64,000 nucleotides of DNA from Ralstonia sp. A12 (GTDB lineage: Bacteria; Pseudomonadota; Gammaproteobacteria; Burkholderiales; Burkholderiaceae), in the NCBI RefSeq assembly GCF_000801955.1, contig NZ_JSZO01000008.1:186001-250000 (forward strand), read 5' to 3'. This document shows positions 1 through 64,000 of the stretch, one piece after another. How positions within the stretch are numbered: position 1 is the stretch's first letter; every line of letters begins with the position of its first letter. Under the pieces are notes generated by a model that did no database searches, was not told the origin of the DNA, and saw only the letters and a list, made by a program, of their open reading frames with translations. The position numbers were made by a program, and so were the translations under genes.

Positions 1-884
1 GCATCCCAGGCGAGCACGCATTGCGCGTGGCGTACCTGCTGGCCGGTGCGGCTCATCCAGGTGTCGAGCCGGGCACTGTGCTTCCAGGCGATGCTGCGCA
101 GTGCGTCGCCCGGGCGATAGGCGCGCAGCTGGTCGGCGGCTTCTTCGACCTGGGTGCGGGCGGCGCGTGGGTTGTCTTCCTCGCCAGGGTCGGGGGCGAA
201 GCTGGCCGGCAACGGCGGCACAGAAGACTCAGGCTCGGGATAGACCAGCAGCGTGAGCGGTGCATCGGCATAGCTCCACGCGCGAAACAGACCGAGCGGG
301 AAACGTGTCGATACCGTCAGGCGCGGCAGTTTGAACCAGCCACGCGGCTGCGCGGCAAACGCCAGCGCCGCTACCGTTGCGTCGTGCGCATCGAGCGCGG
401 CCTCGACCGGCGCAGCAGGAAGCGCAACATCATGCGCGCTCACCTCCACACCCACGCGCGCCCACGCTGTGACATTGGCCAGCGCCACGCTCACGTTGAG
501 CGCGTGCCCGGCAAACACGGCCTCACCCGCCGCGCCGCGCACTTCCAGATCGACCAGGTTGCGGTGCGTCTGCCACATGGCAGCGGCCGCCACGCCGGCC
601 AGCACGAACGTCAGCAGAAAACCCAGGCTCACGTTGTAGTTGAGCGAGGTGATGAGCATGACCACGAGCAGCAGCGCAAAACCCACGCCGGCTGCCGTGG
701 GCAAGATGTAGACGTGGTTGCGATCCAGGCGGATGCGGCCTTCGCGTGGTTTGCGCGGCCGTTGCAGAAAACGCTGCACACGCGCCCGCGCGAAGCGGAT
801 GCCCGGCAGTGCGGCCAGACCCGCGAGCAACAGGCGGAACAGCGCACGCAACGGTGCAAGCAGCAGAGAAGTGAAACGCGCCAT
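1..884 (-). CDS. DUF58 domain protein (3' end outside window)
   Basis: I read this frame directly from the sequence: it opens with ATG at 884 and stays open for 294 codons to the left edge, so the C-terminus is missing. A hydrophobic stretch at about residues 55-90 gives two membrane segments. A middle part carries FPLGLFRAW, typical of the family. Near the edge is the DUF58 signature, YRPGDALRSIAWKHSAR. DUF58 proteins are membrane-anchored with a von Willebrand A-like domain and usually act with MoxR ATPases. The MoxR gene lies 12 bp upstream on the same strand, so the two should form an operon. The exact role is unknown; envelope or chaperone-like assembly is the usual family inference. Confidence 0.9.
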   Translation of the reverse strand, partial: MARFTSLLLAPLRALFRLLLAGLAALPGIRFARARVQRFLQRPRKPREGRIRLDRNHVYILPTAAGVGFALLLVVMLITSLNYNVSLGFLLTFVLAGVAAAAMWQTHRNLVDLEVRGAAGEAVFAGHALNVSVALANVTAWARVGVEVSAHDVALPAAPVEAALDAHDATVAALAFAAQPRGWFKLPRLTVSTRFPLGLFRAWSYADAPLTLLVYPEPESSVPPLPASFAPDPGEEDNPRAARTQVEEAADQLRAYRPGDALRSIAWKHSARLDTWMSRTGQQVRHAQCVLAWD

Positions 885-896
885 GGCGCCGTGTGC

Positions 897-1934
897 TTAG
901 GGAATGGCGACCGTATCGAGCAGCCGCTGCGCCAGCGCGGTGGCCGACAACGTACCGCCCGTCGGCAGCAGCCGGTGCGCGGCCACGGCCTTGAACACGG
1001 CCTGCACATCTTCGGGCAGCACGGCATCACGACCATCGATGAGCGCCCAGGCGCGTGCCGCCGCCAGCAGTGCCAGACCGGCGCGCGGCGACAAGCCCAT
1101 CTGCACCTGCGCATCGGTGCGCGTGGCATTCACCAGCGCGAGCACGTAGTCGACCAACGCGGGTGCCACGTGCACAGCATCGGCGGCAACTTGCAATGCG
1201 ACGACCTGCGCGGCGGTCAGCACAGGCTGGATGTCCTGCGGCGCACCGCCACCCAGATACAGCGCACGCTCCGAACTTTGATCGGGATACCCAAGCGACA
1301 GCCGCATTGTGAAGCGGTCCAACTGCGATTCGGGCAGCGGGTGCGTGCCGATCTGATTCAACGGGTTCTGCGTGGCAATCACGAAGAACGGCTCGGGCAG
1401 CGGATACGTGGCACCGTCGTGCGTCACCTGCCCTTCGGCCATCGCCTCAAGCAGCGCGCTCTGGGCCTTGGGCGTGGCGCGGTTGATTTCGTCGGCCAGC
1501 ACCACCTGCGCGAACAACGGACCGGGGTGGAATTCGAACGCGCCCTTCTCTTTCACGTAGATCGACACGCCGATCAGATCTGTCGGCAGCAGATCGCTGG
1601 TGAACTGCACGCGCTGGTATTGCAGCCCGAGCGTGCGGGCCAGTGCGTGCGCGAGCGTGGTCTTGCCCACACCGGGCAAGTCTTCCAATAGCAGGTGCCC
1701 GCGTGCCAGCAGGCACGCCAGCGCCAGACGGATCTGCAACGGCTTGCCGAGCACGATGCGGTCCAGCGCGCGCTGCGCCTGCGACAGCGCCGCCGGCAAA
1801 GACAACGGCTGCACGGGCGCGGTTTGTGTCGGCCGGACAGAAGAGACAGGAGAGAGCGGGACTTGGTTGGGCGTCATCGAATCGGGTGCAGCCGAAGCAA
1901 CAATGCCAGCGAGTGTAGCGGCATCGTGCAGCAC
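897..1934 (-). CDS. MoxR-type AAA+ ATPase
   Basis: 345 residues from this start; an internal ATG at 1877 (residue 20) is equally plausible because the first 50 residues are low complexity. Walker A (LPGVGKTT) is at about residues 86-93 and Walker B (VVLADEINRA) at about 144-153, followed by a sensor-1 type ATQNP. This is the standard MoxR layout. MoxR ATPases are cytoplasmic chaperone-like enzymes that work with DUF58/VWA proteins, and such a partner follows 12 bp downstream. The substrate cannot be read from the sequence. Confidence 0.95.
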   Translation of the reverse strand: MLHDAATLAGIVASAAPDSMTPNQVPLSPVSSVRPTQTAPVQPLSLPAALSQAQRALDRIVLGKPLQIRLALACLLARGHLLLEDLPGVGKTTLAHALARTLGLQYQRVQFTSDLLPTDLIGVSIYVKEKGAFEFHPGPLFAQVVLADEINRATPKAQSALLEAMAEGQVTHDGATYPLPEPFFVIATQNPLNQIGTHPLPESQLDRFTMRLSLGYPDQSSERALYLGGGAPQDIQPVLTAAQVVALQVAADAVHVAPALVDYVLALVNATRTDAQVQMGLSPRAGLALLAAARAWALIDGRDAVLPEDVQAVFKAVAAHRLLPTGGTLSATALAQRLLDTVAIP

Positions 1935-1961
1935 TCGCGCGCCCGTGACGCGACTACAACA

Positions 1962-2615
1962 TCAGTCCGGTTTGCGCACCGGGATATTGGCATCCAGCAG
2001 GACACGTGCCGTGCGCGGCAAGCTCTTGATCAACCGCGGCGCATCGGTGCCGAATGTCTGGCTGGCGGTATAGGCCCCCTCGATCAGGAAGGCAAGATCA
2101 TCGGCCAGCGCATCGGGATCGGTGGCACCGGCAGCTTCGGCACGATCGCGCAAGCGCGAGAGCAGCAGCGCCTTATTGCGCTGGACGAACTGCCGCGCCG
2201 CATGCGACAGGTCCGGAAACTCCGCCGCCACGTTCACGAACGGGCAACCACGGTAGCCGGGCTGCGAAGCCCGCCCCGACACATCAATAAAGAACTGCAG
2301 CAGTTGCGCGCGCGCGTCGTCCGGGTGCTTGGCCATGCTGGCATTGAAGTAGCCCCAGAAGTTCTGGTCGCTGCGCTCCAGATACGCGAGGACAAGGTCG
2401 TCCTTCGACTTGAACTGGCGGTACAGGCTCATCTTGTTGACGCCGGCCTTCTCCACTACCGCCTCAATGCCCACGGCACGCACGCCTTCGTAGTAAAACA
2501 ATTGACGGGCGGCCTCGAGCAGGCTGGCATGCGCATCCTCACCGCTGATGCGGCGGGGCGGCGGCTTGGGTTGCTCAACGGAAGGAGAAACGGCGCGTGG
2601 ACCGCGTGCTGCCAT
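1962..2615 (-). CDS. TetR family transcriptional repressor
   Basis: 217 residues. After a basic, proline-rich start, a TetR helix-turn-helix sits at about residues 30-80 (EAVVEKAGVNKMSLYRQFKSK), followed by an all-helical ligand domain containing GCPFVN, typical of TetR_C subfamilies. It is transcribed away from the MFS gene at 2749. The 134-bp gap holds two copies of a TTACCG-CGGTAA palindrome, one of them inside a promoter, so repression of the transporter and probably of itself is the natural reading. The inducer is unknown but is probably a substrate of the transporter. Confidence 0.93.
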   Translation of the reverse strand: MAARGPRAVSPSVEQPKPPPRRISGEDAHASLLEAARQLFYYEGVRAVGIEAVVEKAGVNKMSLYRQFKSKDDLVLAYLERSDQNFWGYFNASMAKHPDDARAQLLQFFIDVSGRASQPGYRGCPFVNVAAEFPDLSHAARQFVQRNKALLLSRLRDRAEAAGATDPDALADDLAFLIEGAYTASQTFGTDAPRLIKSLPRTARVLLDANIPVRKPD

Positions 2616-2681
2616 GTGATGACTCCTGCAGACGCAGCGGCAGGCAAACCCCCAGCCGCGTCGGTGACATTCGATTGCTGC

Positions 2682-2710
2682 TTGACATGTTACCGAGCGG
2701 TACCTACCAT
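2682..2710 (+). promoter_or_regulatory. Sigma-70 promoter of the MFS gene with embedded operator
   Basis: A perfect -35 box TTGACA (2682-2687) and a -10 box TACCAT (2705-2710, 4 of 6) are separated by exactly 17 bp. That spacer is filled by the first TetR-type palindrome (GTTACCGAGCGGTACC, 2689-2704). A repressor bound there would cover the core promoter. Confidence 0.75.
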
Positions 2711-2738
2711 CGCAAGCACGTTGTTACCGGTCGGTAAC
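2689..2738. promoter_or_regulatory. Tandem TetR-type operators
   Basis: Two related 16-bp palindromes occur at 2689-2704 (GTTACCGAGCGGTACC) and 2723-2738 (GTTACCGGTCGGTAAC), 34 bp apart from start to start, a little over three helical turns. The second is almost perfectly symmetric. TTACCG-N2-CGGTAA is a common TetR-family operator form. They lie between the divergent tetR-like and MFS genes. Confidence 0.8.
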
Positions 2739-2748
2739 GAATAGCGCA

Positions 2749-4080
2749 TTGTCGAGCCCACAAGAATCGGACGCCCCTCCCATGCAGAGACTTGCCCGCC
2801 TCATTGCCCCACGTTTCCACTACAGCTGGCTCGCCCTGGCCGTGGTGTTCCTGATCCTGCTGTGCGCGGCCGGTACGCGCGCCACGCCCAGCGTGATGAT
2901 GCTGCCGCTTGAGCACGAATTCGGCTGGAGCCGCGGCACGATCTCGCTGGCCATCTCGATCGGCATTGCGCTGTATGGGCTGACGGGGCCGTTTGCGGCG
3001 GCGTCGATGCAGTATTTCGGCATCCGCCCCACGGTGCTGGGCGCGCTGGTGGTGCTGGTCTCGGGCACGGCGCTCTCGGCGATGATGCATGAGCCATGGC
3101 AGATGGTGCTGCTGTGGGGCGTGATGGTGGGCGGCGGCACGGGTGTGGCGGCCATCACGCTGGGCGCGACGGTGGTCAACCGCTGGTTCACCACGCACCG
3201 CGGGCTGGCGATGGGTATCCTCACGGCCAGCTCGGCCACGGGGCAGCTCGTCTTCCTGCCGATGATGGCGGCGGTGGTCGAGCACTTCGGCTGGCGCCCG
3301 GTGGTGCTGATCGTGGCCGGCGCGCTGACGCTGCTGCTGCCGATCGTGTGGCTGCTGCTGCCGGAGTCCCCCAAGAACGTGGGCCTGCGCACCTACGGCG
3401 AACCCGCCGATGCACCAGAAGCCGATCAGGGCCCGCGTGCCAACCCGATCGTACTGGCCATGAACACGCTCGCGCAGGCTGCACGCAAGCGCGACTTCTG
3501 GCTGCTCTTCTTCAGCTTCTTCATCTGCGGTGCCAGCACCAACGGCTACATCGGCACGCACTTCATTGCCATGTGCGCAGACCACGGCATGACGGAAGTG
3601 AAGGGCGCGAGCCTGCTGGCTGCAATGGGGATCTTCGACTTGGTGGGGACCACGCTGTCGGGCTGGCTGTCCGACCGCTACAACAGCCGTGTGCTGCTGT
3701 TCTGGTACTACGGCCTGCGCGGGCTGTCGCTGATCTACCTGCCGTATGCGTTCGGCTTCGAGTTCTTCGGCCTGCCGGTGTTTGCGATCTTCTACGGGTT
3801 GGATTGGATCGCTACCGTGCCGCCGACCGTGCGCCTGACCAATGATGTGTTCGGCAAGGCCGCAGCGCCCATCGTGTTCGGCTGGATTGTCGCCGGGCAC
3901 CAGCTGGGCGCGGCGTTTGCCACGCTGGGTGCGGGCATGATGCGCGCCACGCTGGGCAACTACACGCTGTCGTCGATGATCTCGGGCGGGCTGTGCGTGG
4001 CGGGCGCCTTCCTGGTGCTGCGCATCCACCGCACGCCCAAGCAGGACGCCGAGCGTGCGGGGCAACCGGCTACCGCGTAA
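2749..4080 (+). CDS. MFS transporter
   Basis: Up to 443 residues from TTG at 2749; ATG at 2782 gives 432 residues, starts nearer the first membrane helix, and is perhaps the true start. About 12 hydrophobic segments are visible. Sequence style (WLALAVVFLILLCAAGTRA; FGWSRGTIS after helix 1) is that of the monocarboxylate/OFA-like MFS group, which moves organic anions; the substrate is unknown. It is controlled by the divergent TetR gene through the operator pair upstream. Its stop codon (4078-4080) directly abuts the stop codon of convergent modA, leaving no room for a conventional terminator. Confidence 0.9.
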   Translation: MSSPQESDAPPMQRLARLIAPRFHYSWLALAVVFLILLCAAGTRATPSVMMLPLEHEFGWSRGTISLAISIGIALYGLTGPFAAASMQYFGIRPTVLGALVVLVSGTALSAMMHEPWQMVLLWGVMVGGGTGVAAITLGATVVNRWFTTHRGLAMGILTASSATGQLVFLPMMAAVVEHFGWRPVVLIVAGALTLLLPIVWLLLPESPKNVGLRTYGEPADAPEADQGPRANPIVLAMNTLAQAARKRDFWLLFFSFFICGASTNGYIGTHFIAMCADHGMTEVKGASLLAAMGIFDLVGTTLSGWLSDRYNSRVLLFWYYGLRGLSLIYLPYAFGFEFFGLPVFAIFYGLDWIATVPPTVRLTNDVFGKAAAPIVFGWIVAGHQLGAAFATLGAGMMRATLGNYTLSSMISGGLCVAGAFLVLRIHRTPKQDAERAGQPATA

Positions 4081-4854
4081 TCAGGGTTTCAGGAAACCGT
4101 ACTTGGCCAGCACTGCCTGGCCAGCCGGCGACATCACAAACGCGACGAAGTCAGCTGCCTGCTGCGGCTGCTTCGTGCCCGACGTCACGGCAATCGGGTA
4201 CGTGAGCGACACGTTCAGCGGCACGGGGCTCGCCACCTTCACCTTGTCGGCGGCAATGGCAGCATCGGTGGAGAACACGAGGCCGGCCTCGACCTCACCG
4301 CGCGACACATAGTCCAGCGCCTGGCGCACGTTCTGCGCCAACACCGCCTTGGCCTCTACCGGCTCCCACAGCTTGGCCGCTTCCAGCGCGCGCTTGGCAT
4401 AGCGGCCCACCGGCACCGATGCCGGGTTGCCGATCGCCACGCGCTTCACTTCGGGCTTGGTCAAGTCTGTCAGCGCATGCACGGGCACCGTGCCGGTGGT
4501 CGGCACGATCAGCACGAGCTGGTTGGCAACAAAGTCATGGCGCGTGTCGGTCTTGATGACCTTCTCTTCCACAGCCTTGTTCATCGCTTCCTGATCGGCG
4601 GAGGCAAACACGTCGGCTGGGGCGCCCTTCACGATCTGCTGCATCAGCACATCCGACGCGCCGAAGTTGAGCACGACCTTGGTATCCGGATGCTGCGCTT
4701 CGTACTGCTGGGCGATCGTCTTGAAAGCGTTGGTCAGGCTGGCGGCGGCCGAAACGACCAGATCAGCGGCGTGCACGGGCGCAGCCACGCCCAGCGACAG
4801 CGCAGCAACCAGACCAATGGCGCGCACCTGCGTGCGAAGCGAGAAACGTTGCAT
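4081..4854 (-). CDS. modA: Molybdate ABC transporter, periplasmic binding protein ModA
   Basis: 257 residues with a signal peptide cleaved near residue 29 (PVHA-A). The mature start DLVVSAAASLTNAF and the later NFGASDVLMQQI and GAPADVFASAD segments are hallmark ModA motifs that form the oxyanion pocket. It binds molybdate or tungstate in the periplasm and hands it to a ModBC permease. No modB or modC is adjacent, so the permease must be elsewhere. A ModE-like site lies about 30 bp before the start codon, which suggests repression when molybdate is plentiful. Confidence 0.95.
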   Translation of the reverse strand: MQRFSLRTQVRAIGLVAALSLGVAAPVHAADLVVSAAASLTNAFKTIAQQYEAQHPDTKVVLNFGASDVLMQQIVKGAPADVFASADQEAMNKAVEEKVIKTDTRHDFVANQLVLIVPTTGTVPVHALTDLTKPEVKRVAIGNPASVPVGRYAKRALEAAKLWEPVEAKAVLAQNVRQALDYVSRGEVEAGLVFSTDAAIAADKVKVASPVPLNVSLTYPIAVTSGTKQPQQAADFVAFVMSPAGQAVLAKYGFLKP

Positions 4855-4883
4855 GAGAGACCCAGATGAATGGAGGAATGATC

Positions 4884-4911
4884 GTCGTAATATACGAGTC
4901 GATATAACGAC
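4884..4911 (-). promoter_or_regulatory. ModE-type operator of modA
   Basis: A 28-bp inverted repeat has arms GTCGTAATAT (4884-4893) and ATATAACGAC (4902-4911), matching at 9 of 10 positions. Read as half sites it is CGTAATATA-N6-GATATAACG, very close to the ModE consensus CG-TATATA-N6-TATATAACG. It sits just upstream of modA. Confidence 0.8.
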
Positions 4912-4963
4912 TGGTCAACGCGCCACCGCTCATGCCGGGTATCACGCAGTGGTCATGGGTGTG

Positions 4964-5836
4964 TCAGGTGCTGCGCGCCGCTTCGTCGATGCAATCGGCC
5001 AGGCGGCCGGCAATGGGCTGGCGGCTGTGGCGCGGGCGTTCGATCAGGCCGATCTCGCGGTAGAAGGTGTCGTCGCCCAGGCTGATGGCGCGCACGCCGG
5101 GCGGCCAGGTGCCTTGCGCGGCGGTCTGCGGCGCCAGTGCCACGCCCTGCCTGCGCGCCACGAGCAGCGTCATGCCTTGCAGCTCGTCGAGTTCGATCAC
5201 GTCGTGCGTGGTGATGTGCTGGTCGCGCAGAAACTGGTCGACGCGGCGGCCGCCGAACGAGCGGCGGTCGTAACGGATGAACGGCTGGTGCTCCAGCAAG
5301 ACACGCCAGTCATCGCCGGGCAGGCTGTCGGACACAAGCAGTACGAAAGGTTCGGCCACCAGCGTGCGCCATTCAAGATCAGCCGGCACGGCAAACGGCG
5401 GGCGGATCAGCACGGCCAGGTCGATCTCGCCGGCGTCCACCAGGCCGAGCAGGTCGAGCGACACGCCCGGCAACACGCGCGCACGGCAATGCGGGAATTC
5501 GGTCCGGAACTGCACCAGCGCATCCACCAGGAATGACGTCTGCACCGAGGCAATCGCACCAACGCGCACGAGGCCGCGCTGCTCGCTGCCGCTGGCCTGC
5601 TCGCCAAGCCGGTCGTACAGCGTGACGATGTGCTCGGCCAGCGCCAGCGCGTCGCGCCCTGCGGCATTGAGCGTGGCCGAACGGCCGGTGCGGTCGAACA
5701 ACTGGAAGCCGAGCGACTCCTCCAACCGCTGGATCTGCGCGCTTACCGCCGATTGCGTGAGGCCGATGCGCTCACCCGCGCCCGCAAAGGTGCCGTGCCG
5801 GGCAACGGCGATGAAAGTCTTGAGTTCTCGAAGCAT
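4964..5836 (-). CDS. LysR family regulator
   Basis: 290 residues. The N-terminal winged helix-turn-helix (about residues 3-60, RIGLTQSAVSAQIQRLEESL) is typical of LysR proteins, followed by a two-lobed inducer-binding domain from about residue 90. The neighbours are modA downstream and an MHS transporter upstream, both on the same strand. No divergent target gene is seen, so the regulated gene is unclear; the MHS transporter is one candidate. The 113-bp inverted repeat lies just upstream. Confidence 0.93.
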   Translation of the reverse strand: MLRELKTFIAVARHGTFAGAGERIGLTQSAVSAQIQRLEESLGFQLFDRTGRSATLNAAGRDALALAEHIVTLYDRLGEQASGSEQRGLVRVGAIASVQTSFLVDALVQFRTEFPHCRARVLPGVSLDLLGLVDAGEIDLAVLIRPPFAVPADLEWRTLVAEPFVLLVSDSLPGDDWRVLLEHQPFIRYDRRSFGGRRVDQFLRDQHITTHDVIELDELQGMTLLVARRQGVALAPQTAAQGTWPPGVRAISLGDDTFYREIGLIERPRHSRQPIAGRLADCIDEAARST

Positions 5837-5863
5837 GGGGCGTCTTTCGGGTCTGCTCGACTA

Positions 5864-5976
5864 AGAGCGGCTAACAAAACCCAGCGCAGCGGTCCTGGCC
5901 AGGCGTGCCGACGCAGACAGTACTTGAGTACGGCAAGGAGGCACAACGACGCCAGGAGGGTTTTGTCAGCTGCTCT
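5864..5976. repeat. Long imperfect inverted repeat (REP/BIME-like)
   Basis: Arms AGAGCGGCTAACAAAACCC (5864-5882) and GGGTTTTGTCAGCTGCTCT (5958-5976) are complementary at 17 of 19 positions, with about 75 bp between them that hold a smaller AGTACT/AGTAC palindrome. I associate the arm sequence with a recurrent intergenic element of Ralstonia and Cupriavidus genomes; that is from memory. Only this copy is in the window. It could act as a terminator for the MHS gene ending at 6014. Confidence 0.7.
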
Positions 5977-6013
5977 CAGCAATACGAGATCGGCCCCAAG
6001 CATACTCGTTGGG

Positions 6014-7336
6014 TTACTGCAGCGCCTCCTGCGCCGTCTCGCGCAATCCCGCGAGTGCCATCAGCGCAACCAGCGCGCCGCCCACCAGCAGGAAGCCGGG
6101 CATCAGCAGGTTGCCGGTCTGGCCGATCAGCGCCGTCGCCACATAGGGCGTGATGCCGCCGCCCACAATGGCACCGATGTTGAAGCTGAACGCCATGCCG
6201 GTGTAGCGCACGCGGGTGGGGAACTGCTCGGCATAGGTCGGATAGCCGACCGACTGCACGATCGGCAACGGCAGCGCCACCACCATCATCGCGAGGAGGG
6301 CCAGACCGATGCTGTGCTGGTCCATCAGCAACATCATCGGCAGCACGAGCACCGCGTAGCCGACAAAGCCTGCCGCCAGCACCTTGCGCCGGCCGATGCG
6401 GTCGGACAGCGCGCCGAACACCGGCATCAGAAACGCCATGCTGATGCTCACGAACGCAAGAATCCAATAGACGGTGGTCTTGTCGTACTTGAGGTGCGTG
6501 GTGAGGTAGAGGTTCATGAAGACCAGCCCGACCCAGTAGCCGACGTTCTGGCCGAAGGCGAGCAACGTCACGCGCAGCACGCTCCGACCGTGTTCGCGCA
6601 GCACCTCGCGCAGCGGCGCCTTGGGCGGCTCGTGGTGCGCCTGGAACTGCTGGAACGACACAGATTCCTCGACACGACGGCGCACCATCGACGACACGAT
6701 CACCATCGGGATTGCCATCAGAAACGGCACGCGCCAGCCCCACGCCTGCATCTGCTCAGCGCCAAGGACGGAACTCGTCAGGCCACACACCGTGGCCGCA
6801 AACGCGCCCCCAATCGCCACACCCACCGGCGTAAACGCGCCGTAGAAACCACGTTGGCCGCGCGGCGCCGATTCCGCCACGTACGCCGCCGCGCCCGTCA
6901 CCTCGCCGCCGGCAAAGAAGCCCTGCGCCAGGCGGATCGCCAGCAACAGCACCGGCGCGATCAGCCCCGCGCTGGCTGCCGTGGGCAACAATCCAACCAA
7001 CCCCGTCGCCACGCCCATGCCGATGACGGTCACCAGCAGGATCGCGCGGCGGCCAAGCCGATCGCCCAGGCGCCCCAGCACGATGCCGCCCACTGGCCGC
7101 ATCAGGAATGCGCTGCCGAACACGGCCAGGATGGCAAGCAACGACGCAGTGGCGTTGTCCCCAGGAAAGAACATCGGGCCAATGGTGCTGGCCAGGTAGC
7201 CGTAGACGCCAAACTCGTAGTACTCGATGGCGGTGCCGGCAGCGGCGGCAAGTGCAGCCTTGCGTGCGGTGGTCTTGGCATCAGATACCGCTGGCGCGTC
7301 GGCCAACGGCAAAGCAGAAGCGGGGGCGCTGGACAT
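6014..7336 (-). CDS. MHS family metabolite:H+ symporter
   Basis: 440 residues from ATG at 7336, preceded by a good ribosome site (AAGGAAGAG); longer upstream frames lack one. Twelve membrane helices are expected. MHS hallmarks include EYYEFGVYGYLA at the first helix, LGRLGDRLGRR between helices 2 and 3 and RLAQGFFAGGEVTGAAAYVAE after helix 4. Such inner-membrane proton symporters import organic acids, betaine or shikimate-type compounds; the substrate is unknown. It is a single-gene unit. Confidence 0.92.
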   Translation of the reverse strand: MSSAPASALPLADAPAVSDAKTTARKAALAAAAGTAIEYYEFGVYGYLASTIGPMFFPGDNATASLLAILAVFGSAFLMRPVGGIVLGRLGDRLGRRAILLVTVIGMGVATGLVGLLPTAASAGLIAPVLLLAIRLAQGFFAGGEVTGAAAYVAESAPRGQRGFYGAFTPVGVAIGGAFAATVCGLTSSVLGAEQMQAWGWRVPFLMAIPMVIVSSMVRRRVEESVSFQQFQAHHEPPKAPLREVLREHGRSVLRVTLLAFGQNVGYWVGLVFMNLYLTTHLKYDKTTVYWILAFVSISMAFLMPVFGALSDRIGRRKVLAAGFVGYAVLVLPMMLLMDQHSIGLALLAMMVVALPLPIVQSVGYPTYAEQFPTRVRYTGMAFSFNIGAIVGGGITPYVATALIGQTGNLLMPGFLLVGGALVALMALAGLRETAQEALQ

Positions 7337-7754
7337 AGTGTGGCTCTTCCTTTGGTTTGATGAACACGACATTCCGGCTTCACGCTCTGTGCAATGGCGG
7401 CGTGAATGCCTTGGAATCCGGTATTGGCAAGAGCTATGCCAGCGCAATGGATTCAGTTTTTATTGTTTTTAGCGCAACCGCTCTCCTGGGCAATGGCTGT
7501 GCCCATTTTTCAATCCTGCTTGCTGAATCTCGATTCGCCTCTGGTGCATGGCCTGCACCATCCTTGTTTGCCGCGTCATCAAGCCATCTGCAGCGGCATC
7601 CAGGTTCTGCGAACACGCAGCGCGAACGCTCCCCTGGGTCTTCAAAGAAAACCCGAATACAAGAAAAATGGGGGAAACTTATTTCGTAAAGAAAGACCAC
7701 CAATTGATGATCTTTCTTTACGGGCTGCGTTTTAAAAAACGCAGCCCGAGCGAT
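7337..7754. other. 418-bp intergenic stretch
   Basis: Local GC is lower than in the flanking genes. It must contain the leftward promoter of the MHS gene, but I could not pick boxes with confidence. The right end holds two adjacent stem-loops (7687-7748). Several short open frames exist but none has a ribosome site or recognisable product. Confidence 0.6.
7687..7748 (-). terminator. Double stem-loop after the VOC gene
   Basis: CGGGCTGCGTTTT (7721-7733) pairs perfectly with AAAACGCAGCCCG (7736-7748), giving a 13-bp stem that follows the VOC stop codon at 7755. Next to it TAAAGAAAGA (7687-7696) pairs with TCTTTCTTTA (7711-7720). The first is a likely terminator for the leftward VOC gene; the U-run is within the stem. 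Confidence 0.65.
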
Positions 7755-8189
7755 TTACTTGGCAAACAGCGATGCCATATTGGCAAACGCCTTCATCTCC
7801 ATCGCGTTGCCCGACGGATCAAGGAAGAACATCGTGGCCTGCTCGCCCACCTCGCCCTTGAAGCGGATGTGCGGCTCGATGATGAAGTCGATGCCGGCGG
7901 CGCGCAGCTTGTCGGCAGCAGCTTCCCACTCGGCCATGGAGAGCACCACGCCAAAGTGGCGCACGGGCACGTTGTCGCCATCGACGGCGCTGGTCTGGCG
8001 ATGGCCGACTTCGTCTGGTGCCAGGTGGGCGACGATCTGGTGGCCGTAGAAATTGAAGTCGACCCAGTCCGACGAACTGCGCCCCTCAGGGCAGCCGAGC
8101 AGATCGCCGTAAAAGGCGCGCGCCGCAGCAACGTCGTGCACGGGGAAAGCAAGGTGGAACGGGGCAAGCACAGGAGTCACGTCGCTCAT
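7755..8189 (-). CDS. VOC/glyoxalase-like protein
   Basis: 144 residues from ATG at 8189. The start [25 protein letters not shown] and the repeated beta-alpha-beta-beta-beta pattern mark the vicinal-oxygen-chelate fold. Possible metal ligands are the early His in PFHLAF, the His in VRHFGV and the Glu in AMEMK near the C-terminus. The family includes glyoxalases, ring-cleavage dioxygenases and resistance proteins; this small single-domain form cannot be assigned a reaction. It is a single-gene unit between two stem-loops and a 246-bp upstream gap. Confidence 0.85.
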
Positions 8190-8329
8190 GATGTGGGGCA
8201 CAGGCCAGAGATGGTTGGAATCAGGCGGCACCGGCACGCAGGAGGGGGGGCCACCCACGCACCAGGCCACGTGGAAAAGTCTATGCGCATCCATTCATCC
8301 ACAAAAGCGATGTTTTTTTGCACTGAGCA

Positions 8330-8339
8330 ACAATATTGT
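8330..8339. promoter_or_regulatory. Possible operator palindrome
   Basis: ACAATATTGT is a perfect 10-bp palindrome in the AT-richer gap upstream of the VOC gene (start 8189). It may be a regulator site; no partner regulator is evident. Confidence 0.25.
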
Positions 8340-8435
8340 CGATGAATCAGGCAAAAAAGAAGCCGCACAACGGCGGCGAAAGAGACACTCGGTAAGCGCA
8401 CCTGCATGGGGTGCAGATGCGCGAAGCGGGAACGG

Positions 8436-9014
8436 TCAGGCGAACACGAACGGCGTGATGGCGGCCTCAACCTGCGCCAGCGGCAGGCGCACGGTGCATA
8501 CGGTGGCATCACCCGGCACGTTGGCGACGCGGAAGCCCGCATCGCGCGCCAAGCCGATCATGCGGCGGTTAATGGAAAGCACTTCACCGAAGACTTCACG
8601 GGCGCCCGAAACACGCGCCGCGCGCACCAGCGTGGCAAACAGGCGCCGACCCACACCCTTGCCCTGCCAGGCATCGGCCACCAGCATGGCGAACTCGGCC
8701 CGACCGTCTTCAATGACGAAGCGGCCGTCAGCGATCAGGTCTTCGCCCGTGCCATCCGCGCGGGCCACGCTCACAACCAGCGCCATGTGGTTCACATAGT
8801 CGATCTGCGTGTAGGCGGCGAGCATGTCGTCGGACAATCGCCCGCCGCCCACCAGAAAGCGCGCATAGCGCGACTCGGACGACAACCCCTCGACCAGGGC
8901 GGCCTCCAGCGGGGCGTCTTGCGGCAGAATCGGGCGCACGGTGGCGATGGAGCCGTCGTGCATGGTCCAGCGGTCGATCCATTCGGCAGGGTAACGGTGG
9001 ATGGTGTACAGCAT
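8436..9014 (-). CDS. GNAT family N-acetyltransferase
   Basis: 192 residues. The acetyl-CoA binding segment is clear: EFAMLVADAWQGKGVGRRL at about residues 106-125, with the Q-x-x-G-x-G/A loop. The N-terminal half (DGSIATVRPILPQDAP) resembles GNAT modules found alone or fused in acyl-CoA synthetase-like protein acetyltransferases. Substrate unknown: small molecule or protein lysine. It is divergent from the HxlR regulator at 9148 and shares its operator region, so control by that regulator is likely. Confidence 0.88.
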   Translation of the reverse strand: MLYTIHRYPAEWIDRWTMHDGSIATVRPILPQDAPLEAALVEGLSSESRYARFLVGGGRLSDDMLAAYTQIDYVNHMALVVSVARADGTGEDLIADGRFVIEDGRAEFAMLVADAWQGKGVGRRLFATLVRAARVSGAREVFGEVLSINRRMIGLARDAGFRVANVPGDATVCTVRLPLAQVEAAITPFVFA

Positions 9015-9069
9015 GGGGATCTCCTCACGCGATGGATCGTTTTTGTGGTGGCCAGCGCGGGATCACCGC

Positions 9070-9128
9070 CTGACTTTTCAATTTGAACCTAGATTAGCAG
9101 AAACCCTGACTTTTGCAAGTAAAGTCAG
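9070..9128. promoter_or_regulatory. HxlR-type operator with three CTGACTTT copies
   Basis: CTGACTTT (9106-9113) and AAAGTCAG (9121-9128) form a perfect inverted repeat with a 7-bp spacer, 19 bp before the HxlR start codon. A further direct copy lies at 9070-9077. The block separates the divergent GNAT and HxlR genes. Confidence 0.65.
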
Positions 9129-9147
9129 AATTGACTATGATTTTGGT

Positions 9148-9690
9148 ATGAGAATCCCGGAACCCTTCCCCGTCCCTGCGGCGTCCGAGTTGGTGACGTC
9201 GATGGAAGAGCCCTGTTCGATCGCGGCGGCGGTGTCGATCGTCGGCGAGAAATGGACGCTGCTCGTGCTGCGCGAGGCGTTCTCGGGCGTGACGCGGTTT
9301 GATGAGTTCCTGCGCCGCACGGGGTGCTCGACGGCGATCCTGTCGTCGCGGCTCAAGGCACTGGTGGCCTACGGCATCCTGCGTCGCGTGCCATACCAGG
9401 AGCCGGGCGACCGCGTGCGCGATGCGTACCGGCTGACGCGTGCGGGCGTCGATCTGCTGCCCGCCATCGTGGCGCTCATGCAATGGGGCGACCGCTACCT
9501 CACCCCCGACGGCGAAGGCCCGATGCTGCTGCGCGACCGCGAAAGCGGCACGCCGATCCACGTGGCGCTGGTCAACGCGCTGGGCGAACCGGTGACGCCC
9601 AAGAACTCGATGCGCGAGCCGAACCCGCGTTACAGCCATGGCAATAATCCGCCAGCGGATGACGCCGATAAGCCAGCGGCTGACAGGTAA
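9148..9690 (+). CDS. HxlR family transcriptional regulator
   Basis: 180 residues from ATG at 9148, which follows the operator; longer upstream frames run through that operator and are unlikely. The winged helix core is typical of HxlR proteins: CSIAAAVSIVGEKWTLLVLRE at the start, then TRFDEFLRRTGCSTAILSSRL and a wing with YRLTRAG. A single cysteine at the beginning and another in the recognition helix region could be redox sensitive, as in HypR/QorR relatives (inference). It probably regulates the divergent GNAT gene and itself. Confidence 0.92.
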   Translation: MRIPEPFPVPAASELVTSMEEPCSIAAAVSIVGEKWTLLVLREAFSGVTRFDEFLRRTGCSTAILSSRLKALVAYGILRRVPYQEPGDRVRDAYRLTRAGVDLLPAIVALMQWGDRYLTPDGEGPMLLRDRESGTPIHVALVNALGEPVTPKNSMREPNPRYSHGNNPPADDADKPAADR

Positions 9691-9871
9691 CAAGCGGGTA
9701 ACACACAACTTTACACGGTAGCCAAAACCCCCTATCGTCGCGGATGGACGGGCGTACGCCCTGCTTTTTGCCGTCTTTTTCTAAAGTCATCCCGCGCTTG
9801 GTCGTTCTCTCTCCTGACGACCACTCTTTCCGATCTCCACCTCGCCGCACACGCACGGACCCACGACCGCC

Positions 9872-10705
9872 ATGCCCGATGCCGTGGTACCGCTCTACCA
9901 CCAGATCTACGTTGTCCTGCGTCAGCAGATTCTCGAAGGCAAATTCGGGGATGGGCCGATGCCGGGCGAGATCGAACTCGCCCGTCAGTTTGGCGCGTCG
10001 CGCGTCACGATGCGGCGTGTGTTCGATTACCTGGTCAAGGAAGGTCTGGTGCGTCGCCACCGCGGCATGGGCACCTTCGTGGTCAAGCCCGATGATCCGC
10101 TGATGATGGGCGGCGGGCAGACGCTGCTGCAGAACATCATCGACGTGGGCGAGCGCACCTCCGCCGTCGTCGTCGAATTTGAAGACGTGCTGGCCCCACC
10201 CGACGAGGCCAAATGCCTGGACGTGGCCCCCGGCACACCGATCAAGAAGCTCGTGCGCGTGCGCCATCTGGAAGACACGCCCATGGCGCTCATCACCACA
10301 TGGCTGCCGCTGGACGTGACCAGCAAGCTCACGCTTGAGCGGCTGGCGAACCAATCGCTGCTGCGGTTGATCGAAGCCTCTGGCGTGCGGATTGATCGCG
10401 CGTCGCAGGTGGTTTCGGCGCGGCTGGCGGATGTGGCGACGGCACAGTACCTGGACGTGGCCGTCGGTGCGCCACTGCTCTCAGTACAGCGCATCGTGCG
10501 CGAGATGAGCGGTCGCCCGGTGCAACTGCTGCAGGGCCTGTACCGGCCCGACCGCTACGAATACCGCATGGAGCTCTCCCGCGTAGGCGAAGACCGCGCC
10601 CGCCTGTGGATCGACAACGCCGGCCACGACGTGCAGGGCGGTCACAGCGAGGACGTGGAAGAAGCCTCGCCACCATCGCCCGCACCGGCCAGCGAGCGCG
10701 CCTGA
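9872..10705 (+). CDS. GntR family regulator with UTRA domain
   Basis: 277 residues. The GntR winged helix at about residues 5-72 (LYHQIYVVLRQQILEGKF, GASRVTMRRVFDYLVKEGLV) is followed by a UTRA ligand domain at about 95-235, the HutC subfamily layout. These repress catabolic or transport genes until an effector binds. The next gene is an MFS transporter 115 bp downstream on the same strand, a plausible target. Confidence 0.92.
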   Translation: MPDAVVPLYHQIYVVLRQQILEGKFGDGPMPGEIELARQFGASRVTMRRVFDYLVKEGLVRRHRGMGTFVVKPDDPLMMGGGQTLLQNIIDVGERTSAVVVEFEDVLAPPDEAKCLDVAPGTPIKKLVRVRHLEDTPMALITTWLPLDVTSKLTLERLANQSLLRLIEASGVRIDRASQVVSARLADVATAQYLDVAVGAPLLSVQRIVREMSGRPVQLLQGLYRPDRYEYRMELSRVGEDRARLWIDNAGHDVQGGHSEDVEEASPPSPAPASERA

Positions 10706-10820
10706 CCGCGCAGGGTCGACATCACCGACAGCGGGGTTATTCCGCCGTCAGCAACCTCAAAGGAAAGTTGCTAGGATCGCCGCTTCGCTGCGACGCAGCA
10801 ATCTTCTCCATGAGGTTCCC

Positions 10821-12056
10821 ATGTCGGCCTCGCCTGCCTCACCCACACCCGCTACACCCGCAACGCCCTCCACAACCACCGCCTCGAGCCATGTGAGCGA
10901 TCAAAAAGGGCTGATCCGCCTGCTCACGGCCGGTGCTGGCATCAGCGTGGCGTGTATCTACCTGAACCACCCGCTGCTCGGTCTCATCAGCCACGACCTG
11001 GCCATCGCGCCGCACGCGCTGGGCGTGTTGCCCACGCTCACGGCAGCCGGCTATGCCAGCGGCATCTTCTTCTTTGGCCCACTGGGCGACCGCTACGACC
11101 GCCGCCTCGTCATCCTGTGGAAAGCGGTGCTGCTCACGCTGGCGCTCATCGGCAGCTGCCTGGCGCCCAACCTGCCGCTGCTGGCGGCCTCGGGCTTTGT
11201 GATCGGACTGTCGGCCACCATTGCGCAGGACTTCGTGCCCAGCGCCGCCGCCATCAGCACAGACCTGAACCGCAACCGCAACATCGGTACGGTGATGACG
11301 GGGCTGCTGATCGGCATCGTCAGCTCACGCGTGTTCAGCGGCATCGTGGCGGACCACTTCGGCTGGCGCGCAGCGTTTGGCGTGTCTGCGGTGGCGATCG
11401 TCGGGCTGGCGATTGCCGTGCGTGCGTCCCACTTTGGCGTAGCACCCGCTACGCGACAGCCGTACCTCACGCTGCTGCGCTCGCTGGGCACGCTGTTCAT
11501 GCAGCATCCGCGGCTGCGGGCGTCGGCGCTCACACAGGCGTTCATCGGCATTGCGTTTTCGGGCTTCTGGTCGACCGTCGCGCTGCATCTGACAAGCTCG
11601 CTCGGGCTGTCGACGGGCCAGGCGGGTCTGCTGGGGCTGGCGGGCGCGGCGGGTGCGCTGGGTGCGAGCATTGCCGGGCGTCTGTCCGGCCGCGTGGCAC
11701 CGGGCCACATCGTCGTGGGCGGTGCATTGCTGATGGCGGTGACGTTTGCTGCGATGACGCTGTTTCCACACTCGCTCATCGCCATCGTGATCGGCACGCT
11801 CGTCTTTGACGTGGGTGTGCAGGCGGCACTGGTCTCGCACCAGACCATCATCTATGCGCTTGCGCCAGAAGCGCGCAGCCGCATCAACGCGGTGTTCATG
11901 ACAATGCTGTTCATTGGCATGTCGGTGGGTGCGTACGGTGCCAGCCTGGCGTGGACCAGCGCGCGCTGGTCGGGGTTGATGACGTTCTGTGCGGTGGCGT
12001 CGCTCGTGGCGCTGGTGTTGCGGGTGGTGTTCAACGCGCGGCAAGGGGCGCGCTGA
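10821..12056 (+). CDS. MFS transporter (drug/sugar efflux-like)
   Basis: 411 residues with a Ser/Thr/Pro/Ala-rich head of about 30 residues, then 12 membrane helices. The loop FGPLGDRYDRR between helices 2 and 3 is the MFS motif A. Sequence style is that of arabinose-efflux/EmrD-like exporters. Start supported by GAGG seven bases before ATG. The upstream gap contains AGCAAC (10750-10755) and GTTGCT (10767-10772) as a small inverted repeat. It probably belongs to the preceding GntR gene's regulon. Confidence 0.88.
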   Translation: MSASPASPTPATPATPSTTTASSHVSDQKGLIRLLTAGAGISVACIYLNHPLLGLISHDLAIAPHALGVLPTLTAAGYASGIFFFGPLGDRYDRRLVILWKAVLLTLALIGSCLAPNLPLLAASGFVIGLSATIAQDFVPSAAAISTDLNRNRNIGTVMTGLLIGIVSSRVFSGIVADHFGWRAAFGVSAVAIVGLAIAVRASHFGVAPATRQPYLTLLRSLGTLFMQHPRLRASALTQAFIGIAFSGFWSTVALHLTSSLGLSTGQAGLLGLAGAAGALGASIAGRLSGRVAPGHIVVGGALLMAVTFAAMTLFPHSLIAIVIGTLVFDVGVQAALVSHQTIIYALAPEARSRINAVFMTMLFIGMSVGAYGASLAWTSARWSGLMTFCAVASLVALVLRVVFNARQGAR

Positions 12057-12126
12057 ACGGAGTGAAGCGGGCAAAACCAATACGTCGCCAGCAATGAGCG
12101 TACCCGTTTCTGCGTCACCCCAAACC

Positions 12127-12158
12127 GCCGGAAGTGCCCTGTTTTGCGCACTTCCGGC
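12127..12158 (+). terminator. Stem-loop after MFS gene
   Basis: GCCGGAAGTGC (12127-12137) pairs perfectly with GCACTTCCGGC (12148-12158) over a 10-nt loop, 70 bp past the stop codon. No U-tract follows, so it may be a terminator or a barrier between transcription units. Confidence 0.55.
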
Positions 12159-12181
12159 AACGTGCCATGTCCCCATCGGGG

Positions 12182-12229
12182 CAATTCCGGGGCGCGACAA
12201 TCCGTCACTTGTCGCTACAATTCCGAGGT
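12182..12229 (+). promoter_or_regulatory. Repeat block upstream of the KgtP-like gene
   Basis: CAATTCCGGGG (from 12182) recurs as CAATTCCGAGG (from 12219), and between them GCGACAA (12194-12200) faces TTGTCGC (12209-12215) as a perfect inverted repeat with an 8-bp spacer. The block ends about 45 bp before ATG 12275 and looks like an operator; the binding protein is unknown. Confidence 0.4.
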
Positions 12230-12274
12230 CCGGCTTAGCGCCGCTCCACAAGAACATCCACCCGAGACGCTCCC

Positions 12275-13579
12275 ATGGAAATCACAGCCAACCAGCAAGC
12301 CGTCGACCCACATGACACCCGACGCCGCATCCTCGCGATCGTCGGCGCATCGTCGGGCAACCTGGTCGAGTGGTTCGACTTCTACGTCTACGCGTTCTGC
12401 TCGCTGTACTTCGCGCCGGCGTTCTTCCCCAAAGGGGATCCGACAACGCAGTTGCTGAACACGGCCGGCGTGTTTGCAGCAGGCTTCCTGATGCGACCGA
12501 TTGGCGGTTGGCTGTTCGGCCGCATTGCCGACAGGCACGGCCGGCGCACCGCGATGATGATCTCGGTGCTGATGATGTGCGGCGGCTCGTTGCTGATCGC
12601 GGTCTTGCCCACCTACGCACAGATCGGTGCGCTCGCTCCGTTCCTGCTGCTGGTGGCGCGCCTGTTCCAGGGCCTGTCGGTGGGCGGTGAATACGGCACC
12701 AGCGCCACCTACATGAGTGAAGTGGCGCTGGCCGGGCGGCGCGGCTTTTTTGCCTCATTCCAATACGTGACGCTCATCGGCGGTCAGTTGGGCGCGGTGC
12801 TCGTACTGGTCATCCTGCAGCAGTTTCTGAGCACCGCTGAAATGGAAGCCTGGGGCTGGCGCATTCCGTTTGTGGTGGGTGCGCTCACGGCGCTGATTGC
12901 GCTATACCTGCGCAAGTCACTGCACGAAACGCAGACCACCGCGTCGCGCAAGGCCGAGGACGCGGGCACGATTCGCGGCGCGTGGAAACATAAAGGCGCG
13001 TTCCTGCGCGTGATCGGCTTTACCGCCGGCGGCTCGCTGATCTTCTACACGTTCACGACGTACATGCAGAAGTACCTCGTCAACACGGCACACATGGACA
13101 AGAAAACCGCCTCCAACGTCATGACGGTGGCGCTGTTCGTGTACATGATGCTGCAGCCGGCGTTTGGCGCGCTGTCTGACCGCATCGGCCGCCGCAATTC
13201 CATGCTGCTGTTCGGGGCGCTGTCGGTCATCGGCACGGTGCCGCTGATGAACGCGCTGGCCACGGTGTCGAGTCCGGTCGCCGCATTCGGCCTGATTACG
13301 GTGGCATTGGCCATCGTCAGCTTCTATACGTCGATCAGCGGTTTGATCAAAGCCGAGATGTTCCCGCCGGAAGTCCGCGCGATGGGCGTGGGCCTGTCGT
13401 ATGCGATTGCCAACGCGGTGTTCGGCGGCTCGGCCGAGTATGTGGCGCTGTGGTTCAAGCAGGCCGGCAGCGAATCGACGTTCTACTGGTACGTGACTGC
13501 GCTGTGCGCCGTGTCGTTCATCGTGACGTACTTCATGCCCGACCCGAGCAAGGAAGGCTATCTGCGCCACGAGCCGTAA
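12275..13579 (+). CDS. MHS family transporter, alpha-ketoglutarate permease-like
   Basis: 434 residues with 12 expected helices. [20 protein letters not shown] at the first helix, the [11 protein letters not shown] loop and [21 protein letters not shown] after helix 4 are typical of the KgtP branch of the metabolite:H+ symporters. It should import a dicarboxylate or 2-oxoacid with protons across the inner membrane. It is a single-gene unit, closed by a stem-loop at 13605, and a close relative of the permease at 59971-61329. Confidence 0.92.
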
Positions 13580-14143
13580 GCGCGGGCTGAATCCTGCATC
13601 GATCGACGGTGCTCCGTTCATGATGGAGCACCGTCAGCATCAATCGCTGAGTTGCACCACTTTTTGCTTGCGGTGATTAACCTGCCCCGAACACTGCATT
13701 AAGTTTCTCTTGCGACTGCCGGCGCCGATCCATTTTGAAACGGATGTAGCCGCATCCAGTTGCAGCGGCGTACTTCATGCGCCGTCATGTAACCCACCGA
13801 TTGCACACGCTCCCGCACCGACACTTCCACCAACACCTCAAGCGGGGCGCCAAGTAGGCGCCAAGCGCGGCTTGCCCGGGGAGTCGCGTCCCTGCGTTGA
13901 CTGATTTTCACGTCACTGAAGCTAGCATCGCGAATATCAGACTTACTAGAAAACAGATTATATAAATATTCACAGCAGATCAAAAATATAATATTCAAAT
14001 ACAATAATCATTATATCTGTTGATTGAATATTGAAAATGTAAAAAATTCGATATCAGCAAAGATTTATATTTTGACAGCCGGTAGACATAATCCTATTCC
14101 TAATCATGTTCCCAGCGCGGAACATAATCTCACAGGAGGCAAT
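13580..14143. other. 564-bp AT-rich gap before the lectin gene
   Basis: Apart from the stem-loop at its left end this holds no convincing gene. From about 13900 to 14100 it is strikingly AT-rich compared with the rest of the window, with many TATAAA, AATATT and TTGAAT words. A possible promoter for the lectin is TTGACA (14072-14077) with TATTCC (14095-14100). Such a patch suggests foreign origin or a silenced promoter. Confidence 0.6.
13605..13635 (+). terminator. Terminator-like stem-loop after KgtP-like gene
   Basis: GACGGTGCTCC (13605-13615) pairs perfectly with GGAGCACCGTC (13625-13635) over a 9-nt loop, 25 bp after the stop. No long U-tract follows. Confidence 0.65.
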
Positions 14144-14608
14144 ATGGCTAATGAAGCGCGAGTCATCCGGCTGCGTGCCAACACCACTTTTTTCCTTGGC
14201 GTCAGAGATCAAATCGCTTTCTCCCCCGTAGAGCTTAAGCAAACCGGCGATGGCCAAACTACGATCTGGGACATCGAGTGGCATAACAACGCGGTCCTGC
14301 TGCGCTCTTCCCAAGGGTGGCTGGCCCTTGACTTCCAGGGCCAACGCGCAGCAAGTGAGGTACCGCTGATCGTGTCGCCTTATAACGGTGCGCCCACGCC
14401 CACTCAGCGATGGAGCTTCTTTGTACGGCCGGGTTACATCACGTCCCTCGCCAATCCGTCTTTGGTGGTCGACGTGAAAGACCGGGGGATCAAGGATGGT
14501 CAGCCGGTTTGGGGCTATACCTTCAACAGCTCGCCGGCTCAGCAGTGGGTGCTTTCGAGCCCGTTTGAAGTTCTCGCCGAGGCCCTCGAAGAAGCCGAAA
14601 CTGCCTAA
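14144..14608 (+). CDS. Ricin-B-like beta-trefoil lectin
   Basis: 154 residues from ATG at 14144, which has a strong ribosome site (AGGAGG, 6 bp spacing); the frame is open further upstream but without one. There is no signal peptide. Two Q-x-W motifs typical of ricin-type trefoil repeats are visible (TQRWSF and QQWVL), with hydrophobic W and L spacing (WDIEW, GWLALDF) in an earlier repeat. It is probably a carbohydrate-binding protein, cytoplasmic or exported by a non-Sec route as other small Ralstonia lectins are thought to be (inference). It lies behind an AT-rich promoter and ahead of a series of hairpins, and is not part of an operon. Confidence 0.7.
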   Translation: MANEARVIRLRANTTFFLGVRDQIAFSPVELKQTGDGQTTIWDIEWHNNAVLLRSSQGWLALDFQGQRAASEVPLIVSPYNGAPTPTQRWSFFVRPGYITSLANPSLVVDVKDRGIKDGQPVWGYTFNSSPAQQWVLSSPFEVLAEALEEAETA

Positions 14609-14748
14609 CTCCGCATCGGCAAGACTGGGAAGCGGCGGGTTCATCCTGCCGCTTTTCTTGGGGGCGCGCCGTCGCTGCGCTGCTTATGATTGCTCTGGTC
14701 GCCAAGCGGGAATCGTCTTGCGGCGTGCAGATAACGACAGACAAAAAA

Positions 14749-14791
14749 GGCTGTACCAAAATCGCGTGTAAAGCGTTGATTTGGTTCAGCC
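14749..14791 (+). terminator. Lectin gene terminator candidate
   Basis: GGCTGTACCAAA (14749-14760) pairs with TTTGGTTCAGCC (14780-14791) at 11 of 12 positions, followed by CCTTTTC. It is 140 bp past the lectin stop codon. Confidence 0.5.
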
Positions 14792-14857
14792 CCTTTTCAA
14801 CTGGGTCAGAAAAAAGTCTGTACCAAAGGGACTCATCGATAGACAAACGATGGACAC

Positions 14858-14901
14858 AAAGTCTGGCCAACCGCATGGTGCCTAGCTGGCCAGACTTTTT
14901 T
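14858..14901 (+). terminator. Rho-independent terminator
   Basis: AAAGTCTGGCCA (14858-14869) pairs perfectly with TGGCCAGACTTT (14887-14898) and the stem runs into six T residues (14896-14901). This is the best intrinsic terminator in the region and ends rightward transcription from the lectin side. Confidence 0.8.
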
Positions 14902-15134
14902 CATCAACAGAACAGCGGCCCATGCTGCGAAAGGGTTCTGCTCAGAATGGTCAAGTACAGCGTCTAGCCACAGAACACTGAGCGGCTCGACCAATGCGTG
15001 ATCCCACGGATCGCCGGAGATGTGTCGGCGGCCAGCATAGCCGGCATTCAACATGCCTGAAGCAACGACGATCCATGTGGGCGGCAAGAAACGCCCTATG
15101 CCTCAGCTATGTTTTGCCACTCAGACTGCCCCCA

Positions 15135-15947
15135 ATGGATACAAACCAGCGGGAGACATGTCTCGTGAATGCGCTCAAAACGTCCCAATCCAAGCATTGG
15201 CTCAGCAAGGTTCCTGAGGTCACCCTCACATTCTGGGTGATCAAGATCCTGTCCACCACCGTCGGAGAGACCACCGCCGACTTCCTCGCGGTCAACGCCG
15301 GTCTGGGCCAAGGGGTCACTCGTTTGGTCATGGGGACATTGCTGGCCGTGGCCCTACTCGTGCAATTGCGCACGAAGCGCTACACCCCGTGGGTGTATTG
15401 GTTATCTGTTGTCTTAGTGAGCGTGGTCGGCACCCAGATCACGGATTTACTGACCGACGGTCTAGGCGTCAGCCTCTATCTCAGCACCTCGGTCTTCGCC
15501 ATCCTGCTTGTCGCCATTTTTGCAGCTTGGTATCGGATGGAGCACACGCTGTCCATACAAGACATCGTCACGCGCAGGCGAGAGGTCTTCTATTGGGGCG
15601 CGATCCTCTGCACCTTCGCGCTCGGCACCGCTGCCGGCGACTTGGCAACCGAAGCATTGGGGCTCGGCTTCGCCTGGGGCTCCATAGCGTTCGGCGCATT
15701 GATTGCCACCACCTATGTGGCGTGGCGTCTTGGGAGCAACGTTGTGCTGACTTTCTGGGTCGCCTATGTCCTGACTCGCCCCTTCGGTGCAGCGCTCGGT
15801 GATTTGCTGACGCAAGCAAAAACCTACGGCGGCCTCGGCATCGGAGCGCTCTGGACCAGTGCTCTGTTCCTAGCCGTGATTGTCATGCTCGTGGCCGCTG
15901 CTCAGATCAACGCGAACAGTCTCAGAAGCGCTCAGGCCGCCGAATAA
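15135..15947 (+). CDS. COG4705-like four-repeat membrane protein
   Basis: 270 residues from ATG at 15135; ATG at 15075 would add 20 residues. About eight membrane helices are expected. Four internal repeats can be seen, each ending in a glycine plus acidic motif inside the membrane: TTVGETTADF, VGTQITDLL, LGTAAGDLA and FGAALGDLL. The opening KVPEVTLTFWVIKI is shared almost exactly with a second copy at 39804-40577. COG4705 is an uncharacterised membrane-anchored family. The buried acidic residues suggest ion or proton movement (inference). A small lipoprotein gene follows and is probably co-transcribed. Confidence 0.85.
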   Translation: MDTNQRETCLVNALKTSQSKHWLSKVPEVTLTFWVIKILSTTVGETTADFLAVNAGLGQGVTRLVMGTLLAVALLVQLRTKRYTPWVYWLSVVLVSVVGTQITDLLTDGLGVSLYLSTSVFAILLVAIFAAWYRMEHTLSIQDIVTRRREVFYWGAILCTFALGTAAGDLATEALGLGFAWGSIAFGALIATTYVAWRLGSNVVLTFWVAYVLTRPFGAALGDLLTQAKTYGGLGIGALWTSALFLAVIVMLVAAAQINANSLRSAQAAE

Positions 15948-15980
15948 CCCAACCCGCACGCTACTCCAAGGAGAAAACTC

Positions 15981-16403
15981 ATGCGCCATCTTCGGTGTTC
16001 AATCCCTTGCTCCGCCGCTGTCGCGGCTACCGTGATTTTCGTGTTGCTTGGTACAGGATGCTCAAAGTCAACCGACGCGAACGCGGCGGGCGTGGGCACA
16101 ACCTCCGCAGCGCACACCGTGTCCAAGCTAGGGGATTTGACCTCGTTCCGAATCATCGCCGCCGACGTAGCCAACCTTGTGGATGAGGGAAACTTGCCAG
16201 CGGCTAAGACCCGCATTAAGGATCTCGAGGTTGCCTGGGACTCGGCGGAAGCCGGCCTGAAACCCAGGGCCCCGGATGATTGGCACATGCTGGACAAAGC
16301 CATTGACCGAGCATTGGCAGCACTGCGGGCCGACCCGCAGAATTCCAGCGAATGCAATGCAGCCATGGCTGCATTGCTCAAGACCTTCAATTCGCTCGGC
16401 TGA
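15981..16403 (+). CDS. Small putative lipoprotein
   Basis: 140 residues with a good ribosome site (AAGGAGAAAA). A type II signal peptide ends in the lipobox LLGTGC at about residues 22-27. The mature part is helical and ends in two helices with regular A, L and D residues ([34 protein letters not shown]). It starts 33 bp after the four-repeat membrane protein and should be co-transcribed. I do not recognise a functional family. Confidence 0.75.
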
Positions 16404-16448
16404 ACTTGACCATCGGGCCATAGCAAGGCCCGCGTCGATTCCGTGGAG

Positions 16449-16480
16449 CCCTCGGCGAAATCACGCGCTTTCGCCGAGGG
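16449..16480 (+). terminator. Terminator after lipoprotein gene
   Basis: CCCTCGGCGAAA (16449-16460) pairs perfectly with TTTCGCCGAGGG (16469-16480) over an 8-nt loop. A second, smaller stem CGGGCC/GGCCCG is at 16414-16432. Together they close the two-gene unit. Confidence 0.75.
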
Positions 16481-16528
16481 CACATTCTTATACTCCGCAA
16501 CGTAACGTCGGAGCGGCAATCGCGTGTT

Positions 16529-16924
16529 TCAGAGCGATCTGACAGCTCGCGCCGAGAACGCGCCGCAAGCCACCCGCGAAAAATCAATACGTTCAGCAAT
16601 ACTCACGTGCGCTAGCAGCGCTTCGTGCAGTCGATCCCACACACCAGCCCGCTGCCACTCACGCAGCCGGCGCCAGCAACTGACCCCCGATCCGCAACCC
16701 ATTTCTGTTGGCAGTTGGTTCCAACGGATACCGGTCCGGAGCACAAACAGGATTCCCGCCAGGACAATCCGATCCGGAAGCGGTTTGCGCCCCGGATGCC
16801 GGAAGCGCCGTGGCTTCGCTGGTGGGAGAAACGACTCGATCGACGCCCACAACTGGTCGTCGATCAGCGGCTTATCCACGCTCTGCTCCGCTTGTTCACC
16901 ACGCGCTGATTCCGCGCACAGCAT
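16529..16924 (-). pseudogene. IS5-family transposase fragment
   Basis: The leftward frame from about 16924 carries the N-terminal half of an IS5-type transposase: LIDDQLWASIESFLPP, HPGRKPLPDRIVLAGILFVL and RTGIRWNQLPTEMGCGSGVS are all family hallmarks (DUF4096 region). After HEALLAHVSIAERIDFSR the similarity ends and the DDE catalytic part is absent, so the copy is truncated and inactive. The frame is also open upstream of 16924, into the outer-membrane protein gene region, but that part is not transposase. No clear terminal inverted repeats were found. Confidence 0.85.
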
Positions 16925-16932
16925 CGACCACG

Positions 16933-17718
16933 TTATCGGGTGATCTGCAGGCCCACGTAGACCAGAAGTTGCTGCCGGTCTTCGGAGGGCGCTCCGAACT
17001 CGCGGCCGACTGCACCCAGCAGCGTGTAGGTGTCGTTGATCTTCCAGTGCATGCCGAGGTTCAGCAATGTGTGGTGTGCGCCGGGGGCCTGCGTCCTGCG
17101 CACCTCGGCAATGCATTCGCGCCCTTCGCCACAAGCATGTCCGGCCACAATGCCGGCAACCCATTGACTGTCGCCGCCGCCCGAAACGAAGTTGCGGCCA
17201 ACCTCGGTCGAAACCCCAAAGCCACCGACATCGGTTGCCACCTCAAGCGGCAGGAAGAACTCGTGCCCATCGCCCGCAATGCCACGCCGCGTGGATGAAT
17301 CCAGCATGCTCCGACTGTACTGCGGATAGGTCGACACCGAGAAGCCCGCCTGCTCCTGATCAATGAAGCGCCATTTCACGCCAAAGTTGCCGGTTCCCAG
17401 GCCCGACTTCCAGCGTTGACCATCGTCACGGACAAAGGTCCACGGAATGTCGGCCTTGAGCTGGATGTGGTCGCCCCAGCCGTAGTTGATGTCGGCATCG
17501 GGTGCGGCCACCTCCAGGCGGCCGTGCGTACGGGTTGCAATCGCGCCGAGGTTGATCTCCCAATGGCCGTCGCCGGGCGTTTCGGGATCGTCGGTCACCA
17601 TGGGCGGCCCGCCTTGCGCCAGTACAGGCCCGGCGATTGCGGCACTCGCGATGAGTGCCAACCAGCGTGCTGTGCAGCGCAAACGTACCCTCACGCTGCT
17701 CGAAAATGGCTTATGCAT
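16933..17718 (-). CDS. Outer-membrane beta-barrel protein
   Basis: 261 residues with a signal peptide (cleavage near residue 35, VLA-Q). The mature protein starts PPMVTDDPETPGDGHWEINLG and continues as alternating strands with aromatic ends (DINYGWGDHIQLKADIPW, YVGLQITR at the C-terminus). This resembles the outer-membrane transport proteins linked to aromatic-degradation loci (PF13557-like). It is the last gene of the leftward efflux operon, 42 bp after the RND gene. A protein of identical length and similar style ends the other leftward operon (40642-41427). The transposase fragment begins directly behind its stop codon. Confidence 0.75.
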   Translation of the reverse strand: MHKPFSSSVRVRLRCTARWLALIASAAIAGPVLAQGGPPMVTDDPETPGDGHWEINLGAIATRTHGRLEVAAPDADINYGWGDHIQLKADIPWTFVRDDGQRWKSGLGTGNFGVKWRFIDQEQAGFSVSTYPQYSRSMLDSSTRRGIAGDGHEFFLPLEVATDVGGFGVSTEVGRNFVSGGGDSQWVAGIVAGHACGEGRECIAEVRRTQAPGAHHTLLNLGMHWKINDTYTLLGAVGREFGAPSEDRQQLLVYVGLQITR

Positions 17719-17760
17719 AAACGTCTCTTGATGGGTTGGGAAGGAAATGCATGCGTCCGC

Positions 17761-20700
17761 TCAGGATTGGGGGGAGATCGCGGACATGGGCTTCGGTCGC
17801 GCGCGTGACGCGCCAAGCGAATCGAACCCGAGGTACAGCACCGGAGTGATGAACAGCGTGATCAGTTGAGAGAGCAGCAGGCCGCCCACGATCGAGACGC
17901 CGAGCGGCTGGCGCAGCTCAGCGCCGGCACCGATACCCAGCGCGATGGGCAGCACGCCCATCAACGCGCACAACGTGGTCATCATGATCGGCCGGAAGCG
18001 CAGCAGGCAGGCCTTGCGGATGGCGTCTTCCGCACCAAGCCCTTCGTCACGGCGCGCCCCGATCGCGAAGTCGATCATCATGATTGCGTTCTTCTTCACG
18101 ATGCCGATCAACAGCAGAATGCCGATCATGGCGATGAAGCTGACCTCCATGCCGGACCATCGCAGGGCAAGCAGCGCACCGAGCGCCGCTGACGGAATGC
18201 CGAGCAGGATCGTGACCGGATGCACCCAGCTCTCGTACAGCATGCCCAGGATCACGTAGATGACCGCAACGGCAATCACGATCAGCCACAGCTGCGTCGT
18301 CTGTGATTGCTGGAACAGCGCCGCCTGGCCGCCAAAGGCACCGAAGACGGTGGCCGGCATCTTCAGCGTCTGTTGCGCCGATGCGATGGCGGCGGCCGCG
18401 TCCGACAACGATTTTCCGGGGGCCAGCTCGAATGACAGCGTCACCGCAGGCAACTGCGCCTGGTGGTTGACGGCAATCACACCTTTTCCGCGCGTGACGG
18501 TGGCGAACGCGCTCAACGGCACGGTCCTGACGGTCGCGCTGCGCACCTCGATCGCCAGCAGGTCGTTCTCGTCGCGCCGCTTCTCATCGACGACTTCCAG
18601 GATCACCTGATAGCTGTCTTCCGGCGCATAGATGGTCGAGACCTGACGGCTGCCGAACGCGCCATACAGCGTGTTGCGCAGCGTCGCCATGTCGATCCCG
18701 AGCTGTGCCGCCTTTTCCCGATCCACCTGCAGCTGCGCTTCGAGACCGTTCTTCTGGTAGTCGCTGTTCACGCCGACCAGCACGTCGGAATGGCGCAGCG
18801 CATCGACCAGCTTTCCGGCCCAGACATCAAGCTCGCCCGCGCCGACCGATTGCAGCGTGTACTGATACGTGCTCTTGGACGTGCGCCCACCCACACGCAG
18901 GTTCTGCACTGGGCTGAAGTACACACGAATGCTGGGCAGGAACGACGTGGACCGGCGCAGTTGCGCCAGCACATCGTCCAGCGGCGGCCGGTGGCTGCGA
19001 TCCTTCAGGTCGATCACGAGCTGCGTCGTGTCGTGGTCCACCTTGGTCGCCACGGCAGCCACATTGGCATCGTTGAGCACGACGCGCTCGATCTGCCCCA
19101 TCACCGCCAGCCGGCCCGCGAATGACATGTCTTCCGGCGCGTCGACGTTCGCGATCAGCTGCCCAATGTCCTCGCGGGGGAAGAACCCCTTTGGCGCGCC
19201 AATGTAAAGCCAGGCTGTAACCGCGAAGGTGGCTGCGCCGATGATCAGCACGATGGCGCGGTGCCGCAGCGCTACATCAAGCGCGTGCGCATACCCTGCA
19301 GCACAGCGCTCGAACCCGGCCTCGAAGAGACGGCTCCAGCGCCCCGCTTCGCGATGCGCGACCGGCACGCGCATCACCAGCGGCACCAGCAGGGGGATCA
19401 ACGTCAACGCCACCGCCGCCGACACCAGAATGGCCAGTGACACGACGATGGCGAACTCGTGAAACAGCCGGCCGATCGTGCCCGGCATGAAGAAGATCGG
19501 GATGAACACCGCCACCAGCGAGATCGAGATCGACATCACCGTGAAGCCCACTTCCCTCACGCCGGCTGCGGCAGCCTCGCGCGGCGTCATGCCCTCTTCG
19601 ATGTGGCGGATGATCGCTTCGAGCACGACAATCGCGTCGTCCACGACCAGCCCGACCGCAATGGTCAGCCCCAGCAGCGAGATGTTGTCCAGGCTCAGGC
19701 CACACGCCGCCATCAGCCCGAAGGTGCCGAACAGCGACAGCGGCACGCTGAGCGCAGGAACCAGCGTGATCGCGACCCGGCGCAGGAACAGCAGCATCAC
19801 CATCACAACCAGCGCGATCGTCAACAGCATGGTCAGGTTGACATCGTGGATCGCCTCGCGAATCGAGATCGAGCGATCACCGCGTGTCTCGATCGAGACC
19901 GACGCCGGCAGCGCGGCCTGCAGCTTCGGCAGCAGCGTGTGCACGGCATCGACCACCGCCACCGTATTGGCATCGGGTTGACGCTGCACCGACAACAGGA
20001 TCGATGGTTTGCCGTCAAGCGTGCTGACGTTCTGCACGTTCTCGATGCTGTCACGCACGTCGGCCACGTCGCTCAAACGGAGCACGCGGCCCTGGCGGTT
20101 GGCGACCACAATCTGGGCGAAGTCGGCCGCGTGCCGCAGGTTGCCGCTGATCTGCACGGTCAGCATCTGGCGCTGGTTGTCGAGCTGGCCAATGGGCGCG
20201 TTGGAGTTCGCGTTCTTCAGCGCGGCCGCCAGTTCCGCCAGCGTCAGATCCAGCGCCGACAGCCGCGCCGGATCGGCCTGGATGCGCACGGCGTAGCGCT
20301 TCTGGCCGGTCACCTGCACTTGGGCCACGCCTTTGATGGCGGACAACGCCGGCACCACCACGTTGTCGCTGTAGGCATTGAGGTCTGACAGCGACAGCGC
20401 CGGAGAACTCAGGCCGATGAGCAGGATCGGCATGTCGGCCGGGTTCACCTTCTTGTACGAAGGCGGCGCCGGCAGCTCGCTGGGCAGGGAACGCGTGGAC
20501 CGGAACAGCGCCGCCTGCACGTCGGCGGCCGCCGAGTCGATGTCGCGGCTGGCGTCGAACTCCAGCTGAATCTTGGTTTCGCCCTGGATGCTCGATGACG
20601 TGGTCATCACCAGCCCGGGAATCGCCGAAAACTGCTTTTCCAGCGGCGTCGCAATCGAACTGGCCATGTTCTGCGGGCTCGCACCGGGCAGTTTGGCGCT

Positions 20701-20841
20701 GACTTCCAGCGTGGGCGTGTCGTATTGCGGCAGGGCCGAGATGGGCAATTGCATCCAGCAGACCACGCCTGCGACGAGCACGCTGATCCAGAACAGCATC
20801 GTCGCAATGGGGCGTTGCAGGCAGGCCTCGGATAGCTTCAT
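17761..20841 (-). CDS. RND efflux pump inner-membrane subunit (HAE1 type)
   Basis: 1026 residues, the normal length of hydrophobe/amphiphile RND pumps. The N-terminus (CLQRPIATMLFWISVLVAG) and ISALPQYDTPTLEV are typical of the MdtB/MdtC branch. The proton-relay motif VGLVVDDAIVVLEA is present at about residues 395-410, and two large periplasmic loops follow helices 1 and 7. ATGA overlap with the adaptor gene shows translational coupling. With the MFP and TolC genes it forms a complete tripartite exporter. The substrate is unknown; the neighbouring uptake genes suggest a compound handled by this locus. Confidence 0.95.
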   Translation of the reverse strand: MKLSEACLQRPIATMLFWISVLVAGVVCWMQLPISALPQYDTPTLEVSAKLPGASPQNMASSIATPLEKQFSAIPGLVMTTSSSIQGETKIQLEFDASRDIDSAAADVQAALFRSTRSLPSELPAPPSYKKVNPADMPILLIGLSSPALSLSDLNAYSDNVVVPALSAIKGVAQVQVTGQKRYAVRIQADPARLSALDLTLAELAAALKNANSNAPIGQLDNQRQMLTVQISGNLRHAADFAQIVVANRQGRVLRLSDVADVRDSIENVQNVSTLDGKPSILLSVQRQPDANTVAVVDAVHTLLPKLQAALPASVSIETRGDRSISIREAIHDVNLTMLLTIALVVMVMLLFLRRVAITLVPALSVPLSLFGTFGLMAACGLSLDNISLLGLTIAVGLVVDDAIVVLEAIIRHIEEGMTPREAAAAGVREVGFTVMSISISLVAVFIPIFFMPGTIGRLFHEFAIVVSLAILVSAAVALTLIPLLVPLVMRVPVAHREAGRWSRLFEAGFERCAAGYAHALDVALRHRAIVLIIGAATFAVTAWLYIGAPKGFFPREDIGQLIANVDAPEDMSFAGRLAVMGQIERVVLNDANVAAVATKVDHDTTQLVIDLKDRSHRPPLDDVLAQLRRSTSFLPSIRVYFSPVQNLRVGGRTSKSTYQYTLQSVGAGELDVWAGKLVDALRHSDVLVGVNSDYQKNGLEAQLQVDREKAAQLGIDMATLRNTLYGAFGSRQVSTIYAPEDSYQVILEVVDEKRRDENDLLAIEVRSATVRTVPLSAFATVTRGKGVIAVNHQAQLPAVTLSFELAPGKSLSDAAAAIASAQQTLKMPATVFGAFGGQAALFQQSQTTQLWLIVIAVAVIYVILGMLYESWVHPVTILLGIPSAALGALLALRWSGMEVSFIAMIGILLLIGIVKKNAIMMIDFAIGARRDEGLGAEDAIRKACLLRFRPIMMTTLCALMGVLPIALGIGAGAELRQPLGVSIVGGLLLSQLITLFITPVLYLGFDSLGASRARPKPMSAISPQS

Positions 20842-21980
20842 CGCGCGTCCTTGCCCGTGCGTGCCGCGATGCGAACCGCAGCCCCGGGCTTGAGGCCCGC
20901 TTGCCCCTCGGCAACCACGCGCTCCCCGCCATTGAGGCCGTCGACCACCGCCATCTGATCTTGCAGGCGAAGCAACGTCACCTGCCGCACCTGCGCTTTG
21001 TTGTCGGCATCGAGCACGTAGACGAAGCGGCCCTGCGGCCCCTCAAGCAGTGCCTGCGGTGGCAGCACGATGGCGCCGTGACTCACGCCTGCGTCGATGG
21101 CGAGGTCCACATAGGCGCCAGGCCAGAGCGAGCGCGGCGCATTCGGAAACGACGCCTTGAGCGTGATCGTGCCGGTGTCGGTATTGACGGTGTTGTTGAC
21201 GAAGACGAGCGAGCCGGGCTGCCGATTGCCATCGGGCGTCTGCAATTCAATGCGGACGGTGCCAGCTGCGCGCGCATCCAGCAGCCGCGCCAGTTGCGAT
21301 TCCGGCAGCGAGAACTCAACACCGATCGGGTCGATCTGCACCACCGTCACGAGCGGCACCGCGGCGGTCGTCTGCGCGAGGCTGCCGGGGTGGACGGTAA
21401 GCGCGCCGGTCAGGCCCGCCATGGGGGCAGCTATGTGCGTGCGCTCGACCTGCAAACGGGAACTGGCCACTTCTGCCTGGACGGCCTTGTACTGCGCCTT
21501 CAATGATTCGAGCTTGCTGGCGCTGGTGTCGACCGCACTCGTCGAGTAGTAGTGCAACTTCGCCAGTTGCCGGATGCGGGCCAGGTCGCGCTCGGCATCG
21601 TCAACCTGCGCCTCGATCTGCGCCGCACTCGCTTGGGCGCGCTCGAGCTGCGCGGTCACGTCGCTCGCGTCGATCGTGAACAGCAGTTGCCCCGCCTTGA
21701 CGTCATCGCCCTCCCGAAAGTGGATGCCGCGCACCGTGCCGCCCACCTGGGGACGCACGTCAACCTGATTCAGCGGCACCACATGCCCGTGCGCGGACAG
21801 CTTGACGGGCAGATCGCGTGCCTCGGCCCGCACAACGCTGATCAGGGGTACTGGCTTGGCCGGCGATTTCGCAGCTTCGGATGGCCGGCCGAAGAGGGTG
21901 ACCTGCAGCAACGCGATCACCAGCCCCGCGGCTCCAAGCGCGATCGCGCCACGCAGCATGAAAGGCTTGTTCAGCGTCAT
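20838..21980 (-). CDS. RND periplasmic adaptor (MFP) subunit
   Basis: 380 residues from ATG at 21980, 10 bp after the TolC-like gene's stop. A single N-terminal membrane segment (residues 7-28) is followed by the lipoyl half-motifs (HGHVVPLNQVDVRPQVGGTV; HIAAPMAGLTGALTV) around a coiled coil (about 85-155), then beta-barrel and membrane-proximal domains. It links the pump to the outer-membrane channel. Its stop overlaps the RND start. Confidence 0.95.
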   Translation of the reverse strand: MTLNKPFMLRGAIALGAAGLVIALLQVTLFGRPSEAAKSPAKPVPLISVVRAEARDLPVKLSAHGHVVPLNQVDVRPQVGGTVRGIHFREGDDVKAGQLLFTIDASDVTAQLERAQASAAQIEAQVDDAERDLARIRQLAKLHYYSTSAVDTSASKLESLKAQYKAVQAEVASSRLQVERTHIAAPMAGLTGALTVHPGSLAQTTAAVPLVTVVQIDPIGVEFSLPESQLARLLDARAAGTVRIELQTPDGNRQPGSLVFVNNTVNTDTGTITLKASFPNAPRSLWPGAYVDLAIDAGVSHGAIVLPPQALLEGPQGRFVYVLDADNKAQVRQVTLLRLQDQMAVVDGLNGGERVVAEGQAGLKPGAAVRIAARTGKDAR

Positions 21981-21990
21981 GGTTCGTTGC

Positions 21991-23349
21991 TCATTTGGCC
22001 GAGCCGAGTGCCGCATTGACTTGCGCCAGGACTGAGTCATCCAGTGCGCCGGCGGAAGCCGCCAGCTGCAGGCGCGCATACAGGTAGTCGGAACGGGCAG
22101 ACGTGAGGTTGTAGAGCGTCTGGTAGTAGTTCTGCTCGGCGTTGAGCACGTCGATAATGGTGCGCACGCCCACCTCCTGCCCTACCTTGCTCGATCGCAC
22201 CGATGACTCGCCCGACACACGGGCGCGCTCCAGCGCCCGAATGCGCTGGGCGCCATCTCGAAGGCTGGCAAAGAACTGGCGCGTGGCACGTTGCGCCTCG
22301 CGCAGTCCGGCTTCCAGCGCGTAGCGCTGCTGGTCCTGGATCGCCATGGATTGGCGCAACAACGATTGCCGCGTGCCGCCGTCGACGAGCGGGATCGTCA
22401 GGCGCAGCCCGATCGTGCCGGCCGTGACAGCATCACGGCCACCCGACGTCGAAATGCTGCCCGCCTCGTATTGCCGCCCCACGCTGGCAACCGCCGTGAT
22501 GACCGGCGCACCGCGCCAGCTGTACTGGTCGCTGGAAAGCTCCGCGATCTCGACACCCAACTCAAGCTGACGAACGGTAGGATTGCTGCGCCGTGTCTGG
22601 TCGAGCCAGATCGCCAGCGTTGCCGGCGGCAACTCGCTCGCCGAAAACCCCGACAGGATGGGGGCCAGCTGCTGCGAGTTCACCCCGGTCAGCACGGCAA
22701 ACGCATCCGACTTGTTGGTAAGGTCGTTCTGGTTGGCAATCTGTGCGGCTACCACGCCGTCGTGCCGGGCCTGCGCGTCATCGGTATCGCTGGCGCTGCT
22801 CAGGCCCAGCGCATACGACTGCCTGGCCAGCGCCAGTTGCTCGCCGATGGCTTGCGCCTGGGTGTCTGCCAGCGCGACGTTCTCACGCGCGACCAGCACG
22901 TCGAAGTAGCTGCGCGCGACCCGCAGCATCAGATCCTGCTCGATCTGCTGATATTGAATCCGGGCCTGTTCGGCTTCCCGGTGAAGGCGTTCCCGGGCAA
23001 AGTTCGCACTCGCGTCGTACAGCGGCTTGCTCCAGACAACGCTCGTGCCGTAACTCTGGCCGCTTGTGTAAGAGCCTGGGTGTGACGACGTTGCCAACCC
23101 CGGGCGATAGTCCTGACCGGCCTGCCCTGCGTTGGCCGTCAGGTCAACGTGCGAGGCCGTCAACGCATCGCCCTGCGCGATCTTTTCTTCTGCGGCACGC
23201 AGCGCTGCCTGCGATGCCATGAGCGCGGCATCGTTCGCGCGCGCTGCCTGCCAGGACTCGACCAGATCGACCGCGCGCGCCGAGGAACACGCCGCCCCCA
23301 GAGACAGGAGGACGATCTGCGCAAACAGACGGTGAGGACATCGCAGCAT
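21991..23349 (-). CDS. TolC-family outer-membrane channel
   Basis: 452 residues with a signal peptide (cleavage near residue 26, ARA-V). Two structurally repeated halves of long helices are visible: RVARSYFDVLVARENVALAD in the first half and the closing NAEQNYYQTLYNLTSARSDYLYARLQLAA in the second, a standard TolC signature. It is first of the three pump genes; about 100 bp separates it from the beta-propeller gene upstream, so an internal promoter is possible. Confidence 0.95.
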   Translation of the reverse strand: MLRCPHRLFAQIVLLSLGAACSSARAVDLVESWQAARANDAALMASQAALRAAEEKIAQGDALTASHVDLTANAGQAGQDYRPGLATSSHPGSYTSGQSYGTSVVWSKPLYDASANFARERLHREAEQARIQYQQIEQDLMLRVARSYFDVLVARENVALADTQAQAIGEQLALARQSYALGLSSASDTDDAQARHDGVVAAQIANQNDLTNKSDAFAVLTGVNSQQLAPILSGFSASELPPATLAIWLDQTRRSNPTVRQLELGVEIAELSSDQYSWRGAPVITAVASVGRQYEAGSISTSGGRDAVTAGTIGLRLTIPLVDGGTRQSLLRQSMAIQDQQRYALEAGLREAQRATRQFFASLRDGAQRIRALERARVSGESSVRSSKVGQEVGVRTIIDVLNAEQNYYQTLYNLTSARSDYLYARLQLAASAGALDDSVLAQVNAALGSAK

Positions 23350-23448
23350 TGCGGAGGCTCAAGAACGTGCGAGAAAGGCATGCGGCGGGCGCAGTCCTCC
23401 CCGGCGACCACGGAGGCCGCACAGGGATACGCCCGGCACTACCCCGCG

Positions 23449-24489
23449 CTACTTCGCGTTGCCGGGCAGTACGTCGTACCGCAGCAATCCGGCCTTGGTG
23501 TCTGTCGAACCGCCAACGGCCACGTACAACCGGTGGAGCTCGGGCACCAGGAACGCCGTCTTCGCGCCCTTCTCCGACGGCACGCGCGCGATCTCGTCAT
23601 AGTGATCAGCATCGCGCTGCTGGAACACGGCAACGTAGTCGTCACCGGCAGCGTAGATACGGTGGTTCTTCGCGTCGAACATCATGCCGTTGGTACGGCC
23701 CGGCGCATCGAAGCTCGCTACCGACTGCCCGGTCTCCGTGTTGATCACCACGAGCTTGAACGGCTTGCGCGTGATCACGAACAGGCGCTTGTTCTTCTCG
23801 TCGAGATCAATCTGCGAGTTGTCCTTCCCCTCCTTGATCTGCCAGGTTGCCAGCGGCTGTCCGGTTTTCTTGTCGAGCACGGCAATCTCACCCTTGCCGG
23901 CAACATTGACGAAGACGCGCGAGCCGGCCTGCTCGGCCACGATGCCCTCGGTAAAGTCGGTGTCAAACGTGGTTTCGGCCAGCGTCTTGCCCGAGTCGAC
24001 ATCAACCTGCGTCACCAGCGTCTTCGTCATCTTGGTGGGCGCGTTCTTTCCGCCGGTGACAAACCACAGGCGGCGTGACGAGGGGTCGTAGCTCATCACA
24101 TCCGCACCCGGTGTCAGCTTGATCGTGCCGGTCACCGCATAACTTTTGCCGTCCAGCACCTTGCTCAGGCTTGCGCCGCTGTTGCTGACAAACAGCCGAT
24201 TGGTCTTCGGCTCGTAATGGATGGCATGCGGCGTCTCCATGCCTTTGACGGTCTTCAGGTGTGCGCCGCTGCGCAGGTCGAAGACCTCCAATGTTCCGCC
24301 GTCTTCGCCGGCCAGGAACAGCCGGTTGCCTTTGATGTCCGCACCAAAATGATCGAAATCACCGTCATACCCGGGCAGATCGGTACGGCTGAGCAAGCGC
24401 AATGGCTCGCCCGCCATGGCAACGTTGGACAACAACGTCGATGCTGCGAGCGCCATGGCGGTGGCGACCGTGCGAATGTTCGCTTTCAT
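23449..24489 (-). CDS. Periplasmic YncE-like beta-propeller
   Basis: 346 residues from ATG at 24489; signal peptide ends near residue 26 (AMA-G). Repeated blade motifs such as NRLFLAGEDGGTLEVFDL, TNRLFVSNSGASLSKVLDG, SRRLWFVTGGKN and KNHRIYAAGDDYVAVF fit a seven-blade YVTN/YncE propeller. Such proteins bind ligands or partner proteins in the periplasm; no enzymatic residues are evident. It lies between the small periplasmic sensor-like protein and the pump genes, all leftward. A beta-propeller is also found in some metal and cofactor uptake loci. Confidence 0.85.
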   Translation of the reverse strand: MKANIRTVATAMALAASTLLSNVAMAGEPLRLLSRTDLPGYDGDFDHFGADIKGNRLFLAGEDGGTLEVFDLRSGAHLKTVKGMETPHAIHYEPKTNRLFVSNSGASLSKVLDGKSYAVTGTIKLTPGADVMSYDPSSRRLWFVTGGKNAPTKMTKTLVTQVDVDSGKTLAETTFDTDFTEGIVAEQAGSRVFVNVAGKGEIAVLDKKTGQPLATWQIKEGKDNSQIDLDEKNKRLFVITRKPFKLVVINTETGQSVASFDAPGRTNGMMFDAKNHRIYAAGDDYVAVFQQRDADHYDEIARVPSEKGAKTAFLVPELHRLYVAVGGSTDTKAGLLRYDVLPGNAK

Positions 24490-24525
24490 GGGAGTCTTCA
24501 CCCTTCGCAAATGCGGCGCGCCGCT

Positions 24526-25056
24526 TCAGTTGGCCTGCTCGAACAGGGCGTCGTAGCTCGGGATCTTCTTGGCCAGGGCGTCCCGCAGCGCGTTCGACTT
24601 CTTCAGGAACGCCAGTTCCTGGCTGCTGGTGTTCGGGTTGGCCGGCGGGTTCTTAAACGCGTAGACAACCAGGCCGATGTTGTTGCCCTTGGCATCGCGC
24701 ATGGGCATCAGCACGACGAACTTCTTCGGGTTGTCCTTCGTGCGGTTCCAGCGCGGATCGACAATGGTGATGCCCTTCTTACTCACGTCGATGTCATCCG
24801 GATCGTCCGCGTTGCCGATACGCTCAGGGTACGAGCCCGCAAACATCGTGTAGACATCAGTCTGGCCCGGCGGTACGCCGTGCAGCGTGATGCTCAGCAG
24901 TTCTGGGTGCTTGGACATCGTCTCGTCAGACAGCTTCTGGCCGTAGATCTTGTGGGAAGGCGGCGTCCAGTTCTTGTCCGCCCAGGAGGGCGCACTGCTC
25001 AAAGCGGCCATGCCGGTCAGTGCCGTTGCCAGCGCCAGCTTGAAAAACTTGCTCAT
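24526..25056 (-). CDS. Periplasmic protein with one copy of an unrecognised domain
   Basis: 176 residues from ATG at 25056; signal peptide ends near residue 27 (SWA-D). Residues about 35-170 form one domain whose pattern is shared with the two-domain protein at 29808-30728 and with the N-terminus of the receptor at 33570-36476. Shared features are an opening helix ending in HPELL, a strand with LHGVPP, an acidic turn RIGNADDPDDIDV, and a strand-turn-strand with RDAKGNNIGLVVYAF. The layout resembles small extracytoplasmic sensor folds (PAS/Cache-like), but I do not recognise the family. It is first of the leftward operon and divergent from the sensor kinase. Confidence 0.7.
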   Translation of the reverse strand: MSKFFKLALATALTGMAALSSAPSWADKNWTPPSHKIYGQKLSDETMSKHPELLSITLHGVPPGQTDVYTMFAGSYPERIGNADDPDDIDVSKKGITIVDPRWNRTKDNPKKFVVLMPMRDAKGNNIGLVVYAFKNPPANPNTSSQELAFLKKSNALRDALAKKIPSYDALFEQAN

Positions 25057-25142
25057 GGGGTGTCTCCGTTCTTGAGATGTCGTTGGTCGCATCCGATCCG
25101 TGGAAGCGTGAACCGAGTCTAGGGGGGGACTCTGTACGCTTC

Positions 25143-25158
25143 CTGTAGTGATCCTTAA
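25143..25158 (-). promoter_or_regulatory. Degenerate regulator repeat
   Basis: On the minus strand this reads TTAAG-N6-TACAG, an 11-bp-periodic direct repeat that differs by one base per half from the TTCAG-N6-TTCAG form before other units of this locus. It is 87 bp before the leftward start at 25056. Confidence 0.3.
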
Positions 25159-25263
25159 AATTCATTCAGCCAAGCTCGCGCCGGATCGAATAGCATCAAC
25201 GTGAACGCGCACGCGACCAAACGCGAACCCTCTTCGCCGCGCTATGAGACTGGAGCACCTCGC

Positions 25264-26628
25264 ATGAAGTCGATCGGCAGCCGCATCACCCTTTGGTATG
25301 CCATTACCGTTACGGCAACGCTGGCTTGCCTCTTCATCGCGGGCCATTTCCTGCTCGACCGCTATCTCGTCAAGCAGCTCGACGAGCTCAACGAGGCCCA
25401 GTTCAAGCATCTCAAGGCCACCCTCGGCAGGGACTACGCCAAGCTGACGCCGCCAGAGATCGACGATCGCATCCGCCAGGCCACCGAATCGGCGTCGTCG
25501 CTGTTCTATATCGACATGCACGCTTCGATGGCGAACCGCTTCTTCAAGTCGAGCAACCTGCACGGGCAATCGATTCCCGACATTGCTGGGGAGCGTGCGT
25601 ATTCGATCGGCATGGACACAATCGGCGAGGTGCGGGTGAGCGAGTTTCAACTCGCGCCGTTCGACGTCATCGTCGCAACGCCGCTAGCGCCGGTGAGGGA
25701 CCTGATGGCCGGGTATCGACTGGTCTTCCTCGGGCTGCTTGGCACGGCGCTGGTAATCAGCGTGGCGGTGGGCTACGGTCTGAGCCGGTTGATCCTCCAC
25801 CCCGTGCGCGTGATCCAGGCCACCGCCAACCGCATCCGCTCCGACGATCTCAGTCAACGCATTCCGGTTGGCGATGTGAAGGACGAGATCGCGCAGTTGT
25901 CTGCGTTCCTGAATCAGATGTTCGACCGGCTTGAGATGTCGTTTGCCGAGATCCGGCGCTTCGCGGCGGAGGCTTCGCATGAACTCAAGACGCCTATGTC
26001 GCTGGTGGCGCTCCACGCCGAGCGGCTGCTGGTCAGTGATGGTTTGACGCAGCAGCAGATGGATTCGGTGGCCGTCATCCTGGAAGAACTCGGCCGCGTG
26101 AACCGGATCATCGACGAGCTGCTGTTCCTTTCACGCGCAGACGCCGGCGCCGTACTCATAGAGCTGCGTGAACAGTCTCCAGTCGCGCTTCTGAGTGCAT
26201 TCGCGCAGGACGCCTCGGCCTTGGCCGAACACGTCGGCAAAGTCTTTGCCTGGTCACACCGGGGCGAGGGGGAAGTCAACATCGACGGGCCACGCATCCG
26301 ACAGGTCCTGCTCAATCTGCTGACCAATGCCTTGAGAGTGTGCCCTCAGGGCGGTGTGGTGTACCTCGACTCGACGTTGGCGGCCGGCACCTGGCGCATC
26401 AGCATGGTGGACGAAGGCCCCGGCCTGACGCCCGACGAATGCGAACGCATTTTTGAACGGTTCGTGCGCCTGCCCTCGCCCGGACAGGATCAGCGCGGCA
26501 GCGGCTTGGGCCTGGCCATCTGCCGCAGCATTGTCGCAATGCACAAGGGAAAGATCTGGGCTACCAGCCGCGACGTCGGCCGCGGGCTGCGTGTCGTGAT
26601 TGAGATTCCCGCCGCGCTCGCTGCGTGA
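25264..26628 (+). CDS. Sensor histidine kinase
   Basis: 454 residues from ATG at 25264; GTG at 25201 would add 21 residues but MKSIGSRITLWYAIT is the usual start for this class. Two membrane helices (about residues 10-32 and 160-185) bracket a periplasmic domain of about 125 residues. HAMP follows, then the H-box ASHELKTPMSLVALH, N-box LLNLLTNAL, and G boxes DEGPGLTP and GSGLGLAI. It resembles heavy-metal sensor kinases (CusS/IrlS group). No response regulator is adjacent; the nearest is at 38888-39550. Confidence 0.93.
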   Translation: MKSIGSRITLWYAITVTATLACLFIAGHFLLDRYLVKQLDELNEAQFKHLKATLGRDYAKLTPPEIDDRIRQATESASSLFYIDMHASMANRFFKSSNLHGQSIPDIAGERAYSIGMDTIGEVRVSEFQLAPFDVIVATPLAPVRDLMAGYRLVFLGLLGTALVISVAVGYGLSRLILHPVRVIQATANRIRSDDLSQRIPVGDVKDEIAQLSAFLNQMFDRLEMSFAEIRRFAAEASHELKTPMSLVALHAERLLVSDGLTQQQMDSVAVILEELGRVNRIIDELLFLSRADAGAVLIELREQSPVALLSAFAQDASALAEHVGKVFAWSHRGEGEVNIDGPRIRQVLLNLLTNALRVCPQGGVVYLDSTLAAGTWRISMVDEGPGLTPDECERIFERFVRLPSPGQDQRGSGLGLAICRSIVAMHKGKIWATSRDVGRGLRVVIEIPAALAA

Positions 26629-27013
26629 TGCGGCCCGCAGGGCATCTGCGGGAATTTGGTCGACTCGAGATCCTCGACTCGACGCAAAGCTTTGCTACGG
26701 GCATCTACCGACCTCACGGGAGAGGCGCCCTGTCTCCGGCATCCCACTGCACTGGTCCATCACGGCTGCTTCTGTGCAGCACCCCGCCCGAGGCCATCTG
26801 ACGCGCTTCTTGCGGCCGGGCCGTCCCCGCGGTTACGCCGGCGGCAAATGGTTGGCACAGCAGGTCTAGGGAAAACCCACCCCAAAATCCAGTGTGACCT
26901 GAACGCGCTTTCAGAATCAGTTCACGTTCGAGACAGGCTGGCTGTCTAGTGTGTGGACACGGTTGGAACGAACCAACTACCACGTGATCCCTCGCTACCA
27001 AGGACGCATAACG
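26629..27013. other. 385-bp gap with promoter region of the ABC operon
   Basis: No gene is seen. The right half holds the TTCAG repeats (26899-26925) and, just behind, a hairpin AGACAG-GCTGG-CTGTCT (26931-26947). A possible -10 box TAGTGT follows at 26947. Confidence 0.6.
26899..26925 (+). promoter_or_regulatory. Regulator direct repeat before ABC operon
   Basis: CTGAA (26899-26903) faces TTCAG (26910-26914), and TTCAG repeats as TTCAC (26921-26925) with an 11-bp period. The same arrangement stands before the genes at 36632 and 45445, in the same orientation to the gene. OmpR/PhoB-type regulators bind such 11-bp repeats. Confidence 0.6.
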
Positions 27014-28015
27014 ATGAAAACCCGAGACAAACTCCTGCTGTGTTCCGCCATCGCCAGCATGATGGCCGCAGCCCCTGCCGCGCAGGCGGCCGACAAGATC
27101 ACCCTGATGGTTGGTGGCTACGAGAAGATCATCTATCTGCCCGCCAAGCTGGCCGAAGGCCTGGGCTACTTCAAGGAAGAAGGCCTGAACGTCGAACTGC
27201 TCAACGAAGGCGCCGGCGTGGATGCCGAGAACGAGATGCTGGCCGGCGCCGTGCAGGGCGTGGTGGGCTTCTACGACCACTGCGTCGACCTGCAGTCAAA
27301 GGGCAAGTACATCGAGTCGGTCGTGCAGCTGGCCCATGCACCGGGCGAGGTCGAGCTCGTGTCGAGCAAGCAGCCCCAGGTCAAGAGCATGGCCGACCTC
27401 AAGGGCAAGACGATGGGCGTGACGGGCCTGGGTTCGTCGACCAACTTCTTGACGCAGTACCTGATGGTCAAGGCCGGTGTGCCAATCGGGCAGTTCACCT
27501 CGCTGCCAGTGGGCGCCGGTACGACGTTCATCATGGCCATGCAGCAAGACAAGATCCAGGCCGGCATGACGACCGAGCCCACGATCACGCGCCTGCTCAA
27601 GACCGGCGAAGCACGCGTCCTGGTAGACCTGCGCACGGCCGAGAAAACCAAGGAAGCGCTGGGCGGCACCTATCCGGCAGCCTCGCTCTACATGCCGACG
27701 GACTGGGTCGAGAAGAACAAGCCCACCGTGCAGAAGCTCACCAACGCCTTCGTCAAAACGCTGCGCTACATCAACACGCACAGCGCGGCAGAGATTGCCG
27801 AGAAGATGCCCAAGGATTTCTACGTGGGTGACAAGGACGGCTATATCAAAGCGCTGGAAGGCGGCAAGGCGATGTTCACGGCAGACGGCGTGATGCCCAA
27901 GGGCGGGCCGGAAACCGTGCTGTCGGTGCTGAGCGCGTTCTCGCCCAACGTGAAGGGCAAGAAGATCGACCTCGCAAAGACGTACACGACCGAGTTCGTC
28001 GCGAAGGTGAAGTGA
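27014..28015 (+). CDS. ABC transporter substrate-binding protein (SsuA/NMT1-like)
   Basis: 333 residues from ATG at 27014; signal peptide ends near residue 25 (QAA-D). GYEKIIYLPAKLAEGLGYFKEEGL is the standard start of SsuA/NitT/TauA-type binding proteins, followed by the DLKGKTMGVTGLGSS hinge-lobe motif. It delivers a small molecule to the ATPase and permease encoded next. Whether the ligand is a sulfonate, pyrimidine precursor or something else cannot be read off. A second, more distant homologue is at 41466-42494. Confidence 0.92.
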   Translation: MKTRDKLLLCSAIASMMAAAPAAQAADKITLMVGGYEKIIYLPAKLAEGLGYFKEEGLNVELLNEGAGVDAENEMLAGAVQGVVGFYDHCVDLQSKGKYIESVVQLAHAPGEVELVSSKQPQVKSMADLKGKTMGVTGLGSSTNFLTQYLMVKAGVPIGQFTSLPVGAGTTFIMAMQQDKIQAGMTTEPTITRLLKTGEARVLVDLRTAEKTKEALGGTYPAASLYMPTDWVEKNKPTVQKLTNAFVKTLRYINTHSAAEIAEKMPKDFYVGDKDGYIKALEGGKAMFTADGVMPKGGPETVLSVLSAFSPNVKGKKIDLAKTYTTEFVAKVK

Positions 28016-28017
28016 TC

Positions 28018-28860
28018 ATGGGTGCAGCAATGGCAACGACCACCTCCAAGCCAGCCATCGAGCTGATCAACGTCAGCCGTCGCTTTCTGACGCCCGACGG
28101 CAAGTCAATGACGGCCATCCGGGATTTCACGATGACCGTCGAGCGCGGCGAGTTCGTTGCCGTTGTCGGCCCGACCGGCTGCGGCAAGTCCACCACGCTG
28201 AACCTCATCACCGGCCTGGCCAAGCCCTCCGCTGGCGAGGTGCGCCTGTTCGGTGGCCCGATTGACGGCATCGACAGCCGCATCGGGTTCGCCTTCCAGA
28301 CCGACGCGCTGTTCCCCTGGCGCAGCGTGATCGACAACGTCGTCGCTGGGCCGCTGTTTCGCGGAGTCTCGAAAGAAGAAGCGTATGCCAGCGCTCGCCA
28401 ATGGCTGGCGCGCGTGAACCTGACCGGGCACGAGACCAAGTTCCCCCATCAGCTCTCGGGCGGCATGCGCAAGCGGGTCTCGCTTGCGCAGACCTTCATC
28501 AACGGCCCGCAGATCCTGTTGATGGACGAGCCGTTCTCCGCGCTCGACGTACAGACCCGCGTGCTGATGCACGACGAGCTGCTGCGCCTGTGGTCACAAT
28601 CAAAGGCGTCGGTGGTGTTCGTCACCCACGACCTCGAAGAGGCCATCACCTTGGCAGACAAGGTGTACGTGCTGACGTCTGGACCTGCCACGGTCAAGTC
28701 GGTCTACACGATCGACATCCCGCGCCCGCGCATCGCCAGCGAAATCCGCTACGACGAACAATTCATCGATATCTCGCGCACCATCTGGAATGACCTGCGC
28801 GAAGAAGTGCAGCGCGGTGCCTCACAAGAGGAAGCCCGCGTTGCGGAGGCTGCAGCATGA
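28018..28860 (+). CDS. ABC transporter ATPase (SsuB/TauB-like)
   Basis: 280 residues from ATG at 28018, preceded by GGTGA in the end of the SBP gene; GTG 28012 and ATG 28030 are alternatives. Walker A GPTGCGKSTT, signature LSGGMRKRVSLAQ, Walker B ILLMDEPFSALD and the switch histidine VFVTHDLEEA are all intact. It powers the adjacent permease; start overlaps the SBP stop and its stop overlaps the permease start. Confidence 0.95.
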   Translation: MGAAMATTTSKPAIELINVSRRFLTPDGKSMTAIRDFTMTVERGEFVAVVGPTGCGKSTTLNLITGLAKPSAGEVRLFGGPIDGIDSRIGFAFQTDALFPWRSVIDNVVAGPLFRGVSKEEAYASARQWLARVNLTGHETKFPHQLSGGMRKRVSLAQTFINGPQILLMDEPFSALDVQTRVLMHDELLRLWSQSKASVVFVTHDLEEAITLADKVYVLTSGPATVKSVYTIDIPRPRIASEIRYDEQFIDISRTIWNDLREEVQRGASQEEARVAEAAA

Positions 28861-29732
28861 ACAATCAAGCCACTCTCAAGCCACCGGTCGGCGTCTCCGT
28901 TCCATCCTCGGCAGAGATTGAAGCCGCAGCCGCGCGCAGCGCAAAGCGCCGCAAGCAGACCGTCTACTTCTGGCGTTACTTCATTCTCATCGTCTTTCTG
29001 GGCGGGTGGGAAGTGCTGGTCCGCATGAAGCTGATCGACGAGTTCTTCTTCTCCAAGCCGTCGGAGATCGTCTCGCGCCTCTATACCTGGCTGACCGAAG
29101 GCACGTCCGATGGACCGCTGTGGTACCACCTGTGGGTGACCATGGAGGAGTCGATGCTGGGCTTCATCACGGGCGCGGTGGCCGGCATCATCGCGGGCAT
29201 CGCGCTGGGGCGCAATCGCATGCTGTCCGATGTGTTCTCGGTCTACATCAAGGTGATCAACTCGGTGCCCCGCGTGGTGCTGGCACCCATCTTCATCATG
29301 ATCTTTGGCCTGGGGCTGACCTCCAAGGTGGCGCTGTCGTTCGTGATGGTGTTCTTCGTGGTGTTTGCCAACGCCTTCCAGGGCGTGCGTGAGGCCGACC
29401 GCAACCTGCTGGCCAACGCGCAGATCCTGGGCGCCCGCGGCTGGCAACTCACGCGCTCGGTTGTGATTCCGTCGGCCATGAGCTGGATCTTCGCTTCGCT
29501 GCACGTCAGCTTCGGCTTTGCCATCGTAGGTGCCATTGTCGGCGAGTTCGTGGGCGCGCGGTATGGCATCGGCCTGCTGATCAACATCGCAAAGGGCTCG
29601 TTCGATGCAGCCGGGATGTACGCGGCGATCGTCATCATCATGGTGGTCGCGCTCGCGGCTGAATACCTGATGACGCTGGTCGAAATGCGCCTGGCCAAAT
29701 GGCGTCCGGCACCGCTGCAAGACACGCACTGA
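28857..29732 (+). CDS. ABC transporter permease (SsuC/TauC-like)
   Basis: 291 residues with about six membrane helices and the cytoplasmic EAA loop ADRNLLANAQILGARGWQL that docks the ATPase. ATGA overlap with the ATPase gene shows tight coupling. The 55-residue N-terminal tail before helix 1 is rather long for the family. Confidence 0.95.
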   Translation: MNNQATLKPPVGVSVPSSAEIEAAAARSAKRRKQTVYFWRYFILIVFLGGWEVLVRMKLIDEFFFSKPSEIVSRLYTWLTEGTSDGPLWYHLWVTMEESMLGFITGAVAGIIAGIALGRNRMLSDVFSVYIKVINSVPRVVLAPIFIMIFGLGLTSKVALSFVMVFFVVFANAFQGVREADRNLLANAQILGARGWQLTRSVVIPSAMSWIFASLHVSFGFAIVGAIVGEFVGARYGIGLLINIAKGSFDAAGMYAAIVIIMVVALAAEYLMTLVEMRLAKWRPAPLQDTH

Positions 29733-29807
29733 GTCTGGTTGGGTCCGCTGGAGACCAGTGGACCTACCTCCTCGTTCCCGGTCAGCGTCCAACCAACAGA
29801 CCTCATC

Positions 29808-30728
29808 ATGATGATCGACAAAACAAGAGCCAAGGTCCCGGCCGCGAGGGTCCCGAAATACGCCATCGCTGCCCTGGCGCTCGTTGCAGTATCGGCAGCA
29901 CAAGCACAGTTTCCGGCGTCGATACCGGTGAAAAGCTACGCCCAGGAACTCGTTGACCGCACGGTCGCGCAGCATCCCGATCTCCGGGCCGTCGTGATGC
30001 ACGTGACGCCGCCCAACGCGGCTGACAACGTCGTCATTGCCTCGAACATCGGTCGCATCGGGAAACCCGCCGATGCCGATGACCTCGATGTGATCGCCAC
30101 CGGCAAGGCACACGTCGCAATGGACCAGGGCAACAAGCGCATCGAAATCGAGCTGCCGTTGCACGATGTCGGCGGTCAGACGGTTGGCAGTCTCGGCCTG
30201 GTGTGGCGCTATCCGGTCGGAGGCAACCATGCTGAGTTTGAGCGCATTGCCGGCATCATCCGTGACGCACTGTCGCGACGCATCCTCAGTCTCGCAAACC
30301 TGATGGACCCCTACCCTTTCGCGCCGCTGGTGACCACCAAATCCAGAGCGCAAACCCTGGTGGAAGAAGCGCTTCAACGCCACCCCGAAGTGACGGTGCT
30401 GGCCTTGCGTTCACGGGTTCAACCGAAGGGCGACCTGGTCCTGCTGGGCTCCACCTTCGGACGCCACGGCAAGAAGGCCGACACGGATGACATGAAAGTG
30501 TTGGACGCCACCGCGCCGATCACCGGCGTGTATTCGAACGGCAAGCGCTTTGGCGTAGACCTGCCGATCCGCAACCGCAGCGGCGTCGCAATCGGCACAC
30601 TGAACGTGGGCTACGCCTACGGCAGCGGTCAGGACGCGAAAGCCCTGACAACCCACGCTGTGGCACTGCGCGACGAACTTCAGATCCGCATTGCAGCCAC
30701 ACCGGCGCTTGAGGAGATCGACCCATGA
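29808..30728 (+). CDS. Periplasmic protein with two copies of the unrecognised domain
   Basis: 306 residues from ATG at 29808 (or 29811); signal peptide ends near residue 34 (AQA-Q). Two tandem domains of about 125 residues follow (about 41-165 and 172-300). The first shows KSYAQELVDRTVAQHPDL, then IASNIGRIGKPADADDLDV and LPLHDVGGQTVGSLGL; the second shows RAQTLVEEALQRHPEV, FGRHGKKADTDDMKV and LPIRNRSGVAIGTLNVGY. These match the single-domain protein at 24526 and the receptor N-terminus at 33570. It sits between the ABC permease and the first PstS-like gene, overlapping the latter by ATGA, so it belongs to the operon. Function unknown; ligand sensing or delivery is a guess. Confidence 0.75.
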   Translation: MMIDKTRAKVPAARVPKYAIAALALVAVSAAQAQFPASIPVKSYAQELVDRTVAQHPDLRAVVMHVTPPNAADNVVIASNIGRIGKPADADDLDVIATGKAHVAMDQGNKRIEIELPLHDVGGQTVGSLGLVWRYPVGGNHAEFERIAGIIRDALSRRILSLANLMDPYPFAPLVTTKSRAQTLVEEALQRHPEVTVLALRSRVQPKGDLVLLGSTFGRHGKKADTDDMKVLDATAPITGVYSNGKRFGVDLPIRNRSGVAIGTLNVGYAYGSGQDAKALTTHAVALRDELQIRIAATPALEEIDP

Positions 30729-32197
30729 TGCCGAGGTTCAGGAGCGCGCTCGGCCCACTGCTGGCGGCAACACTGCTGGCCGGCACGGCCAGCGTGACAG
30801 CCGCCGTATCCACACAGCGGACCGACACCACGACGGTGAGCAGCGTCGGCAGCAGCGAGATGGGTCCGTTGATGAACGCATGGCTGCATGCATTGCACCA
30901 GCGGCAGCCGGACATCTCCCGCGGCCCGCGTTGGCAGCATGTCAGCGATGCCGCCGCCATCGGCGCACTCATGTTCGAACTCGCAGACGTTGCGCCGATG
31001 ACGCGCCCGCCCCTGCCGGCCGAGCTCGCGCCCTATGCGCACCAGTTCGCCGGTGACATGATGAAGACCCCGGTGCTCGTGCGCGTGGCGCTGCACAACG
31101 GCAAGCCCGTTTTCCTGGCATTCAACAAACGGCCGGACTCCCCGCTGCCCCTGGCCGTCCTGGAATTCGTCGGCCTTGCGTTGAGCCCCGAGGGGCAGCA
31201 AATCGCCGCAGGCCAGCCCGGCTTTGCACCGCTGCCCGCCGACCAGATCGCGCAGGAGCTGCCCAAGCTCGACGGCTATCGCGCCACGCTCGACCCCGCG
31301 CTGCCCCGCTACGTTGCGGGTGGGCCGGTCAAAGGCGAAATCCGCAGCATCGGCAGCGACGGCATGAAGTCGCTGATGGAACGGTGGATGCATGACTTTC
31401 ACGCGCTGCAGCCCGGCGTCCGCAAAGGTGACCGCTGGGAGCACCTCGGCACGCTGAACGGCTTCCATGCCCTGATGGCCGGCGAAACCGATCTGGCCCC
31501 CATGGGCCGCGAACTCTGGCCCGACGAGACGGCGTCGTTCAAGCAACTGAATGCCGGGCACATGCCGTTCGAGATCCGGGTCGCGCGGGGCGGGTTCGAT
31601 ACCCAACAGCGCACCACTGCACAGGCGGTCTTCGTGAATGCGAGTAACCCGATCGAGCGCCTCACGATGCAGCAGCTGGCCGGCATCTTCGGTAGCTCGC
31701 CCACCATCACGCGCTGGGGCCAGCTCGGCCTGACGGGTGAATGGGCCAACCGCCCGATCACCCTCGATGTACCACCCCTCATCACGCCGAATGCCATGTC
31801 GATGCAGATCATGGCGCTCAAAGGCGGCGCCTGGAGCAGCACCGTGCACGAGGCGTCCGTGGCCGACACCGCGAAAGCGATCGCGGCCGACACGGCAGCC
31901 ATGGGCTTCGGCGGCTTCGAAGATGGCGGCCCCGGGCTCAAGACAGTGCCCGTGGCACGCGATGCTGGCAGTCAGGCCGTTGCCGGAACACACGAGACGG
32001 CATCGAGCGGCCGCTACCCGCTGACGCGCTACATGTACATCCGCCTGCGACGCAACCCGGGCGAGCCAGTGCCTGCGGTGATCAAGGAATTCTTGCGCTA
32101 CGTACTCAGTCGCCAGGGCCAGGAGCCCATCCTGTACTCCGGCTACTACCCCCTGACCGCGCAAGAGGTGAAGGAAGAGCTTGCCAAGCTCAGATGA
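30725..32197 (+). CDS. PstS-like periplasmic binding protein with extra half domain
   Basis: 490 residues, signal peptide near residues 1-28. The C-terminal part (about 190-490) is a complete PstS-type binding fold: RSIGSDGMKSLMERW, GETDLAPMGREL, NPIERLTMQQLAGIFG, WGQLGLTGEW, and the closing FLRYVLSRQGQEPI. The N-terminal part (about 35-180) repeats only the first lobe and the last segment (SVGSSEMGPLMNAW; EFVGLALSPEGQQIAAGQPG), as if the middle lobe had been deleted. No PstC/PstA/PstB genes are near. Start overlaps the two-domain gene. Confidence 0.85.
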   Translation: MMPRFRSALGPLLAATLLAGTASVTAAVSTQRTDTTTVSSVGSSEMGPLMNAWLHALHQRQPDISRGPRWQHVSDAAAIGALMFELADVAPMTRPPLPAELAPYAHQFAGDMMKTPVLVRVALHNGKPVFLAFNKRPDSPLPLAVLEFVGLALSPEGQQIAAGQPGFAPLPADQIAQELPKLDGYRATLDPALPRYVAGGPVKGEIRSIGSDGMKSLMERWMHDFHALQPGVRKGDRWEHLGTLNGFHALMAGETDLAPMGRELWPDETASFKQLNAGHMPFEIRVARGGFDTQQRTTAQAVFVNASNPIERLTMQQLAGIFGSSPTITRWGQLGLTGEWANRPITLDVPPLITPNAMSMQIMALKGGAWSSTVHEASVADTAKAIAADTAAMGFGGFEDGGPGLKTVPVARDAGSQAVAGTHETASSGRYPLTRYMYIRLRRNPGEPVPAVIKEFLRYVLSRQGQEPILYSGYYPLTAQEVKEELAKLR

Positions 32198-32253
32198 GTT
32201 GGAAGGCGAGCACGAACAGACATAGAACGACAACACGAGAGGAGACCCTAACC

Positions 32254-33426
32254 ATGAACCGATCCATCACACTCGCCGCCACGGCGCTGGCCGCCGCTGC
32301 ATCGCTGGTGATGCTCGCGCCGGCCCATGCCCAGGCGCAGCAGAGCACGACGCCCATGCTGATGTGGGTGACCCCGACAACCGCGACAAACAAGCCGCAG
32401 ACCGAAGCGCAAGCCAAGGCGGGCGTCGAACACGGCCGCGATCTGCCGGCCCCGGAAGTCCTGCAGCCGACGCTGGACGCGCAGCTCCCATCCTATCAAC
32501 CGCGGCGTGACATCAAGATCAGCGGCACGTTCAAGGGCGCGGCATCCGATGTGATGGTGGTCCTGGCGCAGAAGTGGATGGAGAAGTTCAAGACCTACTA
32601 CCCGGACGTCAACCTGTCGATCTCGCCGCCGTATGCGGGCAGCCTGGGGGCCATCGAACTGATCAAGGGCGACCTGGACTTCGTCTTCGTTTCACGCGAA
32701 CTCAAGCCCGATGACATCAGCAAGTTCAAAGCCAAGTTCGGCTACGACCCGCTCAGCGTGCCGATCACGGGAGGTTCGTACCGGCACTTCGGCGCGCTCG
32801 ATACGGTCGCCTTCTTCGTCAACAAGGACAACCCGATCGAGCAGATCACCTTCAAGCAGCTCGACCAGATGTACTCGTCCACACATGCCCGCGGCGGTGC
32901 AGCCATCACCAAGTGGGGCGATCTTGGCCTGACCGGCGAATGGGCCGACAAGCCGATCAATCTGTATGGCATCCGCCCGTGGAACGGCTTTGAGGAGTTC
33001 GTGCGCCAGCGGGTGCTGAGCGCAGACGGCAAGCGTGGCGAATGGCGCGATGGCGTCAAGTTCGAGAAGCTCGTGTTTCCCATGGCCAAGGACGTCGCCG
33101 CCGACCGGTACGCCATCGGGTATTCGGGCATGGCCTACATGGATGCCCCCGTCAAGCTCGTGCCGCTGGTCGAGAAGGCGGGTGACACGCCGCAAGCCCC
33201 GACTTATGAGAACGTTGCCCTGGCGACGTATCCGCTCAGCCGCCTGACCTACTTCAACACCAACAAGGCGCCGGGCAAGCCGCTGCCCCCGGCCCTGGAG
33301 GAATTCCTGAAATTTGTGCTCAGCCGCGAGGGGCAGCAGGTCGTCCTGGACCACGCCCGCTACGTGCCGCTGCGTGCATCACAGGTGAGCACGGCGCGCG
33401 GATTGGTGGACGGACGCGCCAACTAA
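32254..33426 (+). CDS. PstS-like periplasmic binding protein
   Basis: 390 residues from ATG at 32254 with ribosome site AGGAGA; signal peptide ends near residue 29 (AQA-Q). It has a longer N-terminal extension of about 55 residues before the fold begins at ISGTFKGAASDVMVVLAQKW. Family motifs are KGDLDFVFVSREL, NKDNPIEQITFKQLDQMY, WGDLGLTGEW and LEEFLKFVLSREGQQVV. Second of four PstS-like genes. The usual phosphate-binding Thr/Ser-Gly loop (TGGSY) is present in the middle, but ligand identity is open. Confidence 0.9.
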   Translation: MNRSITLAATALAAAASLVMLAPAHAQAQQSTTPMLMWVTPTTATNKPQTEAQAKAGVEHGRDLPAPEVLQPTLDAQLPSYQPRRDIKISGTFKGAASDVMVVLAQKWMEKFKTYYPDVNLSISPPYAGSLGAIELIKGDLDFVFVSRELKPDDISKFKAKFGYDPLSVPITGGSYRHFGALDTVAFFVNKDNPIEQITFKQLDQMYSSTHARGGAAITKWGDLGLTGEWADKPINLYGIRPWNGFEEFVRQRVLSADGKRGEWRDGVKFEKLVFPMAKDVAADRYAIGYSGMAYMDAPVKLVPLVEKAGDTPQAPTYENVALATYPLSRLTYFNTNKAPGKPLPPALEEFLKFVLSREGQQVVLDHARYVPLRASQVSTARGLVDGRAN

Positions 33427-33569
33427 CGGAGCCGCGCACTTGCTGAAGCAGGCCAATGCTGCAGCGCCAACCTGAAGGCGTACGGAGAAGAGCGCAAGAG
33501 CATTGGTCAGGCAGTACCAGACGCACCAGGCCGATCTGACAGGCCGGGCAAAATAAAGGTGGAGACAAT
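33427..33569 (+). other. Structured leader before the receptor gene
   Basis: This 143-bp gap can fold: CCAATGCT (33453-33460) pairs with AGCATTGG (33499-33506), with a smaller CGCC/GGCG stem inside. A ribosome site AAGGTGGAGA follows. It may be an mRNA hairpin that adjusts receptor expression relative to the upstream genes. Confidence 0.4.
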
Positions 33570-36476
33570 ATGAAGCTGGCCAAGACAACCCTGGCCCTGG
33601 CCATCCTGTTGGCGATCCCGCAAATGCGGGCGCTGGCTGCGGACGCACAAGCGTCGAGCGCGCAGGACAGTCGGGTCGATCGCAAAGACGGAGCGCAATC
33701 CTACGCGCAGTATCTCGTCGACAGTTACGCACGGCTGCATCCGGAACTGATCGGCATCGAACTGCACGCTTCACTGCCCAGCGGGCAGAGCACGATCGTG
33801 GCATCGAGAACACCCGCACTCGTGGGCACGCCTTCGAGCCCCGAAGATGTGGCCGTGTTCCGCACCGGCCGCGCACTCGTCGAGATCAACCGCAAGGGTG
33901 ACCAGAACGTCGAGGTGACGCTGCCACTGTTCGACATCGCCCGGCGGCCCATTGGCATTGCCGAGCTGACATTCCCCTATGCGCCCGGGACCGATGAAGA
34001 TGCCCTCCTGCGTCAGGCCGCGCAATACCGCAATGACCTCAGCCGCCGCATTCTCGATCCTGAGAGCCTGACGGCGCCGATGCAGCTCGACGAACGCATC
34101 CCCACCGAGTCCTATGCGCAGTTCCTGATTGATGACGCGCTCGAACAGTATCCCGGGGTGGAGGTTCTGGCGCTGCACGCGCGCACAGCGAAGGTCTCGG
34201 GTTATCCCATCACCGCCTCCAACATTGGCCGATACGGCAAGCCAGCGGAGCCCGGTGACCTTGCCGTCATTGAAAGCGGCACGCCCCACGGAGCCGTCGA
34301 CGCACGTGGTGCTCGCTATGAATGGAAGGTGCCGGTCAAGGACGCGGTGGGAACCACGATCGGTGTACTGGCTGTCGTGTTTCCGTATTCCTCCCGCACC
34401 GACCCGGAGGCGTTGCGCAAGCAGGCCGAGCGCATCGCAAGCGGTTTGCGCGAACGCATTTCGATTGCGTCCGGGCTGGATGCCCCGTACGCTGCCGCGG
34501 GCGTGGCCCCGCGCAGCGACGCCATGAAGGAATACAACAAGCCGGAGCTTGCCAACGAGCAGAGCCTGCCGATGACCAAGGAGGTCTCGTCCGGCCACGC
34601 ACTGAGCCAGACGCAGGAAGGCTATTCGGAGGCCATCAAGAACGTGGCCGGCGTGGTGTCGACCAACTCCGCCGGTAGCGCCAACGATGCCTTCGCCATT
34701 CGCGGCATCAAGCTCAACCTGTTCTCCAACTACCGCTTGGATGGTGGCCTGCCGGTCACCGGCGTCATCACAAACCCCACCGAGAACAAGGAGCGCGTTG
34801 AAACGCTCAAGGGCGCCAATGCGCTGATGTTCGGGATCGCCAGCCCGGCCGGCATCATCAACTTCGTCACCAAGCGCGCGGGCGAGCAGGACGTCACCAC
34901 GTTTGGCTTGGCTGGCAATGCATTCGGCCAGTATGGCGCCAGCATCGATATTGGACGGCGCTACGGCCCGCAGAAGCAACTTGGCGTGCGCCTGAATGCA
35001 TCGGCTACGCACTATGAGAACGGCGTCCGCGACCTGGGTGGCGACGGCGAGTTCGTCAGCCTCGGCCTGGATCTGAAGGCCACGTCCCGGCTCACCTTCC
35101 AGAGCGACTTCGAGTACTACCGCCGCCAGGTGCCGGAGCAGGCCGGCATCTCGCTCAAGCCGGCCGTCAACGGCGTTGTGCCGATCACGCCGGTGCCGGA
35201 CCCTAGAAACCTGCTTTCTGGCCGGTGGGACTTGTACACCCCCGAAACCTTCAACTGGCAAGGCCGCGCCGACTACCAGATCAGTGACGACTGGAAGGTC
35301 TTCACCCAGCTCGGTTATTCGGCTTCGCACCGCCACCGCACCACCGTGCGCATCTCCGGCTACGACCTGAACACCGGCGCCAACGGTCTGGTGAACGTAC
35401 AGCCGGTCACCAACGAATATCGCAATACCTTCATCCGCACCGAGGTGCTCGGCCATTTTGCGACCGGGCCCATCACGCACGATCTCACTCTGGGCGTGTC
35501 GCGCACGTCGCGCTATTCGCTGGCCGCGGACGTGCAGAACATGACGCTGCCGCAGCGCCAGAACATCTTTGACCCGATCGTCCTCAACCCGCCGGTCTAC
35601 ACCAAGCCCGGGGTGACCAGCCCGTCGCAGACCAGTACCGACGAGGCCGTGTACGCCTACGACACGATCGCACTCACCAAGCGCCTGAAGCTGCTGGTGG
35701 GGGCGCGCCAGGTGCTCGATACGGAGGAATCCGGCTCCGTCACGTCGCAGAACCATGTGTTCTCGCCTGCGTATGGCGTACTGTTCGACGTGCTGCCCAC
35801 CACCACGCTGTTCGCCAGCTACATGCAGGGTCTCGAAGCTGGCGGCACAGCGCCCGCGAATGCTGCAAACGCGAACGTGATCCTGGCGCCTGCCATCTCG
35901 AAGCAGAAGGAATTCGGCATTCGCGATTCGTTCTTCAAAGGGCTGTCGGTCAGTGCGTCGTATTTCGAGATCACGCGCGGTAATGCGGTGACCGACCCGG
36001 TCACCAACATCTTTGGCTACAGCGGCGACCTGTCGTACAAGGGTGTCGAGGCCACAGCAACCTATGAGATCAATCGCGCCTGGCGCATCCACGCTGCGGT
36101 GCTACGCCTGAAGGCACGCCAGGAGGCCCCGAACCAGCCGTTGATCAACGGCATGACGCCGGAGAACACGCCGGACTGGACCGGCAACATTGGCGTGTCG
36201 TACAGCCCCGCCGCAGTGCCCGGCCTGACGTTGCGCGGCGGTATTGCGTTGATCTCCAAACGGCCTGTCAACGCGCAGGACCAGGGCTATATCCCGGGCT
36301 ACAGCCTGTACAACATCGGTGCCAGCTACACCACGCGCATCCAGGGGCGCCGCACGACGTTCCAGCTTGCGATCGACAACCTTGCCAACAAGCGCTATTG
36401 GAACTCCGTGACGACCGGCACCTACGGCATCGGCATGGACCGCACCATCAAATTCAACGTCAAGTTCGACTTGTAA
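33570..36476 (+). CDS. TonB-dependent receptor with two N-terminal unrecognised domains
   Basis: 968 residues, about 250 longer than a plain receptor. Signal peptide ends near residue 24 (LAA-D). Residues about 41-165 and 178-300 are two copies of the domain seen alone at 24526 and doubled at 29808 (SYAQYLVDSYARLHPEL; then SYAQFLIDDALEQYPGV with ASNIGRYGKPAEPGDLAV). The plug follows at about 345-460 (FAIRGIKLNLFSNYRLDGG, ETLKGANALMFG, PAGIINFVTKRA). The 22-strand barrel fills the rest and ends KFNVKFDL. This front part is not the STN domain of FecA-type signal receptors. It should import a ligand too large or scarce for porins, using TonB energy. PstS-like genes flank it on both sides. Confidence 0.92.
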   Translation: MKLAKTTLALAILLAIPQMRALAADAQASSAQDSRVDRKDGAQSYAQYLVDSYARLHPELIGIELHASLPSGQSTIVASRTPALVGTPSSPEDVAVFRTGRALVEINRKGDQNVEVTLPLFDIARRPIGIAELTFPYAPGTDEDALLRQAAQYRNDLSRRILDPESLTAPMQLDERIPTESYAQFLIDDALEQYPGVEVLALHARTAKVSGYPITASNIGRYGKPAEPGDLAVIESGTPHGAVDARGARYEWKVPVKDAVGTTIGVLAVVFPYSSRTDPEALRKQAERIASGLRERISIASGLDAPYAAAGVAPRSDAMKEYNKPELANEQSLPMTKEVSSGHALSQTQEGYSEAIKNVAGVVSTNSAGSANDAFAIRGIKLNLFSNYRLDGGLPVTGVITNPTENKERVETLKGANALMFGIASPAGIINFVTKRAGEQDVTTFGLAGNAFGQYGASIDIGRRYGPQKQLGVRLNASATHYENGVRDLGGDGEFVSLGLDLKATSRLTFQSDFEYYRRQVPEQAGISLKPAVNGVVPITPVPDPRNLLSGRWDLYTPETFNWQGRADYQISDDWKVFTQLGYSASHRHRTTVRISGYDLNTGANGLVNVQPVTNEYRNTFIRTEVLGHFATGPITHDLTLGVSRTSRYSLAADVQNMTLPQRQNIFDPIVLNPPVYTKPGVTSPSQTSTDEAVYAYDTIALTKRLKLLVGARQVLDTEESGSVTSQNHVFSPAYGVLFDVLPTTTLFASYMQGLEAGGTAPANAANANVILAPAISKQKEFGIRDSFFKGLSVSASYFEITRGNAVTDPVTNIFGYSGDLSYKGVEATATYEINRAWRIHAAVLRLKARQEAPNQPLINGMTPENTPDWTGNIGVSYSPAAVPGLTLRGGIALISKRPVNAQDQGYIPGYSLYNIGASYTTRIQGRRTTFQLAIDNLANKRYWNSVTTGTYGIGMDRTIKFNVKFDL

Positions 36477-36527
36477 TCGCGGAGCCGTGGCAGACGTGCG
36501 TACGTTTCACGTTTGCCATGCCCAATC

Positions 36528-36565
36528 CTGAACGAACTTTCAGGTCACATTCATCCTGCATTCGG
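36528..36565 (+). promoter_or_regulatory. Regulator direct repeat before third PstS-like gene
   Basis: CTGAA (36528-36532) faces TTCAG (36539-36543), which repeats as TTCAT (36550-36554) and TTCGG (36561-36565), each 11 bp apart. A possible -10 box TAAGGT follows at 36576. The same motif is found before 27014 and 45445. This marks an internal promoter after the receptor gene. Confidence 0.6.
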
Positions 36566-36631
36566 GTGGGGCTCCTAAGGTAGAGACGATCACGCCCAAC
36601 CGAGCGTCGACACCCAAACTAGGAGACATCC

Positions 36632-37687
36632 ATGACAAGGACAGCCACCCTGGCCGTCAGTATCGCAGCCGCAATCTGCGCGCTGAGTGCCGTACCCGCC
36701 CATGCACTGAAGTACGCAGCGCCGGAGCATTCGCTGAAGGCCGACCCGTCGATTCCGAAATGGAATCCCGGCCCGGTCGAGAGCAAGCCGGAAGAGGAGC
36801 TGAATATCGTCGGCGCCGACATCATGGACGAGATGGTGATGGAGTGGACCAAGATCTATCGCAAGCAGTACCCGCGCCTGTCGCTCACGATGGACCTGCG
36901 TGCTTCCGGCGCCGGCGCACCGGGGCTGGTCTCGGGCAAGGGCGAGCTTGCGCCCGTCGGCCGTGAGATGTTCCCCGCCGAGCGCAAGGCCTTCGTCGAC
37001 AAGTTCGGCTATGAGCCACTGGAGATCAAAGTGGCCACGGGCAGCGTCGGCTCGCTGGGCAAGACCGCGGCCAGCATCATCCTCGTCGACAAGGACAACC
37101 CGATCGACTGCCTGAGCCTGCCGCAACTCGACGCCATCTACTCGAAGACGCGCAAGCTCGGCTACAAGGAAGTCAACACCTGGGGCGACCTCGGCGCAAC
37201 AGGGGATTGGGCTTCCCGCCCGATTCATCTCTACGGCCTGAAGCCCGTCAACGGCATCGAGCAGTATTTCAAAGAGATCGCGATGCACGGTGGCGAATAC
37301 AAGGACAACATCCAGTTCGTCAAAGGCAAGGGCTTCACGCACGCGTTCACCGTCGCGGCAGAAGATATGGCGACGCATCCGGGCGGCCTGACCTACGCGC
37401 TCATGGCAAACGTCACGCCTAACGTGAAGGTCTTGAAGCTCTCATCCACGCAGGGCGGCACCTGCTATGCGCCGACGGTGGAGAGCGTCTATGCGCACAA
37501 GTATCCGTTCAGCCGCTACGTCTACATCTACGTCAACAAGGCACCTGGCAAACCGCTTGAACCGAAGGTCAAGGAGTTCCTCAAGCTGGTGCTGAGCCAG
37601 GAAGGCCAGCAGGCGGTGGCCAACGAACGCGTCTTTATTCCACTGCAGCCGGAAGTGGTGAAGGAGGAGTTGAAGAAGCTCGATTGA
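36632..37687 (+). CDS. PstS-like periplasmic binding protein
   Basis: 351 residues with ribosome site AGGAGA; signal peptide ends near residue 25 (AHA-L). The fold begins LNIVGADIMDEMVMEWTKIY and includes GKGELAPVGREM, VDKDNPIDCLSLPQLDAIY, WGDLGATGDW and VKEFLKLVLSQEGQQAV. Third of four related genes, under its own promoter. Ligand unknown; the residues around the first loop (DLRASGAGAP) differ from the second copy, so ligands may differ. Confidence 0.9.
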   Translation: MTRTATLAVSIAAAICALSAVPAHALKYAAPEHSLKADPSIPKWNPGPVESKPEEELNIVGADIMDEMVMEWTKIYRKQYPRLSLTMDLRASGAGAPGLVSGKGELAPVGREMFPAERKAFVDKFGYEPLEIKVATGSVGSLGKTAASIILVDKDNPIDCLSLPQLDAIYSKTRKLGYKEVNTWGDLGATGDWASRPIHLYGLKPVNGIEQYFKEIAMHGGEYKDNIQFVKGKGFTHAFTVAAEDMATHPGGLTYALMANVTPNVKVLKLSSTQGGTCYAPTVESVYAHKYPFSRYVYIYVNKAPGKPLEPKVKEFLKLVLSQEGQQAVANERVFIPLQPEVVKEELKKLD

Positions 37688-37757
37688 GAAGACACAACCG
37701 TAGTCGCTCCGGCGCAGCCGTTGACCACAACGGAGGCGCCGTGAGCGGGCGGACAGG

Positions 37758-38846
37758 ATGGAAGACAACCCCATGCATGCAATTTCCATCCGGCGGATGG
37801 TCCGCCAAGTTGGATTCACCATCGCTGTTGGCGCAATCTTCGCGGCATCCGCAGCCCCGGCTGCAAGCGTAGACACACCAGTCGAAACACAGCTGGAAAC
37901 CGGCAGCGCATTACCGCACTTTCAGCCCGCACGGCTCCAACAACCCATGGGGGCGCCCTATCAAAATTCCGATGGTGTCATCCGGATCATCGGTTACAAC
38001 GACATGCAGGGCATGCTCGTCAGGATCAATGCGCTCTTTCAGCGGCTCCATCCTGAGTTCAGGTTCGAACTGATTCTCAAAGGCACACGCACTGCGCCAG
38101 GCGCACTGGCACGCGGCACATCCCTGCTCGCCCCGATGGGCGCCGAGTTTTCCGACGCAGAGTTGGCGGCCTACATGAAGCAGACCGGAACAGCGCCGGT
38201 CATGTTCCGGGTTGCACACGATTCGTTGAATCCCGCTGCGCTGTCGGCGCCGTTGGCCATCTTCGTGGGCGCGCAGAATCCGTTGCCCCACCTCAACATG
38301 GAGCAACTGGCCCGCGTGTTCACGGCGTCGCCTCATGGCATGGCTACGTGGGGCCAACTCGGGTTGGATGGTGAATGGGCTTCGCGCCCCATCCATCTCT
38401 GCGGGCTTGCACCATCGACAGCGCTGGGCCGGCTCATGCAGCGCCGGCTGGGCGACCAACCATTCGCCAAAGGGTTCACCGCGTTCCAGCAGTCTCGAGA
38501 TGCGGTGGAGTGCGTCGCCGCGGACCCGCTGGCGATCGGATTCGCCGCCATCAACCGAGGCGTTCCGGCGGTCAGGGTAGTACCGCTGTCGGAGCACGAG
38601 GAAGATGCACCCTCCAGCGGAACGCGAGAAGACATCGTCACCAACCGCTACCCGCTGGACCGCTATCTGCTGATCTATTTGCGCACCGACGCGCAGCGGA
38701 AGGCTAATCCTGTCGCCCGCGAGTACCTGCGTTTGATGCTGTCTTACGAAGGGCAGCAGGCCATCGCGAATGAAGGGCTCGGATACCTGCCGTTGAATGC
38801 CCGCGAGCGTGCGGAAGAACTGCGGCGGCTGTCAGCGCTGGACTGA
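37758..38846 (+). CDS. PstS-like periplasmic binding protein
   Basis: 362 residues from ATG at 37758; ATG at 37773 fits a signal peptide (VGFTIAVGAIFAASAAPAAS) better. The fold begins IRIIGYNDMQGMLVRINALF and includes NPLPHLNMEQLARVF, WGQLGLDGEW and YLRLMLSYEGQQAI. Fourth of the set, 70 bp after the third. Sequence is the most divergent of the four. It ends 41 bp from the convergent response-regulator gene. Confidence 0.88.
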   Translation: MEDNPMHAISIRRMVRQVGFTIAVGAIFAASAAPAASVDTPVETQLETGSALPHFQPARLQQPMGAPYQNSDGVIRIIGYNDMQGMLVRINALFQRLHPEFRFELILKGTRTAPGALARGTSLLAPMGAEFSDAELAAYMKQTGTAPVMFRVAHDSLNPAALSAPLAIFVGAQNPLPHLNMEQLARVFTASPHGMATWGQLGLDGEWASRPIHLCGLAPSTALGRLMQRRLGDQPFAKGFTAFQQSRDAVECVAADPLAIGFAAINRGVPAVRVVPLSEHEEDAPSSGTREDIVTNRYPLDRYLLIYLRTDAQRKANPVAREYLRLMLSYEGQQAIANEGLGYLPLNARERAEELRRLSALD

Positions 38847-38887
38847 TTTCACCTCACCGGCGCCGCAGGCGACACACCAGCCACCTG

Positions 38888-39550
38888 TCAGAGGAGCTGG
38901 TACCCGACACCGCGTACGGTCTTGAAAAGCGGCTTGCCCGGTACTTCGAGCTTGGCACGCAGCCTGCTCATGTAGACATCCAGCAGATTTGTATCCACGT
39001 CGTAGTGTGCCGACCAGATCTTCTCCGAGATCAGCGTGCGCGGCAGAATCCGCCCTTGGTTCTGCATGAAGACTTCGAGCAGCGCGTACTCTCGACTGGT
39101 CAGGTCGACCGGCTTGCCATTGAGCGTGACGGTGTGACTGAGCAGATCCAGGCAAATGCCTGCATGCTCGAGCACCACCTGCTTGACGGCAGCGTGGCGG
39201 CGGACCAGCGATCGCACGCGCGCAAGCAGTTCTTCCAGACTGAATGGCTTGGCAAGGTAATCGTCGGCACCGATGTCCAGCCCCTTCACGCGGTCCTGTA
39301 CGCCGTCGCGTGCGCTCAGGATCAGCACCGGCTCCTGGAAACCGCCCTTACGCCAAGTACGGAGCAGGTCAAGGCCATCGCCATCGGGCAACCCAAGATC
39401 CAGGATCACGACATCGTAAGAGGACTCAACGATGGCGTCGGTCGCCGCTGCACAGGTCCGGGCCAGCGTGACGGTGTATGAGCACTCCGTCAGCCCTTGC
39501 TGAAGGAACCGGCCTAACCGATCTTGATCCTCAACAATCAACGCCTTCAT
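38888..39550 (-). CDS. OmpR-family response regulator
   Basis: 220 residues from ATG at 39550, which follows AGAGGA at good spacing. Receiver domain: acidic VEDQD at the start, phosphoacceptor D51 in VILDLGLPDGDG, K101 in YLAKPFSLEELL. The C-terminal winged helix has LTSREYALLEVFMQNQGRIL and YMSRLRAKL. It is of the TctD/QseB type. No kinase gene is adjacent; the orphan kinase at 25264 is the natural partner. It likely binds the TTCAG repeats found in this locus. Confidence 0.94.
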   Translation of the reverse strand: MKALIVEDQDRLGRFLQQGLTECSYTVTLARTCAAATDAIVESSYDVVILDLGLPDGDGLDLLRTWRKGGFQEPVLILSARDGVQDRVKGLDIGADDYLAKPFSLEELLARVRSLVRRHAAVKQVVLEHAGICLDLLSHTVTLNGKPVDLTSREYALLEVFMQNQGRILPRTLISEKIWSAHYDVDTNLLDVYMSRLRAKLEVPGKPLFKTVRGVGYQLL

Positions 39551-39803
39551 ACGCATCCTCTGCAAATTCCATCGGGCATTTCGCGCACCACAAGCGGACG
39601 CAACGCCTCATCTCCAAATGATGCTTGCTTAACAGCTGATTGCAATCCGGTCTGGTACGTAGAGAACGATTTCCCCCACGGTTCCAGCGATACCAAACAC
39701 GCGCAGGGCACGAAAACTGCCTATGAGTAACCTAAGTCTGCAAGAGGAGACTTGCCTACCAGAATCCGACATACCGCTACTTGCATCAGCCTTGGAGAGA
39801 ACC

Positions 39804-40577
39804 ATGTCAGTCATCCAATCACGCCACTCGACAGAGGCCGCCCTGGCCAAAGTCCCCGAGGTCACGCTCGGGTTCTGGATCATCAAGATCGCCGCGACGA
39901 CGCTTGGAGAAACCGGCGGCGATGCCGTCTCGATGTCAATGAACCTGGGCTACCTGCTCAGCACCGGCATCTTCGCGGCGATCTTCCTGGCACTGGTGAT
40001 GGCGCAGATCAAGGCCAAAGCATTCCGTCCCTTTCTGTACTGGACCACCATCATCGCCACCACCACCGTCGGTACCACGCTGGCCGACTTTGCGGACCGA
40101 TCGCTCGGCATCGGATACGCCGGTGGTTCGGCCCTGCTGCTGGTACTGCTGCTGGGCTCACTCGTCTTCTGGCACCGAACCCTCGGCTCCATCTCGGTCA
40201 GCACCGTCAGCACGCCGAAGGTCGAGGCGTTCTACTGGGTGACGATCATGTTCTCCCAAACGCTGGGGACAGCGCTGGGCGACTGGACCGCCGACACGGC
40301 AGGCCTGGGATACACCGGTGCAGCCATCGTGTTCGGCGCGCTGCTGGCCTTGATCGTGATGGCCTACTACTGGACCCGCGTATCACGCACCCTGCTGTTC
40401 TGGGCCGCGTTCATCCTGACCCGGCCGCTGGGCGCCGTCGTGGGCGACTTCCTGGATAAGCCGCTGAACGCAGGCGGCTTGGCGCTCAGCCGCTATTCCG
40501 CATCGGCTGCGCTGGTCGGGTTCATCTTAGTCAGCATGCTGCTCGTTCGACAGAGGGCCGCCAGCACCGCGCACTGA
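39804..40577 (+). CDS. COG4705-like four-repeat membrane protein (second copy)
   Basis: 257 residues from ATG at 39804, preceded by GGAGAG. It opens with KVPEVTLGFWIIKIAATTLG, nearly identical to the protein at 15135. Four repeats carry buried acidic motifs: TLGETGGDAV, TVGTTLADFA, TLGTALGDWT and PLGAVVGDFL. About eight membrane helices. It is divergent from the response-regulator gene and convergent with the outer-membrane protein gene. Function unknown; an ion-coupled role is an inference from the acidic residues. Confidence 0.85.
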   Translation: MSVIQSRHSTEAALAKVPEVTLGFWIIKIAATTLGETGGDAVSMSMNLGYLLSTGIFAAIFLALVMAQIKAKAFRPFLYWTTIIATTTVGTTLADFADRSLGIGYAGGSALLLVLLLGSLVFWHRTLGSISVSTVSTPKVEAFYWVTIMFSQTLGTALGDWTADTAGLGYTGAAIVFGALLALIVMAYYWTRVSRTLLFWAAFILTRPLGAVVGDFLDKPLNAGGLALSRYSASAALVGFILVSMLLVRQRAASTAH

Positions 40578-40641
40578 AAACGGCCGGAGCCATACCGGGG
40601 CACAGCGACTCTGCGAAACGCTGCGCCCGATGTGGCCCGGA

Positions 40642-41427
40642 TCAATGAAACGGAATCTCGAAAATCCACTTGATCGTCCAGCGGTCCGTCGCACGCGTCA
40701 GGCCGCGGCCGATGCCGACGTTGAAGACGAACGGCTTGCGATCTACATCGAATGCCAGGAAGACGGTGTGCTGCTGCTCGTGCAACGGCGCAAGATGGTT
40801 GATGCGACCGAGGCCCGCGTAGTACTCCAGCCCCGCACGCACACCGGCCGCCACCGTGCGGGCCACCTTGAAGGCAGGTGCCGCTTCAGGAACGCCGCTG
40901 CGGTCGGGCCCGCTCAGATTCCAATCGAGCACCGGGTTGATGGCCCACAACCATTGTTCGTTCTGATAACCATAGATGGGGCGCAACTCCGCCGCCTGCT
41001 GAGACTGTTCAAATCGGGATGCCACATGGGCCAGCTCCACGTTGATACCGGCAAAGCGGCCAACGCCGTCCTCCGGCCGCACGGGCATCCACTTCATGCG
41101 CACCTTGGGGCCAGTGACGTAGTACGTATTGCCGCGCGTGAGCGCGGTCGGGATGTACAGCCCAAGCTCGATCGAAGGCGTCAAGCCATAGGAGAACTCG
41201 GCAGTTGCGCGCCAGCCATGCGGCGTCGTGACCTCGCCGGGATACGACGGCTCGCCGATACCGCTGGGGGTGGTATTGAGGTGCAACTCCAGACCCAATT
41301 CGCCCGGTGCGTTGATGTCACCTGTGTAGACCTGGATTTCATCGGGGAGTACGGCATGGGCCGACAGCGTGGACAGGCCCAACATCGCGGCGATCCCGGC
41401 GGTACGTGCAACACGCAATAGCGGCAT
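40642..41427 (-). CDS. Outer-membrane beta-barrel protein (second copy)
   Basis: 261 residues with signal peptide (cleavage near residue 25, AHA-V). Start supported by GAGGAAG. Alternating strands include GELGLELHLNTTPSGIG, TAEFSYGLTPSIELGLYIP and the C-terminal WTIKWIFEIPFH with the terminal aromatic region typical of barrels. It resembles the 261-residue protein at 16933 in length and role. It is the last gene of the leftward operon that begins at 45445, 38 bp after the SsuA-like gene. Confidence 0.75.
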   Translation of the reverse strand: MPLLRVARTAGIAAMLGLSTLSAHAVLPDEIQVYTGDINAPGELGLELHLNTTPSGIGEPSYPGEVTTPHGWRATAEFSYGLTPSIELGLYIPTALTRGNTYYVTGPKVRMKWMPVRPEDGVGRFAGINVELAHVASRFEQSQQAAELRPIYGYQNEQWLWAINPVLDWNLSGPDRSGVPEAAPAFKVARTVAAGVRAGLEYYAGLGRINHLAPLHEQQHTVFLAFDVDRKPFVFNVGIGRGLTRATDRWTIKWIFEIPFH

Positions 41428-41465
41428 GCATCACTTCCTCGTGTTTTTTCACAGCAAACCATGCA

Positions 41466-42494
41466 TTAGCGCAAGGTCTTCAGTGCTTCGTCGACGAATA
41501 CATTGGTATAGGTCCGGGCAATCTTCACCGAGCCGTAGCTTGGATTGGCCGCTGCGAGGGTTCGCCACTCCTTCTCTGCGCCGTCCTCCGGCATGCGGCC
41601 ATCGTTGGCGAACATCGGAATCTCCTGCTTCAGCACCTTCAGATAGGCGGCGCGGTCCTTCCCGCTGATCTCCTGCGGAATGACGGCCAGGATCTGCTCC
41701 GGCGTATGGGTGTTGATGTAGTGCAGCGTACGAACGAACGCACCCGCCAGATGCCGGGCGATTTCCGGGTGGGCCTGCACGCGCGCACTCGACATGTAGA
41801 CCGTGCTCGACGGGAACAGCGCGCCCAGGTTCCGGCGTGTGCCGTCAACCGTGGTCAGGTCGGCAAACACGGTCGCCACGCCGTTCGACTCATAGACGTC
41901 TCCATCCGGGGTGGGCGCGACAACGAACTCAGCGCGCCCGTCGCGCAGCGCCTCGATGTTCTTCTCCTTCCCATCCGTCCCGAGACGCATGTAGTCGCCA
42001 ATGCCGTGCCCGCCTGCCAGTACCAGCGCATTCGCCAGCGTGCTCTTCGACGAACCTGCCCCGCCAGCGATGAAGCGCGCGCCCTTGAGATCGGCCACGC
42101 TCTGGTACTTCGCTTTCGCCTGGTTCGCGACCAGCACCTTGGCGCCGGGCGTAACACCTAGCGTGACAACCGCCTCGGTATCGATGCCGCGCGACTGGTT
42201 GACCACGTTGTGGTGGTAGTAAGCCATCACGGCATCGACGCGGCCATCCTTGAGCATCTCGGCGGTCGATACGTCGTCACGGATGTTCATGACCGTCACG
42301 GTAGTCCGCCCATCGCTCAGATAGCCGAGGCGCTCGGCCAGGACCACCGGGAAGTTGCGGATCGCCTTGATCTCATCGACCAGCAGGACGATGCGCTCCG
42401 GCGCGGCAGCGGCATCAGAGACAGCCGGCTCGGCAGCCAGCGCGTGGCCAGCAACCAGGCCAAGGAGGGTCAGGGCAACGATGCGGGTGTTCAT
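41466..42494 (-). CDS. SsuA/NMT1-like periplasmic binding protein (second copy)
   Basis: 342 residues from ATG at 42494, with AGGA eight bases upstream; signal peptide ends near residue 21 (ALA-A). IRNFPVVLAERLGYLSDGRTTV and VADLKGARFIAGGAGSSKST match the lobe motifs of the protein at 27014, and the C-terminal parts (RTLHYINTHTPEQI versus LRYINTHSAAEI) are also close. It has no ATPase or permease of its own in this operon, so it may feed the ABC transporter at 28018-29732 with a second ligand. Confidence 0.88.
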   Translation of the reverse strand: MNTRIVALTLLGLVAGHALAAEPAVSDAAAAPERIVLLVDEIKAIRNFPVVLAERLGYLSDGRTTVTVMNIRDDVSTAEMLKDGRVDAVMAYYHHNVVNQSRGIDTEAVVTLGVTPGAKVLVANQAKAKYQSVADLKGARFIAGGAGSSKSTLANALVLAGGHGIGDYMRLGTDGKEKNIEALRDGRAEFVVAPTPDGDVYESNGVATVFADLTTVDGTRRNLGALFPSSTVYMSSARVQAHPEIARHLAGAFVRTLHYINTHTPEQILAVIPQEISGKDRAAYLKVLKQEIPMFANDGRMPEDGAEKEWRTLAAANPSYGSVKIARTYTNVFVDEALKTLR

Positions 42495-42517
42495 TGGAGA
42501 GTCCTCAACAGCGTTCT

Positions 42518-43312
42518 TCATGGGTTCACGGCAATGCGATCGGCGATCACCACTTGCAGCTCGGTACGCACCTCTTTCTTGCCGTCGCTGATCGCCTTCC
42601 ATTCCGGATTGGCCTTCAGACGCTCACGCACCTTCGCAACCACCGCCTCACGCGTGCTCAGCGCGGCTTCATTCTTGTATTGCAGCACCACCATCGCATT
42701 CCACGGGCGGCCGGCCGGAAACCGGCTCGTGTAGAGCGAATACCCCTGCAACACGCCCTCCTCCATCCATCCCTTGAACTGCGGAATGACATAGCCGTCC
42801 GCATACTTCTCATAGTCGGGCTCTGACACCAGCGTCTTGTAGGGGATGACCACGTACACGGCATGCGCAGACTTGGCATCCAACGGCGCCAGGCGCTTCA
42901 TGTCGACCGGTGTCGTGTGGATCGACGTCGTCACCGCAGCGGCCTCTTTTGACAGGCCTGCGGGCCGCAACCGCTCGGTTTCTCGCCACCGATACAGGTC
43001 GTCCGGCGTGGCAAACGTCAGCACGGCCATGGCGTCCCAGTTGTCCGAATCGGCGTAGCGGTTGAAGAGCAAGTTGTACTGCTTGATTCGTCCGTCCTGC
43101 TTCCAGCGGGCAAGCTCGGGCGCAGTCGACTGCTCCATCGCTTGCCGCAGCACTGGCCGGTTCACGGGGGTAGTCTGGTAGGTGATGATCAATGACTGCG
43201 CATCGCTGGCGGCGGGCTCGGCTGCAACGGAAACGCCTGCATGAAGCGCCCCCGTGAGCGCAGCGACGGCAGCGGCGGTGTGCGCGAATGCTCGAATCAA
43301 GTTGAATGTCAT
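42518..43312 (-). CDS. Periplasmic protein with two dimeric alpha-beta barrel domains
   Basis: 264 residues from ATG at 43312; signal peptide ends near residue 31 (SVA-A). Two related ferredoxin-like domains are visible: the first begins SLIITYQTTPVNRPVLRQAM and holds NWDAMAVLTFATPDDLYRW; the second begins HAVYVVIPYKTLVSEPDYEK and holds PWNAMVVLQYKNEAALSTR. This resembles EthD, YdhR or heme-oxygenase-like (IsdG) barrels, but those are usually cytoplasmic. No catalytic residues could be assigned. It lies between the reductase fusion and the SsuA-like gene. Confidence 0.65.
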   Translation of the reverse strand: MTFNLIRAFAHTAAAVAALTGALHAGVSVAAEPAASDAQSLIITYQTTPVNRPVLRQAMEQSTAPELARWKQDGRIKQYNLLFNRYADSDNWDAMAVLTFATPDDLYRWRETERLRPAGLSKEAAAVTTSIHTTPVDMKRLAPLDAKSAHAVYVVIPYKTLVSEPDYEKYADGYVIPQFKGWMEEGVLQGYSLYTSRFPAGRPWNAMVVLQYKNEAALSTREAVVAKVRERLKANPEWKAISDGKKEVRTELQVVIADRIAVNP

Positions 43313-43384
43313 GCGTATTTCGTCAGGACGACGTCGTAAGAAAACAGAAACTGCGGCCCGCATGGCGCGGGCATCCCCGATGGG

Positions 43385-45445
43385 TCAGATGTCCAGCACG
43401 AGAAGTTCGCCCTTCGCGCGCGAACAGCACGGCGTGAAATGCTCGTTCCGCTGCCGCTGCTCATCTGTGAGCACACAATCGAGATGCTCTACCTCACCTG
43501 CGATCACCCGCGTGACACACGTGCCGCAGACGCCCTCCTCGCACGAGGTCGGGATCTTCACACCGTGTTCGGCCAGCAATGCGGTGACCGTCATGTGCTG
43601 GGGCACCCGGTAGACCTTACCGGTGCTCGCGAGCTGCACGTCAAAGGCATGCACGATGGTGGGCTTGCCCACGATGGGCCCGAAGCGTTCGCAATGCAGT
43701 TGCTGCTCCGGCCAGCCACGCTGCCGTGCAGCAGCTAGTGCCGCGTTGACGAAGCCCGACGGCCCGCACACATACAGATGCGTACCCGCCGGCTGCCGGT
43801 CGAGCACCTGTTCAACGTTGATCCGGTGCTGCACACCGGCATCACTGAAGTGATACGCCACCCGGCGTGCAAACGGCGCCTTCGCAAGCCGCTGCAAGAA
43901 CGCCGCCCGGGGCCGCGAGCGCGCGCAGTAGTGCATTTCGAACTCCGCCGCGCGGCGCGACAGCCGCTCCGCCATGCAGACAATAGGCGTAATGCCGATG
44001 CCGCCGGCCAGCAGCAACGAATGCGGTGCAGACTCGTCCAGTGCGAAGCGGTTGCTGGGCTTGCCGATCTCAAGCAAGTCCCCTTCGCGAACGTGCCCAT
44101 GCATCGCAATCGATCCGCCGCGCGATGGGTCGGTCCGCAGCACCGCAATCACATAGCGATGCCGCTCCTGCGGGTCGTTGCACAGCGAGTACTGGCGCAC
44201 CATGCCATTGCCCATGTGCACGTCGATATGCGCTCCGGCGGTGAACCGTGGCAGCTTTTTCCCTGCCGGGTGCACCAGCTCGAACGCGCAGACGGCGTCG
44301 GCTTCCTTCGTCTTCTTCGCAACACGCACCACCAGGCGTGCGTGGTTCGCCCCACTGCGCCGCACCCGGCGCAGGTAATTGCGGATGCCGGTGTAGGCCA
44401 GCACGGGCACGCAGAGCGCACCGAATATCAGGAGCAATTTCCCCAACACGCCGCCCACCAGCCCGGTGTGCCATGACAGCAACCAGAAATACAGTTTGTG
44501 CCCGAGACTGCTTTGCGTGTACGGAACGTACTTCAGCACCTTCCCCGAGTACGCATCCATGTACAGCATCGTGCGTGCGTTCGCATGCGGGGCACTACGA
44601 TCGATCAGGTACATCTCGACCGGCGCCCGTGGTTTTTCCGGGATATGCATCAGCGCATCACGCGGCTCGGGCGACAACGACTGTGCGGTCTGCCAGAAAC
44701 GCTCAAGCGGCAGGCGTGTCGCGCCGGTTGATTGCACTTCCGACTTTGGCGGCTTTGCAGGCTCGGGCGAGCCCACGAGCGCATAGAGACCGTGCGCATA
44801 CCAGTCAAACGCCTGTGGCAAGCCGCTCAGTACCATCGACAGGAGGATCAGGCCGCCATAAATGCCAGCCGTCCGATGCAGGCGGTAAGGCGACACCACG
44901 CGCGTTGTTCCAGACCTGAGCGAGAACGCATCCCGCCAGCCACCGCGCGTGCGGGGCCACCAGAGCGCAACGCCGCCGCCAATCAGCAACACGCCGAACA
45001 AGATCGCGCTTGTCCCAGTGATCAGGCTGCCGTTCTTCATGAAACGGAAGCGGTGGATTTTCTCGATGGTGCCAAGCAGACCACCATAGCGGGCCCGCTC
45101 GCCCAGCACCGCTCCGGTACATGGGTTCAGGTAGACGAAATGCTGATCGGTGAACCGGACCATCGCAGACGGCATGCGCACTGCACCAGGTTCGCCCGCA
45201 ACCATTCGGATGTAATCGAGCTTGGCATCGGCCCGCAACGCGGCTGCATTGGCCGTCAGCGTATCGAGAGGCACGCGGCCCGTGCAAGTCGGCACCGTCA
45301 GCAGATCGCTATTGAGCACGGGCTCAAGCTCCGGACGGAATGCGATCGATGCGCCCGTCACCGCCATCAGTAGGATCACGAGCCCGACCGTCAAGCCGGT
45401 ATAGCGATGCATCTGAAAGAGACGGGAACGAAATGCGGGGCTCAT
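43385..45445 (-). CDS. PepSY membrane protein fused to FMN/NAD(P)H and 2Fe-2S reductase
   Basis: 686 residues in two parts. Residues about 1-375 are a PepSY-associated membrane domain with four helices and conserved His (FQMHRYTGLTVGL, IEKIHRFRF, RLHRTAGIYGGL, LLSWHTGLVGG). Residues about 380-590 are a phthalate-dioxygenase-reductase-like module: RQYSLCNDP for flavin, LLLAGGIGITPI for nicotinamide, YVCGPSGFV. A plant-type 2Fe-2S domain ends the protein, with C635, C640, C643 and C674. The enzyme could pass electrons from cytoplasmic NAD(P)H across the membrane through haem to a periplasmic ligand, as PepSY reductases do for ferric siderophores (inference). First gene of its operon. Confidence 0.88.
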   Translation of the reverse strand: MSPAFRSRLFQMHRYTGLTVGLVILLMAVTGASIAFRPELEPVLNSDLLTVPTCTGRVPLDTLTANAAALRADAKLDYIRMVAGEPGAVRMPSAMVRFTDQHFVYLNPCTGAVLGERARYGGLLGTIEKIHRFRFMKNGSLITGTSAILFGVLLIGGGVALWWPRTRGGWRDAFSLRSGTTRVVSPYRLHRTAGIYGGLILLSMVLSGLPQAFDWYAHGLYALVGSPEPAKPPKSEVQSTGATRLPLERFWQTAQSLSPEPRDALMHIPEKPRAPVEMYLIDRSAPHANARTMLYMDAYSGKVLKYVPYTQSSLGHKLYFWLLSWHTGLVGGVLGKLLLIFGALCVPVLAYTGIRNYLRRVRRSGANHARLVVRVAKKTKEADAVCAFELVHPAGKKLPRFTAGAHIDVHMGNGMVRQYSLCNDPQERHRYVIAVLRTDPSRGGSIAMHGHVREGDLLEIGKPSNRFALDESAPHSLLLAGGIGITPIVCMAERLSRRAAEFEMHYCARSRPRAAFLQRLAKAPFARRVAYHFSDAGVQHRINVEQVLDRQPAGTHLYVCGPSGFVNAALAAARQRGWPEQQLHCERFGPIVGKPTIVHAFDVQLASTGKVYRVPQHMTVTALLAEHGVKIPTSCEEGVCGTCVTRVIAGEVEHLDCVLTDEQRQRNEHFTPCCSRAKGELLVLDI

Positions 45446-46172
45446 GCGCGGCTCGGATGAAGACGGTTCATGCCGCCATTCTTGGTTCCCGAACCTGAAC
45501 GGAAACTGAATCCTGGGAGGGAATCAGGGTAAGTCCTAGGGCAACGGCGAAAAGCACGCAATCCGGCCTACATGGCGGCCATCCACCACGACAGACCGTG
45601 GTCGCGCACCTTGGCCATCTTGGCATTCGAGTATCCAGCGCAGATGTGGAATGCAGCGACGCTGGGCGAGCGTTGGCAGACAGGCACGCGCCAGATGTGT
45701 GCTCCTATTTGTGGAAGGTGAAGCCTTGCATGCGCTGGTGTGCGGGCGCTCTACACTCTGGCCACGTTGGAAGCCAGCGCCATGCCGCCCGCAGATACGC
45801 TGGAAATGTCGGAGATGTTGAAGACGCTTGCCCTACAAAGCGGTTTGCGATCCATCAACGCATTGAACGCAGCCTGCGCCAACCTGTTTGGCAGCGAACT
45901 CGAGCAGCTGATACCCGCAAACGCAACGACCTCGCACACCGCCGAGCATGCTGGCTCTGCGACCTGGACCGGCTGGGATCAGCCACTAGCGTTGATGGCC
46001 TAGTTATCACAATAGAGGTACACGAAGAATCACTGCCAATGCAGGTTAGACATGGGTTGATCGCAACCTTCGATGCTTGCGGTACTGGCAAGCACTTCAG
46101 CGAGAACCCGTGCCCCTTCGTGGCGACCAGTTCGGAAAGATCAGCCCTAAACAGCTCAACGCAAGTTCTGGC
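45446..46172. other. 727-bp gap between envelope locus and catabolic region
   Basis: The left end has the regulator repeat (45495-45510) of the reductase operon. Elsewhere an 87-codon rightward frame (45740-46003, helical, EMSEMLKTLALQSGLRS) is the only candidate gene; it lacks a good ribosome site and I do not recognise it. Confidence 0.5.
45495..45510 (-). promoter_or_regulatory. Regulator direct repeat before reductase operon
   Basis: On the minus strand this reads TTCAG-TTTCCG-TTCAG, two perfect half sites 11 bp apart, 50 bp before the start codon at 45445. It is the cleanest of the repeats shared with 26899-26925 and 36528-36565. Confidence 0.65.
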
Positions 46173-46910
46173 TCAGCAATCCGCCTTGCGAAACAGATTC
46201 GCCCGCATCGGCCGCACAAAGCGCGCGCCGTCCTGGCCCATGTGTCGCTCGAATGCTTCGCGCACACGCCAGATCAGGGCATCGGTCAGTCCGAAATCGC
46301 TGTGTGTGACGTGCATTGCCTTGCGCTCAAAATCGGGAAAATCTCGAAACTGCACCGGAACCAAATAGTGAATCTCGCTCGTCTGTGCCCATCTGCCGTC
46401 AGCACTGGCGCGCACAAGGGCGTCAAACGCGACCCGTCGCACCACCTGCTCGTCATGGAACAACCGGATGATCTCGTTCAGCTCCCCTGTGAAAACCGGT
46501 TCGGCAAACCAGGCGACCCCACCCGGACGTAGTACCCGATGAATCTCGTCGAGGGCTTGATCCAGCAGGTCGATGGGAACATGGTGCAACGACTTGAACA
46601 TCAGTACCGCATCGCACGACTCTGACTTGCAGGGAATGGCCTGCGCGGACCCGGCTTCGTAACTGATATTGGTATGAAGGTTGCGGGCCTGGTTGCGCTC
46701 CAACTGGATGTGGTCGACCTCCAGGGCGCGAATTTGTACCGTCGGCCATGCGTCGGCAATCTTGCGCGTCATGTCGCCCGTTCCGCAGCCGATCTCGAGG
46801 ATGTCCCGCAGCGGAATGCGCAGGGCGGACGGCTGCAGCGCTTCGCGCAGCACGTCCATTTCTTCGCAGACGGTGTCGCAGCCGGGATCGTGGAGTTGCA
46901 TCGCAAGCAT
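46173..46910 (-). CDS. SAM-dependent methyltransferase (class I)
   Basis: 245 residues. The SAM-binding motif I is ILEIGCGTGDMTRKIAD at about residues 37-53, followed by ALEVDH (motif Ia), DAVLMFKSLHHVP (motif II) and VLRPGGVAWFAEP (motif III), the UbiE/Methyltransf_11 pattern. The start codon is 3 bp after the acyl-CoA dehydrogenase stop, so it is the last gene of that operon. The methyl acceptor is unknown and no such gene belongs to the known itaconate pathway. Confidence 0.9.
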   Translation of the reverse strand: MLAMQLHDPGCDTVCEEMDVLREALQPSALRIPLRDILEIGCGTGDMTRKIADAWPTVQIRALEVDHIQLERNQARNLHTNISYEAGSAQAIPCKSESCDAVLMFKSLHHVPIDLLDQALDEIHRVLRPGGVAWFAEPVFTGELNEIIRLFHDEQVVRRVAFDALVRASADGRWAQTSEIHYLVPVQFRDFPDFERKAMHVTHSDFGLTDALIWRVREAFERHMGQDGARFVRPMRANLFRKADC

Positions 46911-46913
46911 GCG

Positions 46914-48086
46914 TCAGAACGACCGCGGCATGCCGAGAATATGCTCGCCCACGTACGACAGGATCAGGTTGGTCGAGATAGGCGCCACCTGATACAAGCG
47001 CGTCTCGCGAAATTTGCGCTCCACATCGTACTCCGCCGCAAAACCGAAGCCGCCGTGGTACTGCAGGCACGCGTTGGCCGCTTCCCAAGAAGCATCCGCT
47101 GCCAGCAGCTTGGCCATGTTGGCCTCGGCACCGCAAGGCTTGTGCGCATCGAACAGGCCCGCCGCCTTGAAGCGCATCAGGCTCGCCGCCTCAATGTTGA
47201 CGAACGCCTTGGCGATCGGGAACTGCACACCCTGGTTCTGGCCAATCGGGCGGCCGAACACGACACGCTCGTTGACGTACTTGGTCACCTTGTCGATAAA
47301 CCAGTAACCGTCGCCGATGCACTCGGCCGCAATCAGGGTGCGCTCCGCGTTCAGGCCGTCGAGGATGTACTTGAAGCCCTTGCCCTCCTCGCCAATCAGG
47401 TTCTCGGCAGGAATCTCCAGATTGTCGAAGAACAGCTCGTTGGTCTCATGGTTGACCATGTTCAGAATGGGCTGGACCGACAGGCCGTTACCGATCGCCT
47501 GACGCAGGTCGACCAGGAAGATCGACATGCCTTCCGACTTTTTCTTGCACTCGGAAATGGGGGTGGTCCGCGCGAGCAGAATCATCAGGTCAGAATGCTG
47601 CACGCGCGAGATCCACACTTTCTGGCCGTTCACCACGTAACGATCGCCTTTCTTAACCGCCACGGTCTTGATTCGCGTAGTGTCCGTGCCGGTGGTCGGC
47701 TCGGTCACAGCCATCGACTGCAGGCGCAACTCACCGCTGGCGATCTTGGGCAGATACTCGCGCTTCTGCGCTTCGGAGCCGTGGCGCAGTAGCGTGCCCA
47801 TGTTGTACATCTGGCCGTGGCACGCACCGGAATTACCACCCGCGCGATTGATCTCTTCCATGATGATCGAGGCCTGTGTCAGTCCGAGGCCAGAACCACC
47901 GTACTCCTCGGGGATCAGCGCCGCCAGCCATCCGGCAGCCGTCAGGGCATTGACGAAGTCCTCCGGATATCCGCGCTGCTCGTCGATCTTGCGGAAATAC
48001 TCCGCCGGAAATTGGCTGCACAGATCGCGGATAGCTTCGCGGATGTCTTGATATTCGTCGACTCGGGTGAGCACGTTGGTCTCCAA
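46914..48086 (-). CDS. Acyl-CoA dehydrogenase-like flavoprotein
   Basis: 390 residues with the full ACAD fold: N-terminal helices, the flavin-binding strand region (MAVTEPTTGTDTTRI; GQKVWISRVQHSDL) and C-terminal helical domain (QYHGGFGFAAEYDVERKF). At the position where most family members have the catalytic glutamate (IYEGT-like), this protein has LYQVAPIST, so the usual base is missing. A homologue of this type occurs in the P. aeruginosa itaconate operon (PA0879). It is 8 bp after the hydratase stop and co-transcribed. FAD cofactor is expected; the reaction is uncertain. Confidence 0.92.
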   Translation of the reverse strand: METNVLTRVDEYQDIREAIRDLCSQFPAEYFRKIDEQRGYPEDFVNALTAAGWLAALIPEEYGGSGLGLTQASIIMEEINRAGGNSGACHGQMYNMGTLLRHGSEAQKREYLPKIASGELRLQSMAVTEPTTGTDTTRIKTVAVKKGDRYVVNGQKVWISRVQHSDLMILLARTTPISECKKKSEGMSIFLVDLRQAIGNGLSVQPILNMVNHETNELFFDNLEIPAENLIGEEGKGFKYILDGLNAERTLIAAECIGDGYWFIDKVTKYVNERVVFGRPIGQNQGVQFPIAKAFVNIEAASLMRFKAAGLFDAHKPCGAEANMAKLLAADASWEAANACLQYHGGFGFAAEYDVERKFRETRLYQVAPISTNLILSYVGEHILGMPRSF

Positions 48087-48094
48087 ATGCGGTC

Positions 48095-48943
48095 TTAATG
48101 AATTTCGGCGGTGGCGGTCATAGCCAGCGCCCCATCTTCCTGGCGCACCCAGAGCGAGATCTGGGTGCCCGTCTTATCGCGCTTGCCGCACACCTGGAAT
48201 CTCTGGCCTGAAAACGTCGGGCGCACGCCCTTGAACGTGAAACTGCGCACCAGCGCTGTGGGCAGTTCGCGGTGGACCAGATCCAAAAGCAGCGTGGCCA
48301 GCAGCGGCCCATGCACAATCAGGCCTGGATAGTGTTCAACATCGCGGCAATAGTCCGGGTCATAGTGAATTCGATGGCCGTTGAACGTAAGCGCCGAATA
48401 GCGATACAGCAGAACAGGGTCAGCCTCGATGTTGCGAGACCATTCCTCGTCGGTCGGTGCCAGTACCGCCGCAGGTGGCGCTGCGTCGGGCGCCGCTGCT
48501 TCGCGGTACACGATGTCGTGCTGCTCGGTGATGGCGAGGCCGCGAGCGCTCGCATATTGGTGCTCCACCGCCACGAACGCGAGCGAGCCACTCCGACCGC
48601 TCTTGGCTGTCACATCCAGAATGCGCGAATGCCGTGACGCCACCTCACCCACGCGCAGCGGCTGGTGGAATTGCAGTCGTCCGCCAGCCCACATACGGCG
48701 CGGCAATGGCACAGGCGGGAGAAATCCGCCGCGTTTCGGGTGGCCATCCTCACCGATTTCCGATTGGGGAGCGGGCTGTAGGAAGTACAGCCAATGCCAG
48801 AGCGGACGCACGGCATCGCCGCGCACAACCGGCGGCAGGCCGAGGTCCAGCGTTGCACCTAGAGCACGCACCGGAAAAGCGGTGATCTCATCTTCGAACG
48901 ATTCCGTACGGCCAATCCATTGGCGCAGCGTATCGATGTCCAT
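48095..48943 (-). CDS. FAS1-like dehydratase/hydratase, itaconyl-CoA hydratase candidate
   Basis: 282 residues from ATG at 48943. The N-terminal part (IDTLRQWIGRTESFEDEITA; PLWHWLYFLQP) and the C-terminal hot-dog domain (FNGHRIHYDPDYCRDVEHYPGLIVHGPL, with His and Asp) match the mesaconyl/itaconyl-CoA hydratase family. In the itaconate route this enzyme would convert itaconyl-CoA to citramalyl-CoA. First gene of an operon with the dehydrogenase and methyltransferase; the promoter region has the shared 40-bp motif. Confidence 0.85.
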   Translation of the reverse strand: MDIDTLRQWIGRTESFEDEITAFPVRALGATLDLGLPPVVRGDAVRPLWHWLYFLQPAPQSEIGEDGHPKRGGFLPPVPLPRRMWAGGRLQFHQPLRVGEVASRHSRILDVTAKSGRSGSLAFVAVEHQYASARGLAITEQHDIVYREAAAPDAAPPAAVLAPTDEEWSRNIEADPVLLYRYSALTFNGHRIHYDPDYCRDVEHYPGLIVHGPLLATLLLDLVHRELPTALVRSFTFKGVRPTFSGQRFQVCGKRDKTGTQISLWVRQEDGALAMTATAEIH

Positions 48944-49002
48944 GGCAGTTTCGAGAGTGAATTGCATCGGACTCGACTATGCGCTCGACTCGCAACCCTT
49001 CA

Positions 49003-49042
49003 AATTCCGAAGTTCGGAACACGCACTTCGCTTGTGCCGAAC
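49003..49042 (-). promoter_or_regulatory. Shared 40-bp motif, copy 1 (hydratase operon)
   Basis: Three half sites GAAC, TTCG and CCGAAC are spaced as in copies 2 and 4. The left part also contains the palindrome TTCCGAA-G-TTCGGAA. The motif ends 60 bp before the start codon at 48943. Confidence 0.55.
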
Positions 49043-49150
49043 ACGGGCGGTCTCGCGTAGCGCTGAACGGGGCGTTCGGAACTTCCGGATGGTCGCGCCC
49101 TCAAGGCTCTGCGACGATAGGGCCATCTGTTTCATCAGTGTTGATTCGGC

Positions 49151-49738
49151 ATGCACGTCCAGCTCCAATGCCGCACGCCCCTCCTGCTGCAGCGGCTTGT
49201 ACCAGCCTTCCCGGTAACGCTCACTGCGTCGAATACCGGACATAGCATTCGCCAGCGTGGTTACCGGAGGTTGCTGCCGGTGGGCCACCCAGTGCGCGTA
49301 CCCGCGTTCGAACCCTTCGACCTCCAACTTACCGGCGACACGTTCAATGCAACCGGCTGCGCTATCGAGCTCAACGAAGAAGAAGCCACTTCGCTGGAAC
49401 CCGCTGCACAGGAGAAGGTATTGCCAGTGCTTGTATCAAGGCTGATTTTCCGAGAGCCGGATACGCCATGGAATGCGAAGTCCACCGCCACGACCCTAGG
49501 GATGGAGCCCGAGCGCCTGCGGGCGCTTTTGTTCGCCCGCGGCGCGGCGCTTAGTCAACTCTGCAGAACACAGCGCCTCATGCGCGCATTATTTGAATCG
49601 GCGCAGACGGAGATGCCGGTTGGGCATCTGAAGCGCCGCATCGGTTGGCCGGAAGCGCGCGACCTCGAAGTCACCTTCTATGAATGGTTCGGTGTTTCGT
49701 TACAAACAGTCGCGCGACTGCGTGAAGGTGGTCTCTGA
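49151..49738 (+). CDS. AraC-like regulator (short)
   Basis: 195 residues. The C-terminal 90 residues look like a diverged AraC helix-turn-helix pair: TLGMEPERLRALLFARGAALSQL then RRIGWPEARDLEVTFYEWFGVSLQTVARLR. The N-terminal part (about 1-95) has beta-strand character but is shorter than usual AraC ligand domains, so the gene may be truncated or a short variant. It is divergent from the hydratase operon and could regulate it, although the LysR gene at 52098 is the better candidate. Confidence 0.55.
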   Translation: MHVQLQCRTPLLLQRLVPAFPVTLTASNTGHSIRQRGYRRLLPVGHPVRVPAFEPFDLQLTGDTFNATGCAIELNEEEATSLEPAAQEKVLPVLVSRLIFREPDTPWNAKSTATTLGMEPERLRALLFARGAALSQLCRTQRLMRALFESAQTEMPVGHLKRRIGWPEARDLEVTFYEWFGVSLQTVARLREGGL

Positions 49739-49855
49739 AGACGGCAACGGGCGACCATGATGGTTAGCCCGCTCCAGAAGCGCGGGATGCAGATCCCCCA
49801 CGCTACGGACTGTCTTCATGCTGGACGTACGTAGGATGGGAATCTCGTTCGGCGT

Positions 49856-50671
49856 TCACGGCGCCGATTCGCCCGACTGACGCAACAGTTTTTCCGCACG
49901 CTGAATCACTGGGGCATCAACCATCTTTCCGTCGAGTTGGAACGCACCCGGGCTGAATTTCGCCTGTTCAAGCACACGTCGCGCCCACTCGATCTCGACC
50001 GGATTGGGGCTGAAAGCCTGGTTGGCCGTACCGACTTGGCTGGGATGAATGCAAAGCTTGGCGCCGAACCCGAGCCGTCGGCTTCGAACACAGGCAGCTC
50101 GCAGCACGTCTTCATTTCCAATTTCGAGCGTCACGCCATCAACCGGCGACTGGATCCCTGCCAGAGCAGATGCCAATACAAGCTGTGAACGGAACGTCAG
50201 CAGCTCCGCATCGTCGCCGTCAATGCCGAGCTCCGTGCGGAAATCGACGGTACCGAACACGAGCCGGTCCACACCTCGCCCTGCGGCAATCGCGTTGACA
50301 TTGACCATACCGCGCGCCGTTTCGATCAGGGGCAACAACGGTACTGAGGAGAGGCGCGCACGTACCGCCGCAACGTCATCTTCAGTACTGGTCTTGGGCA
50401 CGATTACAGCCTGCACCCCCGGCAGCGTACATAGTCTCAAGTCGTCATCGCACCAAGGTGTTTCGAGACTGTTGATGCGAACGATGCCGGCCCCTCCGCC
50501 AGCAAGGTAGTCGGCCAGATGGTGCCGGGCCGCGTTCTTGGCTTCCATCGACACCGCATCCTCCAAGTCCAGGATGACCGCATCCGCTCCTGCGGCCTGC
50601 GCCTTGGCAAAGCGCTCGGGGCGGTTGGCTGGAACGAAGAGGTAGGACCGGGCTGAGCGTTGATCAGTCAT
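49856..50671 (-). CDS. HpcH/HpaI-family CoA lyase, citramalyl-CoA lyase candidate
   Basis: 271 residues from ATG at 50671. RSYLFVPANRPERFAKA, AVILDLEDAV, LLPLIETARGMVN, FGTVDFRTELG and AKLCIHPSQV are the TIM-barrel motifs of CitE-like lyases, with the metal-binding Glu and Asp present. It would cleave citramalyl-CoA to pyruvate and acetyl-CoA. It lies 46 bp after the CoA-transferase gene and should be co-transcribed. Confidence 0.88.
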   Translation of the reverse strand: MTDQRSARSYLFVPANRPERFAKAQAAGADAVILDLEDAVSMEAKNAARHHLADYLAGGGAGIVRINSLETPWCDDDLRLCTLPGVQAVIVPKTSTEDDVAAVRARLSSVPLLPLIETARGMVNVNAIAAGRGVDRLVFGTVDFRTELGIDGDDAELLTFRSQLVLASALAGIQSPVDGVTLEIGNEDVLRAACVRSRRLGFGAKLCIHPSQVGTANQAFSPNPVEIEWARRVLEQAKFSPGAFQLDGKMVDAPVIQRAEKLLRQSGESAP

Positions 50672-50717
50672 TGCGAGTGATTTCCAGGATGAACTGTGGT
50701 GCCGCGAGTCAACGTTG

Positions 50718-51896
50718 TCAGATCGCGCCAGCTTCCGCGAGTCGATCGATCTCGGTCTTGTCGTAGCCGAGTTCAGCCAGGATGGCCCGGCTTTGCTGGC
50801 CAAGAGCTGGCACACCATCCATGCGTGGTGCAAATGCGCCGGGCATGCCGGGCGGGTACAGGGCTGGGATCTCGCCGACGGGAGACGGAACGCTCGTCCA
50901 CCGCCCGCGCGCCATGAGCTGCGGGTGGTTCCAGACGTCCTGCATATCGTTCATGCGTGCGTTGGCGATCTGTGCCCGCTCAAGCCGTTCGACCACGGCC
51001 TCGGCCGTCAGCGAAGCAAACGCCTCATGGATGAGCGCCGTCAGTGCCTCGCGGTTCCTGGCTCTCAGCGAATTCGCTGAGAAGCGCTCGTCGGTAGCCA
51101 ACGCCGGCTGTTCAAGCACTACGCGGCAGAACACCTCCCATTCGCGCTCGTTCTGCAAGCCAAGGATGACAGTCTTGCCATCGCCGGCCTTGAACGGACC
51201 ATAGGGAAAAATGGTGGCGTGGGACGCACCGGCACGGGGCGGAGGTGCGGCACCCTCGTAGGCGTAGTACAGCGGGTAGGTCATCCACTCGACCATGCTC
51301 TCCAACATCGAGATGTCGATGTGCGCGCCTCGGTTGGTCTGATTGCGCTGCAGAAGTGCGCCCAGGATATTCGTGTAGGCGTACATGCCAGCGGCGATGT
51401 CAGCAATCGAGCACCCGGCCTTGGAGGGCTGCTCCGCCGTGCCGGTGATCGACACAAAGCCGGACTCCGCCTGGATCAGCAGGTCATAGGCTTTCTTGTC
51501 GCGGTAGGGCCCGTCGTTGCCATAGCCAGAGATGTCACAGACGATCAGGCGTGGGCGAATCTTCGACTGCGTCTCGTAGGACAAACCTAAGCGCTCTGCA
51601 GCGCCGGGGGCCAGGTTCTGTACCAGCACATCAGCCTTATCGAGCAGTGAATCCAAAATGGTCTGCGCCTGGGGATGCTTCAAATCCAGCGCAAGGCTTT
51701 CCTTCGAGCGATTGGTCCAGGCAAAGTGGGACGACAGGCCGTCCACGCGTTCGTCATACCCGCGCGCAAAGTCACCTACCTTGGGCCGCTCAACCTTAAT
51801 GACGCGAGCGCCAAGATCAGCCAGCTGGCGCGTACAAAACGGCGCAGCGATTGCATGTTCGAGCGAAACTACAGTGATGCCATCGAGAGGACGCAT
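50718..51896 (-). CDS. Family III (CaiB/BaiF) CoA-transferase, itaconate CoA-transferase candidate
   Basis: 392 residues from ATG at 51896. RPLDGITVVSLEHAIAAPFC at the start and the aspartate in SIADIAAGMYAYTNILGAL (D166, equal to the catalytic Asp that forms the CoA anhydride) identify the family. VIKVERPKVGDFAR is the CoA-site strand. In the itaconate route it activates itaconate with succinyl-CoA. It is first of a two-gene operon and divergent from the LysR gene at 52098. Confidence 0.9.
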   Translation of the reverse strand: MRPLDGITVVSLEHAIAAPFCTRQLADLGARVIKVERPKVGDFARGYDERVDGLSSHFAWTNRSKESLALDLKHPQAQTILDSLLDKADVLVQNLAPGAAERLGLSYETQSKIRPRLIVCDISGYGNDGPYRDKKAYDLLIQAESGFVSITGTAEQPSKAGCSIADIAAGMYAYTNILGALLQRNQTNRGAHIDISMLESMVEWMTYPLYYAYEGAAPPPRAGASHATIFPYGPFKAGDGKTVILGLQNEREWEVFCRVVLEQPALATDERFSANSLRARNREALTALIHEAFASLTAEAVVERLERAQIANARMNDMQDVWNHPQLMARGRWTSVPSPVGEIPALYPPGMPGAFAPRMDGVPALGQQSRAILAELGYDKTEIDRLAEAGAI

Positions 51897-51969
51897 AGCG
51901 GGTATGAAGAGTCGAGCAAGGTCTGCGCGGCGGCGCAAGACTAGTCTCGGTTCATCGCTCGCGCTCGTA

Positions 51970-52009
51970 AATCTCAAAAATGCGAACCACGCATTCAGCT
52001 CTATCGAAC
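51970..52009. promoter_or_regulatory. Shared 40-bp motif, copy 2 (CoA-transferase/LysR divergon)
   Basis: It begins AATCTCAAAAATGCGAACC and continues with ATTC and TATCGAAC half sites. It lies between divergent genes, 74 bp before the CoA-transferase start and 89 bp before the LysR start. About 30 of 40 positions match copy 4 at 61388. Confidence 0.65.
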
Positions 52010-52097
52010 ATCAGGTGAAGCAAACAGTCCGCACTCTGGTCATTGCCAATTGCGAGCCTTTTCGCAGCTTGCTACAGTGGCGCGCCGAGGAACCCAT

Positions 52098-53036
52098 ATG
52101 CACTTCGATTTCGCCGACTTACGATTGTTTTCACGTATCGCCGAGGAGCAGAACCTCTCTCGGGGCGCCCGGCGCGCGTTCCTATCACCGGCAGCAGCCA
52201 GCGCACGCCTGAAAGCATTGGAAGAACAACTCGGCACACGACTTTTCTACCGCGACAACAAGGGCCTCTCGCTCACGCCCGCCGGGGAAAAGCTACTGCG
52301 GCACGCCCGCGTGATCGAGCGCCAGTTCGAGCATGTTCGTAGTGATTTCGAAGAGTTCTCCAAGGACGAGGTCGGGCATATCCGCATCTTCGCCAACACC
52401 ACGGCGGTCACCGAATTCATGCCGGAGGTTCTGGCCACGTTCATGGCCGAGCGGCCCGCCGTGACGGTTGACCTACAAGAGCGACTGACTCGCGACATCA
52501 TCCGCGGCGTGCTGGATGGCAGCGCGGACCTTGGCATCATCTCGGGCCCAGTCCAATCCGACGGGCTTGAAGTGGTGCATTTCAGCACTGACAAGCTCGT
52601 GCTCTGTACACCGATCGGGCACCCTCTGGCCACAGCCGATCGCGGCGTCGGATTCGCCGACACGCTGGACTATCCGCATGTGGGCCTCCACGAAGGCAGC
52701 ACGCTACATGCGTTCCTCACAGAACTCGTGCGCGACCAGCGGCGCAAGCTGCAGATCCGTATTCAGGTCCGTAGCTTCGAGGCAATGTGCCGCATGATCG
52801 AAACCGGTGTGGGGATCGGTGTGGTGCCACTATCCGCTGCACTGCGGCACCGCAAGACCATGCAACTTGAGCTTGTCGAACTGGCCGACGCCTGGGCCGT
52901 CCGAGAGCGTGCGGTCATCGCGCGCGATCTCGAGGGGCTTCCTGGTTGTGCGCGTGCGCTGATCGATGAGTTGATCAAGGTGGCGCAGGCAGCCGGTGGC
53001 AGCGCTTCCATACCGTCGGACACCAGTTCGGATTGA
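52098..53036 (+). CDS. LysR family regulator, itaconate-type (RipR/ItcR-like) candidate
   Basis: 312 residues from ATG at 52098. The N-terminal helix-turn-helix (about 3-62, RRAFLSPAAASARLKALEEQL) and two-lobed inducer domain are complete. It is divergent from the CoA-transferase, as the LysR gene is in the P. aeruginosa itaconate cluster. The shared motif lies between them and before three other units, so this protein is the likely reader of the motif. Confidence 0.9.
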   Translation: MHFDFADLRLFSRIAEEQNLSRGARRAFLSPAAASARLKALEEQLGTRLFYRDNKGLSLTPAGEKLLRHARVIERQFEHVRSDFEEFSKDEVGHIRIFANTTAVTEFMPEVLATFMAERPAVTVDLQERLTRDIIRGVLDGSADLGIISGPVQSDGLEVVHFSTDKLVLCTPIGHPLATADRGVGFADTLDYPHVGLHEGSTLHAFLTELVRDQRRKLQIRIQVRSFEAMCRMIETGVGIGVVPLSAALRHRKTMQLELVELADAWAVRERAVIARDLEGLPGCARALIDELIKVAQAAGGSASIPSDTSSD

Positions 53037-53067
53037 CACTAGTCAGCGCTTCAATGAATGCGCAGCG

Positions 53068-53961
53068 TTAGTCCACGCCGTCCACCTGGCACAAAATGCG
53101 ATGGGCCAGGCGCAAGTGGGGTTGATCGATCATCCTGTCGCCCAGTCGAGCAACGCCAGACGCCCCACCACTTGAGAACGCCGCCACAACGCTGCGCGCC
53201 CACTTGACCTCCTCGTCCTGCGGCAGGAACGCGCGATTGATGGCCTCGATGTGGGAAGGATGTGCCGCCGCCTTGGCGGTGAAACCGTCGCGCTTCGCCT
53301 GAGCGGCTTCCTGCTCGATCTGCTCGGGCATGGACAGACTCGTACTGACAGCATCGATGGCTTCGATACCTGCCTGTGCCGCCGCCATCAGGCACATGGT
53401 TCGTGCCACGGAAAATGGTGCGGCGAGTTCGCGCCCTGTCTGTGACGAGAATGCCCCTAAATCTGCAGCCAGATCATCAACGCACCACATCAGAGCCCGC
53501 AAGCGCAACGACGCGTTTCTATAAGACGACAGGCCAAACACGCCTTCCGACGACTCTGTGGCCATCGCGATAATGCTTGTCTGCCACTCGCCGTTCAACA
53601 TGGCGCACTCGAAGGCGGCCAGAAAATCGCTGAGACGATGGACGTCTTCGACGTTCCTGCATTTCGGTAGAACAATAGCGTTCGGGCGGTAAGGCATCAC
53701 TGCCTTCAGGTCTTTCAGCAGGTGCCCGGAAGCCAGCCCATTCACACGTACCAGAAGCGCCGCGTGCATTGAGGTTCCGTGCGCGTCCAGGAACGTGGTG
53801 AGCTTGTGCCGGGCTTCGTCCTTTCCCCTTTCTGGCACCGAGTCCTCGAGATCGAATATCAGCCCGTCCGCCGGGGACTTCAGAGACGCGGCAAGCTTTC
53901 TCTCGCTGTCTGCAGGAACGAATAGCAGCGAGCGAAGGCGGGGTAGTGTGTCTGCGTACAT
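53068..53961 (-). CDS. Second HpcH/HpaI-family CoA lyase
   Basis: 297 residues from ATG at 53961; ATG at 53985 is possible. LRSLLFVPADSERKLAASLK, GLIFDLEDSVPERGKDEAR, IIAMATESSEGVFGL and AKAAAHPSHIEAINRAF are CitE-like. The IETA motif of the first lyase is replaced by ATESSEG, and the D-F-E region reads WCVDDLAADLGA, closer to the malyl/citramalyl lyase branch. It is a single-gene unit with copy 3 of the shared motif upstream. Why two lyases are present is not clear; a second CoA ester may be used. Confidence 0.88.
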   Translation of the reverse strand: MYADTLPRLRSLLFVPADSERKLAASLKSPADGLIFDLEDSVPERGKDEARHKLTTFLDAHGTSMHAALLVRVNGLASGHLLKDLKAVMPYRPNAIVLPKCRNVEDVHRLSDFLAAFECAMLNGEWQTSIIAMATESSEGVFGLSSYRNASLRLRALMWCVDDLAADLGAFSSQTGRELAAPFSVARTMCLMAAAQAGIEAIDAVSTSLSMPEQIEQEAAQAKRDGFTAKAAAHPSHIEAINRAFLPQDEEVKWARSVVAAFSSGGASGVARLGDRMIDQPHLRLAHRILCQVDGVD

Positions 53962-54024
53962 GTCGCTTGTCTCCGGAACTGTCAACGCGGGTCACCTAGT
54001 TTCGGGCGGTCACGCGTTCCGGTA

Positions 54025-54064
54025 AATCTCGAATTTCCGATATAGACATTCACCAGAGCCAAAT
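54025..54064 (-). promoter_or_regulatory. Shared 40-bp motif, copy 3 (second lyase)
   Basis: It begins AATCTCGAATTTCCGA and includes ACATTCA at the same place as CATTCA in copy 2, but the third half site is lost. It is 64 bp before ATG 53961, which supports that start. This is the weakest copy. Confidence 0.4.
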
Positions 54065-54129
54065 ACGCAGGAGGCTGCTCTGCTGTGGAAGAAGGTGCTT
54101 AAGGTGGCTTAGGAAGCCACCCAACCGTC

Positions 54130-55557
54130 TCACCTGTACTCCTCTGCCTTCCCTTGCTTGCCAATACGTAGCACGCTGAACAGGCTTGAGCATGCCGCAA
54201 TTGCCGTGGCCATCCACAGTACGCCATGCATGACGGCGTCGCCGTCGAGTCCCAGGCGCTGCGCAGGTATAGCCATTGTTGCCATCATGACAGCGACAAT
54301 GGCCGCCCCCAACGACTGCCCCAGCACCCGCGCGGTGGACAAGATGCCCGATGCTGCCCCGCTCAGCGACTTGGGCACGCTACTCAGCATCTCCCGGTTA
54401 TTGGGTGCCTGAAACAGCCCGAAGCCAAGACCGCAGAGGGCGAGCCTCCACAAAATGTCGTGGATGGCCGGCTGCGCACCGAGGAGCGCGGTGGCTGCCA
54501 ATCCGATGGCGAAGATCGCTGTGCCGATGCTCGATACGACAGTGCCGTCGAATCTATCAGCCAGCCGCCCCGCCAGCGGCGCGGCAAACACCACCGTGAG
54601 CGGCCACGGTGTAAACAGCAGTGCCGATGCAATCGCACTGCGCCCATACGTCGCCTGAAACAAGAACGGCAGCGCGACAAACGCAAGCCCTTGCGCCGTG
54701 AACGATGCCAGCGAAGTCACGGCTGCCAACGAGAAGCGACTAGACGCGAAGATGGCCAATGGCAGTAAGGGTGCGGATGCCGCCCGCTGCGACCGGTAGA
54801 ACAGCACCCCCGTCAGCAAACTGACCGCAGCCAGCAAACCGACAACCTGACTGGGCCAGCGCCCCGCTTGGTCGACTGCCGTAACGAGTGCAACCAGTGC
54901 GATGGTCGAAAGCACTGCGCCCCTTGCGTCGAACCCGCCGCCAGTTTCGTGATCGGGCGGCAGGTTGCGCCAAGCCAAGCCGATCGCCAACATGCCAAGG
55001 GGCAGATTGACAAGGAAGAGCCAGGGCCAGCCCAGCCCGGTCACGATCACACCACCCACCGTCGGCCCGGCTACCGTACCTACCGCCACCACGAGTGCAT
55101 TGATACCGAGAATCGACCCAAGTAGATGCGCGGGGTAGATCCGCCGATACATACCAATACCGATGCTCACAATCGCGGCATAACAGAGGCCCTGTGCGGC
55201 ACGAAACGCTACGAGCCACGCTAGCGACCCGGACATGGCGCAACCCAAGGACGTAACGGTGAACACAGCCAGCCCCGCTACATAGACCCTCTTGCGGCCG
55301 ACTACGCCGCCAAAAGCGGCGAAGCTCATCATGGTTGCCGCGCCGGCAATATGGTACGCATTGGCCACCCAGATCACGGCCGACACCGACACCTCCAGAT
55401 CGCGGGCGATGGTCGGCAGCGCCACGTTGACGATGGATGCATCCAGCGCCCCCATGAACACCCCCGCTAGGATCGCAAGCGCAGCGAACACCCGCTGGGG
55501 GACGGGAAGACCATCGAGGGTTGCATCATGGGTCAGAGCGTTGGGCATCGCTGGCAC
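54130..55557 (-). CDS. MFS exporter, DHA2 (EmrB/QacA-like)
   Basis: 475 residues with 14 expected helices. LAGVFMGALDASIVNVALPTI at the first helix is the DHA2 signature (motif D1 with the buried Asp), and GIGMYRRIYP and GPTVGGVIVTGLGW (motif C-like) follow. It would export a compound with proton antiport. Its start codon abuts the hydrolase stop, so it is the last gene of the five-gene leftward operon. Confidence 0.9.
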   Translation of the reverse strand: MPAMPNALTHDATLDGLPVPQRVFAALAILAGVFMGALDASIVNVALPTIARDLEVSVSAVIWVANAYHIAGAATMMSFAAFGGVVGRKRVYVAGLAVFTVTSLGCAMSGSLAWLVAFRAAQGLCYAAIVSIGIGMYRRIYPAHLLGSILGINALVVAVGTVAGPTVGGVIVTGLGWPWLFLVNLPLGMLAIGLAWRNLPPDHETGGGFDARGAVLSTIALVALVTAVDQAGRWPSQVVGLLAAVSLLTGVLFYRSQRAASAPLLPLAIFASSRFSLAAVTSLASFTAQGLAFVALPFLFQATYGRSAIASALLFTPWPLTVVFAAPLAGRLADRFDGTVVSSIGTAIFAIGLAATALLGAQPAIHDILWRLALCGLGFGLFQAPNNREMLSSVPKSLSGAASGILSTARVLGQSLGAAIVAVMMATMAIPAQRLGLDGDAVMHGVLWMATAIAACSSLFSVLRIGKQGKAEEYR

Positions 55558-56211
55558 TCAGATGCCCGCCGGGGCGGCGCGCTTCATGTGGGCGTAGTCC
55601 GTCACCAAGCGGCCAAGAACGCCAAGCTTGCCCGTGAAGAAATGATTGGCGCCCGGCACCACGACCACCGGCAGCCCCTGCGGCCGCGCCCAGTCGAATA
55701 CGGCAGTAGGCGACACGCGCTCATCCTGCTCGCCATGAATCACCAGCGTGTCGGCGGGAACGGGCGGCGTTTCGTAGGTGCGCTGGCCGTCGACCGTGCC
55801 CCAAGGCGTGCCAGCCAGTATCAGGCCATCCTGCGTGACGCTTTCGCGCGTCAAGGCAGCCGCGGCGTGTGCCATGACGAAAGCGCCGAAGGAAAACCCC
55901 GCCAACAGGAGTTGGCCCGCGTACGCCTGCCGGCAGTACCGAATGACTTCAAGCAGGTCTCCAACCTCGCCTAGCCCGCCATCGTGCACACCTTCTGACC
56001 GGCCGACGCCCCGAAAGTTGGGGCGCACCACCACGTAGCCGCAGGCGAGCAGCGCTTTGGCCATCTGATGCGGCACCTTGTGGCTGGCAGACCCGCCCTG
56101 CAACGGGTGCGGGTGGGCCACCACAGCAACACCCAGTGGGGTGTACGCCGGGACATCGATCAATACTTCAATGTTTCCTGCCAACCCCGCCAGCAAGGTG
56201 GTTTCAGTCAT
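55558..56211 (-). CDS. Alpha/beta hydrolase
   Basis: 217 residues. AHPHPLQGGSASHKVP (oxyanion region), NFRGVGRSEG, the nucleophile GFSFGAFV, the acid in HGEQDERVSP and the final His in PGANHFFTGKLG form a complete Ser-Asp-His set. It resembles small dienelactone-hydrolase-like or YdeN/COG2945 hydrolases. Substrate unknown. It sits between the aldehyde dehydrogenase and the exporter. Confidence 0.88.
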   Translation of the reverse strand: MTETTLLAGLAGNIEVLIDVPAYTPLGVAVVAHPHPLQGGSASHKVPHQMAKALLACGYVVVRPNFRGVGRSEGVHDGGLGEVGDLLEVIRYCRQAYAGQLLLAGFSFGAFVMAHAAAALTRESVTQDGLILAGTPWGTVDGQRTYETPPVPADTLVIHGEQDERVSPTAVFDWARPQGLPVVVVPGANHFFTGKLGVLGRLVTDYAHMKRAAPAGI

Positions 56212-56242
56212 GGATTGAGCTCCGATGCTTGCGCACCGTAGC

Positions 56243-57712
56243 TTATCGGATCGTGAACGGATTGCCTGTCGCCGCGCCGATGTTCACCCACACGCTCTTC
56301 GTTTGCAGATAACTCTGGATAGCGACCATGCCGTTTTCGCGCCCGAGACCCGAATCCTTGTAGCCGCCGAACGGCGACATGAAGCTCACGGCTCGATACG
56401 TGTTCACCCAGACGGTGCCCGCCTCGATGCGCTGAGGCACGCGGAATGCGCGGCCAATGTCGGATGTCCACACGCCAGCACCAAGTCCATAGCAACTGTC
56501 GTTGGCTATCGCAACAGCTTCATCCTCGTCTTTGAATCGCAGAATGGACAGCACGGGGCCGAACACCTCTTCCTGTGCAATGCGCATCTTGGGCGTGACG
56601 CCGGTGAAGATCGTCGGCTCGACAAACCATTTTCCGCTTTCCGGTGCAGGACGGCCACCGCAGACGAGTTGTGCGCCCTCTCCCTGCGCGATGCCGATGT
56701 AGGAAAGCACCTTCTCATACTGCGCGGGCGTGGTGATGGGGCCCACCTGCGTGTCGGGCTGCGTCGGATCGCCGCGCTTGGCGGTCTTCGCGAGCGCCAA
56801 CAAGCGCTCGATGAAGGCGTCATGAATCTCGTCCTGCAGCAGCAGCCGCGATCCCGCAATGCAGGTTTGTCCAGTGGCAGCGAAGATGCCTGACACCGCG
56901 CCGTTGACAGCATCATCCAGATTGGCATCGCTGAAGACGATGTTCGGCGACTTGCCGCCGAGCTCAAGGCTGACGTGCTTGAACTGCGCCGCGCACTGCT
57001 GATTGATGATGCGGCCTGTGGCATCCGATCCGGTGAACGTGACCTTTTTAACCTTGGGGTGGGTCACAAGTGCAGAGCCGATGTCTGCTCCAAAGCCCGT
57101 TACCACGTTGAAGACGCCCGGCGGAAAGCCGGCCTCTTCGAACAGTTTGGCAAGCTCCAACGTCGATGCCGACGTGAACTCGGAAGGCTTGGCCACAACC
57201 GTGCACCCGGCTGCCAACGCTGGCGCGATCTTCCAAGCCAACAGCATCAACGGCGAGTTCCATGGCGTGATGGCCGCGACCACACCGAGCGGCTCCGCGC
57301 GGGTGTAATTGAAGTAGCCCTTCTTGTCGAGCGGGATGACGGCGCCTTCAATCTTGTCCGCCAGGCCGCCGAAGTAGTAGAACCACTGCGGCAGGTAGTT
57401 TACTTGCGCGCGCATTTCGGCCAGCAGCTTGCCGTTGTCACGCACTTCGGTTTGTGCGAGGCGTTCGGCATCGCGCGTGATCAGGTCGCCCAGCTTCCGC
57501 AGGAGCGCGCCGCGCTGCGTGCAGGTCAACTCCGCCCACGGACCCGAGCGGAACGCGCGGTCCGCAGCCTCCACAGCGCGTTCGACATCTGCAGGCGTGG
57601 CGCGGGCAACCATCGCCCAGGGCTCGCCCGTGTATGGGTTGTGCGTTTCAAACCAGCGCCCATCGCTCGCGGGAGCGTGGGCGCCATCGATGAGCATTGG
57701 GTACTGCTGCAT
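56243..57712 (-). CDS. NAD(P)+-dependent aldehyde dehydrogenase
   Basis: 489 residues from ATG at 57712; TTG at 57727 is the longer option. TPWNSP with N152, SLELGGKSPN with E250 and GQTCIAG with catalytic C284 are intact, plus the closing GYKDSGLGRENG. Next to a 2-oxoacid decarboxylase it probably oxidises the aldehyde produced, giving an acid or a CoA-independent product. NAD versus NADP preference is not evident. Confidence 0.94.
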   Translation of the reverse strand: MQQYPMLIDGAHAPASDGRWFETHNPYTGEPWAMVARATPADVERAVEAADRAFRSGPWAELTCTQRGALLRKLGDLITRDAERLAQTEVRDNGKLLAEMRAQVNYLPQWFYYFGGLADKIEGAVIPLDKKGYFNYTRAEPLGVVAAITPWNSPLMLLAWKIAPALAAGCTVVAKPSEFTSASTLELAKLFEEAGFPPGVFNVVTGFGADIGSALVTHPKVKKVTFTGSDATGRIINQQCAAQFKHVSLELGGKSPNIVFSDANLDDAVNGAVSGIFAATGQTCIAGSRLLLQDEIHDAFIERLLALAKTAKRGDPTQPDTQVGPITTPAQYEKVLSYIGIAQGEGAQLVCGGRPAPESGKWFVEPTIFTGVTPKMRIAQEEVFGPVLSILRFKDEDEAVAIANDSCYGLGAGVWTSDIGRAFRVPQRIEAGTVWVNTYRAVSFMSPFGGYKDSGLGRENGMVAIQSYLQTKSVWVNIGAATGNPFTIR

Positions 57713-57743
57713 GGCGGCGCGGTCCAAAAAAACGATGAACGAA

Positions 57744-58340
57744 TTACAGCGGGGCGAAGCCCAGGTGTTGACGGAAACGGTTCTTCACGAACACGCCATC
57801 GCGCGGCGGCAGTGCACGCTGGCATTCCTCTGACGAGATGTACACCTGCGCGAGCGTCATCCCTTGGCGACGCTTGATGACTTCTACCAGTTCACCGACC
57901 TGCTCTGCGGATGAAATCTCCAGCGTGTTGGGCACGCCGAATGCCTTGGCAGCCGCAGCCAGGTTCGCACCCAGGCTCGTGTGGCTCTGCTGCATGCCGG
58001 TCTCGCCAAAGTGGCCGTTGTCCAGCACGACAACGGCCAGGTTGTCCGGACGCTGAGCAGCCGCGGTGGCGATGCTGCCCACGCCCATCAGTTGCTCGCC
58101 ATCGCCGGTGATAGCGATGACCTGTTTGTCCGGCTGGGCAACTGCCAAGCCCAGAGCCACCGAAGTCGATCCGCCCATAGCGCCCCACAGGTAGAAATTG
58201 CTGGGGCGGTCGCCAGCGGCAAACACGTCGTAGGACGGTGAGCCGAGACCAGTCACAACCAGGGCATCGGGAAACTGCTTGAGCAGCGCCGCCACGAAGG
58301 CCCGGCGGTCGATCGTACGTTGTTGAGTCGAGGTCGTCAT
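57744..58340 (-). CDS. ThDP-dependent 2-oxoacid decarboxylase, beta (cofactor) subunit
   Basis: 198 residues from ATG at 58340. The ThDP motif starts at GDGEQLMGVG (about 79-88) and ends in LDNGHFGETG (about 106-115). The protein corresponds to the C-terminal domain of ThDP enzymes and resembles ComE, the sulfopyruvate decarboxylase beta subunit, and phosphonopyruvate decarboxylase. It pairs with the upstream gene, which supplies the N-terminal domain. Substrate not known. Confidence 0.88.
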   Translation of the reverse strand: MTTSTQQRTIDRRAFVAALLKQFPDALVVTGLGSPSYDVFAAGDRPSNFYLWGAMGGSTSVALGLAVAQPDKQVIAITGDGEQLMGVGSIATAAAQRPDNLAVVVLDNGHFGETGMQQSHTSLGANLAAAAKAFGVPNTLEISSAEQVGELVEVIKRRQGMTLAQVYISSEECQRALPPRDGVFVKNRFRQHLGFAPL

Positions 58341-58345
58341 GATGT

Positions 58346-58879
58346 TCAGCGAATCCACTTTTTACGGCCAATGAGACTTTGGGAGAGCAGCACAGCCACG
58401 CGCTGGCCTGCATCGAATGCGGATACCAAGCCCGCATCAATGATCTCCGCTGCGTCTTCCGGTCGGTCAACGCGATAGACGGTGATACCCATCAGTTCGA
58501 GCGCGCGCTGCGTTGCGAGCCCCATGGGGGCTTGCCACGGGTTGAACTCGGCGTACTCACCGCGCATGGTCACGATGGTCATGAACGGAAAGCGGCAGCT
58601 ATCCAGCAGCGAGAACATGTTCACGCAATTGCCCACCCCACTGCTCTGCATCAGCAGCACAGCGCGCTGACCGCCGAGCCATGCGCCGCTCACAACGCCT
58701 ACGCCCTCCTCCTCGGTCGTCAGGACGATGTCTCGAATGTCAGGGTCGGCGATCGCACGCTTGATGACATGGGAATGCCCGGCGTCGGGCACATAGGCAA
58801 CTTGCTCGACGTCGCGCTGCTTCAGTACCTGGAAGATGTCTTCATGCCAGGTCAGATGATCAGATGTGGGGTGATTCAT
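58346..58879 (-). CDS. ThDP-dependent 2-oxoacid decarboxylase, alpha subunit
   Basis: 177 residues equal to the N-terminal (Pyr) domain of ThDP enzymes. The activating glutamate lies in LTTEEEGVGVVSGAWLGGQR, and MQSSGVGNCVNMFSLLD follows as in ComD-type sulfopyruvate decarboxylases. First gene of the five-gene operon, divergent from the LysR gene at 59004. Only 5 bp separate it from the beta subunit start. Confidence 0.88.
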   Translation of the reverse strand: MNHPTSDHLTWHEDIFQVLKQRDVEQVAYVPDAGHSHVIKRAIADPDIRDIVLTTEEEGVGVVSGAWLGGQRAVLLMQSSGVGNCVNMFSLLDSCRFPFMTIVTMRGEYAEFNPWQAPMGLATQRALELMGITVYRVDRPEDAAEIIDAGLVSAFDAGQRVAVLLSQSLIGRKKWIR

Positions 58880-58953
58880 GGCGGTTCAGTGGGTTGATGG
58901 AACTGCGGAATGAATCATAGAATTGACTGGCAAGCTTTCTGAAATACAATTAT

Positions 58954-58989
58954 TTGATGGCTCAATCACCGCTTGCGATAAGCCATCAA
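58954..58989. promoter_or_regulatory. Inverted repeat between decarboxylase operon and LysR gene
   Basis: TTGATGGCT (58954-58962) pairs perfectly with AGCCATCAA (58981-58989). It ends 14 bp before the LysR start codon, a good position for an autoregulatory site or a leader hairpin. Confidence 0.5.
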
Positions 58990-59003
58990 GAGGCTCACCC
59001 AGC

Positions 59004-59933
59004 ATGGACATCAGGCAATTACGCGCGCTTCTGGCCGTAGCGGAAACGGGCAGCGCCACCAAGGCTGCAGAGATGTTGCGCATCGTCCAGCCTGCGGTAT
59101 CACGGCACATCCGGTTGCTGGAGGAGGAGTTCGGCGTCGAGTTGTTCGGCCGCGAGCGGCACGGCATGGTGCTGACCGAGGCCGGCAAGACACTGGCGGA
59201 ATATGGGCGGCGTGCGCTGCAGGAACTCGATCGCGCGCGAGCCGAAATCAAGCCGTCGAGCGGCGCGATCACCGGCACCGCGTCGCTAGGCTTGTTACCG
59301 AGCACATGCGAGCTGCTGGCGCCAGAACTGGTGGCTGCGATCAAGAACAAGCATCCGGCGTTGGTCGTGCGTCTCACTGCCGGCTATGCCGGCAACCTAG
59401 TGCAATGGTTGGAGGCGGGCGATGTGGACGTTGCATTGCTCTACGATGTGAAATCCAGTGCGGGCCTGCACCTGGAGCCGTTGTTGGATGAACGCCTCTA
59501 TCTGGTTGGCCCGCCGGGCAGCGTGGCGCTGGACGACGTGCATGATGTCGCAGCGCTGCAAAACCTGCCGCTGATCCTGCCAAACGCGCCACATGGCCTG
59601 CGAACGGTCGTGGAACACGCCTGTGCCGTGGCCGGTATTACGCCAACGGTCGCGGTCGAGACCAACTCGCTAAATCTGCAGAAATCCCTCGTAGCCGCTG
59701 GCTTTGGCTATACCGTCCTACCCACATCCGCCGTGTCAGAGGAAATCGCCAGCGGCGCGCTCGCTGCGGCCCCGCTGGATTCGCCGGACCTTTCGCGCCG
59801 CATCGTCTTGGCAAAACTCATGACGCGACGGGTGTCGCCAGCGGCCAACGTCGCCTCGTTGGAGCTTGTGGCGCTTGCGCGGCGACTCGTACTGAGCGGC
59901 GCTTGGCCGGGCGCGAGCTGGGTCGGTACGTAG
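59004..59933 (+). CDS. LysR family regulator of the decarboxylase operon
   Basis: 309 residues from ATG at 59004. MDIRQLRALLAVAETGSATKAAEML and IVQPAVSRHIRLLEEEFGVELF form the helix-turn-helix; the two-lobed domain follows, in the style of nac/cbl-like LysR proteins. It is divergent from the five-gene operon at 58879 and is probably its activator. Confidence 0.9.
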   Translation: MDIRQLRALLAVAETGSATKAAEMLRIVQPAVSRHIRLLEEEFGVELFGRERHGMVLTEAGKTLAEYGRRALQELDRARAEIKPSSGAITGTASLGLLPSTCELLAPELVAAIKNKHPALVVRLTAGYAGNLVQWLEAGDVDVALLYDVKSSAGLHLEPLLDERLYLVGPPGSVALDDVHDVAALQNLPLILPNAPHGLRTVVEHACAVAGITPTVAVETNSLNLQKSLVAAGFGYTVLPTSAVSEEIASGALAAAPLDSPDLSRRIVLAKLMTRRVSPAANVASLELVALARRLVLSGAWPGASWVGT

Positions 59934-59970
59934 CCCGTCGCGCCGGAAAAGCTGTTCGCTCGACCGTCGG

Positions 59971-61329
59971 TCAAAACAGCCTGAAACGGGTATTCCGCTC
60001 AACCTCGCCCGATCCATCCAGATAACCATGCTTGCCCAGATCAGGCAGCGCCACAGAGGCAAGAAACCCGACTGCGGCAAGGACCGCGACATACACGAAA
60101 AAGTACCACTCGATGTGAGCGGAACGCAACGCTAGTGCAACGTACTCCGCGGTGCCGCCAAACGCGGCGTTGGCCAAGGCATAGGGCAAGCCGACGCCCA
60201 GCGCGCGCACCGAGGACGGAAACAGATCGGCCTTCACTAGGCCGGCAATCGGCGTGTAGAAGCACGAGATGAGCAGGCCCCCTGTGACCAAGGCAAACGC
60301 TGCGTAAGGGTTAGAGACCGACTTGAGCGCAAACAGGATGGGTGCGACCAACACGGATGCCAGCCCTGTAAACAGCAGCATGTGCGCTCGAATGCCAAGA
60401 CGATCCGCCAGCATGCCGAACAGTGGTTGGCAGAGCATGAAACAGACCAGTGACGCGGTCATCACCACGCTGACGGTCTCGGCGCTCATGCCTGTCGACA
60501 CCACCAGAAACTTCTGCATGTAGGTTGTGAACGTGTAGAAGTACAGAGAACCACCGCCGGTAAACGCGAGTACCAGCAGAACTGCCCTCTTGTGCTTGAG
60601 CAAACCGCGGATGGAGCCCGCCTCCTTGCTTTTCATGCCGGTTCTGGAGGCTGTCTCGATCATGGAACGCCGCAGATAGACCACGACCACCGAACTGATG
60701 GCCCCCATGAAGAAGGGGATACGCCAGCCCCACGCCTTCAACTCCGCGATACTCAGTGTGTGCTGCAGCGTCACGACAGTCAGCAACGCCAGCAGTTGGC
60801 CAGCAATGATCGTGAAGTATTGGAATGAGCCGAAAAAGCCGCGGTTTCCCCGTGAGGAGGCTTCGCTCAAGTAGGTCGCGCCAGCTCCATACTCCGCGCC
60901 AACCGACAACCCTTGGATGAGACGCGCCACCACCAGCAAGATCGGCGCAAGCATGCCAATGGACTGATACGTCGGCAGCACCGCGATCATCATCGACCCG
61001 CCGCACATCATGAAGACGGCAATGATCATCGATATCTTGCGGCCGCGCGTGTCGGCAATCCAGCCGAACAGCCAGCCGCCTAGCGGCCGCATGAAGAAGC
61101 CCGCAGCGAACACGCCCGCGGTCGAAAGCAGCTGGCTCAGTTGATCACCGCTTGGAAAAAACGCAGACGCGAAGTAGATCGCGGTGTAGGCGTAGACGAA
61201 GAAGTCGAACCATTCCACCAAATTGCCGGAGCATGCTCCGATGATTCCGCGAACACGTTGGGATCTTTGGGCGGCGGCTGGGCGAGCAGACGCGCCATCG
61301 GCGGTAACGCCGATGTCTTCATGCAACAT
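59971..61329 (-). CDS. MHS family permease, itaconate/dicarboxylate import candidate
   Basis: 452 residues from ATG at 61329. [31 protein letters not shown] and RLIQGLSVGAEYGAGATYLSE are the KgtP-type MHS motifs, and it is close to the protein at 12275. Copy 4 of the shared motif lies 59 bp before its start, so it should be in the same regulon as the CoA-transferase, hydratase and lyases; this makes it the likely importer of the substrate of that pathway. Confidence 0.9.
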   Translation of the reverse strand: MLHEDIGVTADGASARPAAAQRSQRVRGIIGACSGNLVEWFDFFVYAYTAIYFASAFFPSGDQLSQLLSTAGVFAAGFFMRPLGGWLFGWIADTRGRKISMIIAVFMMCGGSMMIAVLPTYQSIGMLAPILLVVARLIQGLSVGAEYGAGATYLSEASSRGNRGFFGSFQYFTIIAGQLLALLTVVTLQHTLSIAELKAWGWRIPFFMGAISSVVVVYLRRSMIETASRTGMKSKEAGSIRGLLKHKRAVLLVLAFTGGGSLYFYTFTTYMQKFLVVSTGMSAETVSVVMTASLVCFMLCQPLFGMLADRLGIRAHMLLFTGLASVLVAPILFALKSVSNPYAAFALVTGGLLISCFYTPIAGLVKADLFPSSVRALGVGLPYALANAAFGGTAEYVALALRSAHIEWYFFVYVAVLAAVGFLASVALPDLGKHGYLDGSGEVERNTRFRLF

Positions 61330-61387
61330 CACTGTCTCCTGGTCTTTTTTAGTAGGTACCAGTCTCGGGCTATCGCCCTGGCCGGAC

Positions 61388-61427
61388 AATCTCGAAAATG
61401 CGAACCGCGCGTTCGGTGCTACCGAAC
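61388..61427 (-). promoter_or_regulatory. Shared 40-bp motif, copy 4 (MHS permease)
   Basis: It begins AATCTCGAAAATGCGAACC and ends GTTCGGT-GCT-ACCGAAC, a perfect inverted repeat. Three half sites are in register with copy 2. It is 59 bp before the start codon at 61329. Confidence 0.65.
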
Positions 61428-61519
61428 GCGGCATGCCCGGTGCCGATTGCGAGCCCCGCACAGCCTGCTACAGCGGCCGCGGAGGTCACCGAGCGGCAAC
61501 CTCTGAGCCTGACGCCTGT

Positions 61520-62416
61520 TCAGTCGAGCGCCTTGTCGTTCGGGTGTTTCAACAGCGCCTTCATGTCGTCGGACATCGGGAAGTCGAGGCTGAACCCTTT
61601 TGGTGGAACCGGTTGGGTGAACCACTTCGTATACATCGCCTCGATGGTGCCGTCCTTCATCAACCCGGCGATCACGTCGTCCGCCAGCTTTTTGAACTGC
61701 GGATCATTCTGGCGAAGCATGCAGCCATACGCCTCTCTGGACTGAGGCTTACCCACGACAATCCAGTCCGAGGGGTTCTTAGCCTTCGCACGCTCGCCAT
61801 ACACGAGCGCATCGTCGTTCATGAAGGCGACGGCTCGCCCCGTCTCAAGCGTCAAGAATGACTGTGCCTGATCCTTGCTGCTGATGATGTTCATGCCGAG
61901 CTTGCGCTCATCATTCATCTTGCGCAGCAACCGCTCCGTTGTGCTGCCGGCATTGACCACCACGTTCTTGCCCTGCAGATCGGACCAATCCTTGATACCG
62001 CTGTCCCTCTTGGTCAGCAGGCGCGTTCCGATAATGAAGATGGTGTTGCTGAACGCTACTTGCCTCTGCCGCTCGAGGTTGTTGGTCGTGACGCTGCACT
62101 CCAGATCGATGGTGCCGTTCAGCAGCAGCGGAATGCGATTCTGCGCTGTAAGCGGAACCTCCTTCACCTGGAGGTTTGGCAACTTCAACTGCGTCTTGAT
62201 GGCCTCCACGATCTTGAGGCTGATGTCGTGCGAGTAGCCGACCTGTCGTAGGCCACCCAGGTTGTAGCTAAACGGAACAGAGCTCTCGCGCACGCCGAGC
62301 GAAATCACGCCCGTGTCCTTGATCTTCTGCAACGACGGGCCAAGTTCAGCGCCGATGGCCTGCTGCGATACCCAATGCGCCGCAAGTGCGACACAGGTCA
62401 GAATGACCTTCTTCAT
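61520..62416 (-). CDS. Amino-acid ABC transporter binding protein (GltI-like)
   Basis: 298 residues from ATG at 62416; signal peptide ends near residue 22 (AIG-A). LQKIKDTGVISLGVRESSVPFSY and the later TIDLECSVTTNNLERQRQVAFS are typical of family 3 (glutamate/aspartate) binding proteins. No permease or ATPase genes follow in the window, so it stands alone. Ligand probably an acidic amino acid or a dicarboxylate. Confidence 0.9.
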   Translation of the reverse strand: MKKVILTCVALAAHWVSQQAIGAELGPSLQKIKDTGVISLGVRESSVPFSYNLGGLRQVGYSHDISLKIVEAIKTQLKLPNLQVKEVPLTAQNRIPLLLNGTIDLECSVTTNNLERQRQVAFSNTIFIIGTRLLTKRDSGIKDWSDLQGKNVVVNAGSTTERLLRKMNDERKLGMNIISSKDQAQSFLTLETGRAVAFMNDDALVYGERAKAKNPSDWIVVGKPQSREAYGCMLRQNDPQFKKLADDVIAGLMKDGTIEAMYTKWFTQPVPPKGFSLDFPMSDDMKALLKHPNDKALD

Positions 62417-62797
62417 GCTCCCCTCCTCGTGTGGCCAACCCATAAGGTGTCGGTCTTCATGCACTTGCATTCGAGGCGCTGGCGCGGTTGGGCATGCGCC
62501 GCTCTGCTTGGCACCGCCTTGCCCCGTGGTGAGTGTGTGATGACCCTTGGCGAGCCATCCTATATGGGGGAAGCCACTGACATGAAATACCATTTTCTGA
62601 TGCACCTATCTTGAACTTTGATAGGCCATCAAAGTGGCTGCGCAACTCAAGGCAGTAACTTTTGAAAATGGTTTTGGGACGATTGAATGGCTGTCCCCAA
62701 CCAGCGCCGGCGAGAGTGAGGCAAGCGCGCGTTATTGGCTTACCATGACCTGCAACGAAAAACTTGAGCACCGCAATCGCTTGTGGCGTCGCTCCAT
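62417..62797. other. 381-bp gap with a strong inverted repeat
   Basis: No gene is seen. ACTTTGAT (62615-62622) and ATCAAAGT (62628-62635) form a perfect inverted repeat. The leftward binding-protein promoter and the rightward promoter of the small unknown gene must both lie here. Confidence 0.55.
62615..62635. promoter_or_regulatory. Operator-like inverted repeat
   Basis: ACTTTGAT-AGGCC-ATCAAAGT is a perfect 8+5+8 palindrome between the divergent genes at 62416 and 62798. No adjacent regulator gene is present in the window. Confidence 0.45.
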
Positions 62798-63196
62798 ATG
62801 AACGATCTGCCTTACCTGGATTTCCAGCAACTCGAAAACCTGGCTTCACGCTCCGACAGCGTGCAGATGCCTTGTGAGTGTTCCAAGACGTCGCTGGCAG
62901 GCTGGTCCAGCCTCCCCGTCTCTTTCCCTGAAGAACAGTTGCAGCGCATCGGCACGCTCGTCCAGGGCAATGTTGACGAAGCTACCTTTGCAGAGTTCCA
63001 CCCCGGCGGCACGGGGTATTGGTCTGATGATGCACCGATCGCCCCTCGTTATCTTCCGTACAACCGGAGCGATGTCTGGGAATGCATGGTTTGCGACCGC
63101 GTCTTCCTTCGATATACGGAAGGAGGCGGCTATTTTGTCGATCAGCGCATTCGGGCACTGAGCTGTACCCTGTTGGTGGACGCTGCACTGCCCTAG
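62798..63196 (+). CDS. Small cysteine-containing conserved-type protein of unknown function
   Basis: 132 residues from ATG at 62798. It has no signal peptide or membrane helix. Two cysteine pairs (PCECSK and CMVCDRVF) suggest a small metal site. The middle part (FAEFHPGGTGYWSDDAPIAPRYLPYNRSDVWECMVCDRVFLRY, quoted in pieces) is rich in aromatic residues. I do not recognise the family. A good terminator follows 38 bp downstream. Confidence 0.6.
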   Translation: MNDLPYLDFQQLENLASRSDSVQMPCECSKTSLAGWSSLPVSFPEEQLQRIGTLVQGNVDEATFAEFHPGGTGYWSDDAPIAPRYLPYNRSDVWECMVCDRVFLRYTEGGGYFVDQRIRALSCTLLVDAALP

Positions 63197-63233
63197 CACT
63201 ACTCCATGCGCACAGGTTTCTGCCGCGCAGAGC

Positions 63234-63262
63234 AAAACGGCCCGGACGATCCGGGCCGTTTT
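63234..63262. terminator. Bidirectional terminator
   Basis: AAAACGGCCCGGA (63234-63246) pairs perfectly with TCCGGGCCGTTTT (63250-63262) over a 3-nt loop, with A and T runs at both ends. It separates the convergent genes ending at 63196 and 63265. Confidence 0.9.
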
Positions 63263-63264
63263 CT

Positions 63265-64000
63265 TTAAAGTGCTGCCAACTCTTCTGTGATGGCGAGAAA
63301 GCGCACGATGTCCCTAGGCGTATGGCAATGCAGCGGGGATACCCGCACCGCGCCGGAGAGGTTGAACGACTTCAACATGCGTCCAGAGTAAAGGCTGGAG
63401 GCGACCCGTTCGTAGACAATGACCCCGCGCTTCTCATACTCGCGCACCGCTTCGGTGGGCTCAATATTCTGAAAGCCCACGCCAACGATCAGGTCGCGCT
63501 GCGTTAGATCAGGATGGTCCCAGTAGACTTCGATGCCACGCATCTGACGCAGACCGCCCTGCCCGCCATAGCCATCCAGCAACGCCGTAAGTAGCGCTCG
63601 TTCATGCTGTTCAATCCGGTGCATACCTTCAACGAACAGCGCGCGGCGGTCGGTCTGATCGCTGAAATACCGGCCGATCCACGTCACGTAGTCGACAATC
63701 GTGCTGACTACCGCGAATTGCGCCGGCGCAGGGCTGCCCAACTCCCATTCTCCCGGCTGCTTTGCGCTCAGCCGGTGATGAGGAAGCCCCGCCGCGCGCG
63801 GCGAGAGCCATGACATGCCGGAACCACGGCAACCAAAGAATTTGTACGGCGCGAAGTTGATGCCGTCGACCGGCGTCTTCTTCAGATCAATCACACCGTG
63901 AGGGGCGTGCTGTACCGCATCCACAACGATGAACAGCCCTGGCTTCTTCGCACGTGCTCGCTCCACGATGGTGGCGATATCGAGCTTCGCGCCGGAGATG
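63265..64000 (-). CDS. Class V aminotransferase / cysteine desulfurase-like (5' end outside window)
   Basis: The frame runs on through the right edge (ISGAKLDIATIV is readable before an internal GTG), so the N-terminus is missing; 245 residues are visible. VVDAVQHAPHGVIDLKKTPVD and the PLP lysine in INFAPYKFFGCRGSGMSWLS are typical of fold type I class V enzymes. The C-terminal domain ends VRVSPLHCHTPRDIVRFL. It could be a desulfurase, kynureninase-like or 2-aminoethylphosphonate-type transaminase; the visible part does not decide. Confidence 0.88.
   Translation of the reverse strand, partial: ISGAKLDIATIVERARAKKPGLFIVVDAVQHAPHGVIDLKKTPVDGINFAPYKFFGCRGSGMSWLSPRAAGLPHHRLSAKQPGEWELGSPAPAQFAVVSTIVDYVTWIGRYFSDQTDRRALFVEGMHRIEQHERALLTALLDGYGGQGGLRQMRGIEVYWDHPDLTQRDLIVGVGFQNIEPTEAVREYEKRGVIVYERVASSLYSGRMLKSFNLSGAVRVSPLHCHTPRDIVRFLAITEELAAL

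What the first reader, a model, noticed from the sequence alone, without database searches (positions are those of the whole stretch)
16933..45445. Candidate new envelope uptake, reduction and export system
One block joins a TonB receptor, four PstS-like proteins, an SsuABC-type transporter, a second SsuA-like protein, a complete RND pump, a beta-propeller, a PepSY-reductase fusion, two outer-membrane barrels and a two-component pair. Shared promoter repeats suggest joint control. I know no described system with this content. The reductase and receptor recall ferric siderophore or metal-chelate uptake; the beta-propeller recalls some metal uptake clusters; SsuA-like proteins recall sulfur or aromatic compounds.
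Basis: inference. Interest (0 to 1): 0.85.

Follow-up and report, generated by a model that had tools for sequence, protein, structure and literature searches.

The report
Two-component-controlled TonB chelate uptake regulon
A block of about 20 genes in a Ralstonia genome is one version of an envelope uptake system that recurs across unrelated bacteria, shares a distinctive DNA switch site, contains a sensor-like protein family missing from two large family libraries, and most probably brings metal-bound citrate-like acids into the cell.

Summary
Nd marked 62 loci in one genome collection (Beta-, Alpha-, Gammaproteobacteria, Verrucomicrobia), often beside PstS-like arrays, beta-propellers, TonB receptors and one conserved two-component system. 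A shared operator, TTCAG/CTGAA half-sites six bases apart, occurs 103 times in 64 loci against 0-9 at other spacings; in the window it precedes three operons exactly and a fourth with one mismatch. The PstS-like proteins lack the canonical phosphate loop. In relatives the inner-membrane step is often a 2HCT (citrate-type) symporter, statistically linked to Nd in two families. Best reading: a TonB system for metal-citrate-like chelates, with PepSY reduction and optional RND export. Conservation and the shared operator are shown; ligand, metal and regulator binding are inferred. Against it: the block has no citrate-specific gene, and both pump and PepSY fusion are missing in some congeners. Sulfur, aromatic and phosphate readings are not supported.

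The parts
16933..17718 (-). outer-membrane-barrel-like protein A (label unverified)
   Evidence: no Pfam family; 27-33% identical relatives in Burkholderia, Paraburkholderia and Pandoraea blocks
17761..20841 (-). RND permease (accessory)
   Evidence: PF00873 8.6e-292; nearest NCBIfam models RND_permease_2 and MdtC, below cut-offs; only C-terminal fragments in two congeners
20838..22079 (-). RND periplasmic adaptor (accessory)
   Evidence: TIGR01730 252.3 bits, above cut-off
21991..23349 (-). TolC-type outer-membrane factor (accessory)
   Evidence: PF02321 5.5e-42
23449..24492 (-). YncE-like beta-propeller
   Evidence: TIGR03866 and YncE models hit far below cut-off; relatives at 43 of 62 Nd loci, some at only 21-26% identity; fused to tandem Nd in L111, L124, L127
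24526..25056 (-). Nd1: single Nd-domain periplasmic protein
   Evidence: no Pfam/NCBIfam family; AF2 model pLDDT 89.1; GAF/PAS-like fold; 50-97% identical relatives, two second copies at 35 and 41%
25154..25169 (.). operator with one mismatch (CTTAA-N6-TTCAG), between Nd1 and the kinase
   Evidence: no exact pair upstream of Nd1 in any of the five Ralstonia blocks
25201..26628 (+). sensor histidine kinase
   Evidence: PF00512, PF02518, PF00672; relatives at 46-57%
26888..26925 (.). operator array: four half-sites at 11-bp steps, the middle two exact (26899-26914)
   Evidence: exact pair in all five Ralstonia blocks
27014..28015 (+). NMT1/THI5-type binding protein (SsuA1)
   Evidence: PF09084 2e-19; closest solved chain 3qsl 2.1e-58
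28012..28860 (+). ABC ATPase
   Evidence: PF00005 6.4e-31
28857..29732 (+). ABC permease
   Evidence: PF00528 8.8e-27
29808..30728 (+). Nd2: tandem Nd-domain protein
   Evidence: 31% identical to the receptor's residues 15-304; no Pfam family
30725..32197 (+). PstS-like protein 1 (longer N-terminus)
   Evidence: PF12849 2.5e-17; TIGR02136 below cut-off; loop lost
32251..33426 (+). PstS-like protein 2
   Evidence: PF12849 5.3e-21 on the longer ORF; LYGIRPWNGF in place of 4omb's LFGRNSVSGT
33570..36476 (+). TonB-dependent receptor with two N-terminal Nd domains
   Evidence: TIGR01783 266.6 bits, above cut-off 223.5; PF00593 and PF07715, no STN hit
36528..36554 (.). operator before PstS-like 3: CTGAA-N6-TTCAG plus a one-mismatch third half-site
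   Evidence: exact pair in all five Ralstonia blocks
36632..37687 (+). PstS-like protein 3
   Evidence: PF12849 3.3e-16; 4omb 8.9e-57; loop LYGLKPVNGI
37758..38846 (+). PstS-like protein 4
   Evidence: PF12849 1.1e-06; loop LCGLAPSTAL; mostly missing in two congeners
38888..39565 (-). OmpR-type response regulator
   Evidence: TIGR01387 227.8 bits, below cut-off 279.2; 67-80% identical relatives with nearly invariant recognition segment
39723..40577 (+). DUF347 protein (membership uncertain)
   Evidence: PF03988 3.4e-60; not found in H2Cu5
40642..41427 (-). barrel-like protein B (membership uncertain)
   Evidence: no Pfam family; relatives in 3 of 62 loci
41466..42500 (-). second NMT1-type binding protein (SsuA2)
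   Evidence: PF09084 2.5e-07 on the longer ORF; 3qsl 1.3e-24; 67-82% identical in Azoarcus, Paraburkholderia, Burkholderia and Collimonas blocks
42518..43363 (-). periplasmic tandem alpha/beta protein
   Evidence: no Pfam family; model pLDDT 80.7 from 7 sequences; ABM/chlorite-dismutase/HemQ-type fold; distant relatives (23-27%) at the N-terminus of PstS-like proteins in L078 and L093
43385..45445 (-). PepSY_TM - NAD-binding - 2Fe-2S reductase fusion
   Evidence: PF03929 1.9e-48, PF00111, PF00175; no orthologue in two of four congeners with the block
45495..45510 (.). operator before the PepSY fusion: CTGAA-N6-CTGAA on the + strand
   Evidence: exact pair also in R. soli and R. pickettii H2Cu5

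Best explanation
The block is a regulon for TonB-dependent uptake of a metal chelate whose ligand is most probably citrate or a similar 2-hydroxycarboxylate, with Fe(III) the likeliest metal. Shown by sequence: the parts, their recurrence across phyla, the common operator, the PstS loop loss and the link of relatives to citrate-type transporters. Inferred: the kinase senses a periplasmic signal; its regulator binds TTCAG half-sites one helical turn apart and switches the operons together. The receptor pulls the chelate through the outer membrane; its built-in Nd domains, the free Nd proteins, the propeller, the altered PstS-like and the NMT1-like proteins receive and hold the chelate, free ligand or metal in the periplasm. 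Where present, the PepSY protein passes electrons (in the window from its fused NAD/2Fe-2S module) to release the metal. The ligand or product crosses the inner membrane by the ABC transporter in the window type or a 2HCT symporter in many Alphaproteobacterial and Opitutae forms. Where present, the RND pump returns unused chelate or ligand to the outside.
For: Conserved set: of 62 Nd loci 44 hold PstS-like genes, 43 a propeller relative, 31 a TonB receptor (two subfamilies counted), 23 the orthologous regulator or kinase. Operator: 103 pairs at spacing 6 versus 0-9 at the 14 other spacings; ten other 5-mers gave 0-12; 86 of 103 noncoding. Recognition segment nearly invariant in 11 regulators. 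Carboxylate link: 2HCT symporter at 10 of 62 Nd loci, nearest the citrate:cation symporter model though below its cut-off; the genome's only copy in 9 of those 10. In the family of G301 (a Sphingomonas locus) Nd in 5, 2HCT in 5, both in 4 of 249 genomes, the two within 10 kb in three and 207 kb apart in one (Fisher 1.6e-7, 6.4e-6 without the centre genome). In the family of G305 (an Opitutae locus) Nd in 13, 2HCT in 15, both in 7 of 200, within 10 kb in all seven (3.9e-6; 1.3e-3 after dropping genomes already known as loci). Other neighbours: ATP-citrate-lyase-like pair in four loci, TctC-LuxR fusions in four, DASS and SDF carriers, RraA-like proteins in four (one or two members of each cluster scanned). 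Minimal form L142: receptor, PepSY_TM and 2HCT in a row, the same two-component pair, operator near the receptor's start, no Nd. ABC permease (17) and 2HCT (10) share no locus of 62. Nd model has a GAF/PAS-type fold; Foldseek's list includes DcuS and CitA sensor domains. Precedents from abstracts: HiuB/FoxB PepSY proteins (PMC13001220); RND ExsFGH exporting ferric siderophore from the periplasm (PMC10760861).
Against: The block has no 2HCT, ATP-citrate-lyase or TctC gene; the own genome has one 2HCT on another contig, and of the four congeners with the block three have none and one only a fragment, so the Ralstonia ligand could differ. The PepSY operon is absent from SET104 (orthologue missing genome-wide) and no orthologue was found in the 88%-complete MAG; in H2Cu5 it is matched in two pieces. 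PepSY relatives lie within reach at only 7 of 62 loci. Among 39 genomes of 40 Nd loci, 21 have a 2HCT; in 11 of them it lies outside the fetched loci. The receptor's nearest solved relatives are mycobactin, acinetobactin and pyochelin receptors, FecA not listed; L142's receptor is also siderophore-type, FecA marginal. No exact operator within 1.7 kb upstream of 13 of 20 2HCT genes (two of these have under 300 bp of sequence there) or of any of 5 ATP-citrate-lyase-like genes. The ExxE motif of the Ralstonia kinases is not kept in most relatives. Five of 62 Nd loci show none of PstS, propeller, receptor or two-component orthologue, three on short stretches. The CitA/DcuS fold match is weak and shared with many GAF domains. 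Fisher tests ignore kinship; ABC/2HCT exclusivity is confounded with phylogeny; near-identical loci inflate operator counts.
Confidence: 0.47

Rival explanations
1. Ferric siderophore (xenosiderophore) uptake with no citrate in the ligand; the citrate-type carriers of the relatives serve another purpose.
For: Receptor above the TIGR01783 siderophore cut-off and nearest to FemA, BauA and the pyochelin receptor; PepSY and RND fit known siderophore handling (abstracts).
Against: Does not explain 2HCT, DASS, SDF, TctC and ATP-citrate-lyase-like neighbours or the genome-level association.
Confidence: 0.24
2. Uptake of another metal (copper or a lanthanide) as a carboxylate chelate.
For: Kinase and regulator score best against heavy-metal subfamilies, below cut-off; the copper receptor CrtA takes up copper chelated by carboxylate-bearing molecules (PMC12914433, abstract); beta-propellers recall other metal clusters (recalled).
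Against: No metal-specific gene appeared among the neighbour clusters I annotated (not all neighbours were scanned); the RND relatives are not clearly heavy-metal type.
Confidence: 0.14
3. Uptake of free citrate or similar hydroxycarboxylates as carbon source, metal only incidental.
For: The carriers and ATP-citrate-lyase-like enzymes of relatives are carbon-metabolism genes; the PepSY gene is missing in two congeners.
Against: Needs no TonB receptor or reductase; PepSY_TM genes stand directly before the carrier in L133, L138 and L142.
Confidence: 0.1
4. Phosphate or organophosphate scavenging by the PstS-like proteins.
For: PF12849 family; closest solved chain is a phosphate-binding protein.
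Against: At the aligned loop Arg in 0, SGT in 5, both in 0 of 128 sequences; a looser pattern anywhere hit one protein, in L100; the block's only ABC permease and ATPase belong to the NMT1 operon.
Confidence: 0.03
5. Sulfonate, thiamine-precursor or aromatic uptake around the NMT1/ABC transporter.
For: NMT1/THI5 and SsuA models match.
Against: Scores far below the SsuA cut-off; the permease is found at 17 of 62 loci only.
Confidence: 0.02

Closest known systems
Fec ferric dicitrate system (FecA-FecBCDE-FecIR; features recalled)
   Same: TonB-dependent import of a metal-citrate chelate is the proposed job
   Different: No STN domain, FecCD-type permease or sigma/anti-sigma pair among the block genes scanned; two-component control; GAF/PAS-like domains at the receptor N-terminus
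HiuABC/FoxB and FsrB-ExsFGH siderophore handling (abstracts read)
   Same: TonB receptor and PepSY protein (Hiu); reductase plus RND export of periplasmic ferric siderophore (FsrB, ExsFGH)
   Different: The abstracts mention no PstS arrays, Nd proteins, propeller, 2HCT or two-component control; in the window the PepSY protein is fused to an NAD/2Fe-2S module
CrtA copper-chelate receptor (abstract read)
   Same: Scavenger-type receptor for carboxylate-bound metal
   Different: Sequence and gene neighbourhood were not compared here
BqsRS two-component system (passages read)
   Same: Regulator with pentamer repeats 6 bp apart (TTAAG-N6-TTAAG)
   Different: Half-site TTCAG, often as CTGAA-N6-TTCAG; different genes downstream
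PstS phosphate-binding proteins
   Same: PF12849 fold; 4omb/4pqj nearest solved chains
   Different: Phosphate loop lost; up to nine PstS-like ORFs at one locus
YncE/PqqU pair (recalled)
   Same: beta-propeller beside a TonB receptor
   Different: Propeller scores far below the YncE cut-off

Membership tests
Fec ferric citrate system | receptor with N-terminal STN signalling domain | tested here: not met
   only PF00593 and PF07715 found at E 0.001; N-terminus is two Nd domains
Fec ferric citrate system | FecBCD-type ABC transporter and FecIR regulators next to the receptor | tested here: not met
   Pfam scans of the block genes give NMT1, ABC_tran, BPD_transp_1 and a kinase; the regulator is OmpR-type by NCBIfam; no sigma factor
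Pst phosphate uptake | phosphate-binding loop GR-x3-SGT | tested here: not met
   Arg and SGT together in 0 of 128 aligned proteins, window four included; the ligand role of these residues is recalled
Pst phosphate uptake | pstCAB beside pstS | tested here: not met
   one ABC permease and one ATPase in the block, both in the NMT1 operon
SsuABC sulfonate transporter | SsuA above TIGR01728 cut-off | tested here: not met
   58.2 and 33.3 bits against 163.5
TonB-dependent siderophore receptor (TIGR01783) | score above curated cut-off | tested here: met
   266.6 against 223.5 bits
PepSY ferri-chelate reductases (FoxB/HiuB) | PepSY_TM domain | tested here: met
   PF03929 1.9e-48 in the window, 5.8e-53 to 8.4e-53 in L133, L138, L142
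PepSY ferri-chelate reductases (FoxB/HiuB) | reduces a ferric chelate | not testable with these tools
   needs biochemistry
2HCT family (relatives only) | PF03390 above gathering score | tested here: met
   L083 456.3 bits, L095 452, L142 466.4
Citrate:cation symporter (TIGR00783, relatives only) | score above curated cut-off | tested here: not met
   419 and 434.3 bits against 549.05, so citrate specificity is not proven
GAF/PAS-like domains | fold | tested here: met
CitA/DcuS carboxylate sensor domains | carboxylate pocket | tested here: inconclusive
   Foldseek 2.9e-04 (3by8) and 7.9e-04 (8biy) among many GAF domains; pocket not compared
BqsR/PmrA-type regulators | pentamer repeats at 11-bp period upstream of the regulon | tested here: met
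   spacing scan; 25 places with three or four half-sites in step; binding not tested

The most novel reading that the evidence does not exclude
A TonB uptake class not found in the papers searched, in which the receptor itself carries tandem periplasmic ligand-sensing (GAF/PAS-like) domains, and a swappable set of up to nine non-phosphate PstS paralogues, each class with its own fixed pocket motif, acts as a combinatorial periplasmic relay for different metal-hydroxycarboxylate complexes under one two-component switch conserved from Proteobacteria to Verrucomicrobia.
Probability: 0.3. Interest if true: 0.85.

Novelty: new variant of a known kind. Interest (0 to 1): 0.66.

Why it matters
It would add an uncharacterised, widely scattered route by which bacteria obtain metal bound to citrate-like acids, give a function to a periplasmic domain absent from Pfam and NCBIfam and to several PstS-like classes easily taken for phosphate-binding proteins, and provide a regulator-operator pair by which the whole regulon can be found and tested.

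Tried and rejected
Chance cluster: rejected by gene order in congeners and relatives. Independent occurrence of the parts: rejected for the core; true for the RND pump, barrel B, DUF347 and, in two congeners, the PepSY operon. Fec, Pst and Ssu membership: defining features not met. Kinase ExxE motif: in the Ralstonia kinases and a few near relatives, not kept in most others. An unbiased search for spaced dyads in the window's intergenic DNA found nothing above shuffles (best 2 regions, shuffles 2-3); the operator was then seen by eye in that output and tested on relatives. First clustering of neighbour ORFs was spoiled by antisense shadow ORFs and replaced by a frame-composition filter. 3qsl, the nearest solved chain of both NMT1 proteins, gave no ligand information; a paper search for it showed no paper holding that name among its three rows. 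Literature searches for the system showed no description of it; listings only, apart from the abstracts and passages cited; subscription papers and preprints are not covered.

Limits. Loci were found with Nd1 patterns, so forms lacking Nd are under-sampled (L141 and L142 are such forms). 24 of 62 loci are shorter than 20 kb, which lowers neighbour counts. Only some members of each neighbour cluster were scanned against Pfam or NCBIfam. PHROGs and PADLOC were not searched. On checking, I corrected the gene content of the congeners, added, and lowered the best explanation from 0.50 to 0.47 (two rivals up by 0.02 and 0.01) because the PepSY fusion proved missing in two congeners.


Full report
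What is there. All parts of the finding are present. Three further things stand out. A domain of about 140 residues (Nd) occurs once in 24526-25056, twice in 29808-30728 and twice at the receptor's N-terminus; Pfam and NCBIfam have no family for it. A 281-aa protein (42518-43363) has no family. A DUF347 protein lies inside (39723-40577), with another at 14994-15947.

Conservation in the genus. The Nd-receptor is in 4 of 15 other congeners. From barrel A and propeller to the regulator the order is kept in all four. R. soli has the whole block. R. pickettii H2Cu5 has only RND and OEP fragments, no adaptor and almost no PstS-like 4, and its PepSY and barrel B genes are matched in two pieces. SET104 has an RND fragment, a fragment of PstS-like 4 and no PepSY operon. 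One MAG has no pump, and its contig ends after the regulator. A genome-wide search found no orthologue of the PepSY fusion in SET104 or the MAG. So pump and PepSY fusion are accessories within this genus.

Conservation beyond. Nd-type matches are in 10 of 299 genomes of the family, own genome included. Plasmids of Azoarcus sp. KH32C and Paraburkholderia sp. PGU19 carry receptor, PstS-like, SsuA-like, PepSY, Nd, propeller and two-component genes. Diaphorobacter sp. HDW4B has a receptor without Nd, the alpha/beta protein, and a TctC-type gene beside a kinase, but its regulator is only 37% identical. A scan of genome contigs with Nd1 gave 62 loci, among them Ralstonia, Rudaea, Roseateles, Polaromonas, Sphingomonas, Collimonas, Paraburkholderia, Phenylobacterium, Methylacidimicrobium and Opitutae. 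Around them: PstS-like genes at 44 of 62, propeller relative 43, second Nd protein 36, receptor 31, regulator or kinase orthologue 23, ABC permease 17, RND relative 15, 2HCT 10, PepSY 7. Of the 38 loci with at least 20 kb, 36 have PstS, propeller or receptor. Up to nine PstS-like ORFs share a locus. Fusions tie parts together: Nd pairs with receptor or propeller, and a distant relative of the alpha/beta protein with PstS-like proteins.

Joint control. The exact half-site pair occurs three times in the window, before the SsuA1, PstS-like 3 and PepSY genes; a one-mismatch pair lies between Nd1 and the kinase. The SsuA1 and PstS-like 3 sites are exact in all five Ralstonia blocks, the PepSY site in the three that have the gene; none has an exact pair before Nd1. 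Over 64 loci (1.15 Mb) the pair occurs 103 times at spacing 6 and 0-9 times at spacings 0-5 and 7-14; ten other 5-mers gave 0-12; 86 of 103 are noncoding, most often before Nd1 (17 loci), propeller (9), PstS-like 3 (8), regulator, PstS-like 2 and SsuA1 (7 each). In a slightly different set of loci, CTGAA-N6-TTCAG occurs 52 times, TTCAG-N6-TTCAG 31, CTGAA-N6-CTGAA 30, the fourth arrangement 0, and 25 places have three or four half-sites in step. The genome-wide search with one mismatch allowed gave two hits, both exact and here, but its control also gave two. The regulators' recognition segment is nearly identical from Ralstonia to Opitutae. The operator resembles TTAAG-N6-TTAAG of BqsR (PMC4682146, passages). 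Binding is inferred.

The ligand. Nothing in the block names it. In relatives the carrier next to these genes is often a 2HCT protein, nearest the citrate:cation symporter model but below its cut-off. It is the genome's only 2HCT in 9 of the 10 genomes of those loci; of all 39 genomes examined 21 have a 2HCT, 11 of them outside the fetched loci. In two families of different phyla, Nd and 2HCT fall in the same few genomes: 5 and 5 of 249 with 4 shared, 13 and 15 of 200 with 7 shared; they lie within 10 kb in 3 of 4 and 7 of 7. The own genome has one 2HCT on another contig; three of the four congeners with the block have none and one a fragment, so the Ralstonia form does not depend on it. ATP-citrate-lyase-like genes sit inside Paraburkholderia and Polaromonas blocks; TctC-LuxR fusions, DASS and SDF carriers and RraA-like proteins occur in others. 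L142 has receptor, PepSY_TM and 2HCT in a row with the same two-component pair and operator sites. Seven of 20 2HCT genes have an exact operator within 1.7 kb upstream, 13 do not, and none of five ATP-citrate-lyase-like genes does. The PepSY protein HiuB is needed for ferrioxamine use in Caulobacter and resembles the reductase FoxB (PMC13001220, abstract); an RND pump exports ferric siderophore from the Bradyrhizobium periplasm (PMC10760861, abstract). Together this makes metal-citrate-like chelate uptake the best reading (0.47), with other siderophores and other metals as main rivals.

Novelty. TonB receptors, PepSY proteins, RND pumps and PstS folds are known kinds. The combination, the Nd receptor architecture, the PstS arrays with changed pockets and the operator were not found described in the searches listed. 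I class it as a new variant of TonB-dependent chelate uptake.

Noticed in passing
14994-15947 and 39723-40577: Two DUF347 (four-repeat) membrane proteins, one beside and one inside the block; in Collimonas sp. OK307 (L097) a DUF347a relative (72%) with a relative of the 140-aa protein lies inside the block.
   Followed up: partly
L052 10305-10475; L056 9151-9394: Two Ralstonia relatives keep short RND (and in L056 OEP) fragments between intact propeller and barrel A genes, as if the pump genes were deleted.
   Followed up: partly
L048 11979-14035 and 15266-16293; L057 5421-6202 and 8167-10217: PepSY fusion and SsuA2 relatives in Paraburkholderia sp. PGU19, and PepSY and barrel B in R. pickettii H2Cu5, are matched in two pieces each; only described.
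   Followed up: no
L055, within about 220 bp upstream of the PstS-like 3 gene: In one Ralstonia MAG an extra stretch with inverted arms separates the operator from PstS-like 3, like a small mobile element.
   Followed up: no
L075, L093, L095, L099: Eight or nine PstS-like ORFs at single loci, many with further pocket-motif classes not present in the window.
   Followed up: partly
L082, L103: MAGs titled Eremiobacterota carry pieces of the betaproteobacterial-type block; binning error is likely.
   Followed up: no
L078, L079, L080, L083, L087, L105 beside Nd1: A class I methyltransferase gene follows Nd1 directly at several loci (cluster of 8 loci; one member scanned).
   Followed up: no
G000:C12:197906-199138: The window's own genome has a single 2HCT gene on another contig, absent from the four other Ralstonia genomes with the block apart from a fragment in one.
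   Followed up: no
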